A stretch of 43,806 nt of DNA from positions 1-43,806 of IMG/VR virus record IMGVR_UViG_3300023284_000503; one strand, given 5' to 3'. How positions within the stretch are numbered: the stretch's first letter is position 1; each line of letters begins with the position of its first letter. The notes beneath the pieces are model-generated. The model had not been told where the DNA came from. It did not search any database and saw only the letters and a list, made by a program, of their open reading frames with translations. Positions 1 through 43,806 of this stretch are shown here, piece by piece. The stretch is from a virus. The position numbers and the translations under genes were made by a program.

Positions 1-144
1 CTAAAGCACAATGGGTTATTAGTGAATATGCTGAACACCAATCAACATTAGGGAAATTATGTACAGATGATGCGAGCACGACAGGATCTCTTGGCGAAGA
101 AGAGTCCGTCGCAACAAAAAAGTTAAATACTCACAGATTTGGAA
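1..144. repeat. Terminal direct repeat, left copy
   Basis: Bases 1-144 are identical to 43663-43806. This means the contig closes on itself, either as a circular or circularly permuted assembly or as a short true terminal repeat. The repeat lies inside a continuous reading frame (43545 through the join to 428), which favours genuine continuity over a chimeric artefact. Confidence 0.97.
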
Positions 145-428
145 GTTACTATTACATCAGAAAAGAAGACGTTGAGGCTCTCCAAAAAGAGAACAGAGAG
201 TTAAAGACAGTTATATCTAATTATCGAAACAAAGATCTATTAGGAAATTCATTAGACTATGCCATTAAAGCAAATGACAAATTACGGGCTGAGATCAAAG
301 CCAAGGATAAGCAGATAAATAACCAATCTCTTACTCTTGAAACATTCACAGAAGTAATCAAATCCAAAGTTAAGCAAATCAAGAAACTGGAAGAAGACAT
401 TGCTGAGTATAGAAAACATTTTAGTTAA
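1..428 (+). CDS. Hypothetical coiled-coil protein, 3' part (gene crosses the contig join)
   Basis: This is the C-terminal part of a gene whose start lies at 43545. Position 3 begins a full codon in the frame carried over from the right end, and the frame stays open to a TAA at 426-428. Joined, the product is 181 residues. The first third is aromatic and Trp-rich; from about base 165 it becomes a charged Lys/Glu/Gln-rich segment likely to form a coiled coil. I do not recognise a family. A copy of the dispersed 3'-end repeat (69-120) lies in the middle of the reading frame, unlike the other copies, which sit at gene ends. Confidence 0.85.
   Translation, partial: KAQWVISEYAEHQSTLGKLCTDDASTTGSLGEEESVATKKLNTHRFGSYYYIRKEDVEALQKENRELKTVISNYRNKDLLGNSLDYAIKANDKLRAEIKAKDKQINNQSLTLETFTEVIKSKVKQIKKLEEDIAEYRKHFS
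69..120 (+). repeat. Dispersed gene-end repeat, copy A
   Basis: About 50 bp sharing a GCGAGCaCGaCAGG block, a central CTCTT/AAGAG inverted repeat and a terminal CAACAAAA block with copies at 1589-1640, 39580-39623, 41271-41322, 41688-41737 and 42320-42369. It is duplicated at 43731-43782 by the terminal repeat. Here it is read through as coding sequence. Confidence 0.6.
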
Positions 429-429
429 A

Positions 430-890
430 GGATCTGATAGACAGCGGTAGTGAGTTGGCGAACCAGCTTATGGAGCCGCAAGATACGGTGAGTCTATCGG
501 AAGGCTAATGGATCTATAGCGTTCAAACTCATTAGCCAATGACTGGATAGGTGATGCGGTCTCATAGGCTGTGTCTCCAGGCGACACAATAGGTTATGAC
601 GCTGACCTGGCCATCACTTATCCAATCAGTTTATTAGTTAGGGCGTGACATGGGTACGAGGAAGTTTCTGCTAAGGCTCTTCCTATACGCAGGTTCGATT
701 CCTGCCACGTCCACCAATTTAAGGCTAATGGGCTTGCGGAATTAACCGCACTTAGGTTCTTCGTAGTGCCTAGGCTCTTTGGGTTCATTAGCTGAATGAG
801 GGGAAGACGGTGCGGCAATACGATTGCGCTAAAGGTAATCGCGGCTTGCCCAGCCCGTGTTAGCCGGGCCGCCGTCTGAGCCTCAGCTAA
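430..890 (+). ncRNA. Candidate large structured RNA with an embedded tRNA-like domain
   Basis: No credible gene lies between 428 and 957, but stable helices are dense on the plus strand. They include 433-442/492-501 (10 bp) enclosing a GTTGG-CGAA-CCAGC hairpin (about 453-466), 503-510/530-537 (8 bp), 545-556/612-623 (12 bp), 570-575/583-588 whose loop CCAGG (577-581) can pair with CCTGG at 606-610, a tRNA-like domain (641-716), 724-730/787-793, and a branched 3' domain. The 3' domain is 790-795/883-888 and 805-810/872-877 around two hairpins (814-825/837-850 and 853-857/865-869). Large phage RNAs such as GOLLD are known to contain or adjoin tRNAs, and this element resembles them in architecture. 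I cannot confirm membership. The ends are estimates and no promoter or terminator is clear. Confidence 0.6.
641..716 (+). tRNA. tRNA-like domain lacking canonical D and anticodon arms
   Basis: The segment is exactly 76 nt. The 7-bp acceptor stem is complete (641-647 with 706-712), with a G3:U70 wobble (643/710), discriminator A713 and an encoded CCA (714-716). The T-arm is textbook (GCAGG at 689-693, loop TTCGATT, CCTGC at 701-705). The middle does not fold as a tRNA: no 5-bp/7-nt anticodon arm or D-arm can be drawn. Instead AGGAAG (659-664) pairs with CTTCCT (679-684) around a 14-nt loop. G3:U70 with A73 is the established alanyl-tRNA synthetase identity set, also used by tmRNA. It could be a degenerate tRNA gene or a tRNA mimic inside the larger RNA. 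Confidence 0.5.
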
Positions 891-956
891 GTAAATGATA
901 ATAAGGAATCTGTTATTAACGAAATAGGGCTAAAAGATTAATATAGGAGGTGACTG

Positions 957-1265
957 ATGACTAAGCACACTAAAGAGCCTTGGAGTCCTGAGCCTTGGAG
1001 CATGGGCACAAAGACTGTGGCAGATTCAGACGGGGGTTTTGTATGCCTACAAACATCAAGACAACCTAGAGCCAAGGCAAACATGAAACGAATGGTTACC
1101 TGTGTCAACAGCATGGCAGGCATCTCTAATCCCCAGGCATATATAGAGGCAGTAAATCATTTGGAGCAAATAAGTACTCAAATTTCAGATCTTTATGCAG
1201 GTCATGGTGGTTACTACGAAGATTTATACGAAGCCCTTAAGAAGCTAGAGGAGGCTAGGGGATGA
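957..1265 (+). CDS. Conserved-type phage hypothetical protein
   Basis: A 102-residue acidic protein preceded by an AGGAGG Shine-Dalgarno a few bases before its ATG. The central stretch (roughly residues 41-58, ending in CVNSMAGIS) resembles a small early phage protein type seen in many genomes with a motif like RIVxCVNxxxGI; this is a recollection of pattern, not a search result. Function unknown. It is the first gene after the structured RNA region and overlaps the next gene by 4 bp (ATGA), so the two are translationally coupled. Confidence 0.85.
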   Translation: MTKHTKEPWSPEPWSMGTKTVADSDGGFVCLQTSRQPRAKANMKRMVTCVNSMAGISNPQAYIEAVNHLEQISTQISDLYAGHGGYYEDLYEALKKLEEARG

Positions 1266-1609
1266 GTGAACAGAGAATGACTAAATCTAATGGATACATA
1301 ACGCATTGGATTGAATATAACGAAGAAGAAATACAGATGTTTTGGGATACCAAAGGTCAAGGGCACCATGAAGCTGTTCATAGGGGTGGTTGGTGCGTAG
1401 TGATCCCATGTGATCTTAACCAAGCGATAAAATATTCTCTTTGGTTTGTACATAAGGCTTTTGCAATTCCTACCTGTACTCATTACAACGGGGAAACCCT
1501 CTCTCTTTATTGCGGTGATGCCGGAAGCGGGGCAAGCAATCTTAAATCCAGAGTAGAAGCGTTTATCGAAGGGGCTAACTCCGAAACCGTAGCGAGCCGA
1601 AAGGAATGA
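1262..1609 (+). CDS. Hypothetical protein
   Basis: 115 residues starting in the ATGA overlap with the preceding gene. It is a soluble, aromatic-rich protein (WDTKGQGHHEAVHRGGW region at about residues 28-45) with no family I recognise. Its last codons run into a copy of the dispersed gene-end repeat (1589-1640), so the C-terminus (ETVASRKE) is partly repeat-encoded. Confidence 0.75.
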   Translation: MSEQRMTKSNGYITHWIEYNEEEIQMFWDTKGQGHHEAVHRGGWCVVIPCDLNQAIKYSLWFVHKAFAIPTCTHYNGETLSLYCGDAGSGASNLKSRVEAFIEGANSETVASRKE

Positions 1610-1640
1610 CTTTTCTGTAAAGAGACGAGCCCAACAAAAT
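1589..1640 (+). repeat. Dispersed gene-end repeat, copy E
   Basis: It begins AGCGAGCCG, contains a CTTT/AAAG hairpin (about 1610-1625) and ends CCAACAAAATG. The copy covers the stop of one gene and reaches the ATG of the next small gene at 1639. Related copies are listed elsewhere in the rightward module. Confidence 0.55.
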
Positions 1641-1761
1641 GTACAAAGAACTGATTGACTGGGTAATGATTCAAGAGAACGCTATCTTAGTAGCCTGCTG
1701 TGGATGGACCTTTATCTTTGGATTCTTACTTGGCCGCACAGTTAGGGAAAGACTTGATTAA
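1639..1761 (+). CDS. Small single-span membrane protein
   Basis: A 40-residue ORF beginning MYKELIDWVMIQ and containing one hydrophobic span (about residues 15-33, ending in the GxxxGR-like turn FGFLLGR) followed by a charged tail. There is no strong ribosome-binding site. It opens a run of five or six tiny membrane peptides, so a membrane-associated early function is plausible but unproven. Confidence 0.5.
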   Translation: MYKELIDWVMIQENAILVACCGWTFIFGFLLGRTVRERLD

Positions 1762-1818
1762 GTTATTGATGCAGTGTCAATTTGAGGGGTTCATAGCAGG
1801 ATTAATAGTGGGGCTGAT

Positions 1819-1935
1819 ATGTGGGTGGACTTTATTTTAGCGATAGGAATAATGCTTTCCTTTTCATTAATGATATCAGTGGGTCTGTTTGTAACTATCG
1901 GATTAATAGCAGCAATAATAGGAAACTTGAAATGA
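1819..1935 (+). CDS. Very small two-span membrane peptide
   Basis: 38 residues, nearly all hydrophobic (MWVDFILAIGIMLSF and onward), with room for one long or two short membrane spans and a Lys at the very end. The stop overlaps the next start (ATGA at 1932-1935). Holin-like in size, but the position in the early strand and lack of other evidence prevent a call. Confidence 0.5.
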   Translation: MWVDFILAIGIMLSFSLMISVGLFVTIGLIAAIIGNLK

Positions 1936-2051
1936 GACAATTAATATTATTTCATCTGTTTTCTATTTTACTGGTAACTATATGGATCATTTATCAGACT
2001 TATAACTTTACTGGACCCGTGTTTGGTTATGATGCTTTTCTGGAATACTGA
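1932..2051 (+). CDS. Small membrane peptide
   Basis: 39 residues beginning MRQLILFHLF, one membrane span (about residues 4-22), then a short aromatic tail. The ATG overlaps the previous stop by 4 bp, which is why I prefer it to an upstream GTG in the same frame. Confidence 0.5.
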   Translation: MRQLILFHLFSILLVTIWIIYQTYNFTGPVFGYDAFLEY

Positions 2052-2262
2052 AATTTGGCAGTGGGCTACAGGATTCTTGAACCTACTGTTAGTTCTATAT
2101 GTCCTACACATTGGTTTAATCGCTCCTATAGTAAGAAAAACCAGTTTAAAACTTAGAAAAATTATCCATTCTTTTCGTAGGTCAAATAATTTCTTATGTC
2201 TATCCTACTTAATCGTATTAACCATTGGTATTATTCTTGGGAGGTATAGCAGATCGCTCTAA
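2029..2262 (+). CDS. Two-span membrane protein
   Basis: 77 residues from the first of two adjacent ATGs. Two hydrophobic segments (about 13-35 and 56-71) flank a basic loop containing RKTSLKLRKIIHSFRR, giving an inside-loop topology by the positive-inside rule. It overlaps the preceding peptide by 23 bp. No family recognised. Confidence 0.55.
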   Translation: MMLFWNTEIWQWATGFLNLLLVLYVLHIGLIAPIVRKTSLKLRKIIHSFRRSNNFLCLSYLIVLTIGIILGRYSRSL

Positions 2263-2747
2263 TAGACAGTGAAGGCAAAGTATTCGGGAAAATTAACATC
2301 ATCGATTTTCTAGTGATTGTATTTTTAGTTAGTTCGATCCCTACATTTATAATTGTTTACCATATTATGGCTGGAAAAAGAAGAGCAGCAATTGAGGATA
2401 TGGGAGCTGTCACACTAGCAAAGACAAATTGGCAACTCAGAACGAAAATTTATGTAAGGTGGGAAATACCTGAACAATATCTGGAGTTTGCTGTAGAAAA
2501 TAAAAAATTCGACAAGGTAGAAGCATCAAAAAAATGGGTAATGAAAAATTTTACTTATATTCAAGTAGATTATCCTGGAATTTATTGGGCTTATTCCTGG
2601 GAGATTGGAGATCTCCAGTATGTCACTGGTAAAGAAGTTACACTAAATCAATTAGTCGGACAAACAAAAAGATCAAAATTTCCAATGATATTGCAGGGGA
2701 AAATCATGAAGATATTAACCGAAAATGAATGGAAGAGAATACAATGA
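2253..2747 (+). CDS. DUF4330-like membrane-anchored protein with a non-canonical start
   Basis: The frame upstream of the first GTG (2313) still encodes conserved-looking sequence: ALIDSEGKVFGKINIIDF, close to the N-terminus I associate with DUF4330 proteins, then one membrane span and about 120 soluble residues. No ATG, GTG or TTG exists in this extension. An ATC at 2253 lies 8 nt after a GGGAGG Shine-Dalgarno, exactly where the family's ATG is expected. The start may therefore be a rare ATC, a mutated ATG or a sequencing error; 2313 GTG is the fallback. The 3' end overlaps the next gene (ATGA). Confidence 0.6.
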   Translation: MALIDSEGKVFGKINIIDFLVIVFLVSSIPTFIIVYHIMAGKRRAAIEDMGAVTLAKTNWQLRTKIYVRWEIPEQYLEFAVENKKFDKVEASKKWVMKNFTYIQVDYPGIYWAYSWEIGDLQYVTGKEVTLNQLVGQTKRSKFPMILQGKIMKILTENEWKRIQ

Positions 2748-2902
2748 AAAAACTGGGGATTACATTTGGAATCATTCTTATTGGAATAGGACTTTATCTG
2801 GTTCATCCGGGTCTACTTCTTGCAACGGTGGGGATCACTTTAATTGGAATAACCCAAGATATTCATCAACTATCCAAATATAGAAAAGATCGTGATGGCT
2901 AG
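2744..2902 (+). CDS. Small two-span membrane protein
   Basis: 52 residues beginning MKKLGITFGIILIGIG. Two hydrophobic spans (about 4-20 and 23-39) precede a short basic tail ending KYRKDRDG. It is coupled to its neighbours by ATGA and an 8-bp overlap. Function unknown. Confidence 0.6.
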   Translation: MKKLGITFGIILIGIGLYLVHPGLLLATVGITLIGITQDIHQLSKYRKDRDG

Positions 2903-3077
2903 ACAATTCAAAACAATAGTCAGATGCAAAACCTGTAACTGGCCATTAATTAATACAGTAAGTGGTGAAATGGTCTGTATCTGCTGTGGCAAACATATTA
3001 GGAGCTACCATGACATTAAAACTGAAAGCCAAGAGATGGAAAATAGGGGAAAACCTGATCGCCGAATGGACAGGTGA
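2895..3077 (+). CDS. Small zinc-ribbon protein
   Basis: 60 residues with two CxxC knuckles (CKTC about residues 12-15 and CICC about 28-31) spaced as in a rubredoxin-type ribbon, followed by a charged tail. The ATG at 2895 follows a GTG in the same frame. It overlaps the next gene by 68 bp, so its C-terminal tail may be the less constrained part. Confidence 0.6.
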   Translation: MARQFKTIVRCKTCNWPLINTVSGEMVCICCGKHIRSYHDIKTESQEMENRGKPDRRMDR

Positions 3078-3258
3078 TGAGTTCTATTTTGTGGGATATG
3101 ACGGTAACCCTGTGCAAATAGAGACGTTAGGAAGAAAATCCATGTATCTCTTATGGCAAGGATTAGATGGAATCTACCAAAAGGGCTCAAAATCACCTTC
3201 TAAGCCACGATCTAAAGTCCCGCTGTCTGGGGTCGAAATAACCCACAAGAGCCCTTAG
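3010..3258 (+). CDS. Hypothetical small basic protein
   Basis: 82 residues from ATG 3010, which has an AGGAG ribosome-binding site at 2999-3003. Basic at both ends (KLKAKRWK; SPSKPRSKVP) with a central aromatic stretch. No family recognised. Confidence 0.6.
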   Translation: MTLKLKAKRWKIGENLIAEWTGDEFYFVGYDGNPVQIETLGRKSMYLLWQGLDGIYQKGSKSPSKPRSKVPLSGVEITHKSP

Positions 3259-3300
3259 AGAGGCCAATACGGACCATAAATTGTATGTTAAACTACAGTC

Positions 3301-3312
3301 GTTGTTAACAAC
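3301..3312. promoter_or_regulatory. Perfect 12-bp palindrome upstream of the outer-membrane barrel gene
   Basis: GTTGTTAACAAC sits four bases before the AGGAGG of the gene at 3330. Its symmetry and position fit an operator for a dimeric regulator, or an mRNA hairpin that affects translation. No clear promoter boxes are visible beside it. Confidence 0.4.
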
Positions 3313-3329
3313 AAATAGGAGGTATCTCA

Positions 3330-3947
3330 ATGAGATATGCACTGCTGGCTGCGGCACTTCTGTTGATTCCAACAGGAGCTTATGCAGCTGAATCAAATCC
3401 GTTCATTTCTGCGGCACCTTTCTACCGGAATTCTGATAATCCCATGCTGGATGATGGGGTTGGATTCTCGGTAGAGATCGGCACAAATGTGGAATCTGTT
3501 GAAGGGCTTAGCGTTGGGTTGGAACTCAACCATGTAAGTCAGGATCTTACGAGTCCATTTGGGAATCTTGCTTTCGGAGATGTGGATACTCTAGGATTGT
3601 TCGGGAATGTCAGCTATGACGTAATCGAACATGACAAAATCAATGTAGCTCTCACCGGAGGAATTGGATTTCTTAAGGTAGATACAGATAGTTCTATTTC
3701 TGGTCTATCTTTAGATGCAGATAATACATTGGCTCTGAAAGCAGGAGCGGAATGGAGCTGGAATATTCACAAGGGTGATGGTTCAGACAATAGATTTGAA
3801 GGAATTGATATCTCTGTATTTGGAGAAGCGACTTATATGTCCGCCGATACAGATGTAGAAATTTCTTCTGGAGGACCCGCACTCGTAGCAAAAGAACAAG
3901 ATCTTGATGCCACAGATGTTAAGATCGGTATCAAAATACTAATCTAA
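3330..3947 (+). CDS. Outer-membrane beta-barrel protein with signal peptide
   Basis: 205 residues with a clean Sec signal peptide ending GAYA (about residue 19) and an AGGAGG ribosome-binding site. The mature part alternates short amphipathic strands and polar turns (SVEIGTNVES, SVGLELNHVS, KINVALTGGIGFLKV, LALKAGAEWSW, DISVFGEATYM) as in small 8-stranded porin-like barrels, ending in a hydrophobic strand. Known phage outer-membrane proteins of this type (for example lambda Lom) remodel the surface of infected cells, so receptor masking or superinfection exclusion is a reasonable inference. It is the last gene of the rightward unit, followed by a large inverted repeat. Confidence 0.8.
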   Translation: MRYALLAAALLLIPTGAYAAESNPFISAAPFYRNSDNPMLDDGVGFSVEIGTNVESVEGLSVGLELNHVSQDLTSPFGNLAFGDVDTLGLFGNVSYDVIEHDKINVALTGGIGFLKVDTDSSISGLSLDADNTLALKAGAEWSWNIHKGDGSDNRFEGIDISVFGEATYMSADTDVEISSGGPALVAKEQDLDATDVKIGIKILI

Positions 3948-3957
3948 GTCTGTCCCA

Positions 3958-4041
3958 AATGCCGTCGATTGACTGCTCAAGGGTGCTTCCCTATACACCT
4001 CCCACTCTTAGAGTAAAGATAGCCCCTCAATCGGCGGCATT
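3958..4041. terminator. Long inverted repeat between convergent operons (probable bidirectional terminator)
   Basis: Bases 3958-3972 pair with 4027-4041 over 15 bp with one G:U. The 54-nt loop holds smaller hairpins (GGG/CCC and ACTCT/AGAGT). It lies exactly between the stop of the rightward barrel gene (3947) and the stop of the last leftward gene (4044). There is no strong U-tract, so it may work as an RNA-processing or anti-convergence structure instead of a classic intrinsic terminator. Confidence 0.6.
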
Positions 4042-4043
4042 CC

Positions 4044-4325
4044 CTACTTTATTGGCAAGGATTGAAAGTAAGCATTTTGGGATTGAATGACGTATGGGGT
4101 AGGTTCCCCATCCACTAGGTAGGTAGGTTCAATAATTTCTTTGTACTCAAATCCAGCAGGATAAAACCAGATCTCTCCGAGATTATCCTCAGATACGTTT
4201 CTCCAACTCTTCGATACGTTTGTGAAGCTTCCGCAGCTTGTTATCATACCTACGAGCAAGACGAGCAAACTTAGGCTCAAGAGGATTCTGAATCGCATTA
4301 TTTCTGGCTTGGTAGAGTTTTTCAT
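4044..4325 (-). CDS. Small lipoprotein, outer-membrane spanin-like
   Basis: 93 residues with a hydrophobic leader and lipobox MITSC (Cys about residue 31), then about 60 polar residues. The gene starts inside the previous gene in another reading frame, as Rz1-type outer spanins commonly do relative to Rz. It is last in the late operon, beside holin-like and coiled-coil genes, where lysis genes are expected. The mature part is not especially proline-rich, so the spanin assignment rests on lipobox plus context. An alternative ATG is at 4298. Confidence 0.6.
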   Translation of the reverse strand: MKNSTKPEIMRFRILLSLSLLVLLVGMITSCGSFTNVSKSWRNVSEDNLGEIWFYPAGFEYKEIIEPTYLVDGEPTPYVIQSQNAYFQSLPIK

Positions 4326-4443
4326 AAACAGCAGCCTTCTTCTCTCTTAATGCAGCAATCTTTCGTTTAGGGTCAGTTCTGTTTAAATAAATTCTAGCAA
4401 TCGCTTGCCCGATTACTGCAAGAGATTTCCACGGTACAGTCAT
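4189..4443 (-). CDS. Small basic coiled-coil protein of the lysis-like cluster
   Basis: 84 residues. A short hydrophobic N-terminus (SLAVIGQAIARIYL) is followed by a Lys/Arg/Glu-rich helix (residues about 25-84, ending LHKRIEELEKRI) that should form a coiled coil. Its 3' part overlaps the lipoprotein gene by 137 bp. It could be the inner partner of that lipoprotein, although the N-terminal span is weak; the product of 5008-5292 is a better inner-spanin candidate. Confidence 0.6.
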   Translation of the reverse strand: MTVPWKSLAVIGQAIARIYLNRTDPKRKIAALREKKAAVYEKLYQARNNAIQNPLEPKFARLARRYDNKLRKLHKRIEELEKRI

Positions 4444-4610
4444 TTACCCTTCAAGGCACTAAAGATCTCCTCTAACTCCTCTTTACTCATTACCTTGTCT
4501 GCTAAAGCTTCCTGAAACAATTCAACAGCTTTAGTAATACGCCCTAAAAATCTCAAGGCAATACCACCAAATATTGTGAATATTGCAGCCACTATGGCCC
4601 ATAGGTCCAT
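4440..4610 (-). CDS. Holin-like small membrane protein
   Basis: 56 residues from ATG 4610 (with GGAGG upstream, preferred over an in-frame start 27 bp earlier). One strong span at about residues 2-21, an amphipathic linker and a charged C-terminal helix with two KEELEE-like turns. Size and position suggest a holin or a holin-like regulator; single-span class III holins have comparable architecture. The start overlaps the previous stop (TAATG). Confidence 0.6.
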   Translation of the reverse strand: MDLWAIVAAIFTIFGGIALRFLGRITKAVELFQEALADKVMSKEELEEIFSALKGK

Positions 4611-5011
4611 TACTTCCTCCTTTGAGTTAAATCCCACTCAATTCGGAATTTCTGATTGCTTCCCACTTGAACGAAATCTTCCTTCATCGAAACTCTACCG
4701 TCAGATAACTTTAACCAAGTAATCATATCTGCATTAGAATATCCAAAAATCATTTTAACCTCAGGATTGATCTCTCTTAAATAATCTTCAGCTTTATCCT
4801 TAAATAATTTAAAGTCAGGCATCAACAAAGACTGTAACGTAATCTGCATCTCCCAAATATCATCACTATACCAAATTAGATTGACACAACCTCTAGCCTT
4901 TCCATTCTTATCCTCATACCAAAGAGTTTTAACTCTTCCAAAGTCCCTAATATAAATCAGACAAAATGAATTCTCAAAAAGTTCTCTATGACCAACAACC
5001 TCAACTGTCAT
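4610..5011 (-). CDS. Hypothetical late protein
   Basis: 133 residues, alpha/beta-like pattern (ENSFCLIYIRDFGRVKTLWY, then GCVNLIWYSDDIWEM). A GNAT-like fold of the kind found in some podoviral virion or lysis-cluster proteins is possible but I see no diagnostic acetyl-CoA motif. Coupled on both sides by overlaps. Confidence 0.7.
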   Translation of the reverse strand: MTVEVVGHRELFENSFCLIYIRDFGRVKTLWYEDKNGKARGCVNLIWYSDDIWEMQITLQSLLMPDFKLFKDKAEDYLREINPEVKMIFGYSNADMITWLKLSDGRVSMKEDFVQVGSNQKFRIEWDLTQRRK

Positions 5012-5292
5012 TGAATCGAACTCCCCATTAACCTATTCAATATTCTATCTAATTTCCCCTCATGTCTATCAATGTCTGACTTATAATCAGTTTTGAACTC
5101 TTTGAAATTCTCAATGTGACCAGCAACCTTTTGTTCAAGTCCTGCCATTTGAGCTGGTAACTCACTGAGCTTCTTCTGCTCATTCGCTTGAGCACTTACC
5201 TGTGCCTGTAATGCTCCACCTACAGAAGCAAGACCAAGTAAAAAAATGATAATAGGTGCCACTTTCCAAAGATCTACTTTTCTCTCAGGCAC
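5008..5292 (-). CDS. Membrane-anchored coiled-coil protein (inner-spanin-like topology)
   Basis: 94 residues: a short basic N-terminus, one membrane span (about 12-30) and a long coiled coil (about 35-90) outside the membrane. This is the layout of Rz-type inner spanins. Together with the lipoprotein at 4044-4325 it could make a two-component spanin complex bridging inner and outer membranes, though the two genes are not adjacent. Confidence 0.6.
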   Translation of the reverse strand: MPERKVDLWKVAPIIIFLLGLASVGGALQAQVSAQANEQKKLSELPAQMAGLEQKVAGHIENFKEFKTDYKSDIDRHEGKLDRILNRLMGSSIQ

Positions 5293-5309
5293 AGAACTCC
5301 CTTTCTATC

Positions 5310-5795
5310 TTAAGGTATGACTATGACCGGGCCACCGGGTACAGTCCGATCAGTTTTAATCTGATCCTTAATATCCTGTTCAGTAAATAAGGCACCGCTA
5401 GTAGAGATGACAGTCACAATAGCTGTTAATAGTTCACCGGAGCTAAAGCTACCATTGTCTATTGCTGCATCAGATCGAGTCTTCAGATCTGCCGTTATCT
5501 TTGCATCAACGGCATCTTTATCAATCGTGCTCATTTCAACCGGAACACCTGCGTCCACTTCGATATGCCTGATGGCTAGAGTCATTGGGAATCCTGCCGG
5601 CATAACGGGGTTAATTAGGACTCCAGCAATTGGAGTATTGATATCATTTGGATCTGTAATGTAAAGAGAAGTATTGGCTATTTTAATATACCTAATCGCC
5701 TGTTTAGTTATCTCATCGAAGAATAGAATAGGTGCTGCAAAAACAGATCCTGTAAATAATAATGTAACCAGTAGCGTCATCCATATACTTTTCAC
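5310..5795 (-). CDS. Exported hypothetical protein of the tail region
   Basis: 161 residues with a Sec signal peptide cleaved near residue 20 (GSVFA). The mature region has short beta-like segments, several Asp/Thr runs and a Pro/Val-rich end. No recognised family. It overlaps the LamG-like gene upstream by 4 bp, so it belongs to the fibre/lysis end of the late operon. Confidence 0.75.
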   Translation of the reverse strand: MKSIWMTLLVTLLFTGSVFAAPILFFDEITKQAIRYIKIANTSLYITDPNDINTPIAGVLINPVMPAGFPMTLAIRHIEVDAGVPVEMSTIDKDAVDAKITADLKTRSDAAIDNGSFSSGELLTAIVTVISTSGALFTEQDIKDQIKTDRTVPGGPVIVIP

Positions 5796-6559
5796 AAGGG
5801 TAATCCTCCTCCTTGAAAGACTGGTGGACCGTTTGCATTGCCAGTAGTAGTTGACGACTCAGCTGCATCATTTCCAGTACCACTCAGATCAATCTCAGTT
5901 CCACTATTGATCCACATTGGAAGAAACGTAACAAGTCCATTAGCAATAATTCCAGGATTCCAGAACACCTCGTTTACTTCCCAAGTAGCCAGTACTCTAT
6001 CGTAAGTAGATTGATAAGCCATCTGTCCATCGAACGTACCAGTTCGTGAACCATTATTACCTATCTGAATATCTGCATCTTCTGCATCTAAAGTTCCTGT
6101 AGGTGTTTGTGGTTCACTTTCTGCCAGTAATATGCCATCCACATACATATTCGCATCATTAGCGGTTGATCCATAATCATAGCCTACAGCAATATGTTGC
6201 CATACATTAAGACCAACTGAACTATTTGGAGTTACCCACTGACCAAAATCACCATTCCATCTGCGAGCATCCAGAATAAACGCATCATTAGTGCCTCCAC
6301 TTACATCAACCAGAAAAATCCTATGACCATCAAGCCCTGCATCTAATTTATTTATAACTCTCCCAAAACTATCCTCGCCCCATCCATCCTGAAATATCCA
6401 GATAACTTCTGTAAATGTATCTAGATCATTTATAGTAGAATTTTGAGTAACTGAAAGAAGACTATCCGCATTATCCCAATCACGAGATGACACAACTGCA
6501 AAAGCTGAAGAACAGAACAGAAGAGATGAGATTAGTATTGTCGAGATTAGTTTTGTCAT
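5792..6559 (-). CDS. LamG/concanavalin-like lectin domain protein with signal peptide
   Basis: 255 residues: Sec signal peptide to about residue 21 (SSAFA), then one jelly-roll domain of the LamG/pentraxin type. Visible signatures are EVIWIFQDGW early, WQHIAVGYDYG in the middle and ANMYVDGIL with DADIQIGNNG afterwards, the usual order in LamG_3-like lectins. Such domains bind glycans; in a phage tail cluster it is probably a receptor-binding or host-surface adhesin. The signal peptide is unexpected for a tail component. Confidence 0.8.
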   Translation of the reverse strand: MTKLISTILISSLLFCSSAFAVVSSRDWDNADSLLSVTQNSTINDLDTFTEVIWIFQDGWGEDSFGRVINKLDAGLDGHRIFLVDVSGGTNDAFILDARRWNGDFGQWVTPNSSVGLNVWQHIAVGYDYGSTANDANMYVDGILLAESEPQTPTGTLDAEDADIQIGNNGSRTGTFDGQMAYQSTYDRVLATWEVNEVFWNPGIIANGLVTFLPMWINSGTEIDLSGTGNDAAESSTTTGNANGPPVFQGGGLPL

Positions 6560-7953
6560 GTTCTTGGTATCCCTATTGCAATTCCTTTGGCTCTGGCATC
6601 ACCCACTAGATTATCGGTTCCCGGATTCGTAGAGTCTGCATCTCGACACACTACAGCATCCATCACTTCGCTTGCTGCCCATCCAAGATTACTCACTGTT
6701 TCAGTCCATGTAGTAAATGTAAGCTGACCAGCAGTCCCTTGAGTCGTATCAGCGGCAGCAGCCTCAGTGGTTAGTGACGCATCAGGATCAGCACCTTCTG
6801 CCACACCTCCATTATGTCGAACATCCCACAGCGCATCATTGGTTGTAGCTGCTGCTGAATACCACGGCAGAGTAAAAGTAACTGTTGCGCTGGTGTCAAT
6901 ATCCGGTGGTATAAATAAAGTAACTGTTCGACACTCATCAGTGGTGTCATTAAAGTCAACCACCAACTGATCTATATTTGTTCCAGCATCCTTAGCAATC
7001 GGTGGCACGCTATCAGCAGCTTCCAGTGGTAGTGTGGCAACGAATGGAAGCCAATAGGTTTTGACTGAATTAGTATCTGTCCCTCCAGCGTCATCCTCCC
7101 AAGTTAATGTTCCTCCACCATTTGTTGAAAGGAGTTGACCAGAAGTCCCATCAGCTAAAGGCCAACGATATTGGACATCTTCACTAGGTGTCCCGGCAAC
7201 AAACAACGTATCAAAAGTTCCACCCTCCCATGCGACTACTGATCCAGATACTGTTCCAGATGCATTCGCATTAACCATTGTGATACTGCCTGTAGTAGTA
7301 TCATCTGAATCATTCACTAAAAAAGCATCATCTACATCCGCTGTAATCGAACCTGCCCCATTAGTGATAGTAAGATTCGTCCCACCTGTAATAGCTGCAA
7401 GAACTGGATCTGCCCCTGTAGACCCTATTGGTAGTTGTCCGTTTGTTGCTTGAGCCAAAACTGTCACTGCTCCAGCTCCAGAGCCAAGCACAATTCCTCC
7501 ATCAGTAAGAGTCGATACTCCAGTTCCACCGTCTGCTACAAGAAGATCTGTAATCCCAGTAATCACACCAGAATCAATGTTTACATTGGTAGTGGCCTGA
7601 CTTGCCATATCCCAGGCTCCGGCAAGAGCCCTGGTTCCATCAGCCAAAAGATACTGAGTATGGTCATCATCTCCAAGCCCGGAAAGATCAGCTCCATGAT
7701 CTATCGTGCCATCAGCTTGAGATGTGAGCGCAACTGTACCTGTAGCATTTGGAAAGGTGATAGTCCTGGCTGCTGATGGATTCACAAGAGTTAAAGTCAG
7801 ATCATTGGCATCATCTGAGGAACCTTCCATAATGATCGTGCCACTAGTGTTGATGGTTAGATCATTATCAATGATCGTATCCTGTAACTGAGCAGCATAA
7901 GACATAGGAGCCATTGATATGGCCAACATTAAAGCCAATAAGAGTTTCTTCAT
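6556..7953 (-). CDS. Tail-fibre-like protein with signal peptide
   Basis: 465 residues with a Sec signal peptide cleaved near residue 20 (PMSYA). The rest is Thr/Gly/Asp/Ala-rich beta sequence typical of trimeric fibres, including a fibre-type stretch AARTITFPNATGTVAL and a module of about 50 residues (about 238-288, containing WEGGTFDTLFVAGTP). That module recurs twice in the product of 9336-10709. Probably a host-recognition fibre. It is followed by the LamG protein with a 4-bp overlap. Confidence 0.75.
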   Translation of the reverse strand: MKKLLLALMLAISMAPMSYAAQLQDTIIDNDLTINTSGTIIMEGSSDDANDLTLTLVNPSAARTITFPNATGTVALTSQADGTIDHGADLSGLGDDDHTQYLLADGTRALAGAWDMASQATTNVNIDSGVITGITDLLVADGGTGVSTLTDGGIVLGSGAGAVTVLAQATNGQLPIGSTGADPVLAAITGGTNLTITNGAGSITADVDDAFLVNDSDDTTTGSITMVNANASGTVSGSVVAWEGGTFDTLFVAGTPSEDVQYRWPLADGTSGQLLSTNGGGTLTWEDDAGGTDTNSVKTYWLPFVATLPLEAADSVPPIAKDAGTNIDQLVVDFNDTTDECRTVTLFIPPDIDTSATVTFTLPWYSAAATTNDALWDVRHNGGVAEGADPDASLTTEAAAADTTQGTAGQLTFTTWTETVSNLGWAASEVMDAVVCRDADSTNPGTDNLVGDARAKGIAIGIPRT

Positions 7954-7954
7954 G

Positions 7955-8065
7955 TTACTTCTTTTTTCCCTTTTTCTTCGTGCTACCAGCCAATCCAGCC
8001 CTAACTAATGAAGTATTTCTTTTCTTGGATCTAGGCCGTCCTTTCGGAACAATTATTCTAGCCAT
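7955..8065 (-). CDS. Tiny highly basic protein
   Basis: 36 residues; about 14 are Lys or Arg, with a GRPRSKKR cluster and a Lys-rich end. It fills the gap between two fibre genes and starts at ATG 8065. Nucleic-acid binding is inferred from charge only. Comparable basic mini-genes are at 9177-9326, 29602-29697 and 30169-30276. Confidence 0.55.
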   Translation of the reverse strand: MARIIVPKGRPRSKKRNTSLVRAGLAGSTKKKGKKK

Positions 8066-8078
8066 TACTTACTCCTCT

Positions 8079-9176
8079 CTAATTAATTTTGTGTGCTTCA
8101 AGAAAAGTATTTTCTATGGTAACACCTGCCTCAAAGTCTAAATTACCACCACTATTCTGAAATCCAGTAGCAGTAATAATATCATTAACCTCAAGTTCAC
8201 CTGCCCAATTACATACTCCCTGTGATCTTACATCCGCCATTACTCTACAAGTAGCAACATCAGAACCATTTTTCCTTATTGTGAGAACCCTAGTACCACT
8301 ACCATTACCTTCCCACTCTGTCACGAATAATGCTGAATACTTACCCGCTGTATTAATCGTGATTCTCTCATTATTAGTGACATTGTCGTGCATTGAATCA
8401 GTATCGTACAATTCGCTGTCCCAAGTGATAACAGTACCAGTGTTATTAGATATACTCTGACTTGCTGATTTTGTTACTTTGGCTGAGATGTCTCTAATCT
8501 GATCAAACACAGCGTTCTTAGTAGCGGCTTCAAGCAGCCCATCCCAAGATGAATCGAAGACATCATCAACTAGAGTAATCTGACCGTTAACTTCTAGAAG
8601 CGTAGCAGGAGTTTCTGTACCTATACCTAGTAATCCATCAGCGGTTAACCGCATTCGTTCTACTGTATTGGCTAAATCTCCATCATCAGATGGATTGTTT
8701 TTCCATGCCATAAAGTCATCAAATAAATGGATGAATGATAATGGAGCTGGAGAGTATTGAAGTAATGATGAAGAATTTGGCCCATATCCTCCAGTCTTAT
8801 TCCATGTAGTCGATGCTATATCAAGAGTAACACTACGAAAAATTGGTGTTGCTGGAAAAAGTACTTCGTCTATTTCTCCTCCAGCATCATTATAAATCGC
8901 TATAGATGCGGTTGCATTGCTTCCAGAATTTAAATTAATAATTCTTGTTCTTGATGTGTTGTTTACATCATCACTATGAATAACTGTCCATTCATCAGAC
9001 AAATGAGGATTTTTATCTCCTGCACCACCTAACGTAATAGCTCCAGCCTTATCAATATCGAAGAAAGTATGGAACACTAAAATAAAAGAAATAATAAAAA
9101 CAATAGTAAACGCAATAGCTGCTAAGAAACTATATCTAATTATTCTAAATAGAATACTGCTATCTATTTTTTCCAT
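8079..9176 (-). CDS. Membrane-anchored tail-fibre-like protein with C1q/TNF-like end
   Basis: 365 residues. The N-terminus carries a long hydrophobic span (about 15-38) without a cleavage motif, so it is an anchor and not a classic signal peptide. The middle has the fibre/chaperone-type phrase RLTADGLLGIGTETPA. The last 120 residues (ITINTAGKYSALF, then VLTIRKNGS and GELEVNDIITA) look like a C1q/TNF-type jelly roll used by trimeric phage fibres. An N-terminally membrane-tethered fibre is unusual. Confidence 0.7.
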   Translation of the reverse strand: MEKIDSSILFRIIRYSFLAAIAFTIVFIISFILVFHTFFDIDKAGAITLGGAGDKNPHLSDEWTVIHSDDVNNTSRTRIINLNSGSNATASIAIYNDAGGEIDEVLFPATPIFRSVTLDIASTTWNKTGGYGPNSSSLLQYSPAPLSFIHLFDDFMAWKNNPSDDGDLANTVERMRLTADGLLGIGTETPATLLEVNGQITLVDDVFDSSWDGLLEAATKNAVFDQIRDISAKVTKSASQSISNNTGTVITWDSELYDTDSMHDNVTNNERITINTAGKYSALFVTEWEGNGSGTRVLTIRKNGSDVATCRVMADVRSQGVCNWAGELEVNDIITATGFQNSGGNLDFEAGVTIENTFLEAHKIN

Positions 9177-9326
9177 TTATTTCCTCTTACGTCTAATTAT
9201 CTTTTTAGGTGTAATCTTTTTCTCTTTAACATCTTTGGCATTGACTTTTATTTTTCTAAAAGCAATTTTCTTTCGTGTAATTTTTTTCGGAGTAACTTTT
9301 ATTTTTCTAAATCTTCTCTTACCCAT
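9177..9326 (-). CDS. Small, extremely basic repeat protein
   Basis: 49 residues, about half Lys or Arg, in which FRKIKV occurs twice and P-K-K-I occurs twice, so it is an internal repeat. It sits precisely between two fibre genes with stop and start spacing of a few bases. Protamine-like DNA binding or packaging help is a guess from charge. Confidence 0.6.
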   Translation of the reverse strand: MGKRRFRKIKVTPKKITRKKIAFRKIKVNAKDVKEKKITPKKIIRRKRK

Positions 9327-9335
9327 AAATCACTC

Positions 9336-10709
9336 CTAGTTCAAGTCAGCCCTATTATTCTCTAACCATTCTGATTCACCAGAATCCCACATCATACCTA
9401 TGTTATCGTTATTACCTATAACAAATGAAACTCCACCAGCTAAAGCAAGGCCAGTTCCATCATCTAATGTAACTGTGTTAGCATCACTTACTCCCTGAAG
9501 AACGACGATCTGACCATCACTTGTTCCAGCTACTATTTGCGGATCAGCTGTAATATCTATTGCACCGCCATCACCTTGAATTCGCATTAAGGCGTTAGTC
9601 ACTGTAATGCCACCTGCAGCTGTAATACTGGTATCTGCTGAAGGTGTATAGATTAACCTATTGCTAACTACAGTATCACCAGTCCCAGAGGAGCCAGTTT
9701 GTTCTATGAACTCACCTGTAGTAAGAGTATCCCCGGTAACTTGAAGCTTCTGAGTGTTTGGTTCTGCATCTGCTCCAATACTGACATTATCGCCTGATGT
9801 AGTAAGCCTGACTGTAGAACCATCATCTGTCCATCCAGATCCTGCACCATCAGCTGCCCAGGTTAAGGTGCCTCCTCCATCTGTCTGCAGCTGTTGACCA
9901 CTAGTACCGTCTGCAAGAGGCCACCTATATTGAACGTCTTCACTGGGAGTTCCAGCTATGAACAACGTGTCGAAAGCTCCCCCTTCAAAAGCGACAACAG
10001 ATCCAGTCACAGTATCTGAAGAAACATCCCAATCTCCTCCTACAAGAACATTCCCATCTCCATAGGTAAGAGTTGTGTCTGTTCCTGAGACATCAAAGGT
10101 ATGCACATTTGTAGCATTCCCACCAGCCCCCCAGGTAGTTGCTTCTACCTCTGTGGAATCGAAATCAACAGTAAAGGTAGAATTAGCTCCAGCATCAGTT
10201 AGGTCTATCGCAATTCCAGCCGTAAGTACTCTCTCTTGTGTCAGTGATCCATCATTAGAAAGAGTCACATATTCAGCATCTACAGGTGCGCCGCCTCCAG
10301 CACCGTCATCAGCTTCCCAAGTAAGCGTCCCACCAGCATTCGTATGTAAAACTTGTCCTGCTGTCCCATCAGATAAGGGCCATACATATTGAACATCTTC
10401 AGTAGGTGTTCCTGCAACAAACAATGTGTCAAAAGTCCCGCCCTCCCAGGCAACAGTTGTAGCTGTCAAAACACCGGTGGAAACAACATCTCCAACAGTC
10501 GCAAGTGAAAAGGTTCCATCTACGTTATCTGTAAGACTCCCATCGGAAACTTTAAGTATCTTGGATACAGTAGCTGGTGTTCCATCTTCCTCCTGAATCT
10601 TCCAAACCTTATCTCTTCCTTGAATTGGAGAACTGGTAAATCCATAGACAGATTGAATACTGCTCGTAAGGAATATGGATATAATTGCTAAAGATATGAA
10701 CTTTCTCAT
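9336..10709 (-). CDS. Tail-fibre-like protein with signal peptide and duplicated module
   Basis: 457 residues; Sec leader cleaved near residue 23 (SVYG). It contains two copies of the approximately 50-residue module also found in the product of 6556-7953 (about residues 85-137 and 233-285), each with an EGGxFDTLFxAGTP core followed by GGTLTW. The remainder is Thr/Asp/Gly-rich beta sequence. Probably a structural fibre or a fibre-associated adhesin. Confidence 0.75.
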   Translation of the reverse strand: MRKFISLAIISIFLTSSIQSVYGFTSSPIQGRDKVWKIQEEDGTPATVSKILKVSDGSLTDNVDGTFSLATVGDVVSTGVLTATTVAWEGGTFDTLFVAGTPTEDVQYVWPLSDGTAGQVLHTNAGGTLTWEADDGAGGGAPVDAEYVTLSNDGSLTQERVLTAGIAIDLTDAGANSTFTVDFDSTEVEATTWGAGGNATNVHTFDVSGTDTTLTYGDGNVLVGGDWDVSSDTVTGSVVAFEGGAFDTLFIAGTPSEDVQYRWPLADGTSGQQLQTDGGGTLTWAADGAGSGWTDDGSTVRLTTSGDNVSIGADAEPNTQKLQVTGDTLTTGEFIEQTGSSGTGDTVVSNRLIYTPSADTSITAAGGITVTNALMRIQGDGGAIDITADPQIVAGTSDGQIVVLQGVSDANTVTLDDGTGLALAGGVSFVIGNNDNIGMMWDSGESEWLENNRADLN

Positions 10710-12505
10710 AAAACAGGCCGCTCTCTCTTCTTGGATAACCCCAAAACATTGGCAGTTTCTCTGACTGCCGTAGCTTTACCTACTGGCGTTGAAAGAGGTC
10801 CAGTAATAGGTCTGCCAGCTGCTTTAAGAATAGCTCCTGCAGCTCCTGCAGCTCCACCTGTTCTCTTAATAGAAGGCCCAGAAATTACCATAGGTAACTG
10901 ACCAGAAGTTAATGGAAGTGGGATAGGAGCATTCAATCTATCTGATAATGCCTGATTAGCTGCTTTAAGATTTCTGTCTGCTATCTCAATCTCATCTGTT
11001 GATCTTAAACTGTCATCAATAAAAGTAACACCAGAATCAACTTCAACTCTTCTAAGAAAATCAAGCTCATTGGGAGTCTTTCCAGACAAACCTTTCATCG
11101 TTCGCCCTAATCTATCCGTAACTTCAACATCCTTAAATGCCTTAAATGATCTAATAGCATCATTCAATGGATTGATTTGTTCGGCATACTCCCTATTAAG
11201 AATTCTTAAATCCTCTGTACCAATAGCATCTTGAAGAACTGTACCTATATCATTCATTACCTGACCCAGAAATCTATCTTCTGCATTGGCTCCAGATACT
11301 CGACTTGTGAAGGATGACTTCTGTAATTTCCGAAGAGACTTAACAACATCATTAAGTTGCTCCGGTAGAAAATCTCTTGATATCTGCTCCACGGTTTCCT
11401 CTACAGCTTTTGAAGGAACAAGAACCTCACCAAAAGATCCCAAGATAGGAGGCTTAACTTGACTAGGAGTAGTCAAAGTCTCTGAAAGATTGCTAAATAT
11501 CCTGAATACTTCTTTCTCACCTTTAGTCGCTTTTGCTAGTCTATCTTTAACTAAAGCTCCAGTATCATCAAGAATCCCAACCTCTTCTAATCTTCCACCA
11601 AGACTATTAATAAGATCATCACCAGGAATTGGTCCTTCAACACCAGCAAATATTTCTTCTAATCTGGTCCCATAATCTCTGAAAATTTCTTTCCGTCTAC
11701 TCCTCAATCCTTGTTTTACTGCAGGAACCTTTTTATGAATAAAGGTATCAAAATTATTCTGTCTCTTAATTACTTCTGTCTGAGCCTTTGTCACACCATC
11801 TTTCAACTCTCCGAAAACAGCCTTAGATATACCCTTTTTAACTACAGTAAATGGAATTCTTGCAACTCCAGTGACAAGATCAACAGTCTTAGCAATCGCA
11901 TTCACAGGAAGTTCTGAAGTCGCTCTTAGCCCCTTAGATAAAATACGGATAGCTTTTGGAAGATTCTTTGCTTGTCCCGGCCCCAATAAGGCACCAAACC
12001 CAAGAGCTCTAGAAGCAATCTCTCCAAATCCAGCCGCTCTCGGCACATCCCCTATCTGAGCCGGTCTTTCCCCTCTCAACGTAGCCCCAATGTCCTCTGA
12101 GATACCTCCAATATCCCCACGCTGAGCCCCTAGCAGGACATCAGCGGTCACCCCTTCTCCTATCTCAAATCCAGCCCCAAGTCCCTGAACAGTAAGACCC
12201 ATAGCCTTTACAGCAGCTCCAGCCGGATCTTCTCTGAGAGGAGCCAGAATCCCACGACCTCCAAATTCTTCCTGAGCTTCACCCAACCCCTCTTTTAGTC
12301 CACCAACAAAAGATTCTCTCCCTGCAATACCTCTCTCTGCTTCAAGACGTAAAGCTTCAAGTTTTTGACTAGGACGTAATTGTTCGCCAGCAGGCAAAAC
12401 TGCTGTAGGTTCAATGGCTGGTTCTTCAGCTTCTAAACCAATTAATTGATCTATTGGGATAAGATTAGACTTCTTAATCAATTCATCAATAGGTATAACA
12501 GCCAC
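10706..12505 (-). CDS. Large internal virion (DNA-ejection-type) protein
   Basis: 599 residues, rich in Ala/Gly/Arg/Glu, with repeated amphipathic helices and a central Ala/Gly hydrophobic part (about 100-215). It is third of three consecutive genes (13651-14562, 12505-13647, 10706-12505) in the slot occupied by ejection proteins gp7, gp20 and gp16 in P22-like phages or gp14-16 in T7. No lysozyme motif is seen, so peptidoglycan cutting during entry is not evident. Confidence 0.65.
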   Translation of the reverse strand: MAVIPIDELIKKSNLIPIDQLIGLEAEEPAIEPTAVLPAGEQLRPSQKLEALRLEAERGIAGRESFVGGLKEGLGEAQEEFGGRGILAPLREDPAGAAVKAMGLTVQGLGAGFEIGEGVTADVLLGAQRGDIGGISEDIGATLRGERPAQIGDVPRAAGFGEIASRALGFGALLGPGQAKNLPKAIRILSKGLRATSELPVNAIAKTVDLVTGVARIPFTVVKKGISKAVFGELKDGVTKAQTEVIKRQNNFDTFIHKKVPAVKQGLRSRRKEIFRDYGTRLEEIFAGVEGPIPGDDLINSLGGRLEEVGILDDTGALVKDRLAKATKGEKEVFRIFSNLSETLTTPSQVKPPILGSFGEVLVPSKAVEETVEQISRDFLPEQLNDVVKSLRKLQKSSFTSRVSGANAEDRFLGQVMNDIGTVLQDAIGTEDLRILNREYAEQINPLNDAIRSFKAFKDVEVTDRLGRTMKGLSGKTPNELDFLRRVEVDSGVTFIDDSLRSTDEIEIADRNLKAANQALSDRLNAPIPLPLTSGQLPMVISGPSIKRTGGAAGAAGAILKAAGRPITGPLSTPVGKATAVRETANVLGLSKKRERPVL

Positions 12506-13647
12506 TAGACTTCATTCCCTTGAGCATCAACGAAAATACCTTGATCTTCATCAAATCCAACAGCTCCTCTACCTTTAGCATCAGAAGCCTCTTGAGCAGT
12601 AGGAGTGCTGTCTTCAGTTACTTCTGGACCTAATAATGAATCAATCTGTTCTGCTGTAAATGTTTGCCCCTCCTTCTCGAAACCCTCTTCTGTAACTGCA
12701 AATCCTAAAGATTCAGCACCATCTAAACGCCTCTTAACTCTTCTCACAAAACTTTGTAATTCACGCAAAGCCTCAAAATTAATCTCACCAGTTCTTCTAA
12801 GTGAAGGTAATCTACGTTGAATAAATTCAATCTCAGTCCTTGTTAATTGCTTTCCACCTTTAGATGTAACAAATTCATTTTCAATAATATCTAATGCAAG
12901 AGTTATCCTCTGTGCTAAAGGATCATCTTTAAAAGTCATTTCTTTAGCAAATCTAACACCTTTACCTGCTAACGGTATTCTCCCAAAAGTAGAAGCCTCA
13001 ACAGCTTTCTTAAAACTAATATTTTCTGGATCATTCCCTGTTAATTCAAAAATTCTACTAATAGCCTTATCTACTTCAGCTGCAGATTCTGAAATTAGAA
13101 CCTTTGTAGGAAGCTCACCCTTACCAGCCACCTTTGCTTTCTCTTTTGCGAATGTCTCTTCTGCGCCAGCCTGGGTCTTTCTAGCTTGTTCTTGTTTTCG
13201 CTCTTCTTCAGTAGGCAAAATCTTACCCTTAATAGTAGTTCCAGTGAACCTATTCTTCTGAGTAATATCGGTAGGCCTCACCTCTCTACCATCAGCAAGA
13301 GGTTGACCTGTGCCACCCACTAACGGAGCTGCGCCTTCGACTATTCCACCACCAGCAAGCATTCTTGGAAATTGAGCGGGAGCACCAGTAGTTGGTTGTG
13401 CCCCAGCAGCAGGTCCATCTTCATCCAGCCCAAGAACTTCTCTACCTTTTGGAGTGACAACCCCTAAACTAGCAAATACCTTCTCCAGCCCAGAGGCAAG
13501 CTCCTGTTCTTCCTGCCGCTTCAGAGCCTCTTGTTCTTCACGTTTCTTAGATCCTTCTCTCACAGAATCAATTAAAGCAGAAAAAGGATCTCCACCTTCT
13601 CGTCCTAACCGAATACCTTCTCTTAAAGACTGTCCACCGTTAGCCAT
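12505..13647 (-). CDS. Internal virion (ejection-type) protein
   Basis: 380 residues, highly charged and helical (SVREGSKKREEQEALKRQEE near residue 30), with Gly/Pro-rich linkers. Shares its last base with the start of the next gene. Assignment is by composition and position in a three-gene ejection-protein block. Confidence 0.6.
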   Translation of the reverse strand: MANGGQSLREGIRLGREGGDPFSALIDSVREGSKKREEQEALKRQEEQELASGLEKVFASLGVVTPKGREVLGLDEDGPAAGAQPTTGAPAQFPRMLAGGGIVEGAAPLVGGTGQPLADGREVRPTDITQKNRFTGTTIKGKILPTEEERKQEQARKTQAGAEETFAKEKAKVAGKGELPTKVLISESAAEVDKAISRIFELTGNDPENISFKKAVEASTFGRIPLAGKGVRFAKEMTFKDDPLAQRITLALDIIENEFVTSKGGKQLTRTEIEFIQRRLPSLRRTGEINFEALRELQSFVRRVKRRLDGAESLGFAVTEEGFEKEGQTFTAEQIDSLLGPEVTEDSTPTAQEASDAKGRGAVGFDEDQGIFVDAQGNEV

Positions 13648-13650
13648 ATA

Positions 13651-14562
13651 TCACCCCGCTAAAATAGCATCCTGTTCTCTTACACCTCTTCTTCGGTTCC
13701 TGCCTGCAAACTGTCTACCAGTCGCCCTACCTAACTTTGTAGTTGGTGCTTCCTGTTCTCGTTGACCAAGAAGATCTATTGGTTCTTGAGCAGGAACTTT
13801 TTCTTTACCGAATTCTTCAGCTAATATATCACCTAAAAACCCACCGGCAGTTTCTTGTAATCTCTGAGCCCCACCAATCTCTTGCCCTAAAAAGGTTTGT
13901 TCAATATCTTGTCTTGCACCAACCGCTCTCTCAACTCCACCAATCTCTCGTTCCCTAGCCCTAGTAGCTAAATTCTGCTGATCTCCAAGAAATCCTGCAA
14001 TATCACCCCTAGCACCCCTCTGTTCTGTTAAACCAGCCCCAGTTACTCTCAAAGCTCTATCTATAGCTGAATTTCTAGCAGCCAATCTCTCTCTAGCACT
14101 CTTAACCGCAAGATCAATACTAGCCCGTCCTAATTGTTCAAACCGAATCCCGCCTTCAGGAACACCTCCAAAAACACCTCTCCTATTAGCTTCCTGATTC
14201 ACTGTCTGTCGTACAAGTTCAAGTTCTTCAGCTAAAATTGACTCAAATCCACCCGATGGATCACTAACCAATTCTTGTGTTTTTGCTAAAGCTGTCCGAC
14301 TTATCTGTCCAGTCTCGCCCAGTATTGCCTCACCAGAAAGTCTCGACCGCCTCTCAAGCTCCTTTCGTCGCCTATTCTCAAGAGCAAATGTTTCTCGTTC
14401 CCTAGCCTGTTCTTCTGGTGTCTGAGCCGTCGCAGCCCTAATCTCCTGAGAAGCCACATCAGCAGATCTCCTAGCCCTCTTAGATGCCGATCTTTGATCA
14501 CTGCTTGCCTTGGCCGCTGTACCCGCACTAATAGCAGCACTAATTAAGAGGGATGGTGGCAT
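13651..14562 (-). CDS. Internal virion/ejection protein, gp7- or gp14-like
   Basis: 303 residues. A short Ala/Gly hydrophobic N-terminus (LLISAAISAGTAAKASS) followed by an Arg/Glu/Gln-rich helical body is the usual look of small podoviral internal proteins. It overlaps the preceding gene by 19 bp. Confidence 0.6.
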   Translation of the reverse strand: MPPSLLISAAISAGTAAKASSDQRSASKRARRSADVASQEIRAATAQTPEEQARERETFALENRRRKELERRSRLSGEAILGETGQISRTALAKTQELVSDPSGGFESILAEELELVRQTVNQEANRRGVFGGVPEGGIRFEQLGRASIDLAVKSARERLAARNSAIDRALRVTGAGLTEQRGARGDIAGFLGDQQNLATRAREREIGGVERAVGARQDIEQTFLGQEIGGAQRLQETAGGFLGDILAEEFGKEKVPAQEPIDLLGQREQEAPTTKLGRATGRQFAGRNRRRGVREQDAILAG

Positions 14563-14945
14563 GCTTCACCTGCTTTCTGATAAACAATAAATTTACTCTG
14601 ATTTCTATTCGTTGATCCTATAAAACTATCTGGGAATTTCATCTTCATATCTGTCAACATTTCAGCCAAAACATGCCCCGTTCCAAATCTGGTTGCAGCA
14701 TGTACAAAAACAATGTCATCACCATCTTCATTCAATAAATCTAAATCTTTAACAGGTTCTTCTAGTTTATCTGCATATCTTAAGAAACAATCCCTTGAAA
14801 CCTTCTTGTAGAGAATGAATCCATTAGGATGAATATGAATATCAAAACTACCCACATAGGTTTTCAGCATTTCAAAGATAAACTTCTCAAAAGAAGTCTC
14901 TCTGTCACTCATTACTGAAAGTACATGCCCAAGCTTATCTATCAT
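14544..14945 (-). CDS. Hypothetical late protein
   Basis: 133 residues, alpha/beta pattern with His-rich ends (DIHIHPNGFILYKKV; ACHHPS). I do not recognise it. A GNAT-like fold, as in some short late podoviral proteins, is possible. It is coupled to its upstream neighbour by a 4-bp overlap. Confidence 0.65.
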   Translation of the reverse strand: MIDKLGHVLSVMSDRETSFEKFIFEMLKTYVGSFDIHIHPNGFILYKKVSRDCFLRYADKLEEPVKDLDLLNEDGDDIVFVHAATRFGTGHVLAEMLTDMKMKFPDSFIGSTNRNQSKFIVYQKAGEACHHPS

Positions 14946-16174
14946 CTATTCTGTTGGACAAAGATATAGTCAATATCTACTCCATCCCCACCAGTCGTTT
15001 GATCATTTGTATGCATAAACCCCATATTTCCACTTACTATATTAGTTGTAATTTGAGTTGCAGCAACGGTGTCCCAAGTAACATCCACTGTAGTGGAAGT
15101 AATATCAATTTCAACAGTATGCCAGTCAGTATCAATAGCTTCCAAACTAGCGGTTGCTGTTATACCTCCTCCATCATTTACTATTACTCTAAAACCATTA
15201 GCTCCACTAGTAATCTCAACATAGATACCGTCTGTGGGTTGAGCACCATCAGGAGCACTCGCGTCAGGTGTCAATCCAATCCAACCATCTCTAGTGGTAG
15301 TTGCTCCAGTTACACGAAACCTCATCTTAAACTGAGGATTCTGAGCAACCTCAAAGATATGAGCAAAATCACCAGCTGCTACACCACTGCCATCCGCTAA
15401 CCACATCATTGGATTTATTGCGCCATCAGATTCTGAGACAATGATGCCGCCTAATCCTTGATCGGTAAAAGCTACAGCACCATCCATAATGTATTGGTAT
15501 TTACTATCAACAACTCTTTTTGCTCCACCAGCATCTTGACTTAATGTTGCAAAATCATCATAGAATCTAAATGAAGCTGTCGGATCAAACGTTGTATTAG
15601 TCCAACTTGGCGCTGCAGCTCCACCACTAGATAACACTTGCCCTGAATTTCCTGCAGACAGAACAGCAAATGTAGTTGCTCCAGTGCTATAAGTAATCTC
15701 TCCAGCACCTGTAAAATCAGATATCTCTGCAAAATTCTGAGCTGTCCAAAGTCCACTAATATTCTGTATTAAATCATTGTTTGCCGGACTTGCAGGAAAT
15801 TGAAAATTAGTTACTGTAGCGCCAGAAGTAGTATTGATCGTCGCGTAATTAGACCCATCTGGTGCGAATTGAAGTTGACCACCATCCCACCTAAATCTAG
15901 CATCCGAAGCAGCAGCATCATTAAATGCAAATTCCTTGTTCCCAGCATTTCCATCACCAATAGTCAATGTATTACTTGTCGTAAGGGTAAAATCTTGATG
16001 ATCATGGGCATTGTATTTAGTGGAAACTTCATTATTTCTGCTATTCTCATCAGCTGCACTAATAGTAGTCCCGCTTGAAGCAGACGGAGTAATACTCATA
16101 CTATTTGTTGGATTTGCAAATACAGGAGTGCTAAACATTAAAACTGCTACTAAGGAATAGATAAATTTATTCAT
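14942..16174 (-). CDS. Exported tail/appendage protein with lectin-like domain
   Basis: 410 residues with a Sec signal peptide cleaved near residue 20 (STPVFA). The first half is fibre-like (NNEVSTKYNAHDHQD; SAGNSGQVLSSGG). The second half (about 205-410) alternates strands ending in DWHTVEIDITSTTVDVTWD and DYIFVQQ, characteristic of concanavalin-A-like jelly rolls. A glycan-binding appendage is likely. Confidence 0.75.
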   Translation of the reverse strand: MNKFIYSLVAVLMFSTPVFANPTNSMSITPSASSGTTISAADENSRNNEVSTKYNAHDHQDFTLTTSNTLTIGDGNAGNKEFAFNDAAASDARFRWDGGQLQFAPDGSNYATINTTSGATVTNFQFPASPANNDLIQNISGLWTAQNFAEISDFTGAGEITYSTGATTFAVLSAGNSGQVLSSGGAAAPSWTNTTFDPTASFRFYDDFATLSQDAGGAKRVVDSKYQYIMDGAVAFTDQGLGGIIVSESDGAINPMMWLADGSGVAAGDFAHIFEVAQNPQFKMRFRVTGATTTRDGWIGLTPDASAPDGAQPTDGIYVEITSGANGFRVIVNDGGGITATASLEAIDTDWHTVEIDITSTTVDVTWDTVAATQITTNIVSGNMGFMHTNDQTTGGDGVDIDYIFVQQNR

Positions 16175-16185
16175 TTATTAGACTC

Positions 16186-16479
16186 CTAAATCCGCTGCCA
16201 TGTCGTCGAACCATCAGTATTTACCCAAAATTCAAACGTGCCACTATTATTGTAGAAAACTGGTCTGCCAATTAGGCCTTTCCTTGAACCATTTGGGGCT
16301 GTAGTCGTAACTGGAAAAATCTGCCAATTATCGTATATCTCATCAAAATACTGTTGTGCTTCTAACAAAAAATCTTCCATAGGCGGTGGAGAGGATATCT
16401 CATCTGCTAAAGCATGAGTCGCAAAGAAAAGACAACCTATAATCAGATATTGTCTGATCGCTCTAAAAACATTGCCCAT
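16186..16479 (-). CDS. Small exported protein
   Basis: 97 residues; signal peptide ends near residue 25 (THALA). The mature part is short, acidic, and ends with strands (PVFYNNSGTFEFWVNTDGSTTW) that resemble the last strands of a small beta domain. Its start overlaps the preceding hub gene by 37 bp. Function unknown. Confidence 0.65.
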   Translation of the reverse strand: MGNVFRAIRQYLIIGCLFFATHALADEISSPPPMEDFLLEAQQYFDEIYDNWQIFPVTTTAPNGSRKGLIGRPVFYNNSGTFEFWVNTDGSTTWQRI

Positions 16480-18035
16480 CCTTTTACCTCTGTCGGTTCA
16501 TCTAAATTGGCATTAGAGAATCTGACCTGGAAAAATTCATTGCCTTTATCTAACTCTATCCGGCCTATCGTAAGATTATCATCTGCATAACTATCTACAT
16601 CATAAACAGCTGTATCCCACAATGCACCAGATGCAGATAAAGATATAGAAGATGTTGTGCCAGTTGACTCAAAGTCACTCTTAACCTCAACTTCAAGATT
16701 GTAATTACCAGCCTGATTAGCATAAATTTTCAGAAGACGAAGAAATTTCTCAGTAGACATCTCAGGGAATCTAAACTGTTTGCTTTGATAGAAATCACTG
16801 ATAGCTGTTCCAGCATCATTTGTTCCATCAGGATGCTTGGATACAAAACCGCCATAATCACCAAAAACAAGAGTTTCAGTACCATTTGATATATTCGCTA
16901 CAGTAAAAGCATTTGAATTCATACCAAGAAACTTAGACCAAGCTAAATTGAAGGTATCAAACAAAAGAACAGTATCATTCTGACCAGCCCCGCTGGATGA
17001 AACTGATAGATAGTAATCATTATCGAATTCTTCACCAACAGCAAAAAAGAGTCTCGATTTATTGAGTGAATCAGTTGTCCCTTCAATCTTAGGATTTATC
17101 CTCTCAAGACCAAACCCACCATCATAGATATAAATATGACCTTCTTTAGACTGAAAAAATAACTGACCCAGAATTTGAACTATTGAGAAATTAGATAGAG
17201 TTCCAATTCCAGACACCATCCTCTTGAGTCTGAAATTATCCTTGTCATCCCCTGACAATCTCCAGATTGAATTATCAGTGAATATGTAAAGATTATCTGC
17301 TAGCTTTTCAAGACCACGGACAATTGATCCATCTGTAGTATCTACAGAGACATTGCCAGATAATCCGGTAGTCCAGTTCGATATGTCGCCAACGTCTGTA
17401 AATGATATGAGGGAAGGGTTTGAGGTATCACCTGCGGCAAATGCCATTCGTTTATGATAAGTAACATACTTTGCATCAGGAGCACCACTTACTAAAGTAG
17501 CATTACCAGCACCAGTCCATTCATATACTCCATTCGTTCCTAATCCATCTGTAAATAACGTAGTATCTTCACCAATGGTGAAATCAGATAAATCATTCTG
17601 GGTAACACTAAATGTTAACGCCCCAGTAATATCATCCCAAGTTCCATCAGGATCTCCACCACTGTAGTCCATCTTCCTGACAGTGTTATCTGAAAAGACA
17701 GCAACTAAAAACTCTGTTGCGTCTGCTTGTCTAAAATAATGAACACCATTACAGTCTGTACTCGCTCCAACACTAACTGAATTGAGCCTTGAAAAACCAT
17801 CTCTTGTTTTAAAATTACCGCCCGTTGTAAAGACTACATTTTGAAGAGCAGAAGCTTCATTATCCTGTATGTCTATAGGCGAAAACCCATCATTCAATCC
17901 ACCACTATTATTAAAGAAATCAAACCGAGTCCATTGGATATTTGCTTCAGCAGGTTGAGTCTGTATATCTAGCAAACTCGCTCCACCAATAAGTATAGCC
18001 AAAAGAGCCGATGCCCAAATTATGGACTTTCTCAT
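16443..18035 (-). CDS. P22 gp10-like tail hub/stabilization protein with signal peptide
   Basis: 530 residues. The early phrase EASALQNVVFTTGGNFKTRD and the repeated blade-like strands (YHKRMAFAAG, GLEKLADNLYIFTD, LFFQSKEGHIYIYDGG) match the beta-propeller tail hub/stabilization proteins of P22-like and related podoviruses, which sit under the adaptor ring. The first 31 residues are a canonical Sec leader (AEA before the mature Asn), which is odd for a protein that must join a cytoplasmic capsid. It overlaps the adaptor gene by 4 bp, as expected for a head-completion pair. Confidence 0.7.
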   Translation of the reverse strand: MRKSIIWASALLAILIGGASLLDIQTQPAEANIQWTRFDFFNNSGGLNDGFSPIDIQDNEASALQNVVFTTGGNFKTRDGFSRLNSVSVGASTDCNGVHYFRQADATEFLVAVFSDNTVRKMDYSGGDPDGTWDDITGALTFSVTQNDLSDFTIGEDTTLFTDGLGTNGVYEWTGAGNATLVSGAPDAKYVTYHKRMAFAAGDTSNPSLISFTDVGDISNWTTGLSGNVSVDTTDGSIVRGLEKLADNLYIFTDNSIWRLSGDDKDNFRLKRMVSGIGTLSNFSIVQILGQLFFQSKEGHIYIYDGGFGLERINPKIEGTTDSLNKSRLFFAVGEEFDNDYYLSVSSSGAGQNDTVLLFDTFNLAWSKFLGMNSNAFTVANISNGTETLVFGDYGGFVSKHPDGTNDAGTAISDFYQSKQFRFPEMSTEKFLRLLKIYANQAGNYNLEVEVKSDFESTGTTSSISLSASGALWDTAVYDVDSYADDNLTIGRIELDKGNEFFQVRFSNANLDEPTEVKGWAMFLERSDNI

Positions 18036-19144
18036 CGGTTAACAATCCTTCCATAATTGCCAGGAATAGGAGGTTGATATTTGCCATCAGAAATAGGGAA
18101 GGGCAATCTTCTATATACCTTAGTAGCAGATACTCTTGATTTCCTGAGTTTAACTAGAAGTTCATCAAGACGATTCTCCAACCATCGAGAATGCTCCTTA
18201 TCTTTTGAAGCCCAAACCCAAGCAGTGCCAGCGTCAATAAGAAACCATTGATCTTGTTCCGGCATATCTGGAAGATCCTGCACATTCTCAAGTGGAGCCG
18301 GAATCCTCTGATACCTAAAGTAAACATTCTGCGCTGACTGAGGAATATCTTTAAGAAGTAATCTGTAATTATTCAAATGTACTGTATAGGTAGCCAATGC
18401 ACTAATCGTAGCAGTAAAAGTTTCATAAATAGTTATCTGCATAGCACTATCAACTGACTTCACTGTAAATACTGTTGTACCTTGAGTAATTCTTGTTCCT
18501 CTTCCCAATCCTTCAACAGTATCCCATGAAGTTCCTGTCCCAGTAAGAATAGAAGTTCCTTGAGTCGCCTCAACAGTTCCAGTTGTATACTCATCTTTTA
18601 ATGATCCTATCAACGATGAAATGAACGGATCTCCTTCAGATGTCGTTCTCGCATCCAAAAGATCAAATACATCAGGATCTATGTCGAAAAGTGGAATCCC
18701 ATTCTCAATCTGTCGTGGTAACCTATAATTCGCTAGGTCAGCCGGGAGTCTATACTCATCTTTATAAATATTTAAAGTGGCCGTTGCATCCGTATCCCCC
18801 TGATAGGGAACCTCAAGAACAAGATTTGTTGTATCTGTAACAGTCAGAATTCGATAATAGGCATTCTCTCCATTAAATCGAATCTTACGACCTTCTAATG
18901 CTGTTGTCCAAGATGTTCCTGTCCCAACCACAGCAGTACTAGCATTCGTAATAGAAGCCGTTCCTGTCGTATTAGGAGCCACAGTAGTAATAAAAGCATC
19001 CTGCATCAAATAAGGATGGCTCCAATCCTGAGCCCATAAATCTAATGCTCTCTGGATTGAATGCTGGACAAGAATATCCTTCTGTGTAACAGAAGTAATA
19101 TCCTCAATAAGACCTTGTATAATACTGAATGTTTTTCTAGGCAT
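18032..19144 (-). CDS. Head-tail adaptor protein with two inserted beta modules
   Basis: 370 residues. The N-terminal helices (about 1-50, VQHSIQRALDLWAQDWSHPY) and C-terminal helices (about 285-345, LIDAGTAWVWASKDKEHSRW) look like a gp4-type adaptor that docks on the portal. Between them lie two copies of a module of roughly 75 residues (about 59-132 and 187-262), each with TGT, a GTGTSW motif, a GRxIR-type turn and a following strand pair. The modules are likely surface-exposed domains inserted by duplication. Confidence 0.7.
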   Translation of the reverse strand: MPRKTFSIIQGLIEDITSVTQKDILVQHSIQRALDLWAQDWSHPYLMQDAFITTVAPNTTGTASITNASTAVVGTGTSWTTALEGRKIRFNGENAYYRILTVTDTTNLVLEVPYQGDTDATATLNIYKDEYRLPADLANYRLPRQIENGIPLFDIDPDVFDLLDARTTSEGDPFISSLIGSLKDEYTTGTVEATQGTSILTGTGTSWDTVEGLGRGTRITQGTTVFTVKSVDSAMQITIYETFTATISALATYTVHLNNYRLLLKDIPQSAQNVYFRYQRIPAPLENVQDLPDMPEQDQWFLIDAGTAWVWASKDKEHSRWLENRLDELLVKLRKSRVSATKVYRRLPFPISDGKYQPPIPGNYGRIVNR

Positions 19145-19146
19145 AG

Positions 19147-19410
19147 TTAATCATTCGAGTATGTTAAAGACGCTCTATCATTCCAAACAAAAATAAAATC
19201 AGCAGTAAACGCCGATGTCGCATTTAATCTTGGCAATCCAACACTTATCTCATTTTGATCATCATCATAGATCCTCTTATAAATACGCCAAGAAGAGTCC
19301 CTATTAAGAGAGTTTGGAGCAGATATAGCAAAAAACTCCTCATTTTGATCAGAAGTATAAGCTCGTCTTACTTGAGTATCACCAAAATAATCTTCCGTTC
19401 TCTGAGGCAT
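19147..19410 (-). CDS. Small late protein between coiled-coil and adaptor genes
   Basis: 87 residues beginning MPQRTEDYFGDTQVRRAY, with a repeat of aromatic/acidic strands. Proteins of this size commonly precede the adaptor in podovirus-like clusters, but I cannot name a function. AGAGGGA lies upstream of the ATG. Confidence 0.65.
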   Translation of the reverse strand: MPQRTEDYFGDTQVRRAYTSDQNEEFFAISAPNSLNRDSSWRIYKRIYDDDQNEISVGLPRLNATSAFTADFIFVWNDRASLTYSND

Positions 19411-19423
19411 AATTTATCCCTCT

Positions 19424-19903
19424 TTACTTTTTCTTCTTTGCAACTGCATCAACAATGCTCTTTTCTAACTTCTTTGGATCTACACCAACATCATTTAAGG
19501 CAATCTCAAGTTGCTCAACCTTAAGATCAGTATCTCTAGCTTTCTCATCCACCTTAGCCTTTGATTTTTGAAGATCCTTTTTTTCATCATCAAATAGTAT
19601 CTGAGCTTTCTTAAGTGAATCCCATTCACCTGCAATAAGTTCGGATTCACGTAAACGAGTTTCTATATCCTTCTCTTTCCTTGAAAGATCATTTTCTCTT
19701 GCTGAAAAATCTTTGTTTGCAGAATTTATACGACTCTTTAGATCCTGCTCCTCTTTAGCTAGAACCTTTCCTTTCTCATCTTTAAAAGCCGTCACTTCCT
19801 TTGTAAGGGCTTCTTTGACAACAGACATACCATTAATCTCTCTCTCAAGAGAAGATTTCTTTTCACCAAGACCAACAATCATTTCTAAAACGTCTTTAGA
19901 CAT
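19424..19903 (-). CDS. Coiled-coil late protein
   Basis: 159 residues from ATG 19903, chosen because GGAGG lies just upstream; an in-frame ATG 39 bp earlier lacks this. Almost the whole chain is a Lys/Glu coiled coil (EKGKVLAKEEQDLKSRI, LSRKEKDIETRLRESEL) with a Lys-rich C-terminus. Similar in character to its upstream neighbour; the two may pair. Confidence 0.7.
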   Translation of the reverse strand: MSKDVLEMIVGLGEKKSSLEREINGMSVVKEALTKEVTAFKDEKGKVLAKEEQDLKSRINSANKDFSARENDLSRKEKDIETRLRESELIAGEWDSLKKAQILFDDEKKDLQKSKAKVDEKARDTDLKVEQLEIALNDVGVDPKKLEKSIVDAVAKKKK

Positions 19904-20540
19904 GAGCCGCCTCCAATTCTTCTTTAGCCTGATACTTCGCAAGCTCTAAATCTAAATCTCTCTCTTTCTTTTCTAATTCACCAATCTTAGTCATCCATTG
20001 TTCCTCAAGAACTTTAAGTCTATCATTCAACACTTTGTTATTTTCATTCATTACATGCCCTGTCTTACTTAAGGCCTTGTTATCCTCGTACATAATCTTT
20101 GCTTCATCCATCAATCTATTAGCACGTTTCTCTACCTCAACAGAATCAGAAATCCTCTTATTTGCATCACAGATCTTATCATCCATAACTCCTAATCTGT
20201 TCTCGTTTTGTTCTAAAGTTTTTTCTCTCTCCCTTAACTTCAATTCCTGAGTATTTAAGGTTCTCTCTCTAGACTGAAGGGCAATTGCTCGTTTATTAAC
20301 TTCTTCTTTTATCTGATGTTCATCCATCTTATCTTGAACTTTATTCTGACCCTGCATTTGCCTTAATCTTGATTCAGCATCCAACATCTGCATATCTAAA
20401 TTATCTTTACGAGCAGCTAGTTGCTGAATGTCAGCTTCTAATCTTGTCTTTACTTCATTCAGTAAATCTACTTTCTCTTTACCGGAAGAAGTTTTCACTC
20501 CAGGTGGACGACCTCTTTTCTTAAAACTAGATTCTTTCAT
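19896..20540 (-). CDS. AT-hook plus coiled-coil protein
   Basis: 214 residues. Near the N-terminus KKRGRPPG (about residues 7-14) is a textbook AT-hook, a minor-groove DNA-binding motif. The remainder is a long coiled coil (about 25-205). It may bind phage or host DNA, for example as a nucleoid or scaffold-like factor. Its 3' end carries the ribosome-binding site of the next coiled-coil gene. Confidence 0.7.
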   Translation of the reverse strand: MKESSFKKRGRPPGVKTSSGKEKVDLLNEVKTRLEADIQQLAARKDNLDMQMLDAESRLRQMQGQNKVQDKMDEHQIKEEVNKRAIALQSRERTLNTQELKLREREKTLEQNENRLGVMDDKICDANKRISDSVEVEKRANRLMDEAKIMYEDNKALSKTGHVMNENNKVLNDRLKVLEEQWMTKIGELEKKERDLDLELAKYQAKEELEAAHV

Positions 20541-21648
20541 AAGTGTACGCCTCCAGAAAAGCGATTGTGATAATCGCTATAATTGACAATCCTGCTATCC
20601 GGCAAGGAAATCCAAACATCATATTGACAGAAAACGCTGTCAAACTTGCCAGATAAGCATAAACTAGATTTGATCCTTCGCATCTAATAACTCTCCACAG
20701 CAAATCCTTGAAATACAAAAACATAAGTACCAATAAAACCAATCCGCCTTCAAACCAAAACTGCAGATAATCATTGTGCGCTGCATGAGTTCTGCTGGAC
20801 GATATAGAAGCTGACCAATCGTGCATTGAGAATGAACCTAATCCAAACCCAAATATGGCCGCCTGCTTAATATTCGTTAATATTTCACCCCATAAAGCCC
20901 AACGTAAAGGATCAAACCACTGAATACTATGAACTGGAGATCGCCACCAAACTACAAAGGCAACTAACCCAATTACTGATAGCGCATATTTCCATTGCTT
21001 CTTCAGTAGGAAGAACATAACAAGAGCAGCAATCAATGCCAGACTCGCTCCAAGTGAGGAACACATAATAACAATGAATATTACAAGGGCAAGACCTAAT
21101 TTGTAATGCTTTTGAGGAAACACAAGGAAAAATGGTGCAACTATGGACATGAACTCTGCAGTCAGAAATGAATTGCCAAATGTAGTAAAAATCCGGTTTG
21201 TGTGCATCAATCGGTATGTCATATTGTCAAAACCGAATACCTGCAGCAATCCATATCCAGCAACCAAAGAACCAACCAGGCATATCCATCTGGTCAATGA
21301 CAGCCATTCATCACTTGATATAGTGCATCTGACTAAAGAGACAACCAACAAGATGGCCAATAGAACATTCAAACTTGGCATCAATGTCCAGAACTGGATG
21401 ATTGAACCTTCTGACATGAAACTTGCTAGGAAATACCAGGAGAATAGAGCCGTTATATAGACGCCAATAGCTGCTAAGTAACGATTCTTAAACTCTAGTC
21501 CATTTCTTCCTACCAAAGCCCATAAGACAATCATCCAACCTAGTGCAATAAACACTAGTTCCTTAGGCTTCCAGAAAGCATCTTTTTCAAAGAACGGCCA
21601 GAAGAATAATACACATAACGCTAGATGGGCTTTAACTAAATTCCACAT
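20527..21648 (-). CDS. O-antigen polymerase/ligase-like membrane protein (Wzy/WaaL type)
   Basis: 373 residues with about ten to eleven hydrophobic spans. The large extracytoplasmic loop (about 245-300) carries the signature arrangement of the Wzy_C/WaaL superfamily: RWALWGEILTN, then FGFGLGSFSMHDW and HAAHNDYLQFWFEGG, with the conserved Arg, Gly and His-Asn positions. Such enzymes polymerise O-antigen repeats or ligate glycans to lipid A-core. In a phage this suggests changing the host surface after infection. Its location inside the capsid/tail operon, sharing 14 bp with a coiled-coil gene, is unusual. Confidence 0.8.
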   Translation of the reverse strand: MWNLVKAHLALCVLFFWPFFEKDAFWKPKELVFIALGWMIVLWALVGRNGLEFKNRYLAAIGVYITALFSWYFLASFMSEGSIIQFWTLMPSLNVLLAILLVVSLVRCTISSDEWLSLTRWICLVGSLVAGYGLLQVFGFDNMTYRLMHTNRIFTTFGNSFLTAEFMSIVAPFFLVFPQKHYKLGLALVIFIVIMCSSLGASLALIAALVMFFLLKKQWKYALSVIGLVAFVVWWRSPVHSIQWFDPLRWALWGEILTNIKQAAIFGFGLGSFSMHDWSASISSSRTHAAHNDYLQFWFEGGLVLLVLMFLYFKDLLWRVIRCEGSNLVYAYLASLTAFSVNMMFGFPCRIAGLSIIAIITIAFLEAYTYERI

Positions 21649-21657
21649 AAACCTTGT

Positions 21658-21697
21658 GGGCCGGGGAAATCAGCCTAAACTGACCTCCCCCTAGCCC
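21658..21697 (-). terminator. Strong stem-loop after the capsid genes
   Basis: On the leftward transcript GGGC and GGGG pair with CCCC and GCCC, continued by AGGTCAG/CTGATTT around a 6-nt loop, about 15 bp in all. It lies between the stop at 21722 and the start at 21648. No U-run follows, so partial termination, RNA processing or translational control of the polymerase-like gene are all possible. Confidence 0.45.
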
Positions 21698-21721
21698 ATC
21701 TTGGACTCCCCGCACGGATAC

Positions 21722-22225
21722 TTAGTCTCCGTTTGTCGGATTAATCCATGTCCACAACAAGGCAAAATCAAGGCCCTTGCCATTGTGTGCTTCCAACGAA
21801 ACGCCTAAGTTTGTACCTGTACCTAACTGACCAGCTACAGTAGAAGTCCCAACAGCTTCACCAGCATTAGTAATCGCACTAGTTACACCAGCATATTGAA
21901 CCTGAGCCGGGCCTCTGGTTATAATCCGCATTGGAAATCCATTAGCTGTACTGTCATCTTGCACAACCCCTGCAGCCATAATACTATTAGCAGAAGTCGT
22001 CGTAGTGACATGAATCCCCAACGTAGATCCCGCAGTAGCGGTTGTATCCCAAATCACAACAGCGCCGCTCGAAAGCGTAGCTCCTGAATTGTTCACAACG
22101 ACTGCTGTTTCTTGGAGCATTTTGTAGCGAGTACCGTCTCCGGCAGCGCCACCCCAAGCGAAGGCTAAAGCAGGAAGCGACAATACCATAGCCGTCGCAA
22201 GTAGAAATCTTCTCATTACTCTCAT
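21722..22225 (-). CDS. Capsid-associated (decoration-like) protein with signal peptide
   Basis: 167 residues. Residues 1-23 are a typical Sec leader (LPALAFA). The mature part (AVVVNNSGATLSSGAVVIWD, GVVQDDSTANGFPMRI, GPAQVQYAG) has the beta-strand pattern of small capsid-decoration or head-stabilising proteins that usually follow the capsid gene. It lies 16 bp after the major capsid gene. A secreted decoration protein would be unprecedented as far as I know; an alternative is a periplasmic protein recruited from the same fold. Confidence 0.65.
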   Translation of the reverse strand: MRVMRRFLLATAMVLSLPALAFAWGGAAGDGTRYKMLQETAVVVNNSGATLSSGAVVIWDTTATAGSTLGIHVTTTTSANSIMAAGVVQDDSTANGFPMRIITRGPAQVQYAGVTSAITNAGEAVGTSTVAGQLGTGTNLGVSLEAHNGKGLDFALLWTWINPTNGD

Positions 22226-22241
22226 TCCTTAGCCTCCTTGA

Positions 22242-23258
22242 CTAATTAGTGTCTCCATTTAGAAGAACACCGCCATAACGCAGACCTGTATCTATTTGCT
22301 GTCCAGCCCAATAAATCCAGACTGCCAATGAATCTTGATCGGTAGGCATCACGAACTCACCAATCTCAGCATCTCGTCCTCTTCTAACTAGCAAACGATG
22401 ATACTTGGCAAGATTTAAAACGTATGCTCTATTCGCAGGACAACCATCATCATCAAACATGACAGAATTCTTCCAACGAATATTAGGAAACCCAGCATCA
22501 AGCATAGCTCTATCTGCTTCTCCAATATCCATAGGCATACCTATCCGGATACTTGTGGTCGCATCTGCTACATTCGTCAGATTCTTCTCAAAATTATCCA
22601 AGAAAGAACCTGTCGTAACAATCGTATCAGGAGCAGTATCGAAGAACCGAGCCTGCCGATAGATTGTTCTCAGACGATCCATCCCATTTAAAGAGAAATT
22701 ATTGGAAATATCTGCGACTTGATGTCTCCAACTGGTTTGAGTAGCACGATTCACATTTCCAACGGTTCCAGTAGTATTGCTACTAGTGAAAAACGTCTGA
22801 AGCCCAGTAATCTTATCTACATCGGCATCTCCTCCATTCGAGAAAATTCCGATAGCTGATCCACCAATTCCATCTCGCATGCTAACTTCACCTGCTTCGA
22901 GGAAATTGTTTAGGATATTTTCAACCCCTGCATCTCCAGTCTTGACCATATCAAGACCAGAAACTAATACAGGCACCCTGATTTGAGTCCAATCATATAC
23001 AAGTGACGTATATGGATCAGGTCTAACAGGAGCAGAAGTATCTAAATCGGTATATCCTTCTGCAACTGGAAGCTCTTTCAGGATGTTAAAACGTAAATGG
23101 GGCGCTCCATCAACAGTCAGGATTGCTCCCATATCACGCATACGGAAAAGCGTCGCAGTCCTGCTGGATACGTTATCCCACAGAATAGGTTGCGCCTCAT
23201 CACGCATAATCGTAAATATACGACCGTATGTGCGTGTTAAAGATGTATTATTCGGCAT
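22242..23258 (-). CDS. Major capsid protein
   Basis: 338 residues without a signal peptide. Order of genes (portal, scaffold, then this) and its sequence features (QPILWDNVSSRTATLFRM, APVRPDPYTSLVYDW, DTIVTTGSFLDNF, VMPTDQDSLAVWIYWAGQ) are typical of an HK97-fold major capsid protein of a P22-like or related podovirus. It should be the most abundant virion protein. Family assignment is by context and general pattern. Confidence 0.8.
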   Translation of the reverse strand: MPNNTSLTRTYGRIFTIMRDEAQPILWDNVSSRTATLFRMRDMGAILTVDGAPHLRFNILKELPVAEGYTDLDTSAPVRPDPYTSLVYDWTQIRVPVLVSGLDMVKTGDAGVENILNNFLEAGEVSMRDGIGGSAIGIFSNGGDADVDKITGLQTFFTSSNTTGTVGNVNRATQTSWRHQVADISNNFSLNGMDRLRTIYRQARFFDTAPDTIVTTGSFLDNFEKNLTNVADATTSIRIGMPMDIGEADRAMLDAGFPNIRWKNSVMFDDDGCPANRAYVLNLAKYHRLLVRRGRDAEIGEFVMPTDQDSLAVWIYWAGQQIDTGLRYGGVLLNGDTN

Positions 23259-23299
23259 TTAGTTCTCCATTTTTTTAGAACGAAGAACTAGCCATAAAA

Positions 23300-24160
23300 T
23301 CAGGGTTGAACACCTTGCCCCCTGGCAATTTCCATAACCCGACGACTAACACTTGCTGGTGTAACACGTCCCTGTTTATCTCTTTCATAATCAGGCAATG
23401 CTACACTAGATTTAAACTCGGGTTCTGAACTTCTAGCTCTTCGTTCAGTTTCTTTCTGTTCAATCACTTGGCTTTGTTTATTTGAAGCATCACGAACCTC
23501 TTTAAAAGAGCTAACATTAACTAAAACCTCTTCAGGATTAGCATTCGGATACTTCTCAGCCATCACTCGATACTTTTCTTGATATTGATCTATCAAGTCT
23601 TTGCCGACTTCGACTCTCAGTTTCGACAAATCACCTTCAATCTTGGAAGTCAAAGACATCGTTCCCAAAGATTCCAGATCAGCAGTCTTAACCTCTAACC
23701 CGTCAATCTTCTTCTGAAGAGAATCAAGTGCATCACTTACCGTTGAATTCTCTTCCCTAAGAATACTTTTCAGATTAGTAAGACCTTCTCTTGTCTCAGC
23801 ATCAGTCGCTGAAGCAATCAAACGATCCAGAAGTTTATCTTTCGCAGCATCAGTTGGCTTTGCATCTACTTGCTTAATCTGCTTCAGCAACTCTTCTTGC
23901 TTCTTCAAATTCTCTTCAGATCTAGTCAACTCTTGCTCACGACTTTTAACCGATTGACGATCTTTATCAGCAGCACTTTGGAAATTCTTCTTCGACTCCA
24001 CTAAATACTTGATTTGTCTCTCGCGTTCATCCGCTGGAAGACTCCTAAGATATTCCTTAGTCTCTTCAGGAATGTCAGCAATCATTGGATCAAGTTTTAA
24101 ATCCTCAGCCTTTCCGCTCTCCCCTTCGGGCCTCGCGGATCTCTTCGGATCTTCTGGCAT
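23300..24160 (-). CDS. Scaffolding protein
   Basis: 286 residues, highly charged and helical (about residues 45-130 and 150-240), with a low-complexity acidic N-terminus and a basic C-terminal end. Position directly before the major capsid gene and after the portal marks it as the internal scaffold for procapsid assembly. GGAG precedes the ATG. Confidence 0.75.
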   Translation of the reverse strand: MPEDPKRSARPEGESGKAEDLKLDPMIADIPEETKEYLRSLPADERERQIKYLVESKKNFQSAADKDRQSVKSREQELTRSEENLKKQEELLKQIKQVDAKPTDAAKDKLLDRLIASATDAETREGLTNLKSILREENSTVSDALDSLQKKIDGLEVKTADLESLGTMSLTSKIEGDLSKLRVEVGKDLIDQYQEKYRVMAEKYPNANPEEVLVNVSSFKEVRDASNKQSQVIEQKETERRARSSEPEFKSSVALPDYERDKQGRVTPASVSRRVMEIARGQGVQP

Positions 24161-24172
24161 CTAATTCTCCTT

Positions 24173-24340
24173 TTATTTTTTGTTACCTTTCACCATAGGT
24201 CCCAACTGGGACTTATTGTGACCACGCTCATACGGATTGTACTCGCCCTGAACATGCTTCGGCATTTCGATAACAGACGAATCGTTCTTCGTCGTTCCAC
24301 CCGGAGCAGGTTTTGACTTATTAGCCATTATGTCCGGCAT
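24173..24340 (-). CDS. Small basic late protein
   Basis: 55 residues beginning MPDIMANKSKP, Gly/Pro/Lys-rich, probably disordered, ending in a basic tail. It fills the space between the FmdB-like and scaffold genes with only 2 bp to the former. Minor virion or assembly factor, unknown. Confidence 0.65.
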   Translation of the reverse strand: MPDIMANKSKPAPGGTTKNDSSVIEMPKHVQGEYNPYERGHNKSQLGPMVKGNKK

Positions 24341-24341
24341 A

Positions 24342-24740
24342 TTAGTCTCCTAGTGTTTTGAAGGCATCCATTAAGCCTTCTTTTTGTATTCTCTGTGCCG
24401 TTCTCTCGGCACATTTCTTCCGCTTCTGAGCGAACTCTTGATCTCGGTGTCTTTTTGATCGACCAACACCACTGACTTCGTTCTTCGACGGATGAACTCT
24501 ATTGTTATTCACTAAAAATTTGTCGTAACCTTTTTTAGATCGAATCTCAACTAATCTTCCGTGATTGTCTACACGTTCAAATTCAAATGCTTTATCTTTA
24601 TGAGTATAAGGTAACGTGTCTGGAGCATATGATCTCTCCCAAAGTTCTTCACAACACTCTGAAAGATGAACATCATTCATTCTTTGAAACTCTATCCAGG
24701 CATTACCACACTTATAACACTTATATTGATATATTGGCAT
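24342..24740 (-). CDS. FmdB-type zinc-ribbon protein
   Basis: 132 residues. The start, MPIYQYKCYKCG, is the hallmark of the FmdB regulatory-type zinc ribbon; the second pair of metal ligands is the altered SECCEE at about residues 27-32. The C-terminal half is basic (RSKRHRDQEFAQKRKK). Such genes are common between portal and scaffold in podovirus-like clusters but have no defined role. Its ATG overlaps the portal stop. Confidence 0.75.
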   Translation of the reverse strand: MPIYQYKCYKCGNAWIEFQRMNDVHLSECCEELWERSYAPDTLPYTHKDKAFEFERVDNHGRLVEIRSKKGYDKFLVNNNRVHPSKNEVSGVGRSKRHRDQEFAQKRKKCAERTAQRIQKEGLMDAFKTLGD

Positions 24741-26743
24741 TAACGTCTACTTGTGTTTACTCCCAACCCACGCTGGTTAGGAGCTACCGATCCAACTAAA
24801 TCAGCAAAACCAGTGACACCTTCTCTTTGTTGACTGGATTGAGGAATTCTAGTATCTCCTTGCTGAGGAGAAGCAAGAGGTTGTTTTCGTTCTCTAAAGA
24901 CTCCATGCTGTGCAATATGTTCATCTTCCTCTGCAGTTGGCCCTTCCTGTTTAGAAGCTTCTGAATGAACTGCAATATGAATATCATGATTCTCATTCGG
25001 ACTCACTACTTGAGGAATACCCTGAGCCATTAATCGAGACTCTTCTGTGGCTGCAGCAATTTCTTCCTCATCATCACCGATTAAAGTTAGATCAATATCT
25101 TTGAAATCGTACTTCTTAAGCCACTGCTGCAGTAAAGGAAGCTCCTTAAATCGATTAGGGAACTGGGTCTTCAAGATTGTTACGAAATTCTCCCATTGTT
25201 TCCTATCAACCGCCTCATCCTTCGGAGGTCGCATAGACCCCGCCTCTAACTCATATTTGATCTCTTCTTGGGCTATTCTGTATGCTTCCGGAGTTGGATC
25301 ACCATTTCCGTCTACTGGGAAGGTCGGCCACATCTCTTCCGATACTTCTTCTCCCAAAATCTCTGCAATCTTCTCTCTTGGCGTAAATTGCCATCTCAAA
25401 ACTGCTATCCCACGCATAACATTCTTAATCCACTCTTCGTTTACATCTTGTCTCTCACCAACACGAAGTCTTTCTCCAGCCTGCAAATTCTCACTCTCAG
25501 TCGCCGTATCAATACCTTGCGATTGCTGAAGAAGTTGTTGAAATCCACTAATCCTCATCAAATCTTGTAATATCTGAGGTCTTAATCTGTACCAATCACC
25601 CGGCATAGAAGGTGTCTGAAAAGTCTTGATTGCAGTCTCTGAAATATTTGGTAGTTCAACAAGATCTATATCACTAGCTTTAGCAATATTCGCTTTCTGA
25701 GAATCAGTAAGTTCCCCTTCTCTAGTAAGAATCATCGCTGCAGCCCGTCTACCATGCCGAATCATAGCCGATGAAAACTCAGATAATTGCCTTAACTGTG
25801 GCATCATAGCCTGGACATCACTCATCGGATAAGAGTTGGCATTATCTTTCATCTCTGGAACAGGATTAAGTATTAGTGGATGATGTGAAAACCCTTCATT
25901 TACCCAGTTCCAATCCATCTCAAACAAAGTATCGGATGAAAATCCTTCCACAAGAGTAAATCTCTCTCGATTACGTCGATCCCACACATGGTGTAACATC
26001 TTTTTAACTGTTTCCGGATCTTGTGTAGGACCTCCTCTTCCTCCTGCAGAAGCTAATTGCACATTATCCTTAAATTTAAACAGTTTTGTCCTCTGCCCCG
26101 GTACTCCAACCCCTGTCTCTTGAAGCATATTCTTTACTTTATTCTTGTAAGCTGGATTTCTGAGCAAATCTTCCAATGTAACAGGCTCTTGCTCAATCAA
26201 ATAAGGCGCTTCTCTTTGATTATTGTAACCATCCGGCCATAACATACGCCAACTTGGTACATTCGAGAAAAAAACGCGCTCATTGCGTCTCGTTTCATCC
26301 AAAATACCTAATTGAGACTCTAATTTGCCATTCAATTTCCCCTGAGGCGCTAATCGAGTAAATCCAATCTTTCCCCAACCTGGTGGCTGCAAAATAGAGT
26401 CTAAAAGAGTCGTTTTAGCCTTATCTTTGATCTGTAAATCTCTTACGTCATACTCTAAAACTCGCTCTAAAGTTTCTACAAATGGTTGATATTTAGAAGT
26501 ATTCGTTCTAACAAATATCTTCGGATGTCGCGCATAGTAAGCAGCAATGGAAACCTTCACAAACTCGAAAAGGAAATTAACCTCCTCCATGTCACGGGCT
26601 CTATCTGTAGCATTCCCAAAAAATGTGCCAGTAAACATCTGAATAGCAGAAGTTCGAAGTTCTTTTGACTTATCTTCTTGCAGATCTTTGGCTCTTTGAA
26701 TCCGACCCACCCAAATTCTGATCTCTTCCGGACTCTTAGGCAT
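24740..26743 (-). CDS. Portal protein
   Basis: 667 residues, the size of P22-type portals (about 700). It follows the large terminase gene with an 8-bp overlap and precedes the FmdB and scaffold genes. Expected portal features include a helix-rich centre (about 330-420) and a Gln/Pro-rich disordered C-terminus. It forms the dodecameric DNA channel on which the adaptor docks. Confidence 0.8.
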   Translation of the reverse strand: MPKSPEEIRIWVGRIQRAKDLQEDKSKELRTSAIQMFTGTFFGNATDRARDMEEVNFLFEFVKVSIAAYYARHPKIFVRTNTSKYQPFVETLERVLEYDVRDLQIKDKAKTTLLDSILQPPGWGKIGFTRLAPQGKLNGKLESQLGILDETRRNERVFFSNVPSWRMLWPDGYNNQREAPYLIEQEPVTLEDLLRNPAYKNKVKNMLQETGVGVPGQRTKLFKFKDNVQLASAGGRGGPTQDPETVKKMLHHVWDRRNRERFTLVEGFSSDTLFEMDWNWVNEGFSHHPLILNPVPEMKDNANSYPMSDVQAMMPQLRQLSEFSSAMIRHGRRAAAMILTREGELTDSQKANIAKASDIDLVELPNISETAIKTFQTPSMPGDWYRLRPQILQDLMRISGFQQLLQQSQGIDTATESENLQAGERLRVGERQDVNEEWIKNVMRGIAVLRWQFTPREKIAEILGEEVSEEMWPTFPVDGNGDPTPEAYRIAQEEIKYELEAGSMRPPKDEAVDRKQWENFVTILKTQFPNRFKELPLLQQWLKKYDFKDIDLTLIGDDEEEIAAATEESRLMAQGIPQVVSPNENHDIHIAVHSEASKQEGPTAEEDEHIAQHGVFRERKQPLASPQQGDTRIPQSSQQREGVTGFADLVGSVAPNQRGLGVNTSRR

Positions 26744-28496
26744 ACTGCACTACCGCCCTTCTTAAATCTCTGCTATTCATCACTTTTTGTGCACGATGTC
26801 TCTCACTCAACTCAACATATTCGCCCATTGTCATATCAGTTTTCTGAATCTGCTTTACTTCTTTACCCGGCATCAAATCAACTCGATCAACGAATGTCAT
26901 TGCATCTAAAATGTCATCATGCTCGCAATGAGGAAACTGTAGGGCTTCCGCTTCCATATCCTCAGTAAAATCATATTGTCTTCCATCAAATACCCTATTC
27001 TCAATCACTGTTCCCTTATCCGGCCATAACCAACGACCTTCTTCATACTGCGGAATCAATGAGAATATTCTGTCATTCTTAGCAACCTGATGAGACTTAA
27101 TCTCATGGATCGTAAATACCAAATGCTCTTTTCTTCGTTGCTCTTCAAGATAAAAACAATCCGTTGTCTGAAATCCAATCGCTTCCCAAAGAATATCTCT
27201 GATCCCAAATTCCTTGATCAATCCAATCGCTCTCTGAATTCGCTGAGTAGGTGACAACTTATCTCTGATTCCATACCTAAGAAATCTCTTGTCATCACAT
27301 AATCCAATAACCTCCATCACTGTATAGTCAGATCTTTTCTTGCGCTCAGAAGCCGGATCAACCACAAGAATATTCTTTGTGCCTACAGGAATCTTGCCCC
27401 AATAAAGAATGAACTCTTTCTTAAATCTTGCTTTCTCTGGATCTTCTGGTTTTAGAAGATGCTGACAACTAAAAGTCCAACCACTTGTATTAGCTTTAAT
27501 CTCTTTGATGTCTTCTCTACTAAATCGACAAGCTACAGTGGGATTTCCTTCAGAATCTTCAAGAGGAATCTCTATCAACTTTATTCTTGGATTTCCCTTA
27601 AGTTTTGAGTAGAGATCAGAGAAATGATAACGAGTACCTTCATAATCTTGAATAGGCATGTGCGGATCATCAAATAAACCTACATTGAAACGATCATCCC
27701 AATCTCCAGTTTTCTTGATTTGATCTTCTGTATTAATTGAGTCTTCGGTTACAAGATCGTTCTTCTTTGCGATCTGCCAGTGTTTCCCGGTTATCTCAGT
27801 ACCTATGCCAACAGCTTCTAATGTATCTTCACTTCTGCCGCCATCAGTTCTATTATCTACAGAGAAACCTGAGCGATTACCCCAATCCTTTGTATCAGGT
27901 ATCAATTCAGGAAACCAAGTTTTAAGAGGATCACTTCTTAGAAGATTTTTTATACTCTCAAGATTATCAGAAGAAGTTTCCTGACCGTTATGAGCTAATA
28001 CAGTATGAATGTTAGGGAAATTTATGATTAATTGAATTGTGTGAAGTTTGGTAATAATGGAACTCTTCCATAAAGTTCTAAAACCAAGATACAATCGTTG
28101 AATCTTCTGCATCTCATCTTTTGTCCAACCATTATCTTCATAGATCTCACCGGGAAGTAACATTTCTGTTACAGGAAAATTATTACCTTGATTAGAGTCA
28201 ACACTTGGCACCATAAGATTGTGATACAGAAGCTTTTGGTTCATTAGCTGAACTTCATCACAAAAAGGTTCGTAGAATTCTTGATAGCGAGCAATTCGAG
28301 AGAAACTTTCGCCTAATTGACCTGCTAACCAAAATAAATCGTTCCTAGCTCTCCAACGGTTCTTTAATCTAATCCAGTAATGAAGATGGCGTTGCTGGCG
28401 CGCTAACATGGCACAATTCTTGAAATTCTCAAGTCTGGCTCTTATACGCTCTCGCATATAGCTATTATCAAACTGGACTAGCTCTTGAACTGTCAA
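26736..28496 (-). CDS. Terminase large subunit
   Basis: 586 residues; TTG start at 28496 supported by GGAGG 4 bp upstream. A variant Walker A lies in LGFRTLWKSSII (about 140-150). The usual Walker B acidic pair appears as NDLV (about residue 251). The RNase H-like nuclease motifs are complete: VVDPAS (about 383), an acidic WEAIG (about 440) and HDDILDAM (about 535). It packages DNA with the small subunit and the portal. The Asn in place of the first Walker B Asp is noteworthy. Confidence 0.88.
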   Translation of the reverse strand: MTVQELVQFDNSYMRERIRARLENFKNCAMLARQQRHLHYWIRLKNRWRARNDLFWLAGQLGESFSRIARYQEFYEPFCDEVQLMNQKLLYHNLMVPSVDSNQGNNFPVTEMLLPGEIYEDNGWTKDEMQKIQRLYLGFRTLWKSSIITKLHTIQLIINFPNIHTVLAHNGQETSSDNLESIKNLLRSDPLKTWFPELIPDTKDWGNRSGFSVDNRTDGGRSEDTLEAVGIGTEITGKHWQIAKKNDLVTEDSINTEDQIKKTGDWDDRFNVGLFDDPHMPIQDYEGTRYHFSDLYSKLKGNPRIKLIEIPLEDSEGNPTVACRFSREDIKEIKANTSGWTFSCQHLLKPEDPEKARFKKEFILYWGKIPVGTKNILVVDPASERKKRSDYTVMEVIGLCDDKRFLRYGIRDKLSPTQRIQRAIGLIKEFGIRDILWEAIGFQTTDCFYLEEQRRKEHLVFTIHEIKSHQVAKNDRIFSLIPQYEEGRWLWPDKGTVIENRVFDGRQYDFTEDMEAEALQFPHCEHDDILDAMTFVDRVDLMPGKEVKQIQKTDMTMGEYVELSERHRAQKVMNSRDLRRAVVQYA

Positions 28497-28530
28497 TCTA
28501 CCTCCGGCGGCCTAGGCGGCTTAGTAGGTT

Positions 28531-28866
28531 TCATTGCAAGTAAACCAGAACTTCGCAGTCTGTCAGCGTAGTAGCCCATAACCCAGTTGCGAATAGACCT
28601 TTGCCAGGGAATGTCACCCCAAAGGGAGCCTGCAGGTTATCCTGAGTCTTGAACACCACATCACCCGCACTCGCATCATTCAGCTCAACAACCCAGGTCG
28701 CAGCAGTCGGATTTACCACAATGGCCGTAATCGTCAGACTGTCAGTGATGGAACTCGTTGCCCCCGTTGTATCTAAGAAAATTGGGTCCACAGTCAGATC
28801 ATTCACTGCCCATGCAGGCGAAACCATCAATAACCCTAAAATCGCACTTAAGAGAAACCTCTTCAT
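28531..28866 (-). CDS. Exported small protein upstream of terminase
   Basis: 111 residues with a Sec signal peptide ending SPAWA (residue 20). The mature part is all-beta in pattern (SLTITAIVVNPTAATWVVEL, AGDVVFKTQDN), about 90 residues, like a small decoration or Ig-like domain. It overlaps the upstream gene by 4 bp. Role unknown. Confidence 0.7.
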   Translation of the reverse strand: MKRFLLSAILGLLMVSPAWAVNDLTVDPIFLDTTGATSSITDSLTITAIVVNPTAATWVVELNDASAGDVVFKTQDNLQAPFGVTFPGKGLFATGLWATTLTDCEVLVYLQ

Positions 28867-29096
28867 CGTTTGCCCTTCCTTAATAGGTGTCTTAATCTGC
28901 CAGGAGCACTGTTCTGTTTCACATTCTGAGCCTTAGCTGCAGCTTCCTGCCCTTTAGCCCAGGTCATATCAATACTGCCTATCAATACGGTCATCAGCTC
29001 AGCTAGATTCAAAGAAGTCGTAATTACTAGCTGTCCTTCAACCTTAGATATCTGTACTAATAGTTGTGCTTGAACCTCTTCCCCATTCTCACTCAT
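28863..29096 (-). CDS. Hypothetical small late protein
   Basis: 77 residues from ATG 29096, which overlaps the previous gene by 8 bp. A beta N-terminal half (QLLVQISKVEGQLVITTS) followed by a helical, basic C-terminus (GRLRHLLRKGKR). Unrecognised. Confidence 0.65.
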   Translation of the reverse strand: MSENGEEVQAQLLVQISKVEGQLVITTSLNLAELMTVLIGSIDMTWAKGQEAAAKAQNVKQNSAPGRLRHLLRKGKR

Positions 29097-29208
29097 CCTC
29101 TTGTAGCTCCACATATTTGAATCCTACATAGACCTGCTCATAGCCATTTTTAGGTCCAGATTCATAAATCTCAATCTTATATTCCTTCACAACTTCCCCC
29201 TCAGTCAT
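29089..29208 (-). CDS. Very small acidic protein
   Basis: 39 residues beginning MTEGEVVKEYKIEIYE, two or three beta strands and an acidic end (ELQEDE). It overlaps both neighbours by 8 bp, so it is part of a tightly coupled string. Confidence 0.6.
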   Translation of the reverse strand: MTEGEVVKEYKIEIYESGPKNGYEQVYVGFKYVELQEDE

Positions 29209-29605
29209 TACAGTTGCAACAATCGGAACCCGATAATCGAATCAATTGAATAAGACCATCAGAAGTCACTGCGTCTACCTGATCAACAGATGGCTCGCAA
29301 TCATCCTCATTTAAAAATAAAGGCATTGTCGCTAATTTTCTAGCTGCCCTCGTCAAAATCCAAAGCTCCTCTTTTCCGTAACTCTCAACAGAAGAAAGCT
29401 TTTTAAAAGAAACCCCACTCATCTTACACAAAATCCTTAGAGTGAAACTTTGTTTCGATTCTTTAGCTCCGTCTAAATTATAGACAAACACCGCTTTTGC
29501 TTCCGTATTAAGAATGTCCTCTATGACGTCTGGTATCAACCACCCACTCTCATCCATATCTTTCAAAATCTGGTTCACCGTCCTCTTACTCAACCTCTTT
29601 GTCAT
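29201..29605 (-). CDS. Hypothetical protein (helical, cysteine-ended)
   Basis: 134 residues, mainly helical with a conserved-looking ERF-like tail missing; the C-terminus is SDCCNCND, a possible metal site. No family recognised. The ATG is embedded in the previous stop (ATGA). Confidence 0.65.
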   Translation of the reverse strand: MTKRLSKRTVNQILKDMDESGWLIPDVIEDILNTEAKAVFVYNLDGAKESKQSFTLRILCKMSGVSFKKLSSVESYGKEELWILTRAARKLATMPLFLNEDDCEPSVDQVDAVTSDGLIQLIRLSGSDCCNCND

Positions 29606-29697
29606 ACTTCCTTCCCGTCTTTTAATATCTTCCTAGCCTTACTAGGCGAAAGAGCCTTACTCTTACTTGGTCTATGACTACCCGGATGCTTTGCCAT
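29602..29697 (-). CDS. Tiny basic Ser/Lys-rich protein
   Basis: 31 residues beginning MAKHPGSHRPSKSKA and ending KILKDGKEV. Basic, disordered in character, overlapping its neighbours at both ends. Similar mini-proteins often lie near phage terminase genes; function unknown. Confidence 0.6.
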   Translation of the reverse strand: MAKHPGSHRPSKSKALSPSKARKILKDGKEV

Positions 29698-29839
29698 GAT
29701 TAACCCTCAATCTGCCCATCTTTCTCATGTGATCAAGAATACTGTATTTGGGAAATGACTTCTCCCACGCCTTCTTTACTGCCTCTGGGTTCCAAACTCT
29801 ACTCATAGTCTCAGCATACTTATGTAGCTTCTTTGCCAT
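29678..29839 (-). CDS. Small hypothetical protein
   Basis: 53 residues from ATG 29839, preceded by GGAGG; this start is preferred over a longer unsupported frame. Helical and basic (VWNPEAVKKAWEKSFPK; HMRKMGRLRV). Unrecognised. Confidence 0.6.
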   Translation of the reverse strand: MAKKLHKYAETMSRVWNPEAVKKAWEKSFPKYSILDHMRKMGRLRVNHGKASG

Positions 29840-30168
29840 ACTTTCCTCCAATTGAATTGAGAAGGGGAGAACATCTACTTTAGAGGCTGTTGGCGACATC
29901 CAAGTGGGACTGCTCTTAAGTGAACCGACTACCAACTGTCTTAGTTCGTTTAGTCGAGCAGGCCTGCCTCTTCAATCTGAACCTCCCATAGACGCCTATA
30001 AGCTCTCCCTCTTCTCAAACTATATAAACTTGTTACTTCTTTCGTCTTCCTCCCAATCCGGCATAAATGCCGCTAGGTGCATAGGTAGCTAAGGTAAAGC
30101 AGGTGTCGCTAGCAAAAGGTGGCGTAGCTCAAAAGATAGTAGTCTGGCCCTTTTCTGGGTTCGCCCGA
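29840..30168. other. Gene-free interval with inverted repeats
   Basis: No supported gene. It contains a 10-bp palindrome (29958-29967, GCAGGCCTGC), an interrupted inverted repeat in which the CTGCTC and CGACTA blocks near 29910-29930 match TAGTCGAGCAG at about 29951-29961, and a CGGCA-TAAA-TGCCG hairpin (30059-30072). A GGTGKCG-TAGC-AAAAG motif occurs twice in tandem (about 30102-30135), leading into a structure that overlaps the end of the next gene (30118-30183). It could be a 5' leader with regulatory RNA, or a packaging site close to the terminase genes. Confidence 0.4.
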
Positions 30169-30276
30169 CTATGACAGAGCACCGTTACCTAATACCTTGT
30201 CGATCTTCTTCAATTGCTTGTCAACCTTCCGCTTCCTCCCTAAAACCTTCCTCACAGCTTTAGTAATACGACTCAT
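30169..30276 (-). CDS. Tiny basic protein
   Basis: 35 residues beginning MSRITKAVRKVLGRKRK; roughly 11 Lys/Arg. ATG 30276 has GGTGAG upstream. It resembles the short amphipathic basic peptides often found in phage late operons. Function unknown. Confidence 0.5.
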   Translation of the reverse strand: MSRITKAVRKVLGRKRKVDKQLKKIDKVLGNGALS

Positions 30277-30283
30277 TGCTCAC

Positions 30284-30496
30284 CTACACCGTATGTAACT
30301 TGCCTTTAGCCTGAAGTTCCTTAGTCAAAGGTTCCCTATGCTGACTTGTATCTACACCTACAGTTTCCTTTGTATACACAACTGTGCACTTAAGCCGTAT
30401 CCACTCACTTAGACTTATCCCCGCTCTAATTGCACAATCTTCCCATCTCTCCTTCTCATCAGCACTTACACGTAAAATGATTATCTGATCCTTCAT
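30284..30496 (-). CDS. Ribbon-helix-helix DNA-binding protein
   Basis: 70 residues. The N-terminal 40 residues (IILRVSADEKERWEDCAIRA then GISLSEWIRLKC) match the ribbon strand plus two helices of Arc/MetJ/MobC-like RHH regulators, where the GxSLSEWIR turn is typical. The C-terminal third is polar. Probably a transcriptional regulator of the late operon or a DNA-packaging accessory. A CCCCGGGG palindrome lies 15 bp upstream of the start. Confidence 0.7.
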   Translation of the reverse strand: MKDQIIILRVSADEKERWEDCAIRAGISLSEWIRLKCTVVYTKETVGVDTSQHREPLTKELQAKGKLHTV

Positions 30497-30507
30497 GTAT
30501 ATACACC

Positions 30508-30522
30508 AAATCCCCGGGGTTT
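30508..30522. promoter_or_regulatory. Near-perfect palindrome before the RHH gene
   Basis: AAATCCCCGGGGTTT with a perfect 8-bp core (30512-30519), followed on the gene side by GTATATAC (30497-30504). Position and symmetry suit an autoregulatory operator for the RHH dimer. The gene shows no good Shine-Dalgarno, so the TATATAC may be part of a promoter for a short-leader transcript. Confidence 0.4.
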
Positions 30523-30606
30523 GCCTTTTACCCCTGTTTGTCTATACAAATCCCCCATTTTCCTAGAAATTTCTGCCCCTAAGGACTCCATTTGTACATA
30601 CATTCC

Positions 30607-30759
30607 TCAGTTCTCTCTGCATCCCTCAGTAAATTCAACCTCATACTCAACCTCCATCAACATTAATCCCAACTCATACACCATATCGTCAGTATGTACT
30701 CTAATTAGCTCTCTAAGGAACTTTCTGTACTCTTCAGTGTCCTCATACCTTTTCTCCAT
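30607..30759 (-). CDS. Small acidic protein
   Basis: 50 residues beginning MEKRYEDTEEYRKFLREL, Glu-rich, with AGAGG a few bases before ATG 30759. Helical in pattern. Lies between the small terminase and the RHH gene; unknown role. Confidence 0.65.
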   Translation of the reverse strand: MEKRYEDTEEYRKFLRELIRVHTDDMVYELGLMLMEVEYEVEFTEGCREN

Positions 30760-30883
30760 TAAATCCTCTTAGAAGTACCCCTACGTTGATTCTAGCCCTG
30801 TATCAATATACCCCTGGTATCCCTTATTAACCTCTCTGGTATCTGTGTGTGACTGGAATGAAGGGGACTCATATAGATTAGTA

Positions 30884-30895
30884 GGGGGGTGGGGG
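30884..30895 (+). other. G-rich tract (GGGGGGTGGGGG)
   Basis: An 11-G run interrupted by one T, 22 bp downstream of the small terminase stop. In the leftward mRNA it is a C-tract. It may be a slippage-prone or protein-binding site; function unknown. Confidence 0.5.
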
Positions 30896-30916
30896 TCAAC
30901 CTCGTTTACCCTTTGC

Positions 30917-31372
30917 TTAGTCATGTTGAGGCTCTATCTCTATTAAGTCATTACATTTAGGACACATTGTAGTTGACATAAGGGTCGTTATAGCACCCTC
31001 TTTCATAAAGGCTTGAGCCTCTTCATGTTCTGAGAGTAACGGTGCTTGGTTCTGCCTAGTTTCACCACTTCTCTTGATGATCTCGTAAAGCTTGAGTCTT
31101 ATCGCTGCTTTTGCTGCTTGAGGAGCACCTTCAAGGTAATCTCTTATGCCTTTTACTTGCTCTTCTAATGTAAAATCCGTGCTTGTTTTGGCCTTAAGTT
31201 CTTTGATTGCTAGTTGGGTACCTGGTTTAGCAAGGATATCAGAATGGGCGTTAACAGCTGTATTAGGTGAGTAATGGGCATCTTTAGCTGCTTGCCGGCC
31301 TGACTTATGATTTAGAGTATATTCTCTTGAGAAATGTCTTTGCTTACGAGTAGGTTTTATAGTTTTTGGCAT
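30917..31372 (-). CDS. Terminase small subunit
   Basis: 151 residues. The N-terminus TRKQRHFSREYTLNHKSGRQ followed by AAKDAHYSPNTAVNAHSDIL is the DNA-binding helix-turn-helix of Terminase_2-type small subunits. A central helical oligomerisation region (about 70-115) follows, and the C-terminus has one CPKC knuckle (about 139-142). It recognises the packaging site and feeds DNA to the large subunit. First gene of the leftward operon; the large subunit lies about 2.4 kb further on, so the pair is unusually separated. Confidence 0.82.
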   Translation of the reverse strand: MPKTIKPTRKQRHFSREYTLNHKSGRQAAKDAHYSPNTAVNAHSDILAKPGTQLAIKELKAKTSTDFTLEEQVKGIRDYLEGAPQAAKAAIRLKLYEIIKRSGETRQNQAPLLSEHEEAQAFMKEGAITTLMSTTMCPKCNDLIEIEPQHD

Positions 31373-31488
31373 GTGGTTGTCTTATCACGCTTTACAGCAA
31401 TCAGCATTACGGCTCGCATCATTCATACAGACTGCAACGCAATCCCCGTGCTGGCGAATATAAGTCATTGAAAAGAACAGAGTTATGT

Positions 31489-31517
31489 AAGACAAATAAT
31501 TGAGCTTCTTTTGTCTT
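31489..31517. other. 8-bp hairpin in the divergent control region
   Basis: AAGACAAA (31489-31496) and TTTGTCTT (31510-31517) form a perfect stem with a 13-nt loop, in the leader of the leftward transcript. It may be an operator half-site pair or an RNA leader structure. Confidence 0.4.
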
Positions 31518-31533
31518 GGTACTCTTAGTTAAA

Positions 31534-31562
31534 GTCTTACCATACATTTTGCCTAATTTCAA
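31534..31562 (-). promoter_or_regulatory. Candidate leftward (late) promoter
   Basis: On the minus strand TTGAAA (31562-31557) and TAAGAC (31539-31534) are 17 bp apart, with a TGn extended -10. It would drive the small terminase gene (31372) through a leader of about 155 nt. Confidence 0.4.
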
Positions 31563-31614
31563 TCCTTTTTACACCTTGGCATGAAAATAAACACCATTTT
31601 TACCCTCTTTCCTC

Positions 31615-31643
31615 TTGACACATCCGATCGGATCGGATAAACT
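31615..31643 (+). promoter_or_regulatory. Strong rightward early promoter with internal operator
   Basis: TTGACA (31615-31620), a 17-bp spacer and TAAACT (31638-31643) match the sigma70 consensus well. The spacer contains a perfect 12-bp palindrome, ATCCGATCGGAT (31622-31633), and an additional overlapping CGGATCGGAT direct repeat, so a dimeric repressor could block polymerase. The first gene starts 30 bp downstream at 31674. Confidence 0.75.
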
Positions 31644-31673
31644 TGTCTTAGATAGTCAAACACGGAGGCAATT

Positions 31674-31853
31674 ATGAAGGTCGAAGTTGATGGGTACACG
31701 GTAGAGAATGAGGCAATCAGTGAGGTAATTGACAAACTCGCCGAAGCTGACGGTTCACCTATTGAATTAAGCCGTATCCAATATATGGCAGAAGCAGCAA
31801 AACTCTTAATCCTTGCTACTGCTGAAATATACGAAGGAAAATCAACTGTTTGA
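31674..31853 (+). CDS. First early gene, small acidic protein
   Basis: 59 residues beginning MKVEVDGYTVENEAISE, with an ACGGAGG ribosome-binding site. Short beta N-terminus then two helices. No known family. Being immediately downstream of the strong promoter, it should be expressed first. Confidence 0.7.
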   Translation: MKVEVDGYTVENEAISEVIDKLAEADGSPIELSRIQYMAEAAKLLILATAEIYEGKSTV

Positions 31854-31855
31854 CG

Positions 31856-31996
31856 ATGCCAAATAAAATCGAATGCCAAACTTGTGGATGGGAAGGCAAA
31901 GAATCTAACCTTATCCCCTGGTTAGGTTTAAGCGGAATGGAGCCCGGTTGCCCTAGTTGCGGCAATACTGATTTCTTGGACTTAGAATTAACTTAA
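31856..31996 (+). CDS. Small zinc-ribbon protein
   Basis: 46 residues with CQTC (7-10) and CPSC (about 32-35), a compact zinc ribbon of the type common in phage early regions. Only 2 bp separate it from the previous stop. Confidence 0.65.
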   Translation: MPNKIECQTCGWEGKESNLIPWLGLSGMEPGCPSCGNTDFLDLELT

Positions 31997-32011
31997 CACG
32001 GAGAATTAATC

Positions 32012-32146
32012 ATGAAATCTAAATGTGACTTCTGCACTAAAGATGCTCAAAGAGCTTGGCAGCGGGGTGCTGTCATTATCAAAGCTTGCCTATTCCATTG
32101 GTATAAATTCATGATACGGCATTACAGACCGTCAGTAAAACTGTAA
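32012..32146 (+). CDS. Small cysteine/aromatic-rich protein
   Basis: 44 residues with a CDFC pair (5-8), further Cys and His, and a basic C-terminus. Shares an ACACGGAGAA leader with genes at 31674 and 32347. Its stop overlaps the next ATG (TAATG). Confidence 0.55.
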   Translation: MKSKCDFCTKDAQRAWQRGAVIIKACLFHWYKFMIRHYRPSVKL

Positions 32147-32328
32147 TGGAAAAACTTGTCGGAATCCTTATAACCTCAGTATTATTGGGCTTTTTTGCCT
32201 TTGGCACTTACTGGGCCTGCTTTTTAGGACATATGGCCTATAACATCTACAAAGACCCAAATATTACCTTTGTTTGGAATGAAAAAGGCCCAGGTCTTGC
32301 AATAAAACTACCGGCCAGTAGGCCATAA
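32146..32328 (+). CDS. Small membrane protein
   Basis: 60 residues. One strong span (about 4-27), perhaps a second short one, and a soluble tail of about 25 residues. Function unknown. Confidence 0.6.
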   Translation: MEKLVGILITSVLLGFFAFGTYWACFLGHMAYNIYKDPNITFVWNEKGPGLAIKLPASRP

Positions 32329-32346
32329 CACACGGAGAATAAGATA

Positions 32347-32487
32347 ATGGATGCGATAGCCGAGATTGTTGACGGTAAATGGAATGTAAACGGTAAAGAA
32401 CGAGGATGGACAGACTCAACACCTTATTATGTAGTTTATTACGCCCTACGTTGGATCGAAGGTTTTGACTCTGTTAAAAAACTATGA
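32347..32487 (+). CDS. Small hypothetical protein
   Basis: 46 residues beginning MDAIAEIVDGKWNVNGKERG. The aromatic middle TPYYVVYYALRW resembles small beta-alpha phage proteins. ACACGGAG leader; ATGA overlap with the next gene. Confidence 0.55.
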   Translation: MDAIAEIVDGKWNVNGKERGWTDSTPYYVVYYALRWIEGFDSVKKL

Positions 32488-32633
32488 AGTTCACGATCAG
32501 ATTGTTGCTCTGTACGATAGCGGCTTTAAATATATGTGTATTAGTAGATGGTTCAGTAGAGGGACATCTCAAAATAGTAAATTACACGGCAGTCATATTC
32601 CCAATCGTAGGTGCATTAACAATGAAGCCTTAA
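32484..32633 (+). CDS. Small membrane or exported peptide
   Basis: 49 residues beginning MKFTIRLLLCTIAALNIC. Two hydrophobic spans, or a signal-like leader plus one span. Coupled to the previous gene by ATGA. I prefer it to the overlapping TTG-started frame at 32465. Confidence 0.45.
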   Translation: MKFTIRLLLCTIAALNICVLVDGSVEGHLKIVNYTAVIFPIVGALTMKP

Positions 32634-32659
32634 ATCATACTTTAAGTAATTCACACGGT

Positions 32660-32727
32660 CTTTGCTCCTCTGTGGCTTCTCCGTGGGGCCTTTCCTGGTG
32701 TGGTGCCGGGACAGAGGAGCACCAAAG
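32660..32727 (+). other. Intergenic stem-loop with 14-bp bulged stem
   Basis: TGCTCCTCTGT (32663-32673) pairs perfectly with ACAGAGGAGCA (32711-32721). Allowing a 3-nt bulge the stem continues with CTTT/AAAG. The loop is 37 nt and G/C-rich. It lies just before the ATG at 32740, so it could control translation or be a terminator/processing site. Confidence 0.5.
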
Positions 32728-32739
32728 TTAGGAATAGAG

Positions 32740-33054
32740 ATGAAGCCTATGGAACCTGATGACCCCATTAGTCCAGCATTTCCTTGCAATCTTCACACTA
32801 ATAGCAAAGGAATGGCACTCGATGTCTATGCCTGTATCCAGCTTAAAGTGCCTGAAACAGCTATATCTTGGCTTGATAACCTCATTAAGGAGTCAAGACG
32901 GCTTGATTATGCCGGGCAGGCCTTACAGGGTCAGTGTGCTAATCCTGAGGCTATTGAAGCATCAATGGAGCAGGGTGACTCTGATCCACTTGCCGCTCTA
33001 AGCAGATTAGCTGTAGCTGCCCACAACATTGCCGATGCCATGGTAAAGGAGTAA
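32740..33054 (+). CDS. Small early protein of a common phage type
   Basis: 104 residues from ATG 32740. The opening PISPAFP then GMALDVYACIQL is related in pattern to the 37048 and 39356 products (PAFPxxx...GMSLRDW/YAxxAL). This family is frequent in phage early regions and has no assigned function. Confidence 0.65.
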   Translation: MKPMEPDDPISPAFPCNLHTNSKGMALDVYACIQLKVPETAISWLDNLIKESRRLDYAGQALQGQCANPEAIEASMEQGDSDPLAALSRLAVAAHNIADAMVKE

Positions 33055-33056
33055 GG

Positions 33057-33215
33057 ATGGACCGATTAACGTTTATTGATTACAAAGATGCCAAAAATAC
33101 AGTCACTGCATTTAAGGAACACTGCGACGCAAATGGATGGTCTTACAATTCAGTTGGATTAAGTTTGATTATTGAGTATTTGGAGCGCAATAAATCAGAT
33201 GAAAATGGTGAGTAA
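33057..33215 (+). CDS. Small hypothetical protein
   Basis: 52 residues beginning MDRLTFIDYKDAKNTV, helical. GGAGTAAGG upstream. Overlaps the next ATG by one base (TAATG). Confidence 0.6.
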   Translation: MDRLTFIDYKDAKNTVTAFKEHCDANGWSYNSVGLSLIIEYLERNKSDENGE

Positions 33216-33379
33216 TGATATGGGATATATTGGCTTTTTTAGTAGTTGTTTGTCTAACGCTTAAAGCATTTGATCCTAAATATCGTTACAACGAACATCA
33301 ATCTTGGGAACCAACAATGCCAGAGATTTGGTTGATGGCTTTAACTATATTATTTATGTTGTGGCGTTTGATTTATTAG
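33215..33379 (+). CDS. Small membrane protein
   Basis: 54 residues with two hydrophobic stretches (about 4-16 and 38-53) separated by a polar section KYRYNEHQSWEP. Unknown function. Confidence 0.55.
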   Translation: MIWDILAFLVVVCLTLKAFDPKYRYNEHQSWEPTMPEIWLMALTILFMLWRLIY

Positions 33380-33400
33380 AACAGATCTAAGGGGAATGGT

Positions 33401-33532
33401 ATGAAAAGTACTAAAGCTGATAGAGATATTATAGAGATTACAACACAGGTGCTGGATTCTTTCTCGGAATTGCAAAAGTTAAAATATTGTGACACTTTGG
33501 GCAGTTCTGATGTTTATCGGAAGTTTTATTGA
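33401..33532 (+). CDS. Small hypothetical protein
   Basis: 43 residues beginning MKSTKADRDIIEITTQ, with AGGGGAA upstream. Its 3' part is out of frame over a degraded copy of a membrane-peptide gene (33489-33548), so the C-terminal end may be accidental. Confidence 0.5.
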   Translation: MKSTKADRDIIEITTQVLDSFSELQKLKYCDTLGSSDVYRKFY

Positions 33533-33548
33533 GGAGGAGAAAAAGTGA
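33489..33548 (+). pseudogene. Degraded duplicate of the membrane peptide at 33689-33793
   Basis: A GTG-initiated stretch encodes LWAVLMFIGSFIEEEKK, clearly similar to LWAILIFIGSFVEKQK at the end of the 33689-33793 product. The leading part is missing. It looks like a tandem duplication remnant, or a very short functional peptide, since its stop is coupled to the next ATG (TGATG). Confidence 0.45.
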
Positions 33549-33685
33549 TGAATAACGAAGAATGGGAGGACACATGCAATCAAATACAGGGTCTCTTAAA
33601 AAGCCTGATAAGTCATGAAACTACCTACTATGATTGCTATGAAACCATAAAGGAATTAATGAGTAAATATAGGCAAGGTAGATAG
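33548..33685 (+). CDS. Small hypothetical protein
   Basis: 45 residues beginning MNNEEWEDTCNQIQG. A short helical protein preceded by GGAGGAG. No recognised family. Confidence 0.55.
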   Translation: MNNEEWEDTCNQIQGLLKSLISHETTYYDCYETIKELMSKYRQGR

Positions 33686-33688
33686 GAG

Positions 33689-33793
33689 ATGATCCATACT
33701 TTCATACACATCATGGGTTGGTTAGCATTATTTCTTGTAATACTTTGGGCAATTCTTATATTTATTGGTAGCTTTGTTGAGAAGCAAAAATAA
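33689..33793 (+). CDS. Single-span membrane peptide
   Basis: 34 residues, one span (about 9-27) followed by EKQK. TAGGAG precedes ATG 33689. A truncated paralogue lies 150 bp upstream. Confidence 0.55.
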   Translation: MIHTFIHIMGWLALFLVILWAILIFIGSFVEKQK

Positions 33794-33802
33794 TAAAGGC
33801 TG

Positions 33803-33961
33803 ATGATGTACCTAAGACGTGACAACTTCAATAAGTTGATTTTTGTAATCATTCTGTCTGGAACTTTAAATCTGATGCTATTGGGACTTTGTTATTTAGA
33901 GATAACAAGCCATCGAACCTTTCTGGGCCGGGTTGTTGACTTTATATTGAGGATTGTTTGA
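33803..33961 (+). CDS. Small membrane protein
   Basis: 52 residues with a basic N-terminus (YLRRDNFNK), one span (about 12-33) and a basic amphipathic tail. Two adjacent ATGs (33803 and 33806) are possible. The stop overlaps the next ATG. Confidence 0.55.
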   Translation: MMYLRRDNFNKLIFVIILSGTLNLMLLGLCYLEITSHRTFLGRVVDFILRIV

Positions 33962-34161
33962 TGGAACGATTGCCGGATAATTCAAGTTTTTACCCAGTAT
34001 ATGAGGAAGAAGTGGAGTGTAGTTTGTGCGGTGAATTGATGAACCGAAATGGGGGAGATAATGGTTGGGACTGTCCAGATAAAAAATGTGACAACGAAAT
34101 CGCTGATTGTGGGCCTTATGACGTTAATGCTGATGAGTTCGGTGGGCCTTTCAGAGTGTGA
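33961..34161 (+). CDS. Zinc-ribbon protein
   Basis: 66 residues with a CSLC pair (about 20-23) and a CPDKKC pair (about 38-43). Acidic. Its 3' third overlaps the leader of the RlpA-like gene by 101 bp. Confidence 0.65.
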   Translation: MERLPDNSSFYPVYEEEVECSLCGELMNRNGGDNGWDCPDKKCDNEIADCGPYDVNADEFGGPFRV

Positions 34162-34480
34162 AGCTCATTATAACAATTCTGAAAAAACAGGTTTAGCCTC
34201 TTGGTATGGAGGCGGTGAAAAACTCAATGAATTTATGGCTAATGGACAAAAATTCGATCCAGAAGCCTTAACCTGTGCAGCCTGGGGCTATCCGTTTGGA
34301 ACAAAACTTCTTGTTACTAGTTGGGTAAATGGCAAATCAATCATCGTTGTAGCAACAGATCGTGGCCCCTCCAAAACCAAATATCCTAACAGAATTATTG
34401 ACTTAACCAAAGAAGCTTTCTCAAGGATAGCTGATCTTGATGTTGGCATTATTCCTGTGACTGTCGGTCTAGCGGAATGA
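34061..34480 (+). CDS. RlpA-like double-psi beta-barrel protein (candidate cell-wall lytic enzyme)
   Basis: 139 residues from ATG 34061, which follows GGGGGAG; another in-frame ATG is at 34049. A signal-like leader (h-region SLIVGLMTLMLM, ending near SECEA) precedes a DPBB domain in RlpA order: GLASWYGGG, ANGQKFDPEALT, YPFGTKLLV, then ATDRGPS and IIDLTKEAF. RlpA enzymes cleave peptide-free glycan strands. The Asp of DRGP is present, but the Glu expected after ANG is Gln, and the TAAH His is missing (TCAAW), so activity is uncertain. It is the only peptidoglycan-related enzyme I find, yet it is in the early module. Confidence 0.75.
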   Translation: MVGTVQIKNVTTKSLIVGLMTLMLMSSVGLSECEAHYNNSEKTGLASWYGGGEKLNEFMANGQKFDPEALTCAAWGYPFGTKLLVTSWVNGKSIIVVATDRGPSKTKYPNRIIDLTKEAFSRIADLDVGIIPVTVGLAE

Positions 34481-34503
34481 ATGGATTTACGTTTATAAGC
34501 CCG

Positions 34504-34536
34504 ACTAGAACTTTGACAATGACTAACCCGTTCTAG
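34504..34536 (+). other. 7-bp inverted repeat after the RlpA-like gene
   Basis: CTAGAAC (34505-34511) and GTTCTAG (34530-34536) enclose an 18-nt loop containing TTGACA. It may be a weak terminator, or an operator around a promoter -35; no matching -10 is convincing. Confidence 0.35.
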
Positions 34537-34554
34537 AATTTAGTGGAAAGAAAC

Positions 34555-34665
34555 ATGAACGAATATCAAACCTCTATGTTTTCATCAATGATGATTGCCC
34601 AACAGCAGCTTGACATACAACGATTCACAAATTGGAAGCAAAGACATGTTGACCCGTTGCAGTAG
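34555..34665 (+). CDS. Small Gln/Met-rich peptide
   Basis: 36 residues beginning MNEYQTSMFSSMM. Preceded by GGAAAG. Overlaps the zinc-ribbon gene at 34646 by 20 bp. Low-complexity; coding status moderate. Confidence 0.45.
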   Translation: MNEYQTSMFSSMMIAQQQLDIQRFTNWKQRHVDPLQ

Positions 34666-34825
34666 CTGTGGTCAGTCATTCATATCTATCTGGCAGGAAA
34701 GATGCCAGGATTGCCGGGCGATTCTCGAAGAAAAATACCGAGCCCTGGAAATACTCAAGGTTAAACGAAAAACGGAGCTTGACGAAACCATACGACAACT
34801 AGAGGAGTTACAAAATGACTATTGA
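34646..34825 (+). CDS. Zinc-ribbon plus coiled-coil protein
   Basis: 59 residues from ATG 34646: CSSC (5-8) and CQDC (about 21-24) form a zinc ribbon, followed by a charged helix (LEILKVKRKTELDETIRQL). Probable small nucleic-acid- or protein-binding factor. Confidence 0.65.
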   Translation: MLTRCSSCGQSFISIWQERCQDCRAILEEKYRALEILKVKRKTELDETIRQLEELQNDY

Positions 34826-34976
34826 ATATTACGGCACTGATCGTGCTGATGTAGATGAAAGCGTACACAAATGTCTGAAGGAAAGACCCGATTGCAGGGT
34901 CGTTTGGGAAGGATTGGTTGAGACTGGCAAATATATGGTCAAAATTGAGGAGAACCATGATCAGACAAAAACATGA
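34815..34976 (+). CDS. Small hypothetical protein
   Basis: 53 residues beginning MTIEYYGTDRADVDES, preceded by GAGG within the upstream gene. Alternating strand/helix pattern. Unrecognised. Confidence 0.6.
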   Translation: MTIEYYGTDRADVDESVHKCLKERPDCRVVWEGLVETGKYMVKIEENHDQTKT

Positions 34977-35169
34977 TGACCCAGAATTCGAAAGCGTTTT
35001 CCCAGATGAGGAGGCCGAATACCACTATAACGAATGGTGTGACTGGCTTGAATACAAAGAACTCTATACAGATATCAATTCTGGAAAGGTCGATTGTAAC
35101 GACCTGAATGATCACCAGAAAGAACTAATGAACCGAGAATGGCCACAATGGCTGGAGGAACAACAATGA
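34957..35169 (+). CDS. Acidic hypothetical protein
   Basis: 70 residues from ATG 34957 with GAGGAG upstream. Rich in Asp, Glu, Trp and Tyr (EAEYHYNEWCDWLEYKEL). Overlaps both neighbours, which supports a coupled operon. Confidence 0.65.
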   Translation: MIRQKHDDPEFESVFPDEEAEYHYNEWCDWLEYKELYTDINSGKVDCNDLNDHQKELMNREWPQWLEEQQ

Positions 35170-35693
35170 GTAATCAATTTGCTACAAATGCAGGGACATC
35201 AAAAGACGATGGGTCTATCTGGATGAACAAAAATTTATGGGAAGAAAGACTCGATTATGAGGAAGTTACAGGGGCCGACGGCTCAAGAAAAATGATCGTA
35301 GCCCAAGATCCCAAAGAAGTAGGTAATAAGAAAACTGGCTACTCAACTAAACACCTTAGCCGTTATAAACCCATCATTGGTAAATATTTAGATGGATTCG
35401 AATATAAACAAGAATTTGAAGGCAATGTCAAAGATATGGCCGCTATTAAAATCCAATGTGCTAATGAAAAAAAACTCATCGTAAAGAGCACAGCATGGCG
35501 CTTCAAAACACAGCATAATGCCTGCTGCTTTGAGCTTGGAGATCCTATCGAGGTTCATCGGTGGGGATCTGGCACTGAAACCATATGGGTCATTAAGAAG
35601 CCGGGCTTTGAAAGTGCAGAGGAGTATCCGGAATACCTCGCTAAGGATGCTGGCAAAACACAGGAGGATAACCCCAATGCCGTCCCATTCTGA
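35166..35693 (+). CDS. Hypothetical protein with SSB-like acidic tail
   Basis: 175 residues from ATG 35166 (GGAGG upstream, ATGA overlap). A mixed alpha/beta body is followed by a flexible end AGKTQEDNPNAVPF, which resembles the acidic-Pro-Phe tails by which single-stranded-DNA-binding proteins recruit partners. I see no OB-fold proof. As the largest protein in this half of the early module, next to a second charged protein, a recombination or ssDNA role is a guess. Confidence 0.6.
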   Translation: MSNQFATNAGTSKDDGSIWMNKNLWEERLDYEEVTGADGSRKMIVAQDPKEVGNKKTGYSTKHLSRYKPIIGKYLDGFEYKQEFEGNVKDMAAIKIQCANEKKLIVKSTAWRFKTQHNACCFELGDPIEVHRWGSGTETIWVIKKPGFESAEEYPEYLAKDAGKTQEDNPNAVPF

Positions 35694-35976
35694 AGGGAAG
35701 CCGACCACATCAAACGAATCAGAGCAAAAGCAAGAGAACTTGTCGAAAGAGAAGGACTCAGAACCAACTTGGAATGAGGCCAAAAAAGCCACTCAAGAGG
35801 CTATCCATGGCGACAAAGACACAACAAAACCGGTTGTTTACCAGAAACTAGATATGACCTGCCAAGTAATGGGGAAATGCCTACAAAAGGCAGAACTGAT
35901 AGCTCCTGGCTACTCTAAAGAAGACCATAGAGCCATGGCAATCTCTATGTATATCCAGCTTCGTGGAGGGCTTTGA
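35677..35976 (+). CDS. Hypothetical charged protein
   Basis: 99 residues from ATG 35677 (GGAGG upstream). A disordered, Ser/Glu/Lys-rich N-terminal half and a folded C-terminal half (LDMTCQVMGKCLQKAELIAPGY). Starts within the 3' end of the SSB-like gene. Unrecognised. Confidence 0.6.
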   Translation: MPSHSEGKPTTSNESEQKQENLSKEKDSEPTWNEAKKATQEAIHGDKDTTKPVVYQKLDMTCQVMGKCLQKAELIAPGYSKEDHRAMAISMYIQLRGGL

Positions 35977-36278
35977 TGAGTAAAAAACAAAAGCTGTTAG
36001 ATTTTCTCATTGCTGGCCCTAGAACTAATTATGAGTTGTGTTTGGCTGGATTTGCTTGTTGTTACTCAAAAAGAATCAGTGAGTGGAGAGCAAAAGGCTA
36101 TGTAATCCTTTGTGAACGCATAAAGACACGCTGGGATGGTAACTCTCTATTTCTCTATACCCTTCAAGGCCGGGAATGCCCTGAATGTGAAAGAGTCTAC
36201 CCAGTAGGTGAAGAAGCTAGAGTAGAAGCAGGGATGAAGTGTTCAATTTGTGCCATGGGAGCCGATATGTACACTTGA
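35976..36278 (+). CDS. Helix-turn-helix plus zinc-ribbon protein
   Basis: 100 residues from ATG 35976. The pattern KKQKLLDFLIAGPRTNYELC then KRISEWRAKGYVI is the winged-helix type common in phage early genes (RISELRxxGY). It is followed by CPEC (about 67-70) and CSIC (about 90-93) zinc ligands. Probable DNA-binding regulator or nucleoprotein factor. Confidence 0.7.
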   Translation: MSKKQKLLDFLIAGPRTNYELCLAGFACCYSKRISEWRAKGYVILCERIKTRWDGNSLFLYTLQGRECPECERVYPVGEEARVEAGMKCSICAMGADMYT

Positions 36279-36308
36279 TCCACCACCCCAAGAAGAATGG
36301 GATTTCGT

Positions 36309-36404
36309 ATGAAAAGCCATACTTGGTTCAGTATTTCTTTGATCTTTGTAATTATCGCTGCACTTTTGCATATTATCAGTCTGGTAATGGAACAGGCCAA
36401 ATGA
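36309..36404 (+). CDS. Tiny single-span membrane peptide
   Basis: 31 residues beginning MKSHTWFSISLIFVIIAAL with one span and an end VMEQAK. Its stop overlaps the next ATG (ATGA at 36401), and the second peptide then overlaps the third, forming a chain of three membrane mini-genes (36309, 36401, 36568). Confidence 0.55.
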   Translation: MKSHTWFSISLIFVIIAALLHIISLVMEQAK

Positions 36405-36568
36405 GAGAGTTTCTCTTCTATTTTCTTGTGGTATTTTTTACAACCTTCTTTGCAATAATGATTTACAAAGAATTCACAGGACCAGAGCCTCAGATGAGAT
36501 TCGACAACATCAACCCAGAATATATGGAGTATCTGGCTGATAAAACAACGAGAGTGGAGAGACACTAA
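36401..36568 (+). CDS. Small single-span membrane protein
   Basis: 55 residues. Nearly the first half is a membrane span (about 3-21), then a soluble tail with Met/Pro/Glu. Coupled at both ends. Confidence 0.6.
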   Translation: MREFLFYFLVVFFTTFFAIMIYKEFTGPEPQMRFDNINPEYMEYLADKTTRVERH

Positions 36569-36651
36569 TGAAAGATAGCTTCGAAATAATCTGGCTGGTA
36601 TGGACCCCTATTGGAGTGGCAATACTGATTGTCTGGTGGATTTTCTTATGA
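36568..36651 (+). CDS. Tiny single-span membrane peptide
   Basis: 27 residues, one Trp-rich span. Starts in TAATG and ends in the ATGA of the YopX gene, so it is embedded in a coupled chain. Confidence 0.5.
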   Translation: MKDSFEIIWLVWTPIGVAILIVWWIFL

Positions 36652-37058
36652 GAGAAATAAAGTTCAGAGGCTGGTTAACTGACTTAAAAGAAATGACTTA
36701 TGACCCTCTTATCAAAATCACTGGAAGTCCATCTGGTGTCTATCTCAATGGATGGTTGAAAAATGAATACAATCAAAACCCATCCATCATCCTAATGCAA
36801 CACACAGGCCTTAAAGATGAAAACGATAAGGAAATATGGGAGGGGGATATTGTTTACTGGGATGATCGGGGCTATACCGATGATTGGGGAGAAGTCGTAA
36901 TAACCTACGCAAAAGGAGGATTTTGCTTCAAGGGGACTGAAGCTCACTCCATAAGTAGTTGGATAGAAACAGAATCTCATTGTTTTGGTGAAGCGCTCTT
37001 AGATGTAGAAATCATTGGCAATATCTATGAGAATAAGGAGCTATTAAATGAAAGATAA
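36648..37058 (+). CDS. YopX family protein
   Basis: 136 residues from ATG 36648. The start MREIKFRGWL, the middle LMQHTGLKDENDKEIWEGDIV and the end VEIIGNIYENKELL are the three hallmark segments of the YopX family (PF09643), widespread in phage early regions. Biochemical function is not established. Confidence 0.9.
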   Translation: MREIKFRGWLTDLKEMTYDPLIKITGSPSGVYLNGWLKNEYNQNPSIILMQHTGLKDENDKEIWEGDIVYWDDRGYTDDWGEVVITYAKGGFCFKGTEAHSISSWIETESHCFGEALLDVEIIGNIYENKELLNER

Positions 37059-37260
37059 ACCAGCATTTCCAATCTACCCAAGAAGCGAAGGACTTAAGGT
37101 CACGGAGTTTGCAGATGGATTAGGCATCTCAGTCCGGCAATATTATGCTGCTCATGCTCTACAAGGATATTTGGCCTATACAGACAAATTTAAACCAGAT
37201 GAAGTTGCTAAAATGTCATTTCTATATGCAGACGCTGTGTTGGAGGCAGAAAATGATTGA
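37048..37260 (+). CDS. Small early phage protein (PAFP/YYAAHAL type)
   Basis: 70 residues, AAGGAG upstream. KPAFPIYP followed by ISVRQYYAAHALQGYLA matches the common short phage family with AFP and a GxSxRxYxAxxAL helix, also represented at 39356 and more distantly at 32740. Function unknown. Confidence 0.75.
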   Translation: MKDKPAFPIYPRSEGLKVTEFADGLGISVRQYYAAHALQGYLAYTDKFKPDEVAKMSFLYADAVLEAEND

Positions 37261-37456
37261 AAAGAAGCTTTCTAGGCAGCGAATCTGGCAAATTAAACAT
37301 AAACAGTTGGGATTATGTCGGTTGTGCTCTCACCCTATTTTCCCAACTTCATCCTTATGTAAGAAACATTTAATATCTAAAAGAGTAGCCAAACGTAAAA
37401 AAGCTGGCCACAGCCCTTGGAAAAAAGGAAGTGCCGGTACACCACCAAAATGTTGA
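37253..37456 (+). CDS. Cysteine-cluster (zinc-knuckle) basic protein
   Basis: 67 residues from ATG 37253. QLGLCRLCSHPIFPTSSLCKKH is the C-x2-C...C-x2-H zinc motif found in many short phage proteins, surrounded by a strongly basic tail (KRVAKRKKAG). Probably RNA- or DNA-binding. Confidence 0.7.
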   Translation: MIEKKLSRQRIWQIKHKQLGLCRLCSHPIFPTSSLCKKHLISKRVAKRKKAGHSPWKKGSAGTPPKC

Positions 37457-37489
37457 AAATAATGCTTGATTTTACCCCCTCATACAGTA

Positions 37490-37900
37490 GAAAATGTCCT
37501 CAAGGTGAGAGTAAAGTCAAAGATAACCCATATTCCCACTTTGACCGTTGGCAAGTCTTTGACGACTTTCTCACCTTAAGCCAGCGGTCATTTTTATGCC
37601 CACTGACTAATGCGGATATCCTGGGTCAAGCGACCAGCAGACGACTGATAAAGCCAGTCTATCTGAAGATACGGGAGCAGTTAGCCCATAAGCGCCAGGC
37701 TCTAGACGTAGAAAAAACGAGACAAGATAGAAAGACGGGTGTTTCCTCCTTGGGTTACCAGCCCGTTAAATACCGAAACCCAACCTGTGTGGCAGGAACC
37801 CTAAACAGGTTTAATCTGATTAGACCTGTAGCGACGGTGATTAGGCGGCAACGCCTCGGATCTTCTTTCTATCGTATCTCTTCTGTTAACCCATTAACTG
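37490..37900 (+). ncRNA. Candidate large structured RNA upstream of the DUF559 nuclease
   Basis: A 488-bp interval (37457-37944) without a convincing gene, packed with helices. They are 37502-37518/37564-37577 (14 bp with a 3-nt bulge), 37621-37636 hairpin, 37643-37647/37655-37659 extended by CAGA/TCTG, 37805-37815/37819-37829 (11 bp with a 3-nt loop), and AGGCG-GCAA-CGCCT (37843-37856), a GNRA tetraloop. Stems 37735-37739/37762-37766 and 37752-37756/37777-37781 interleave as a pseudoknot. AACCTGT (37782-37788) can also capture 37805-37811, excluding the 11-bp hairpin. An open frame happens to run through it, but the translation is Arg/Ser-rich and unlike a folded domain. Confidence 0.55.
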
Positions 37901-37944
37901 CCTGGGATCGTAATCTTCTAAATCACCAGAGCTTAGGGAAGCTT

Positions 37945-38355
37945 ATGTCAGATAAAGTTTATAAAATACCTTATGGGGCTAAAACAATTCTGAAAAGAAA
38001 AGTTCCTTCTAAAAAATCTATGAAGCAACTACTAAGAAAGTTTGACTCACCAACTGAACGTAAATTCTATTTTGTTTGGTTAAAATATCTTCATAAGAAT
38101 CATCATCCATTCACACTAATCCCCCAATGGCATGTAGGAAAATTCAGAGGAGATTTCTTAGTTCCTGAGATGAAAACAATCATTGAAGTAGATGGAGGAT
38201 ATCATCTGTGGAACCAATCTAGAGATAGGTGGAGACAAAATCTGATAGAGAAACAAGGTTACAAAGTAATACGCATAACTAATGATGAATTCAATGATAA
38301 CCCGGAGGAGGCAATAAAAGATATGGTTCAGAGATTGGGGTCTGCCTACTTATGA
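37945..38355 (+). CDS. DUF559/Vsr-like PD-(D/E)XK endonuclease
   Basis: 136 residues from ATG 37945 (AGGGA upstream), the usual length of DUF559 proteins. SPTERKFYFVWL, then FRGDFLVPEMKTIIEVDGGYH, then RDRWRQNLIEKQGYKVIRI give the order S/T-xxE, D, E-V-D-G-xx-H and R-xxxL of the family. The D of FRGDF and E of IEVDG are the probable metal ligands. Related proteins act as Vsr-type nicking or homing endonucleases. The frame is open for another 176 codons upstream, but that part overlaps the structured RNA. Confidence 0.85.
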   Translation: MSDKVYKIPYGAKTILKRKVPSKKSMKQLLRKFDSPTERKFYFVWLKYLHKNHHPFTLIPQWHVGKFRGDFLVPEMKTIIEVDGGYHLWNQSRDRWRQNLIEKQGYKVIRITNDEFNDNPEEAIKDMVQRLGSAYL

Positions 38356-38657
38356 AAAACAGAAATAAAAGAAAAGTAATGATTAAACTTCTTATGTTGT
38401 GGACACTTTGTTTCATTTGCAGAGAACAAGACTTAATAAGTAAAGCTACAGAACTTTACAAAGAAACTACAGTAATGAATGTAACTATAACGTATGACGA
38501 ATATGGAAATGAAACAGTAGATGACCCAAACATAATCACAATTGGTTTCTTATGCTCAAATGGACATGAATTCTCATACACTCAAAATGAATTCTTTCTT
38601 AGGGTTATAGATGCAAATAGATATATGCACGGTAAGGAAATCAATGATGAAAAGTAA
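38352..38657 (+). CDS. Hypothetical protein with N-terminal hydrophobic leader
   Basis: 101 residues starting in ATGA with the nuclease stop. Basic N-terminus, short hydrophobic segment (MIKLLMLWTLCFIC, about residues 10-23), then a soluble beta-rich part. Leader or weak membrane anchor; unrecognised. Confidence 0.6.
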   Translation: MKNRNKRKVMIKLLMLWTLCFICREQDLISKATELYKETTVMNVTITYDEYGNETVDDPNIITIGFLCSNGHEFSYTQNEFFLRVIDANRYMHGKEINDEK

Positions 38658-39111
38658 AAGAGAAATTCTGTCAATTAAACAATGTAGACGGCAAAAAAAA
38701 GGAAAAAGATGTCAAGCAAATGCAACCATCAAAGATTCACAAACCAATCAAAGCTATTGCGCTAGACACTACACAATCATGCTTGAAGAAAGATGTGACA
38801 ATTTATGGGCTCAAATCATCACAAAGAGAGGTTCTTGTGAGAAATGTGGAACTTCTCAGAATCTTCAGGCTTCCCATATCTTCTCAAAAAGAAAGAAGTC
38901 AACTCGTTGGAATCCTGAGAATGGATTCTGCTTGTGTTTAAATCATCACCTTTTTTGGTGGCACCGTGAACCTATCGAAGCTTTTCTATGGGCTGAAGAG
39001 ATGTTAGGAACAGAGAAAATAGAAGAGCTTAGGAAGAGTTCACAACAGCTAGCTAAGGGAATAGACCTTGACAAAATTCAAACTTCATTGGAGAGAGAGT
39101 TGAGTGAATAA
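38644..39111 (+). CDS. NinG/Rap-like HNH-type protein
   Basis: 155 residues from ATG 38644. N-terminal basic Cys-containing part, then CEKCGTSQNLQASHIFSKRK and NPENGFCLCLNHHLFWWHREP, the HNH/NinG arrangement with zinc Cys pairs, a catalytic HI and an HxxxWWH ending. In lambdoid phages NinG (Rap) resolves recombination intermediates. Suggests a role in phage DNA recombination or branch removal before packaging. Confidence 0.8.
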   Translation: MMKSKREILSIKQCRRQKKGKRCQANATIKDSQTNQSYCARHYTIMLEERCDNLWAQIITKRGSCEKCGTSQNLQASHIFSKRKKSTRWNPENGFCLCLNHHLFWWHREPIEAFLWAEEMLGTEKIEELRKSSQQLAKGIDLDKIQTSLERELSE

Positions 39112-39120
39112 GGAGGAGTG

Positions 39121-39363
39121 ATGGGAGATGCAAATTATGAAAACTTCGGAGATATTTCAGATTGTACTATTGAAGAATGCGCTGAATTAATCCATGCCCT
39201 AAGTAAAGCGAAGCGGTTTGGTTGGTTTTCCTATCATCCATATAGAACAGGGCCATCTAATATTGAGCAAGTAACTATTGAAATCGGTGATGTAGAGCGC
39301 AGACTTAAGAAATTACGTAAATATCTCAATGATGAAAAGAGAAGGGGGCGGGCAGATGAATGA
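39121..39363 (+). CDS. MazG-like nucleotide pyrophosphohydrolase-type protein
   Basis: 80 residues from ATG 39121 (GGAGG upstream). CTIEECAELIHALSKAKRFG gives an EExxE pattern and EQVTIEIGDVERRLKKL an ExxD pattern, the metal-binding arrangement of all-alpha MazG-type NTP pyrophosphohydrolases. A role in nucleotide or alarmone control is inferred from the family. Confidence 0.7.
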   Translation: MGDANYENFGDISDCTIEECAELIHALSKAKRFGWFSYHPYRTGPSNIEQVTIEIGDVERRLKKLRKYLNDEKRRGRADE

Positions 39364-39583
39364 TGGAGGACCAGCATTTCCAAGTAACACTCAATGGACT
39401 AAAGATTTAGGCATGTCACTAAGGGATTGGTACGCAGGGATGGCAATGAATGAACAGGAAGTTCAACTCCTCCGCCTGCAATTTGAACATGCTAATTCTG
39501 GAAGCGGCCCCTACACAATGGCTGAACTGAGATTCTTCAATGCAGACGCAATGATTAAAGAACGAGCGAGTAAGACTGACTAG
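39356..39583 (+). CDS. Small early phage protein (GGPAFP / SLRDW type)
   Basis: 75 residues from ATG 39356. NDGGPAFPSN followed by GMSLRDWYAGMAM matches the family named at 37048. Overlaps the preceding gene by 8 bp; unknown function. Its 3' end abuts dispersed repeat copy D. Confidence 0.75.
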   Translation: MNDGGPAFPSNTQWTKDLGMSLRDWYAGMAMNEQEVQLLRLQFEHANSGSGPYTMAELRFFNADAMIKERASKTD

Positions 39584-39623
39584 AGCCGTCAGGTAATCTT
39601 GACTTTTAGGAGATTGCACAATA
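39580..39623 (+). repeat. Dispersed gene-end repeat, copy D
   Basis: Contains GAGCCGTCAGG, AATCT/AGATT inverted arms and TTGCACAA. Bridges the stop at 39583 and the ATG at 39623. Confidence 0.55.
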
Positions 39624-39919
39624 TGAAACCAATCATTGGATTCTTAATCAGTTTATTCATTTTAGTTTACTGTGCACTAATACTACTCAATTATGGAGAA
39701 ACCTATCAATCCATTTGGGAAGTTAAGAGTCAATTTGTTGAAAGAAATAACCGTATCTTTATTAAACAATCTGACGAAAGGTTAGGAGGTGGCTTGGACA
39801 CGATATTGATTTATCGTTGCAAGGATGGAGAGTATGAGCTTGAACCACGCAAAGAATTTAACAGAAAACTTCTACGGATTAAACAGCTCAAATGGGCCTG
39901 GATGAAACCTAATGATTGA
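39623..39919 (+). CDS. Membrane-anchored small protein
   Basis: 98 residues with one membrane span (about 4-22), then a soluble 70-residue domain. TAGGAG lies upstream at a longer-than-usual 13-nt spacing. Unrecognised. Confidence 0.65.
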   Translation: MKPIIGFLISLFILVYCALILLNYGETYQSIWEVKSQFVERNNRIFIKQSDERLGGGLDTILIYRCKDGEYELEPRKEFNRKLLRIKQLKWAWMKPND

Positions 39920-39974
39920 ACATGTACCAAGAACATATCCAAAAAGATTATTTAATGTAGCAAGAGAGGACGAA

Positions 39975-40319
39975 ATGACTAAAGAACAAAAACTAGACGA
40001 GATCTTTGAGAACCACTATGAAAAGTATCCATCTGCTGCTGATTTGGAACGTGGAATCAAAAGAGCCATTCTCAACTGGTCCCAAGAACCAGACCCTGGG
40101 ATGGAGGAGAGAATTTGGGCGGCATTAGGGGAGATACCTTACAGAGAAGAAGCCATAGAGTTGATTCTTCAAGCCGTAAGAGGGACCAGTAAGGAATGGT
40201 GCAGTCACACTTTTTACGAGCATGGTAATTGGGTCTGTCAAGTGGAACAAGATCGAAGATTAATCATACCCGAATACTGGAATATGTGTGCGATTTGTGG
40301 AGCTAAGAGGCCAGAATGA
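39975..40319 (+). CDS. Hypothetical protein with C-terminal zinc-type motif
   Basis: 114 residues from ATG 39975 (GAGAGGAC upstream); an ATG at 39912 would add 21 residues but has no ribosome-binding site. The C-terminus MCAICGAKRPE suggests a metal knuckle with earlier Cys/His (WCSHTFYEHGNWVC). The N-terminal half is helical. Unrecognised. Confidence 0.65.
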   Translation: MTKEQKLDEIFENHYEKYPSAADLERGIKRAILNWSQEPDPGMEERIWAALGEIPYREEAIELILQAVRGTSKEWCSHTFYEHGNWVCQVEQDRRLIIPEYWNMCAICGAKRPE

Positions 40320-40639
40320 TAGCTGAGAGGTTGAACGTACTTGGTCGAAGTCTGCGTGCGTTTGAACTTCACTACCAACACACTCTAACAGGAATTAATC
40401 CAAAAGGGATTTGGCTTGGTTGCCCCTATATTTTTCACGATATATGTACTTATAAACCAGATAGTCCAAAAAGTCTTTTTCAATGCCCTGAATGTGGTCT
40501 TAAATTCATAAACAAGAAAGATGAGCAATACATTTGGTTTGGAACAGACACATTATGGAATTGGCCTATATCAAAATTAAAAGAAATAGTTCAAGCTATA
40601 ACAGACACAACAATTCAAAAAGGGTCTATACATGGATAA
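40316..40639 (+). CDS. Hypothetical zinc-containing protein
   Basis: 107 residues starting in the ATGA overlap. Contains CPYIFHDIC and CPECG, so probably a compact metal-binding fold, followed by an amphipathic helix. No family recognised. Confidence 0.6.
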   Translation: MIAERLNVLGRSLRAFELHYQHTLTGINPKGIWLGCPYIFHDICTYKPDSPKSLFQCPECGLKFINKKDEQYIWFGTDTLWNWPISKLKEIVQAITDTTIQKGSIHG

Positions 40640-40844
40640 ATGGTTAGGCGAAAAAGGGAATGAAGATGAAGCGTGGCAGATTGTTTATCCAGTGAATGAT
40701 ACAAAGCTACATGACATTGATTCAGCAGATTGTGAATGTAAGCCGACACTAGATGAAGAAAATTCAATATTGATTCATAACTCATTTGATTGCCGGGAAG
40801 CTGTTGAATGGGCAGAGGATGTATTAAAGACGAGGCCAGAATGA
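40632..40844 (+). CDS. Small early phage protein (CxCxP type)
   Basis: 70 residues. DSADCECKPTLDEE followed by ILIHNSFDCREAVEWAED recalls a widespread short phage protein (…CxCxPxxE…HNxxDxRE…). Function unknown. Confidence 0.7.
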   Translation: MDKWLGEKGNEDEAWQIVYPVNDTKLHDIDSADCECKPTLDEENSILIHNSFDCREAVEWAEDVLKTRPE

Positions 40845-41125
40845 ACCGACAGATTCGTTGGCAGAGAGCGGAACCTAGACCTAAGCAGGATTTGGAATTC
40901 TACAACTGCATATTTGATGAAAAGAACGGTAGATATGACAGTTCTAAACCACACCAACATCTAGTGCTTGAGTCCAGAAGAGATGAAAATGGGATTTGCT
41001 GCATGTTTGCAGACAGCCTTTTGCCTGTATTTGGAATGAGTTTAAGGGATTTCACTTTTAAACCTAAACCAAGTCATAAAAAGGTTTGTGGCGAGTGTGG
41101 TCAAGAGATTAAAGGGGAGCGATGA
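40841..41125 (+). CDS. Zinc-knuckle small protein
   Basis: 94 residues from ATG 40841 in ATGA overlap. Basic N-terminus (NRQIRWQRAEPRPKQD), GMSLRDF in the middle, and a C-terminal CGECG knuckle. Unknown function. Confidence 0.6.
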   Translation: MNRQIRWQRAEPRPKQDLEFYNCIFDEKNGRYDSSKPHQHLVLESRRDENGICCMFADSLLPVFGMSLRDFTFKPKPSHKKVCGECGQEIKGER

Positions 41126-41310
41126 ACAAAATTACAGAAGACCTAACGTACCTCCTTAGCGACTTCAAGAACAATCGGTTAAACTTTACGGAAACAGTAC
41201 TCAAAATCAATGAGATATATGCTAGAGCCATAGGTGCGATCCCAATGTCTGAACTTTACAATCTTGAAACTGATGCGAGCACGACAGGTATGCAAGGTGA
41301 ACAACGATGA
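41122..41310 (+). CDS. Small hypothetical protein
   Basis: 62 residues, helical body; the last 12 residues (TDASTTGMQGEQ) are encoded by dispersed repeat copy F, matching the DASTTG encoded by copy A in the 43545/428 gene. Coupled by ATGA to the previous gene. Confidence 0.6.
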   Translation: MNKITEDLTYLLSDFKNNRLNFTETVLKINEIYARAIGAIPMSELYNLETDASTTGMQGEQR

Positions 41311-41322
41311 GCCCAACAAATA
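41271..41322 (+). repeat. Dispersed gene-end repeat, copy F
   Basis: Starts GATGCGAGCACGACAGG, exactly as copy A, then diverges, and ends GAGCCCAACAAA like copy E. Confidence 0.55.
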
Positions 41323-41331
41323 GGAGAGAAG

Positions 41332-41475
41332 ATGAGTGACGAAGCTAAGATTAATGAGTTAGAAAAGAAAATCAAAGAACTGGAATCCGATGTTAGATTT
41401 CTAAGAGCATTAGAAGCTGCCGGAGTTGATAATTGGGAAGGTTATTCTGAAGCACAACAATTATGGGAGCAATGA
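41332..41475 (+). CDS. Small coiled-coil protein
   Basis: 47 residues beginning MSDEAKINELEKKIKEL, a short coiled coil. TAGGAGAG lies upstream. Unknown function. Confidence 0.6.
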   Translation: MSDEAKINELEKKIKELESDVRFLRALEAAGVDNWEGYSEAQQLWEQ

Positions 41476-41503
41476 GTGAGTGCGGAAGAGAGGTGAGGGA
41501 GTG

Positions 41504-41764
41504 ATGGAGATAAAAGATATAAATATTGTTGTCAACATTGATGCGAGACTTGATTACTTAAACCCACCACAAGACAACATTGAGAGGCTTGTAAGAGAGC
41601 AATCAACTCACAAGATTCAGATACTAGGTAAACGACTAGAACGTATCATCGGTGTATTGATATTAGAGATGGCAGTCTGTACAGCCGAATCGAGCCGTCA
41701 GGAGATCTTGACTCCCGAAGAGACTGCCCAACAAAAGTTAGTGAGGGACAAGGAGAATGAGTGA
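41504..41764 (+). CDS. Small helical protein
   Basis: 86 residues from ATG 41504 (GGTGAGGG upstream; a GTG at 41480 is the alternative). Two hydrophobic/charged helices. The C-terminus (SSRQEILTPEETAQQK) is encoded by repeat copy C. Overlaps the next gene by 8 bp. Confidence 0.6.
   Translation: MEIKDINIVVNIDARLDYLNPPQDNIERLVREQSTHKIQILGKRLERIIGVLILEMAVCTAESSRQEILTPEETAQQKLVRDKENE
41688..41737 (+). repeat. Dispersed gene-end repeat, copy C
   Basis: CGAGCCGTCAGG, then a TCTT/AAGA inverted pair, then CCCAACAAAA. Lies in the 3' end of the preceding gene. Confidence 0.55.
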
Positions 41765-42098
41765 ACCATATACCCCAGCATTAGCAGCAATAGCGACTAA
41801 TCCTAAAGAAGCTTATGAGCAGATCACTACCCTAGAAGAAGAGGTAAAAGCATTAACAGAGGATAACGAAGAAGCTAAACAGCTACAAATATACCGCTAT
41901 GAAGAACATCAGAAAGAGGTAGGGCGTTATAGAGAGGCGTTAGAGAGTATCGCAAATGACCCGCACTGTGACTATTTTCATAAAGAGGTCCAGGGGGCCG
42001 GGCAATACTCAATAGGCATTGCTGATGGGCACAGATGCTCAGCGGCTAAGGCTAAAGAAGCTCTCAACGATCAGTCTAGTCCCAAGGAGGAGAAATGA
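41757..42098 (+). CDS. Coiled-coil hypothetical protein with cysteine/histidine C-terminus
   Basis: 113 residues: coiled coil (about 18-60), then DPHCDYFHKEV and DGHRCSAAKAKEAL, a Cys/His cluster that may bind metal. GGAG a few bases upstream. Unrecognised. Confidence 0.6.
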   Translation: MSEPYTPALAAIATNPKEAYEQITTLEEEVKALTEDNEEAKQLQIYRYEEHQKEVGRYREALESIANDPHCDYFHKEVQGAGQYSIGIADGHRCSAAKAKEALNDQSSPKEEK

Positions 42099-42313
42099 AA
42101 TTCAAAGGGAAAGTCGGGGGCTGTCATTATTGCGGTAATACCAAAAGATTAGCTGACCCAAAATGGTTGAAGGAGGCCAGAAAGCAACTAGGGTGGTCAC
42201 TAAGGGCTGTGGCGAAGCAAGTTGGCATTTCTGCCCAGTATATCCACCACTGCGAGCAAGGTCGTGGTAGAGCTGCTGAGAAACTAATTAGATTTTATGA
42301 AAAGGTTGCTTGA
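42095..42313 (+). CDS. HTH (XRE-type) protein with N-terminal metal knuckle
   Basis: 72 residues. GGCHYCGNTKRL (9-20) is half a zinc ribbon, followed by ARKQLGWSLRAVAKQVGISA then YIHHCEQGRGRAAEKLIRFY, a compact helix-turn-helix of the Cro/CI superfamily. The combination is distinctive, and it is the best repressor-like candidate for the control region. GGAGG upstream. Confidence 0.75.
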   Translation: MKFKGKVGGCHYCGNTKRLADPKWLKEARKQLGWSLRAVAKQVGISAQYIHHCEQGRGRAAEKLIRFYEKVA

Positions 42314-42319
42314 AAAACT

Positions 42320-42369
42320 GTAGCGAGCAGCACCGTATCTTGGCTAAGAAGAGATTGCACAACAAAAGG
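42320..42369 (+). repeat. Dispersed gene-end repeat, copy B
   Basis: TAGCGAGCAGCACCG, ATCTT/AAGAGAT arms and CACAACAAAAGGAGG, the last of these being the Shine-Dalgarno for the next gene. Confidence 0.55.
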
Positions 42370-42381
42370 AGGGGATTAAGG

Positions 42382-42618
42382 ATGAAGCCTATAAAGATTA
42401 AACAAACAAATTTTACTTATGCTCAGGATCAAAAAGAATATATCCCACTTCCGGTTCACAAAGCTAAAGATGGAGTGGTTACAAGCTGTTGGGGTTTCTC
42501 TTTTATCGAGAGGTTACAAGTTTTATTTATTGGCAGGATTTATTTTCAGACCATGACCTTTAACCAATCGTTGCAACCTCAATTACCATCTATACAGAAT
42601 CCAGTCAATGAAACCTAA
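42382..42618 (+). CDS. Conserved-type phage hypothetical protein
   Basis: 78 residues from ATG 42382 with GGAGG upstream. The pattern MKPIKIKQTNFTYAQDQ, then SCWGFSFIERLQVLFIGRI, then QPQLPS resembles a very common short phage protein (…CWxLTxxERLxxLFxGxIWLxVxxGxTQPPV…). Function unknown. Confidence 0.75.
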   Translation: MKPIKIKQTNFTYAQDQKEYIPLPVHKAKDGVVTSCWGFSFIERLQVLFIGRIYFQTMTFNQSLQPQLPSIQNPVNET

Positions 42619-42832
42619 ATTTACAATCCATGTAGGCGGCACTGATTATGAAGCAGAAGTTATCATTGAGCCATTAGATGGTGATTCTTTTGAAGATTTT
42701 ATGCTAGCGACAGAATTTATGATGCACAAAATGTGTCAAAGGAGTAAGGCAGGATATGAGAGAGCGTTAGAACTTCTTTGTAAAGGGGCAATGACTTGGA
42801 AAGAATTAGAGGAGGATCAGGGTAATGGGTGA
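42608..42832 (+). CDS. Small acidic protein
   Basis: 74 residues beginning MKPKFTIHVGGTDYEAEV, beta N-terminus followed by Met-rich helices. Overlaps neighbours by 11 and 8 bp. Confidence 0.6.
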   Translation: MKPKFTIHVGGTDYEAEVIIEPLDGDSFEDFMLATEFMMHKMCQRSKAGYERALELLCKGAMTWKELEEDQGNG

Positions 42833-43193
42833 CCCATTTACAGAAAAGAAGACACAAGTAGCTAAAGCTAAAGATGAAGCAGATCAATATGTTAAATTTC
42901 TTCAAACCCAACTAGAGCAAGCTCAAAATGAGCTAACCCAAGTAACTCAGGAGAGGGACGGGGCACTAGAGGCTTCTGAAGTTATAAACAGCGCAGCATT
43001 AAGAACGATTGATGAACTAGAAGCCCAGTTAAATAGGAGCGAGGCCGAGAACACACGATTGAGGGACGAGTTAAAGCAAGAACAGAAGATGAGAGATGAG
43101 TGTCGTTATTGGAAAGATTGGTGGAAGGATAAATATGACCGTGTTGCAAAACTATGGAATGAATCTCTCGAATCTGCAAGGAAGATCAGCTAA
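42825..43193 (+). CDS. Coiled-coil protein
   Basis: 122 residues, almost wholly coiled coil (LQTQLEQAQNELTQVTQERD, LEAQLNRSEAENTRLRDEL) ending in an aromatic segment YWKDWWKDKYDR. The stop shares one base with the next ATG (TAATG). Confidence 0.65.
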   Translation: MGDPFTEKKTQVAKAKDEADQYVKFLQTQLEQAQNELTQVTQERDGALEASEVINSAALRTIDELEAQLNRSEAENTRLRDELKQEQKMRDECRYWKDWWKDKYDRVAKLWNESLESARKIS

Positions 43194-43552
43194 TGGATTG
43201 GTCCGAGAAGAGTGCTAAATGGATGAACTGGCCTCATTTAAGTGAGATCCCTCAAGAACCCTATCCAAAAGCTCCTTATTACACAGTTGGGGATAATGGA
43301 ACAGTCTATGTTACCTATGGTGATAACTATGATGAGTGTGACAGTTGGAACCCAGAGAAAGATTTTAATCAGCTAGAGCTATTAAAGCAAAAGATGAGGG
43401 AGTTGGATAAGTGGGATCAATATGCTGTGGCACTTTGGGAGATTTTAGGATTTGAGACGATTAGTATAAGAGTCTTCAGAGGTGCGTTAGAGGCCACCCC
43501 TGAGCAACACCTACAGGCTATGGAGAAGGTAATGGAGACAAGAGATGAGTGA
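43193..43552 (+). CDS. Conserved-type phage hypothetical protein
   Basis: 119 residues. DECDSWNPEKDFNQLELLKQ then LDKWDQYAVALWE is reminiscent of a short phage/prophage family with a WNPxxxxxDxxxLxxKL helix. Unknown function. Overlaps the next gene by 8 bp. Confidence 0.65.
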   Translation: MDWSEKSAKWMNWPHLSEIPQEPYPKAPYYTVGDNGTVYVTYGDNYDECDSWNPEKDFNQLELLKQKMRELDKWDQYAVALWEILGFETISIRVFRGALEATPEQHLQAMEKVMETRDE

Positions 43553-43806
43553 AGCACGGTATCGAACTAATGATTATAGATATATCCATGATGGCGATTG
43601 TTATTTCTGGTCATGGAAAATCTGCACCTGTGGGTTGCTTCATTGGTTAGCTCAAAAACTACCTAAAGCACAATGGGTTATTAGTGAATATGCTGAACAC
43701 CAATCAACATTAGGGAAATTATGTACAGATGATGCGAGCACGACAGGATCTCTTGGCGAAGAAGAGTCCGTCGCAACAAAAAAGTTAAATACTCACAGAT
43801 TTGGAA
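43545..43806 (+). CDS. Hypothetical coiled-coil protein, 5' part (continues at base 1)
   Basis: Starts at ATG 43545, overlapping the previous stop by 8 bp. This part (Met-Ser-Glu-Ala...) is Trp/Tyr/Cys-rich (CYFWSWKICTCGLLHWLAQK). It continues in frame at base 3 of the window and ends at 428. Confidence 0.85.
   Translation, partial: MSEARYRTNDYRYIHDGDCYFWSWKICTCGLLHWLAQKLPKAQWVISEYAEHQSTLGKLCTDDASTTGSLGEEESVATKKLNTHRFG
43663..43806. repeat. Terminal direct repeat, right copy
   Basis: Identical to bases 1-144; see the left copy. Includes a duplicate of dispersed repeat copy A (43731-43782). Confidence 0.97.

Follow-up and report, generated by a model that had tools for sequence, protein, structure and literature searches.

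Sec-type leaders on the predicted outer virion proteins of a short-tailed phage lineage suggest a particle finished outside the inner compartment

The DNA analyzed here (the window, 43,806 bases, classed as virus) is a complete circular genome whose first and last 144 bases are identical (144-bp terminal repeat). Its virion and lysis genes form one minus-strand operon that runs from ~28.9 kb to 4.0 kb (Table 1). TerL, portal, scaffold, capsid, adaptor, nozzle, fibre and internal proteins follow the order of the HMO-2011/Mx8-like module, with the portal, scaffold, adaptor, internal proteins and head decoration gene placed mainly by position. Judged by its predicted genes, the window is a Mx8/HMO-2011-like short-tailed phage.

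Table 1 Predicted features of the virion and lysis operon in the window
Feature	Position	Strand	Evidence
111-aa protein, Sec leader (AWA^VN), upstream of terminase	28531..28866	-	Leader rule match; no family match
Terminase large subunit, no leader	26736..28496	-	phrog_38 E 2.9e-48
Portal protein, no leader	24740..26743	-	After TerL; 41-46% conserved in relatives; position like ctMlz233 portal
Small zinc-ribbon protein, no leader	24342..24740	-	Zn_ribbon_8 below cut-off, E 1.6e-6; same position in ctMlz233, BUCT555
Scaffold, no leader	23300..24160	-	Between portal and capsid, as Mx8 p47; no family match
Major capsid protein, no leader	22242..23258	-	phrog_9953 major head protein E 3.6e-28; tblastn to Mx8, Mx9, BUCT555 capsids
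Putative head decoration protein, Sec leader	21722..22225	-	Leader in 10/10 clade-1 members; role from position only
Wzy_C / WaaL-fold polytopic membrane protein (O-antigen-ligase superfamily)	20527..21648	-	PF04932 32.2 bits, just above Pfam cut-off 31.7
Coiled-coil protein 1, no leader, conserved in family	19896..20540	-	Sequence; leaders 0/8
Coiled-coil protein 2, no leader	19424..19942	-	Sequence; leaders 0/7
Head-to-tail adaptor (tail-tubular-A position), no leader	18032..19144	-	Position, phrog tail matches; aligned in 7 clade-1 phages
Tail nozzle/hub, Sec leader	16443..18035	-	phrog_3287/5107; profile matches to HMO-2011-type and Mx8-type nozzles
97-aa protein, Sec leader (ALA^DE)	16186..16479	-	Leader; conserved in family; adjoins nozzle or first fibre in relatives
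First tail fibre, Sec leader (VFA^NP)	14942..16174	-	Mature N-terminus aligns with first residues of HMO-2011, MaAM05 fibres
Protein at GNAT acetyltransferase position of relatives, no leader	14544..14945	-	No Pfam match in window copy
Internal (ejection-type) protein 1, no leader	13651..14562	-	Position and conservation; no family match
Internal protein 2, no leader	12505..13647	-	Position; no family match
Internal protein 3, no leader	10706..12505	-	Position; no family match
Fibre-like protein, Sec leader (VYG^FT)	9336..10709	-	Leader; weak phrog_36485
Fibre/virion protein, long N-terminal hydrophobic segment (anchor-like)	8079..9176	-	phrog_13989 virion structural E 2.9e-14; maximum 19-residue KD 2.97
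Fibre-like protein, Sec leader (SYA^AQ)	6556..7953	-	Leader; phrog_34856, weak tail-fibre match
Laminin-G/lectin-like protein, Sec leader (AFA^VV)	5792..6559	-	PF13385 E 3.7e-10, over cut-off; phrog_31148
161-aa protein, Sec leader (VFA^AP)	5310..5795	-	Leader; no family
94-aa protein, N-terminal hydrophobic segment and coiled coil, inner-spanin-like	5008..5292	-	Sequence only
Small lipoprotein (ITSC lipobox), outer-spanin-like	4044..4325	-	Sequence; lipobox rule

A first, sequence-only reading of the window had assigned Sec signal peptides to nine products of this operon. All nine ORFs are in place, and a home-made, conservative rule scored their starts as textbook Sec/signal-peptidase-I N-termini, each combining K/R residues in the n-region with a hydrophobic core free of charges and an AxA-like site. 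Examples are MKRFLLSAILGLLMVSPAWA^VN in the 111-aa protein, MNKFIYSLVAVLMFSTPVFA^NP in the first fibre and MRVMRRFLLATAMVLSLPALAFA in the putative decoration protein. For the nozzle, the rule picks cleavage at GGA^SL and the family alignment at AEA^NI. The same reading had found terminase, portal, scaffold and capsid to be leaderless; all four were negative by the rule, as were the adaptor and the three internal proteins. Applied to a stretch of the E. coli K-12 genome, the rule detected four of six known exported proteins and falsely called two membrane proteins among ~31 other genes. It also matched weakly (score ≤6.21) in 5 of 61 non-gene ORFs of the window, so that a single weak match means little. 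The hydrophobic segment of the fibre at 8079-9176 appears nearer to an anchor than to a cleavable leader, and this fibre may be anchored. Outside the virion set, leader-like N-termini were also seen at 3330-3947, 4044-4325, 5008-5292 and 34049-34480. Next to TerL, relatives encode a different exported, Cys-rich protein instead of the 111-aa protein. At the position of the window protein 14544-14945, a GNAT was found in the relative L002 and is annotated in BUCT555 and ctMlz233. Oxidative folding was considered as the purpose of export and is unlikely, as six out of ten exported proteins lack any cysteine beyond residue 25.

The pattern recurs in related metagenomic phages, where the sequence-only reading had proposed to look for it. 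Alignment-based searches recovered the same operon from 13 related contigs, in which two different capsid proteins occur; single-sequence scans with the nozzle or terminase gave no matches, and alignments were required as queries. Clade 1 (the window, G001-G006, G398 and the partial G399 and G400) has a common capsid, and the capsid sequence of clade 2 (L064, L066, L070 and L071) differs from it. Across the whole family, leaders were predicted in 71 of 73 decoration, nozzle, 97-aa and fibre genes, some small fibre-region proteins being classed as exterior by position only, versus none of 125 packaging, portal, scaffold, capsid, adaptor and internal genes. The N-termini of the two exterior genes missed by the rule look like leaders by eye. 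Within clade 1 the counts were 53/54 exterior-class genes versus 0/95 others (Fisher p = 6e-40, a value inflated by the relatedness of the genomes and by fibre-like ORFs that count as exterior by position), and within clade 2 they were 18/19 versus 0/30. Where clade-1 classes were defined without reference to the leader, it was present in 10/10 decoration-position genes, 8/8 nozzles and 8/8 first fibres. At the level of sequence, this conservation is evidence for leaders beyond chance, and the predicted leaders are partitioned strictly by the expected place of the protein in the particle, across two capsid types. We therefore regard it as very improbable that they are artefacts of the prediction, or hydrophobic stretches of virion proteins that play no part in export. 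The home-made rule does fire weakly on 5/61 non-gene ORFs and on the two E. coli membrane proteins, but against this stand the partition of 71/73 versus 0/125 over two capsid types and the n-, h- and c-region features, which are kept while the sequence diverges.

Phages that share parts of the module were used for comparison. The HMO-2011 group (Puniceispirillum phage) and the Roseobacter CRP phages resemble the window in nozzle homology (E 2.9e-37), in the capsid-adaptor-nozzle-fibre order and in the N-terminus of the first fibre. HMO-2011 differs in having leaders in 0/20 virion genes, no Wzy_C protein and a different capsid, annotated as P22 coat-like. Mx8 (Myxococcus), BUCT555 (Stenotrophomonas), ppBjS10J-1 (Bradyrhizobium) and ctMlz233 share with the window a homologous major capsid protein (25-28% identity) and the module order, and the window capsid is distantly related to that of Mx9, too. 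Unlike the window, these four phages have leaders in 0/67 genes, no Wzy_C protein and an unrelated protein at the decoration position. Together, the five phages with homologous modules have leaders in 0/87 virion genes. The window phage thus shares ancestry with the HMO-2011/Mx8-like module but is not an ordinary member of it, because its own module contains nine leaders. Among the virion genes of T7, 0/13 carried leaders; in lambda only Lom, an outer-membrane protein, and in crAss001 only a protein annotated for lysis were positive by the rule. In tblastn searches of phage genomes, two distal fibres gave nothing or short matches only.

One relative (L017) is part of a Planctomycetota MAG contig with similar GC content, which is a weak host link; no usable cas1 was found in this MAG. 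Among 392 Planctomycetota genomes, distant nozzle matches occurred in only two others (L034 and L033). Neither of these nozzle ORFs has a leader, so the trait is not phylum-wide in the Planctomycetota.

The protein that had been likened to a tail hub is indeed a short-tail nozzle, as it shows profile homology to known nozzles. The match to the nozzles of HMO-2011, MaAM05 and CRP-2 (E 2.9e-37) begins directly after the leader, and a further match links it to Mx8-type nozzles (E 2.6e-7). Similarly, the predicted mature end of the first fibre aligns with the start of the leaderless HMO-2011 and MaAM05 fibres. Since the end of the leader roughly coincides with the first residues of the leaderless homologues, the predicted leaders of nozzle and first fibre are, by alignment, additions to cytoplasmic proteins, placed in front of complete ancestral N-termini. 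Across 11 nozzles the leader sequence diverges freely, yet it keeps its charge and hydrophobic character, and small residues continue to form the junction ahead of a conserved tryptophan.

The leader-bearing forms could serve another purpose, such as receptor or superinfection blocking, with virions built from leaderless forms that arise through internal starts or inefficient export. In line with this explanation, in-frame start codons close to the cleavage site do occur in some of the decoration and fibre genes. However, the nozzles of L002, L003, L011 and L071 contain no in-frame ATG, GTG or TTG in codons 15-40, so that here the leader must be translated and a leaderless product of the same gene is unlikely. 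Furthermore, an internal start was preceded by a Shine-Dalgarno-like motif in only 4 of the 28 genes tested, and receptor blocking gives little sense to an export of nozzle and decoration protein. We consider this explanation improbable, and leaderless products from internal starts were mostly rejected as a source of virion proteins; inefficient export would be compatible with the start-codon counts.

The sequence-only reading had left three options: addition of the leader proteins in the periplasm or during lysis, uncleaved anchors, and membrane-coupled assembly. The first, with export and cleavage, is the best supported, both by the AxA sites and by the coincidence of the chain after the leader with the N-terminus of leaderless homologues, and we consider the predicted export and cleavage of the leader proteins highly probable. 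The other two fared less well. If the leaders were uncleaved or late-cleaved anchors that hold nozzle, fibres and decoration protein on the inner membrane, heads would dock there, and the WaaL-fold protein would be part of the site. The anchor-length segment of the fibre at 8079-9176 and the constant presence of a polytopic membrane protein gene in the operon are compatible with such a site. On the other hand, most leaders end in AxA sites, anchors that expose the proteins to the periplasm would still leave them across the membrane from the heads, and the complete homologous N-termini behind the leaders fit cleavage. Membrane-coupled assembly is therefore unlikely in our view, if a little less so than virions built from leaderless forms. 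Filamentous phages of the M13 type have virion proteins with Sec leaders and are assembled at the inner membrane, and they have no head or packaging motor. The window phage resembles them in the Sec leaders on virion proteins but differs from them by its TerL, its leaderless shell (phrog_9953), portal and internal proteins, and its tailed-phage module.

The leader protein that had been noted behind the capsid gene is, by its position, a putative head decoration protein. It has no homology to Mx8 p49 or to the same-place protein of Mx8-type phages, and its AlphaFold model is poor (pLDDT 40.8) and unusable for a fold search. Between this gene and the adaptor gene, inside the virion operon and on the same strand, lies the Wzy_C gene, which overlaps its neighbour at 19896-20540. 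The AlphaFold model of its product (pLDDT 78.6) has only one convincing PDB match in Foldseek, the O-antigen ligase WaaL (7tpg, E 2.1e-4, prob 1.00, TM 0.60, 16% identity). The gene was found in all 15 records that cover the site. These comprise six of six records, the relative from the MAG, two out of a further three (the remaining one stops short of the site) and all six records of clade 2, three of them near-identical copies of a single phage. The Pfam domain was above the cut-off in all six clade-2 records and below it in G002. It was absent from the four leaderless capsid relatives, and none of seven other phages had a Wzy_C match above the cut-off. Divergence of the Wzy_C protein tracks that of the nozzle (Mantel rho = 0.73, p = 0.0004, 11 phages), which argues against repeated capture of the gene. 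The window (AHNDYLQ) and 8 of 13 aligned members retain the histidine of the ligase motif; its loss in the other five members suggests that transferase activity may not be general. In a test for a PglL-type protein O-oligosaccharyltransferase, the protein had no match in NCBIfam.

Phage proteins with a Wzy_C domain, which is also present in D3 Wzy-beta, have been read as surface-modifying in D3 and VarioGold (PMC9658991), and Wzy_C proteins are often O-antigen polymerases or ligases. The WaaL-fold gene could thus be a lysogenic-conversion or exclusion gene that alters the host surface polysaccharide, unrelated to the leaders. VarioGold VG_p25 has ~10 transmembrane helices, and its gene belongs to a separate, moron-like cluster that is oriented against the late genes and was proposed to be active in lysogeny (PMC9658991). 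In contrast, the window gene is embedded in the virion operon, occupies the same place in the members read, always accompanies the leaders and follows nozzle divergence. Lysogenic conversion remains a serious contender with less than even chances. It touches the glycosylation step only and is compatible with exported virion parts. That the predicted WaaL-fold protein glycosylates exported virion parts is an attractive but tentative reading, to which we give slightly better, though still less than even, chances.

We propose that the particle is made in two compartments, with inner parts that are cytoplasmic and outer parts that are exported, joined when the inner membrane opens; we hold this to be somewhat favored on balance. 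DNA packaging, portal, shell, adaptor and ejection proteins would remain cytoplasmic and assemble into filled heads. The nozzle, the small protein adjacent to it, the fibres and probably the head decoration protein would pass through the host Sec system into the periplasm, lose their leaders there and be held behind the outer membrane. In the inner membrane, acting on the side of the same compartment, the phage WaaL-fold transferase may add a host lipid-linked sugar to some of the exported parts. Holin-type lysis proteins would then open the inner membrane, and heads and exported parts would join shortly before release. The lipoprotein and an outer-membrane-barrel-like gene point to a host with a periplasm and with an outer membrane that would keep exported parts from escaping. 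Joining at or after inner-membrane failure is slightly the better bet. The composite scheme, in which an exported outer layer is matured in the periplasm, glycosylated by a phage WaaL-fold protein glycosyltransferase and added at inner-membrane failure, is rather doubtful as a whole. Some points count against assembly in two compartments. In P22 and T7 the nozzle normally helps to close the head; here, something else would have to seal the filled heads up to lysis, a role for which the two leaderless coiled-coil proteins encoded next to Wzy_C are speculative candidates. In addition, small beta-rich proteins (b108/b110) beside fibre or adaptor genes in relatives are leaderless.

Tailed-phage assembly is taught as a cytoplasmic process, and to our knowledge no other tailed virus has a particle that is finished outside the inner compartment. 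A limited search of open-access papers found no published tailed phage with such a leader pattern. In a study of phage hypervariable proteins, the lack of signal peptides was taken as support for phage origin (PMC6199706). The partition of leaders by place in the particle, next to a gene for a membrane protein of a sugar-transferring type, suggests that in the lineage described here the particle is finished outside the inner compartment. If true, the export of outer parts in this lineage would mean that the final steps of assembly can be shifted across a membrane, and phage biology would gain a step of periplasmic maturation, perhaps including glycosylation. The combination of leaders and a Wzy_C gene in a virion operon provides a simple marker for finding further such viruses in metagenomes.

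The window begins and ends with an exact 144-base direct repeat (1-144 and 43663-43806), so that the contig is a complete circular map. The record MW495066.1 (Microcystis phage MaAM05; L013), one source of the leaderless nozzle and fibre homologues, is 274 kb long, carries lepA, proS, ftsH and kimA close to the virion genes, and looks less like the genome of a phage than like part of a bacterial chromosome that contains a prophage.

Outside the virion set, the window genes for proteins with a predicted leader or a hydrophobic N-terminus include two shown in the table. The first product may alter the host surface, and the second is a possible exported endolysin. In six relatives, a Cys-rich protein, predicted to be exported or a lipoprotein, is encoded between the terminase and portal genes, whereas the window instead has a different predicted exported protein, upstream of the terminase. 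Homing-endonuclease-like ORFs are inserted within or adjoining the capsid gene in three relatives.

When the Wzy_C protein of the window (20527-21648, minus strand) was aligned with its relatives (13 aligned), the WaaL-motif histidine was substituted in five relatives sharing the window capsid (clade 1); the acidic residue two positions past it was kept in all 13 proteins.

Beta-rich proteins of ~110 aa, encoded next to fibre or adaptor genes in five of the compared records, always lacked a leader. If located on the particle surface, these proteins would be an exception to the leader pattern.

Coordinates of the features in the window and in the compared records (L-numbers)
Feature	Record	Position	Strand	Remark
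Beta-barrel-like protein	window	3330-3947	plus	predicted leader; outer-membrane barrel match just under Pfam cut-off
RlpA-like lytic transglycosylase	window	34049-34480		DPBB_1 match; hydrophobic N-terminus; not in late operon
Cys-rich	L002	5655-5936		
Cys-rich	L003	5580-5924		
Cys-rich	L011	324-698		
Cys-rich	L012	588-977		
Cys-rich	L037	9529-9897		
Cys-rich	L040	2511-2882		
Endonuclease-like	L003	10771-11541		
Endonuclease-like	L017	4267-5028		
Endonuclease-like	L066	4049-4594		
Beta-rich	L008	17936-18247		
Beta-rich	L017	17406-17729		
Beta-rich	L055	14657-14983		
Beta-rich	L052	6010-6336		
Beta-rich	L064	7666-7998
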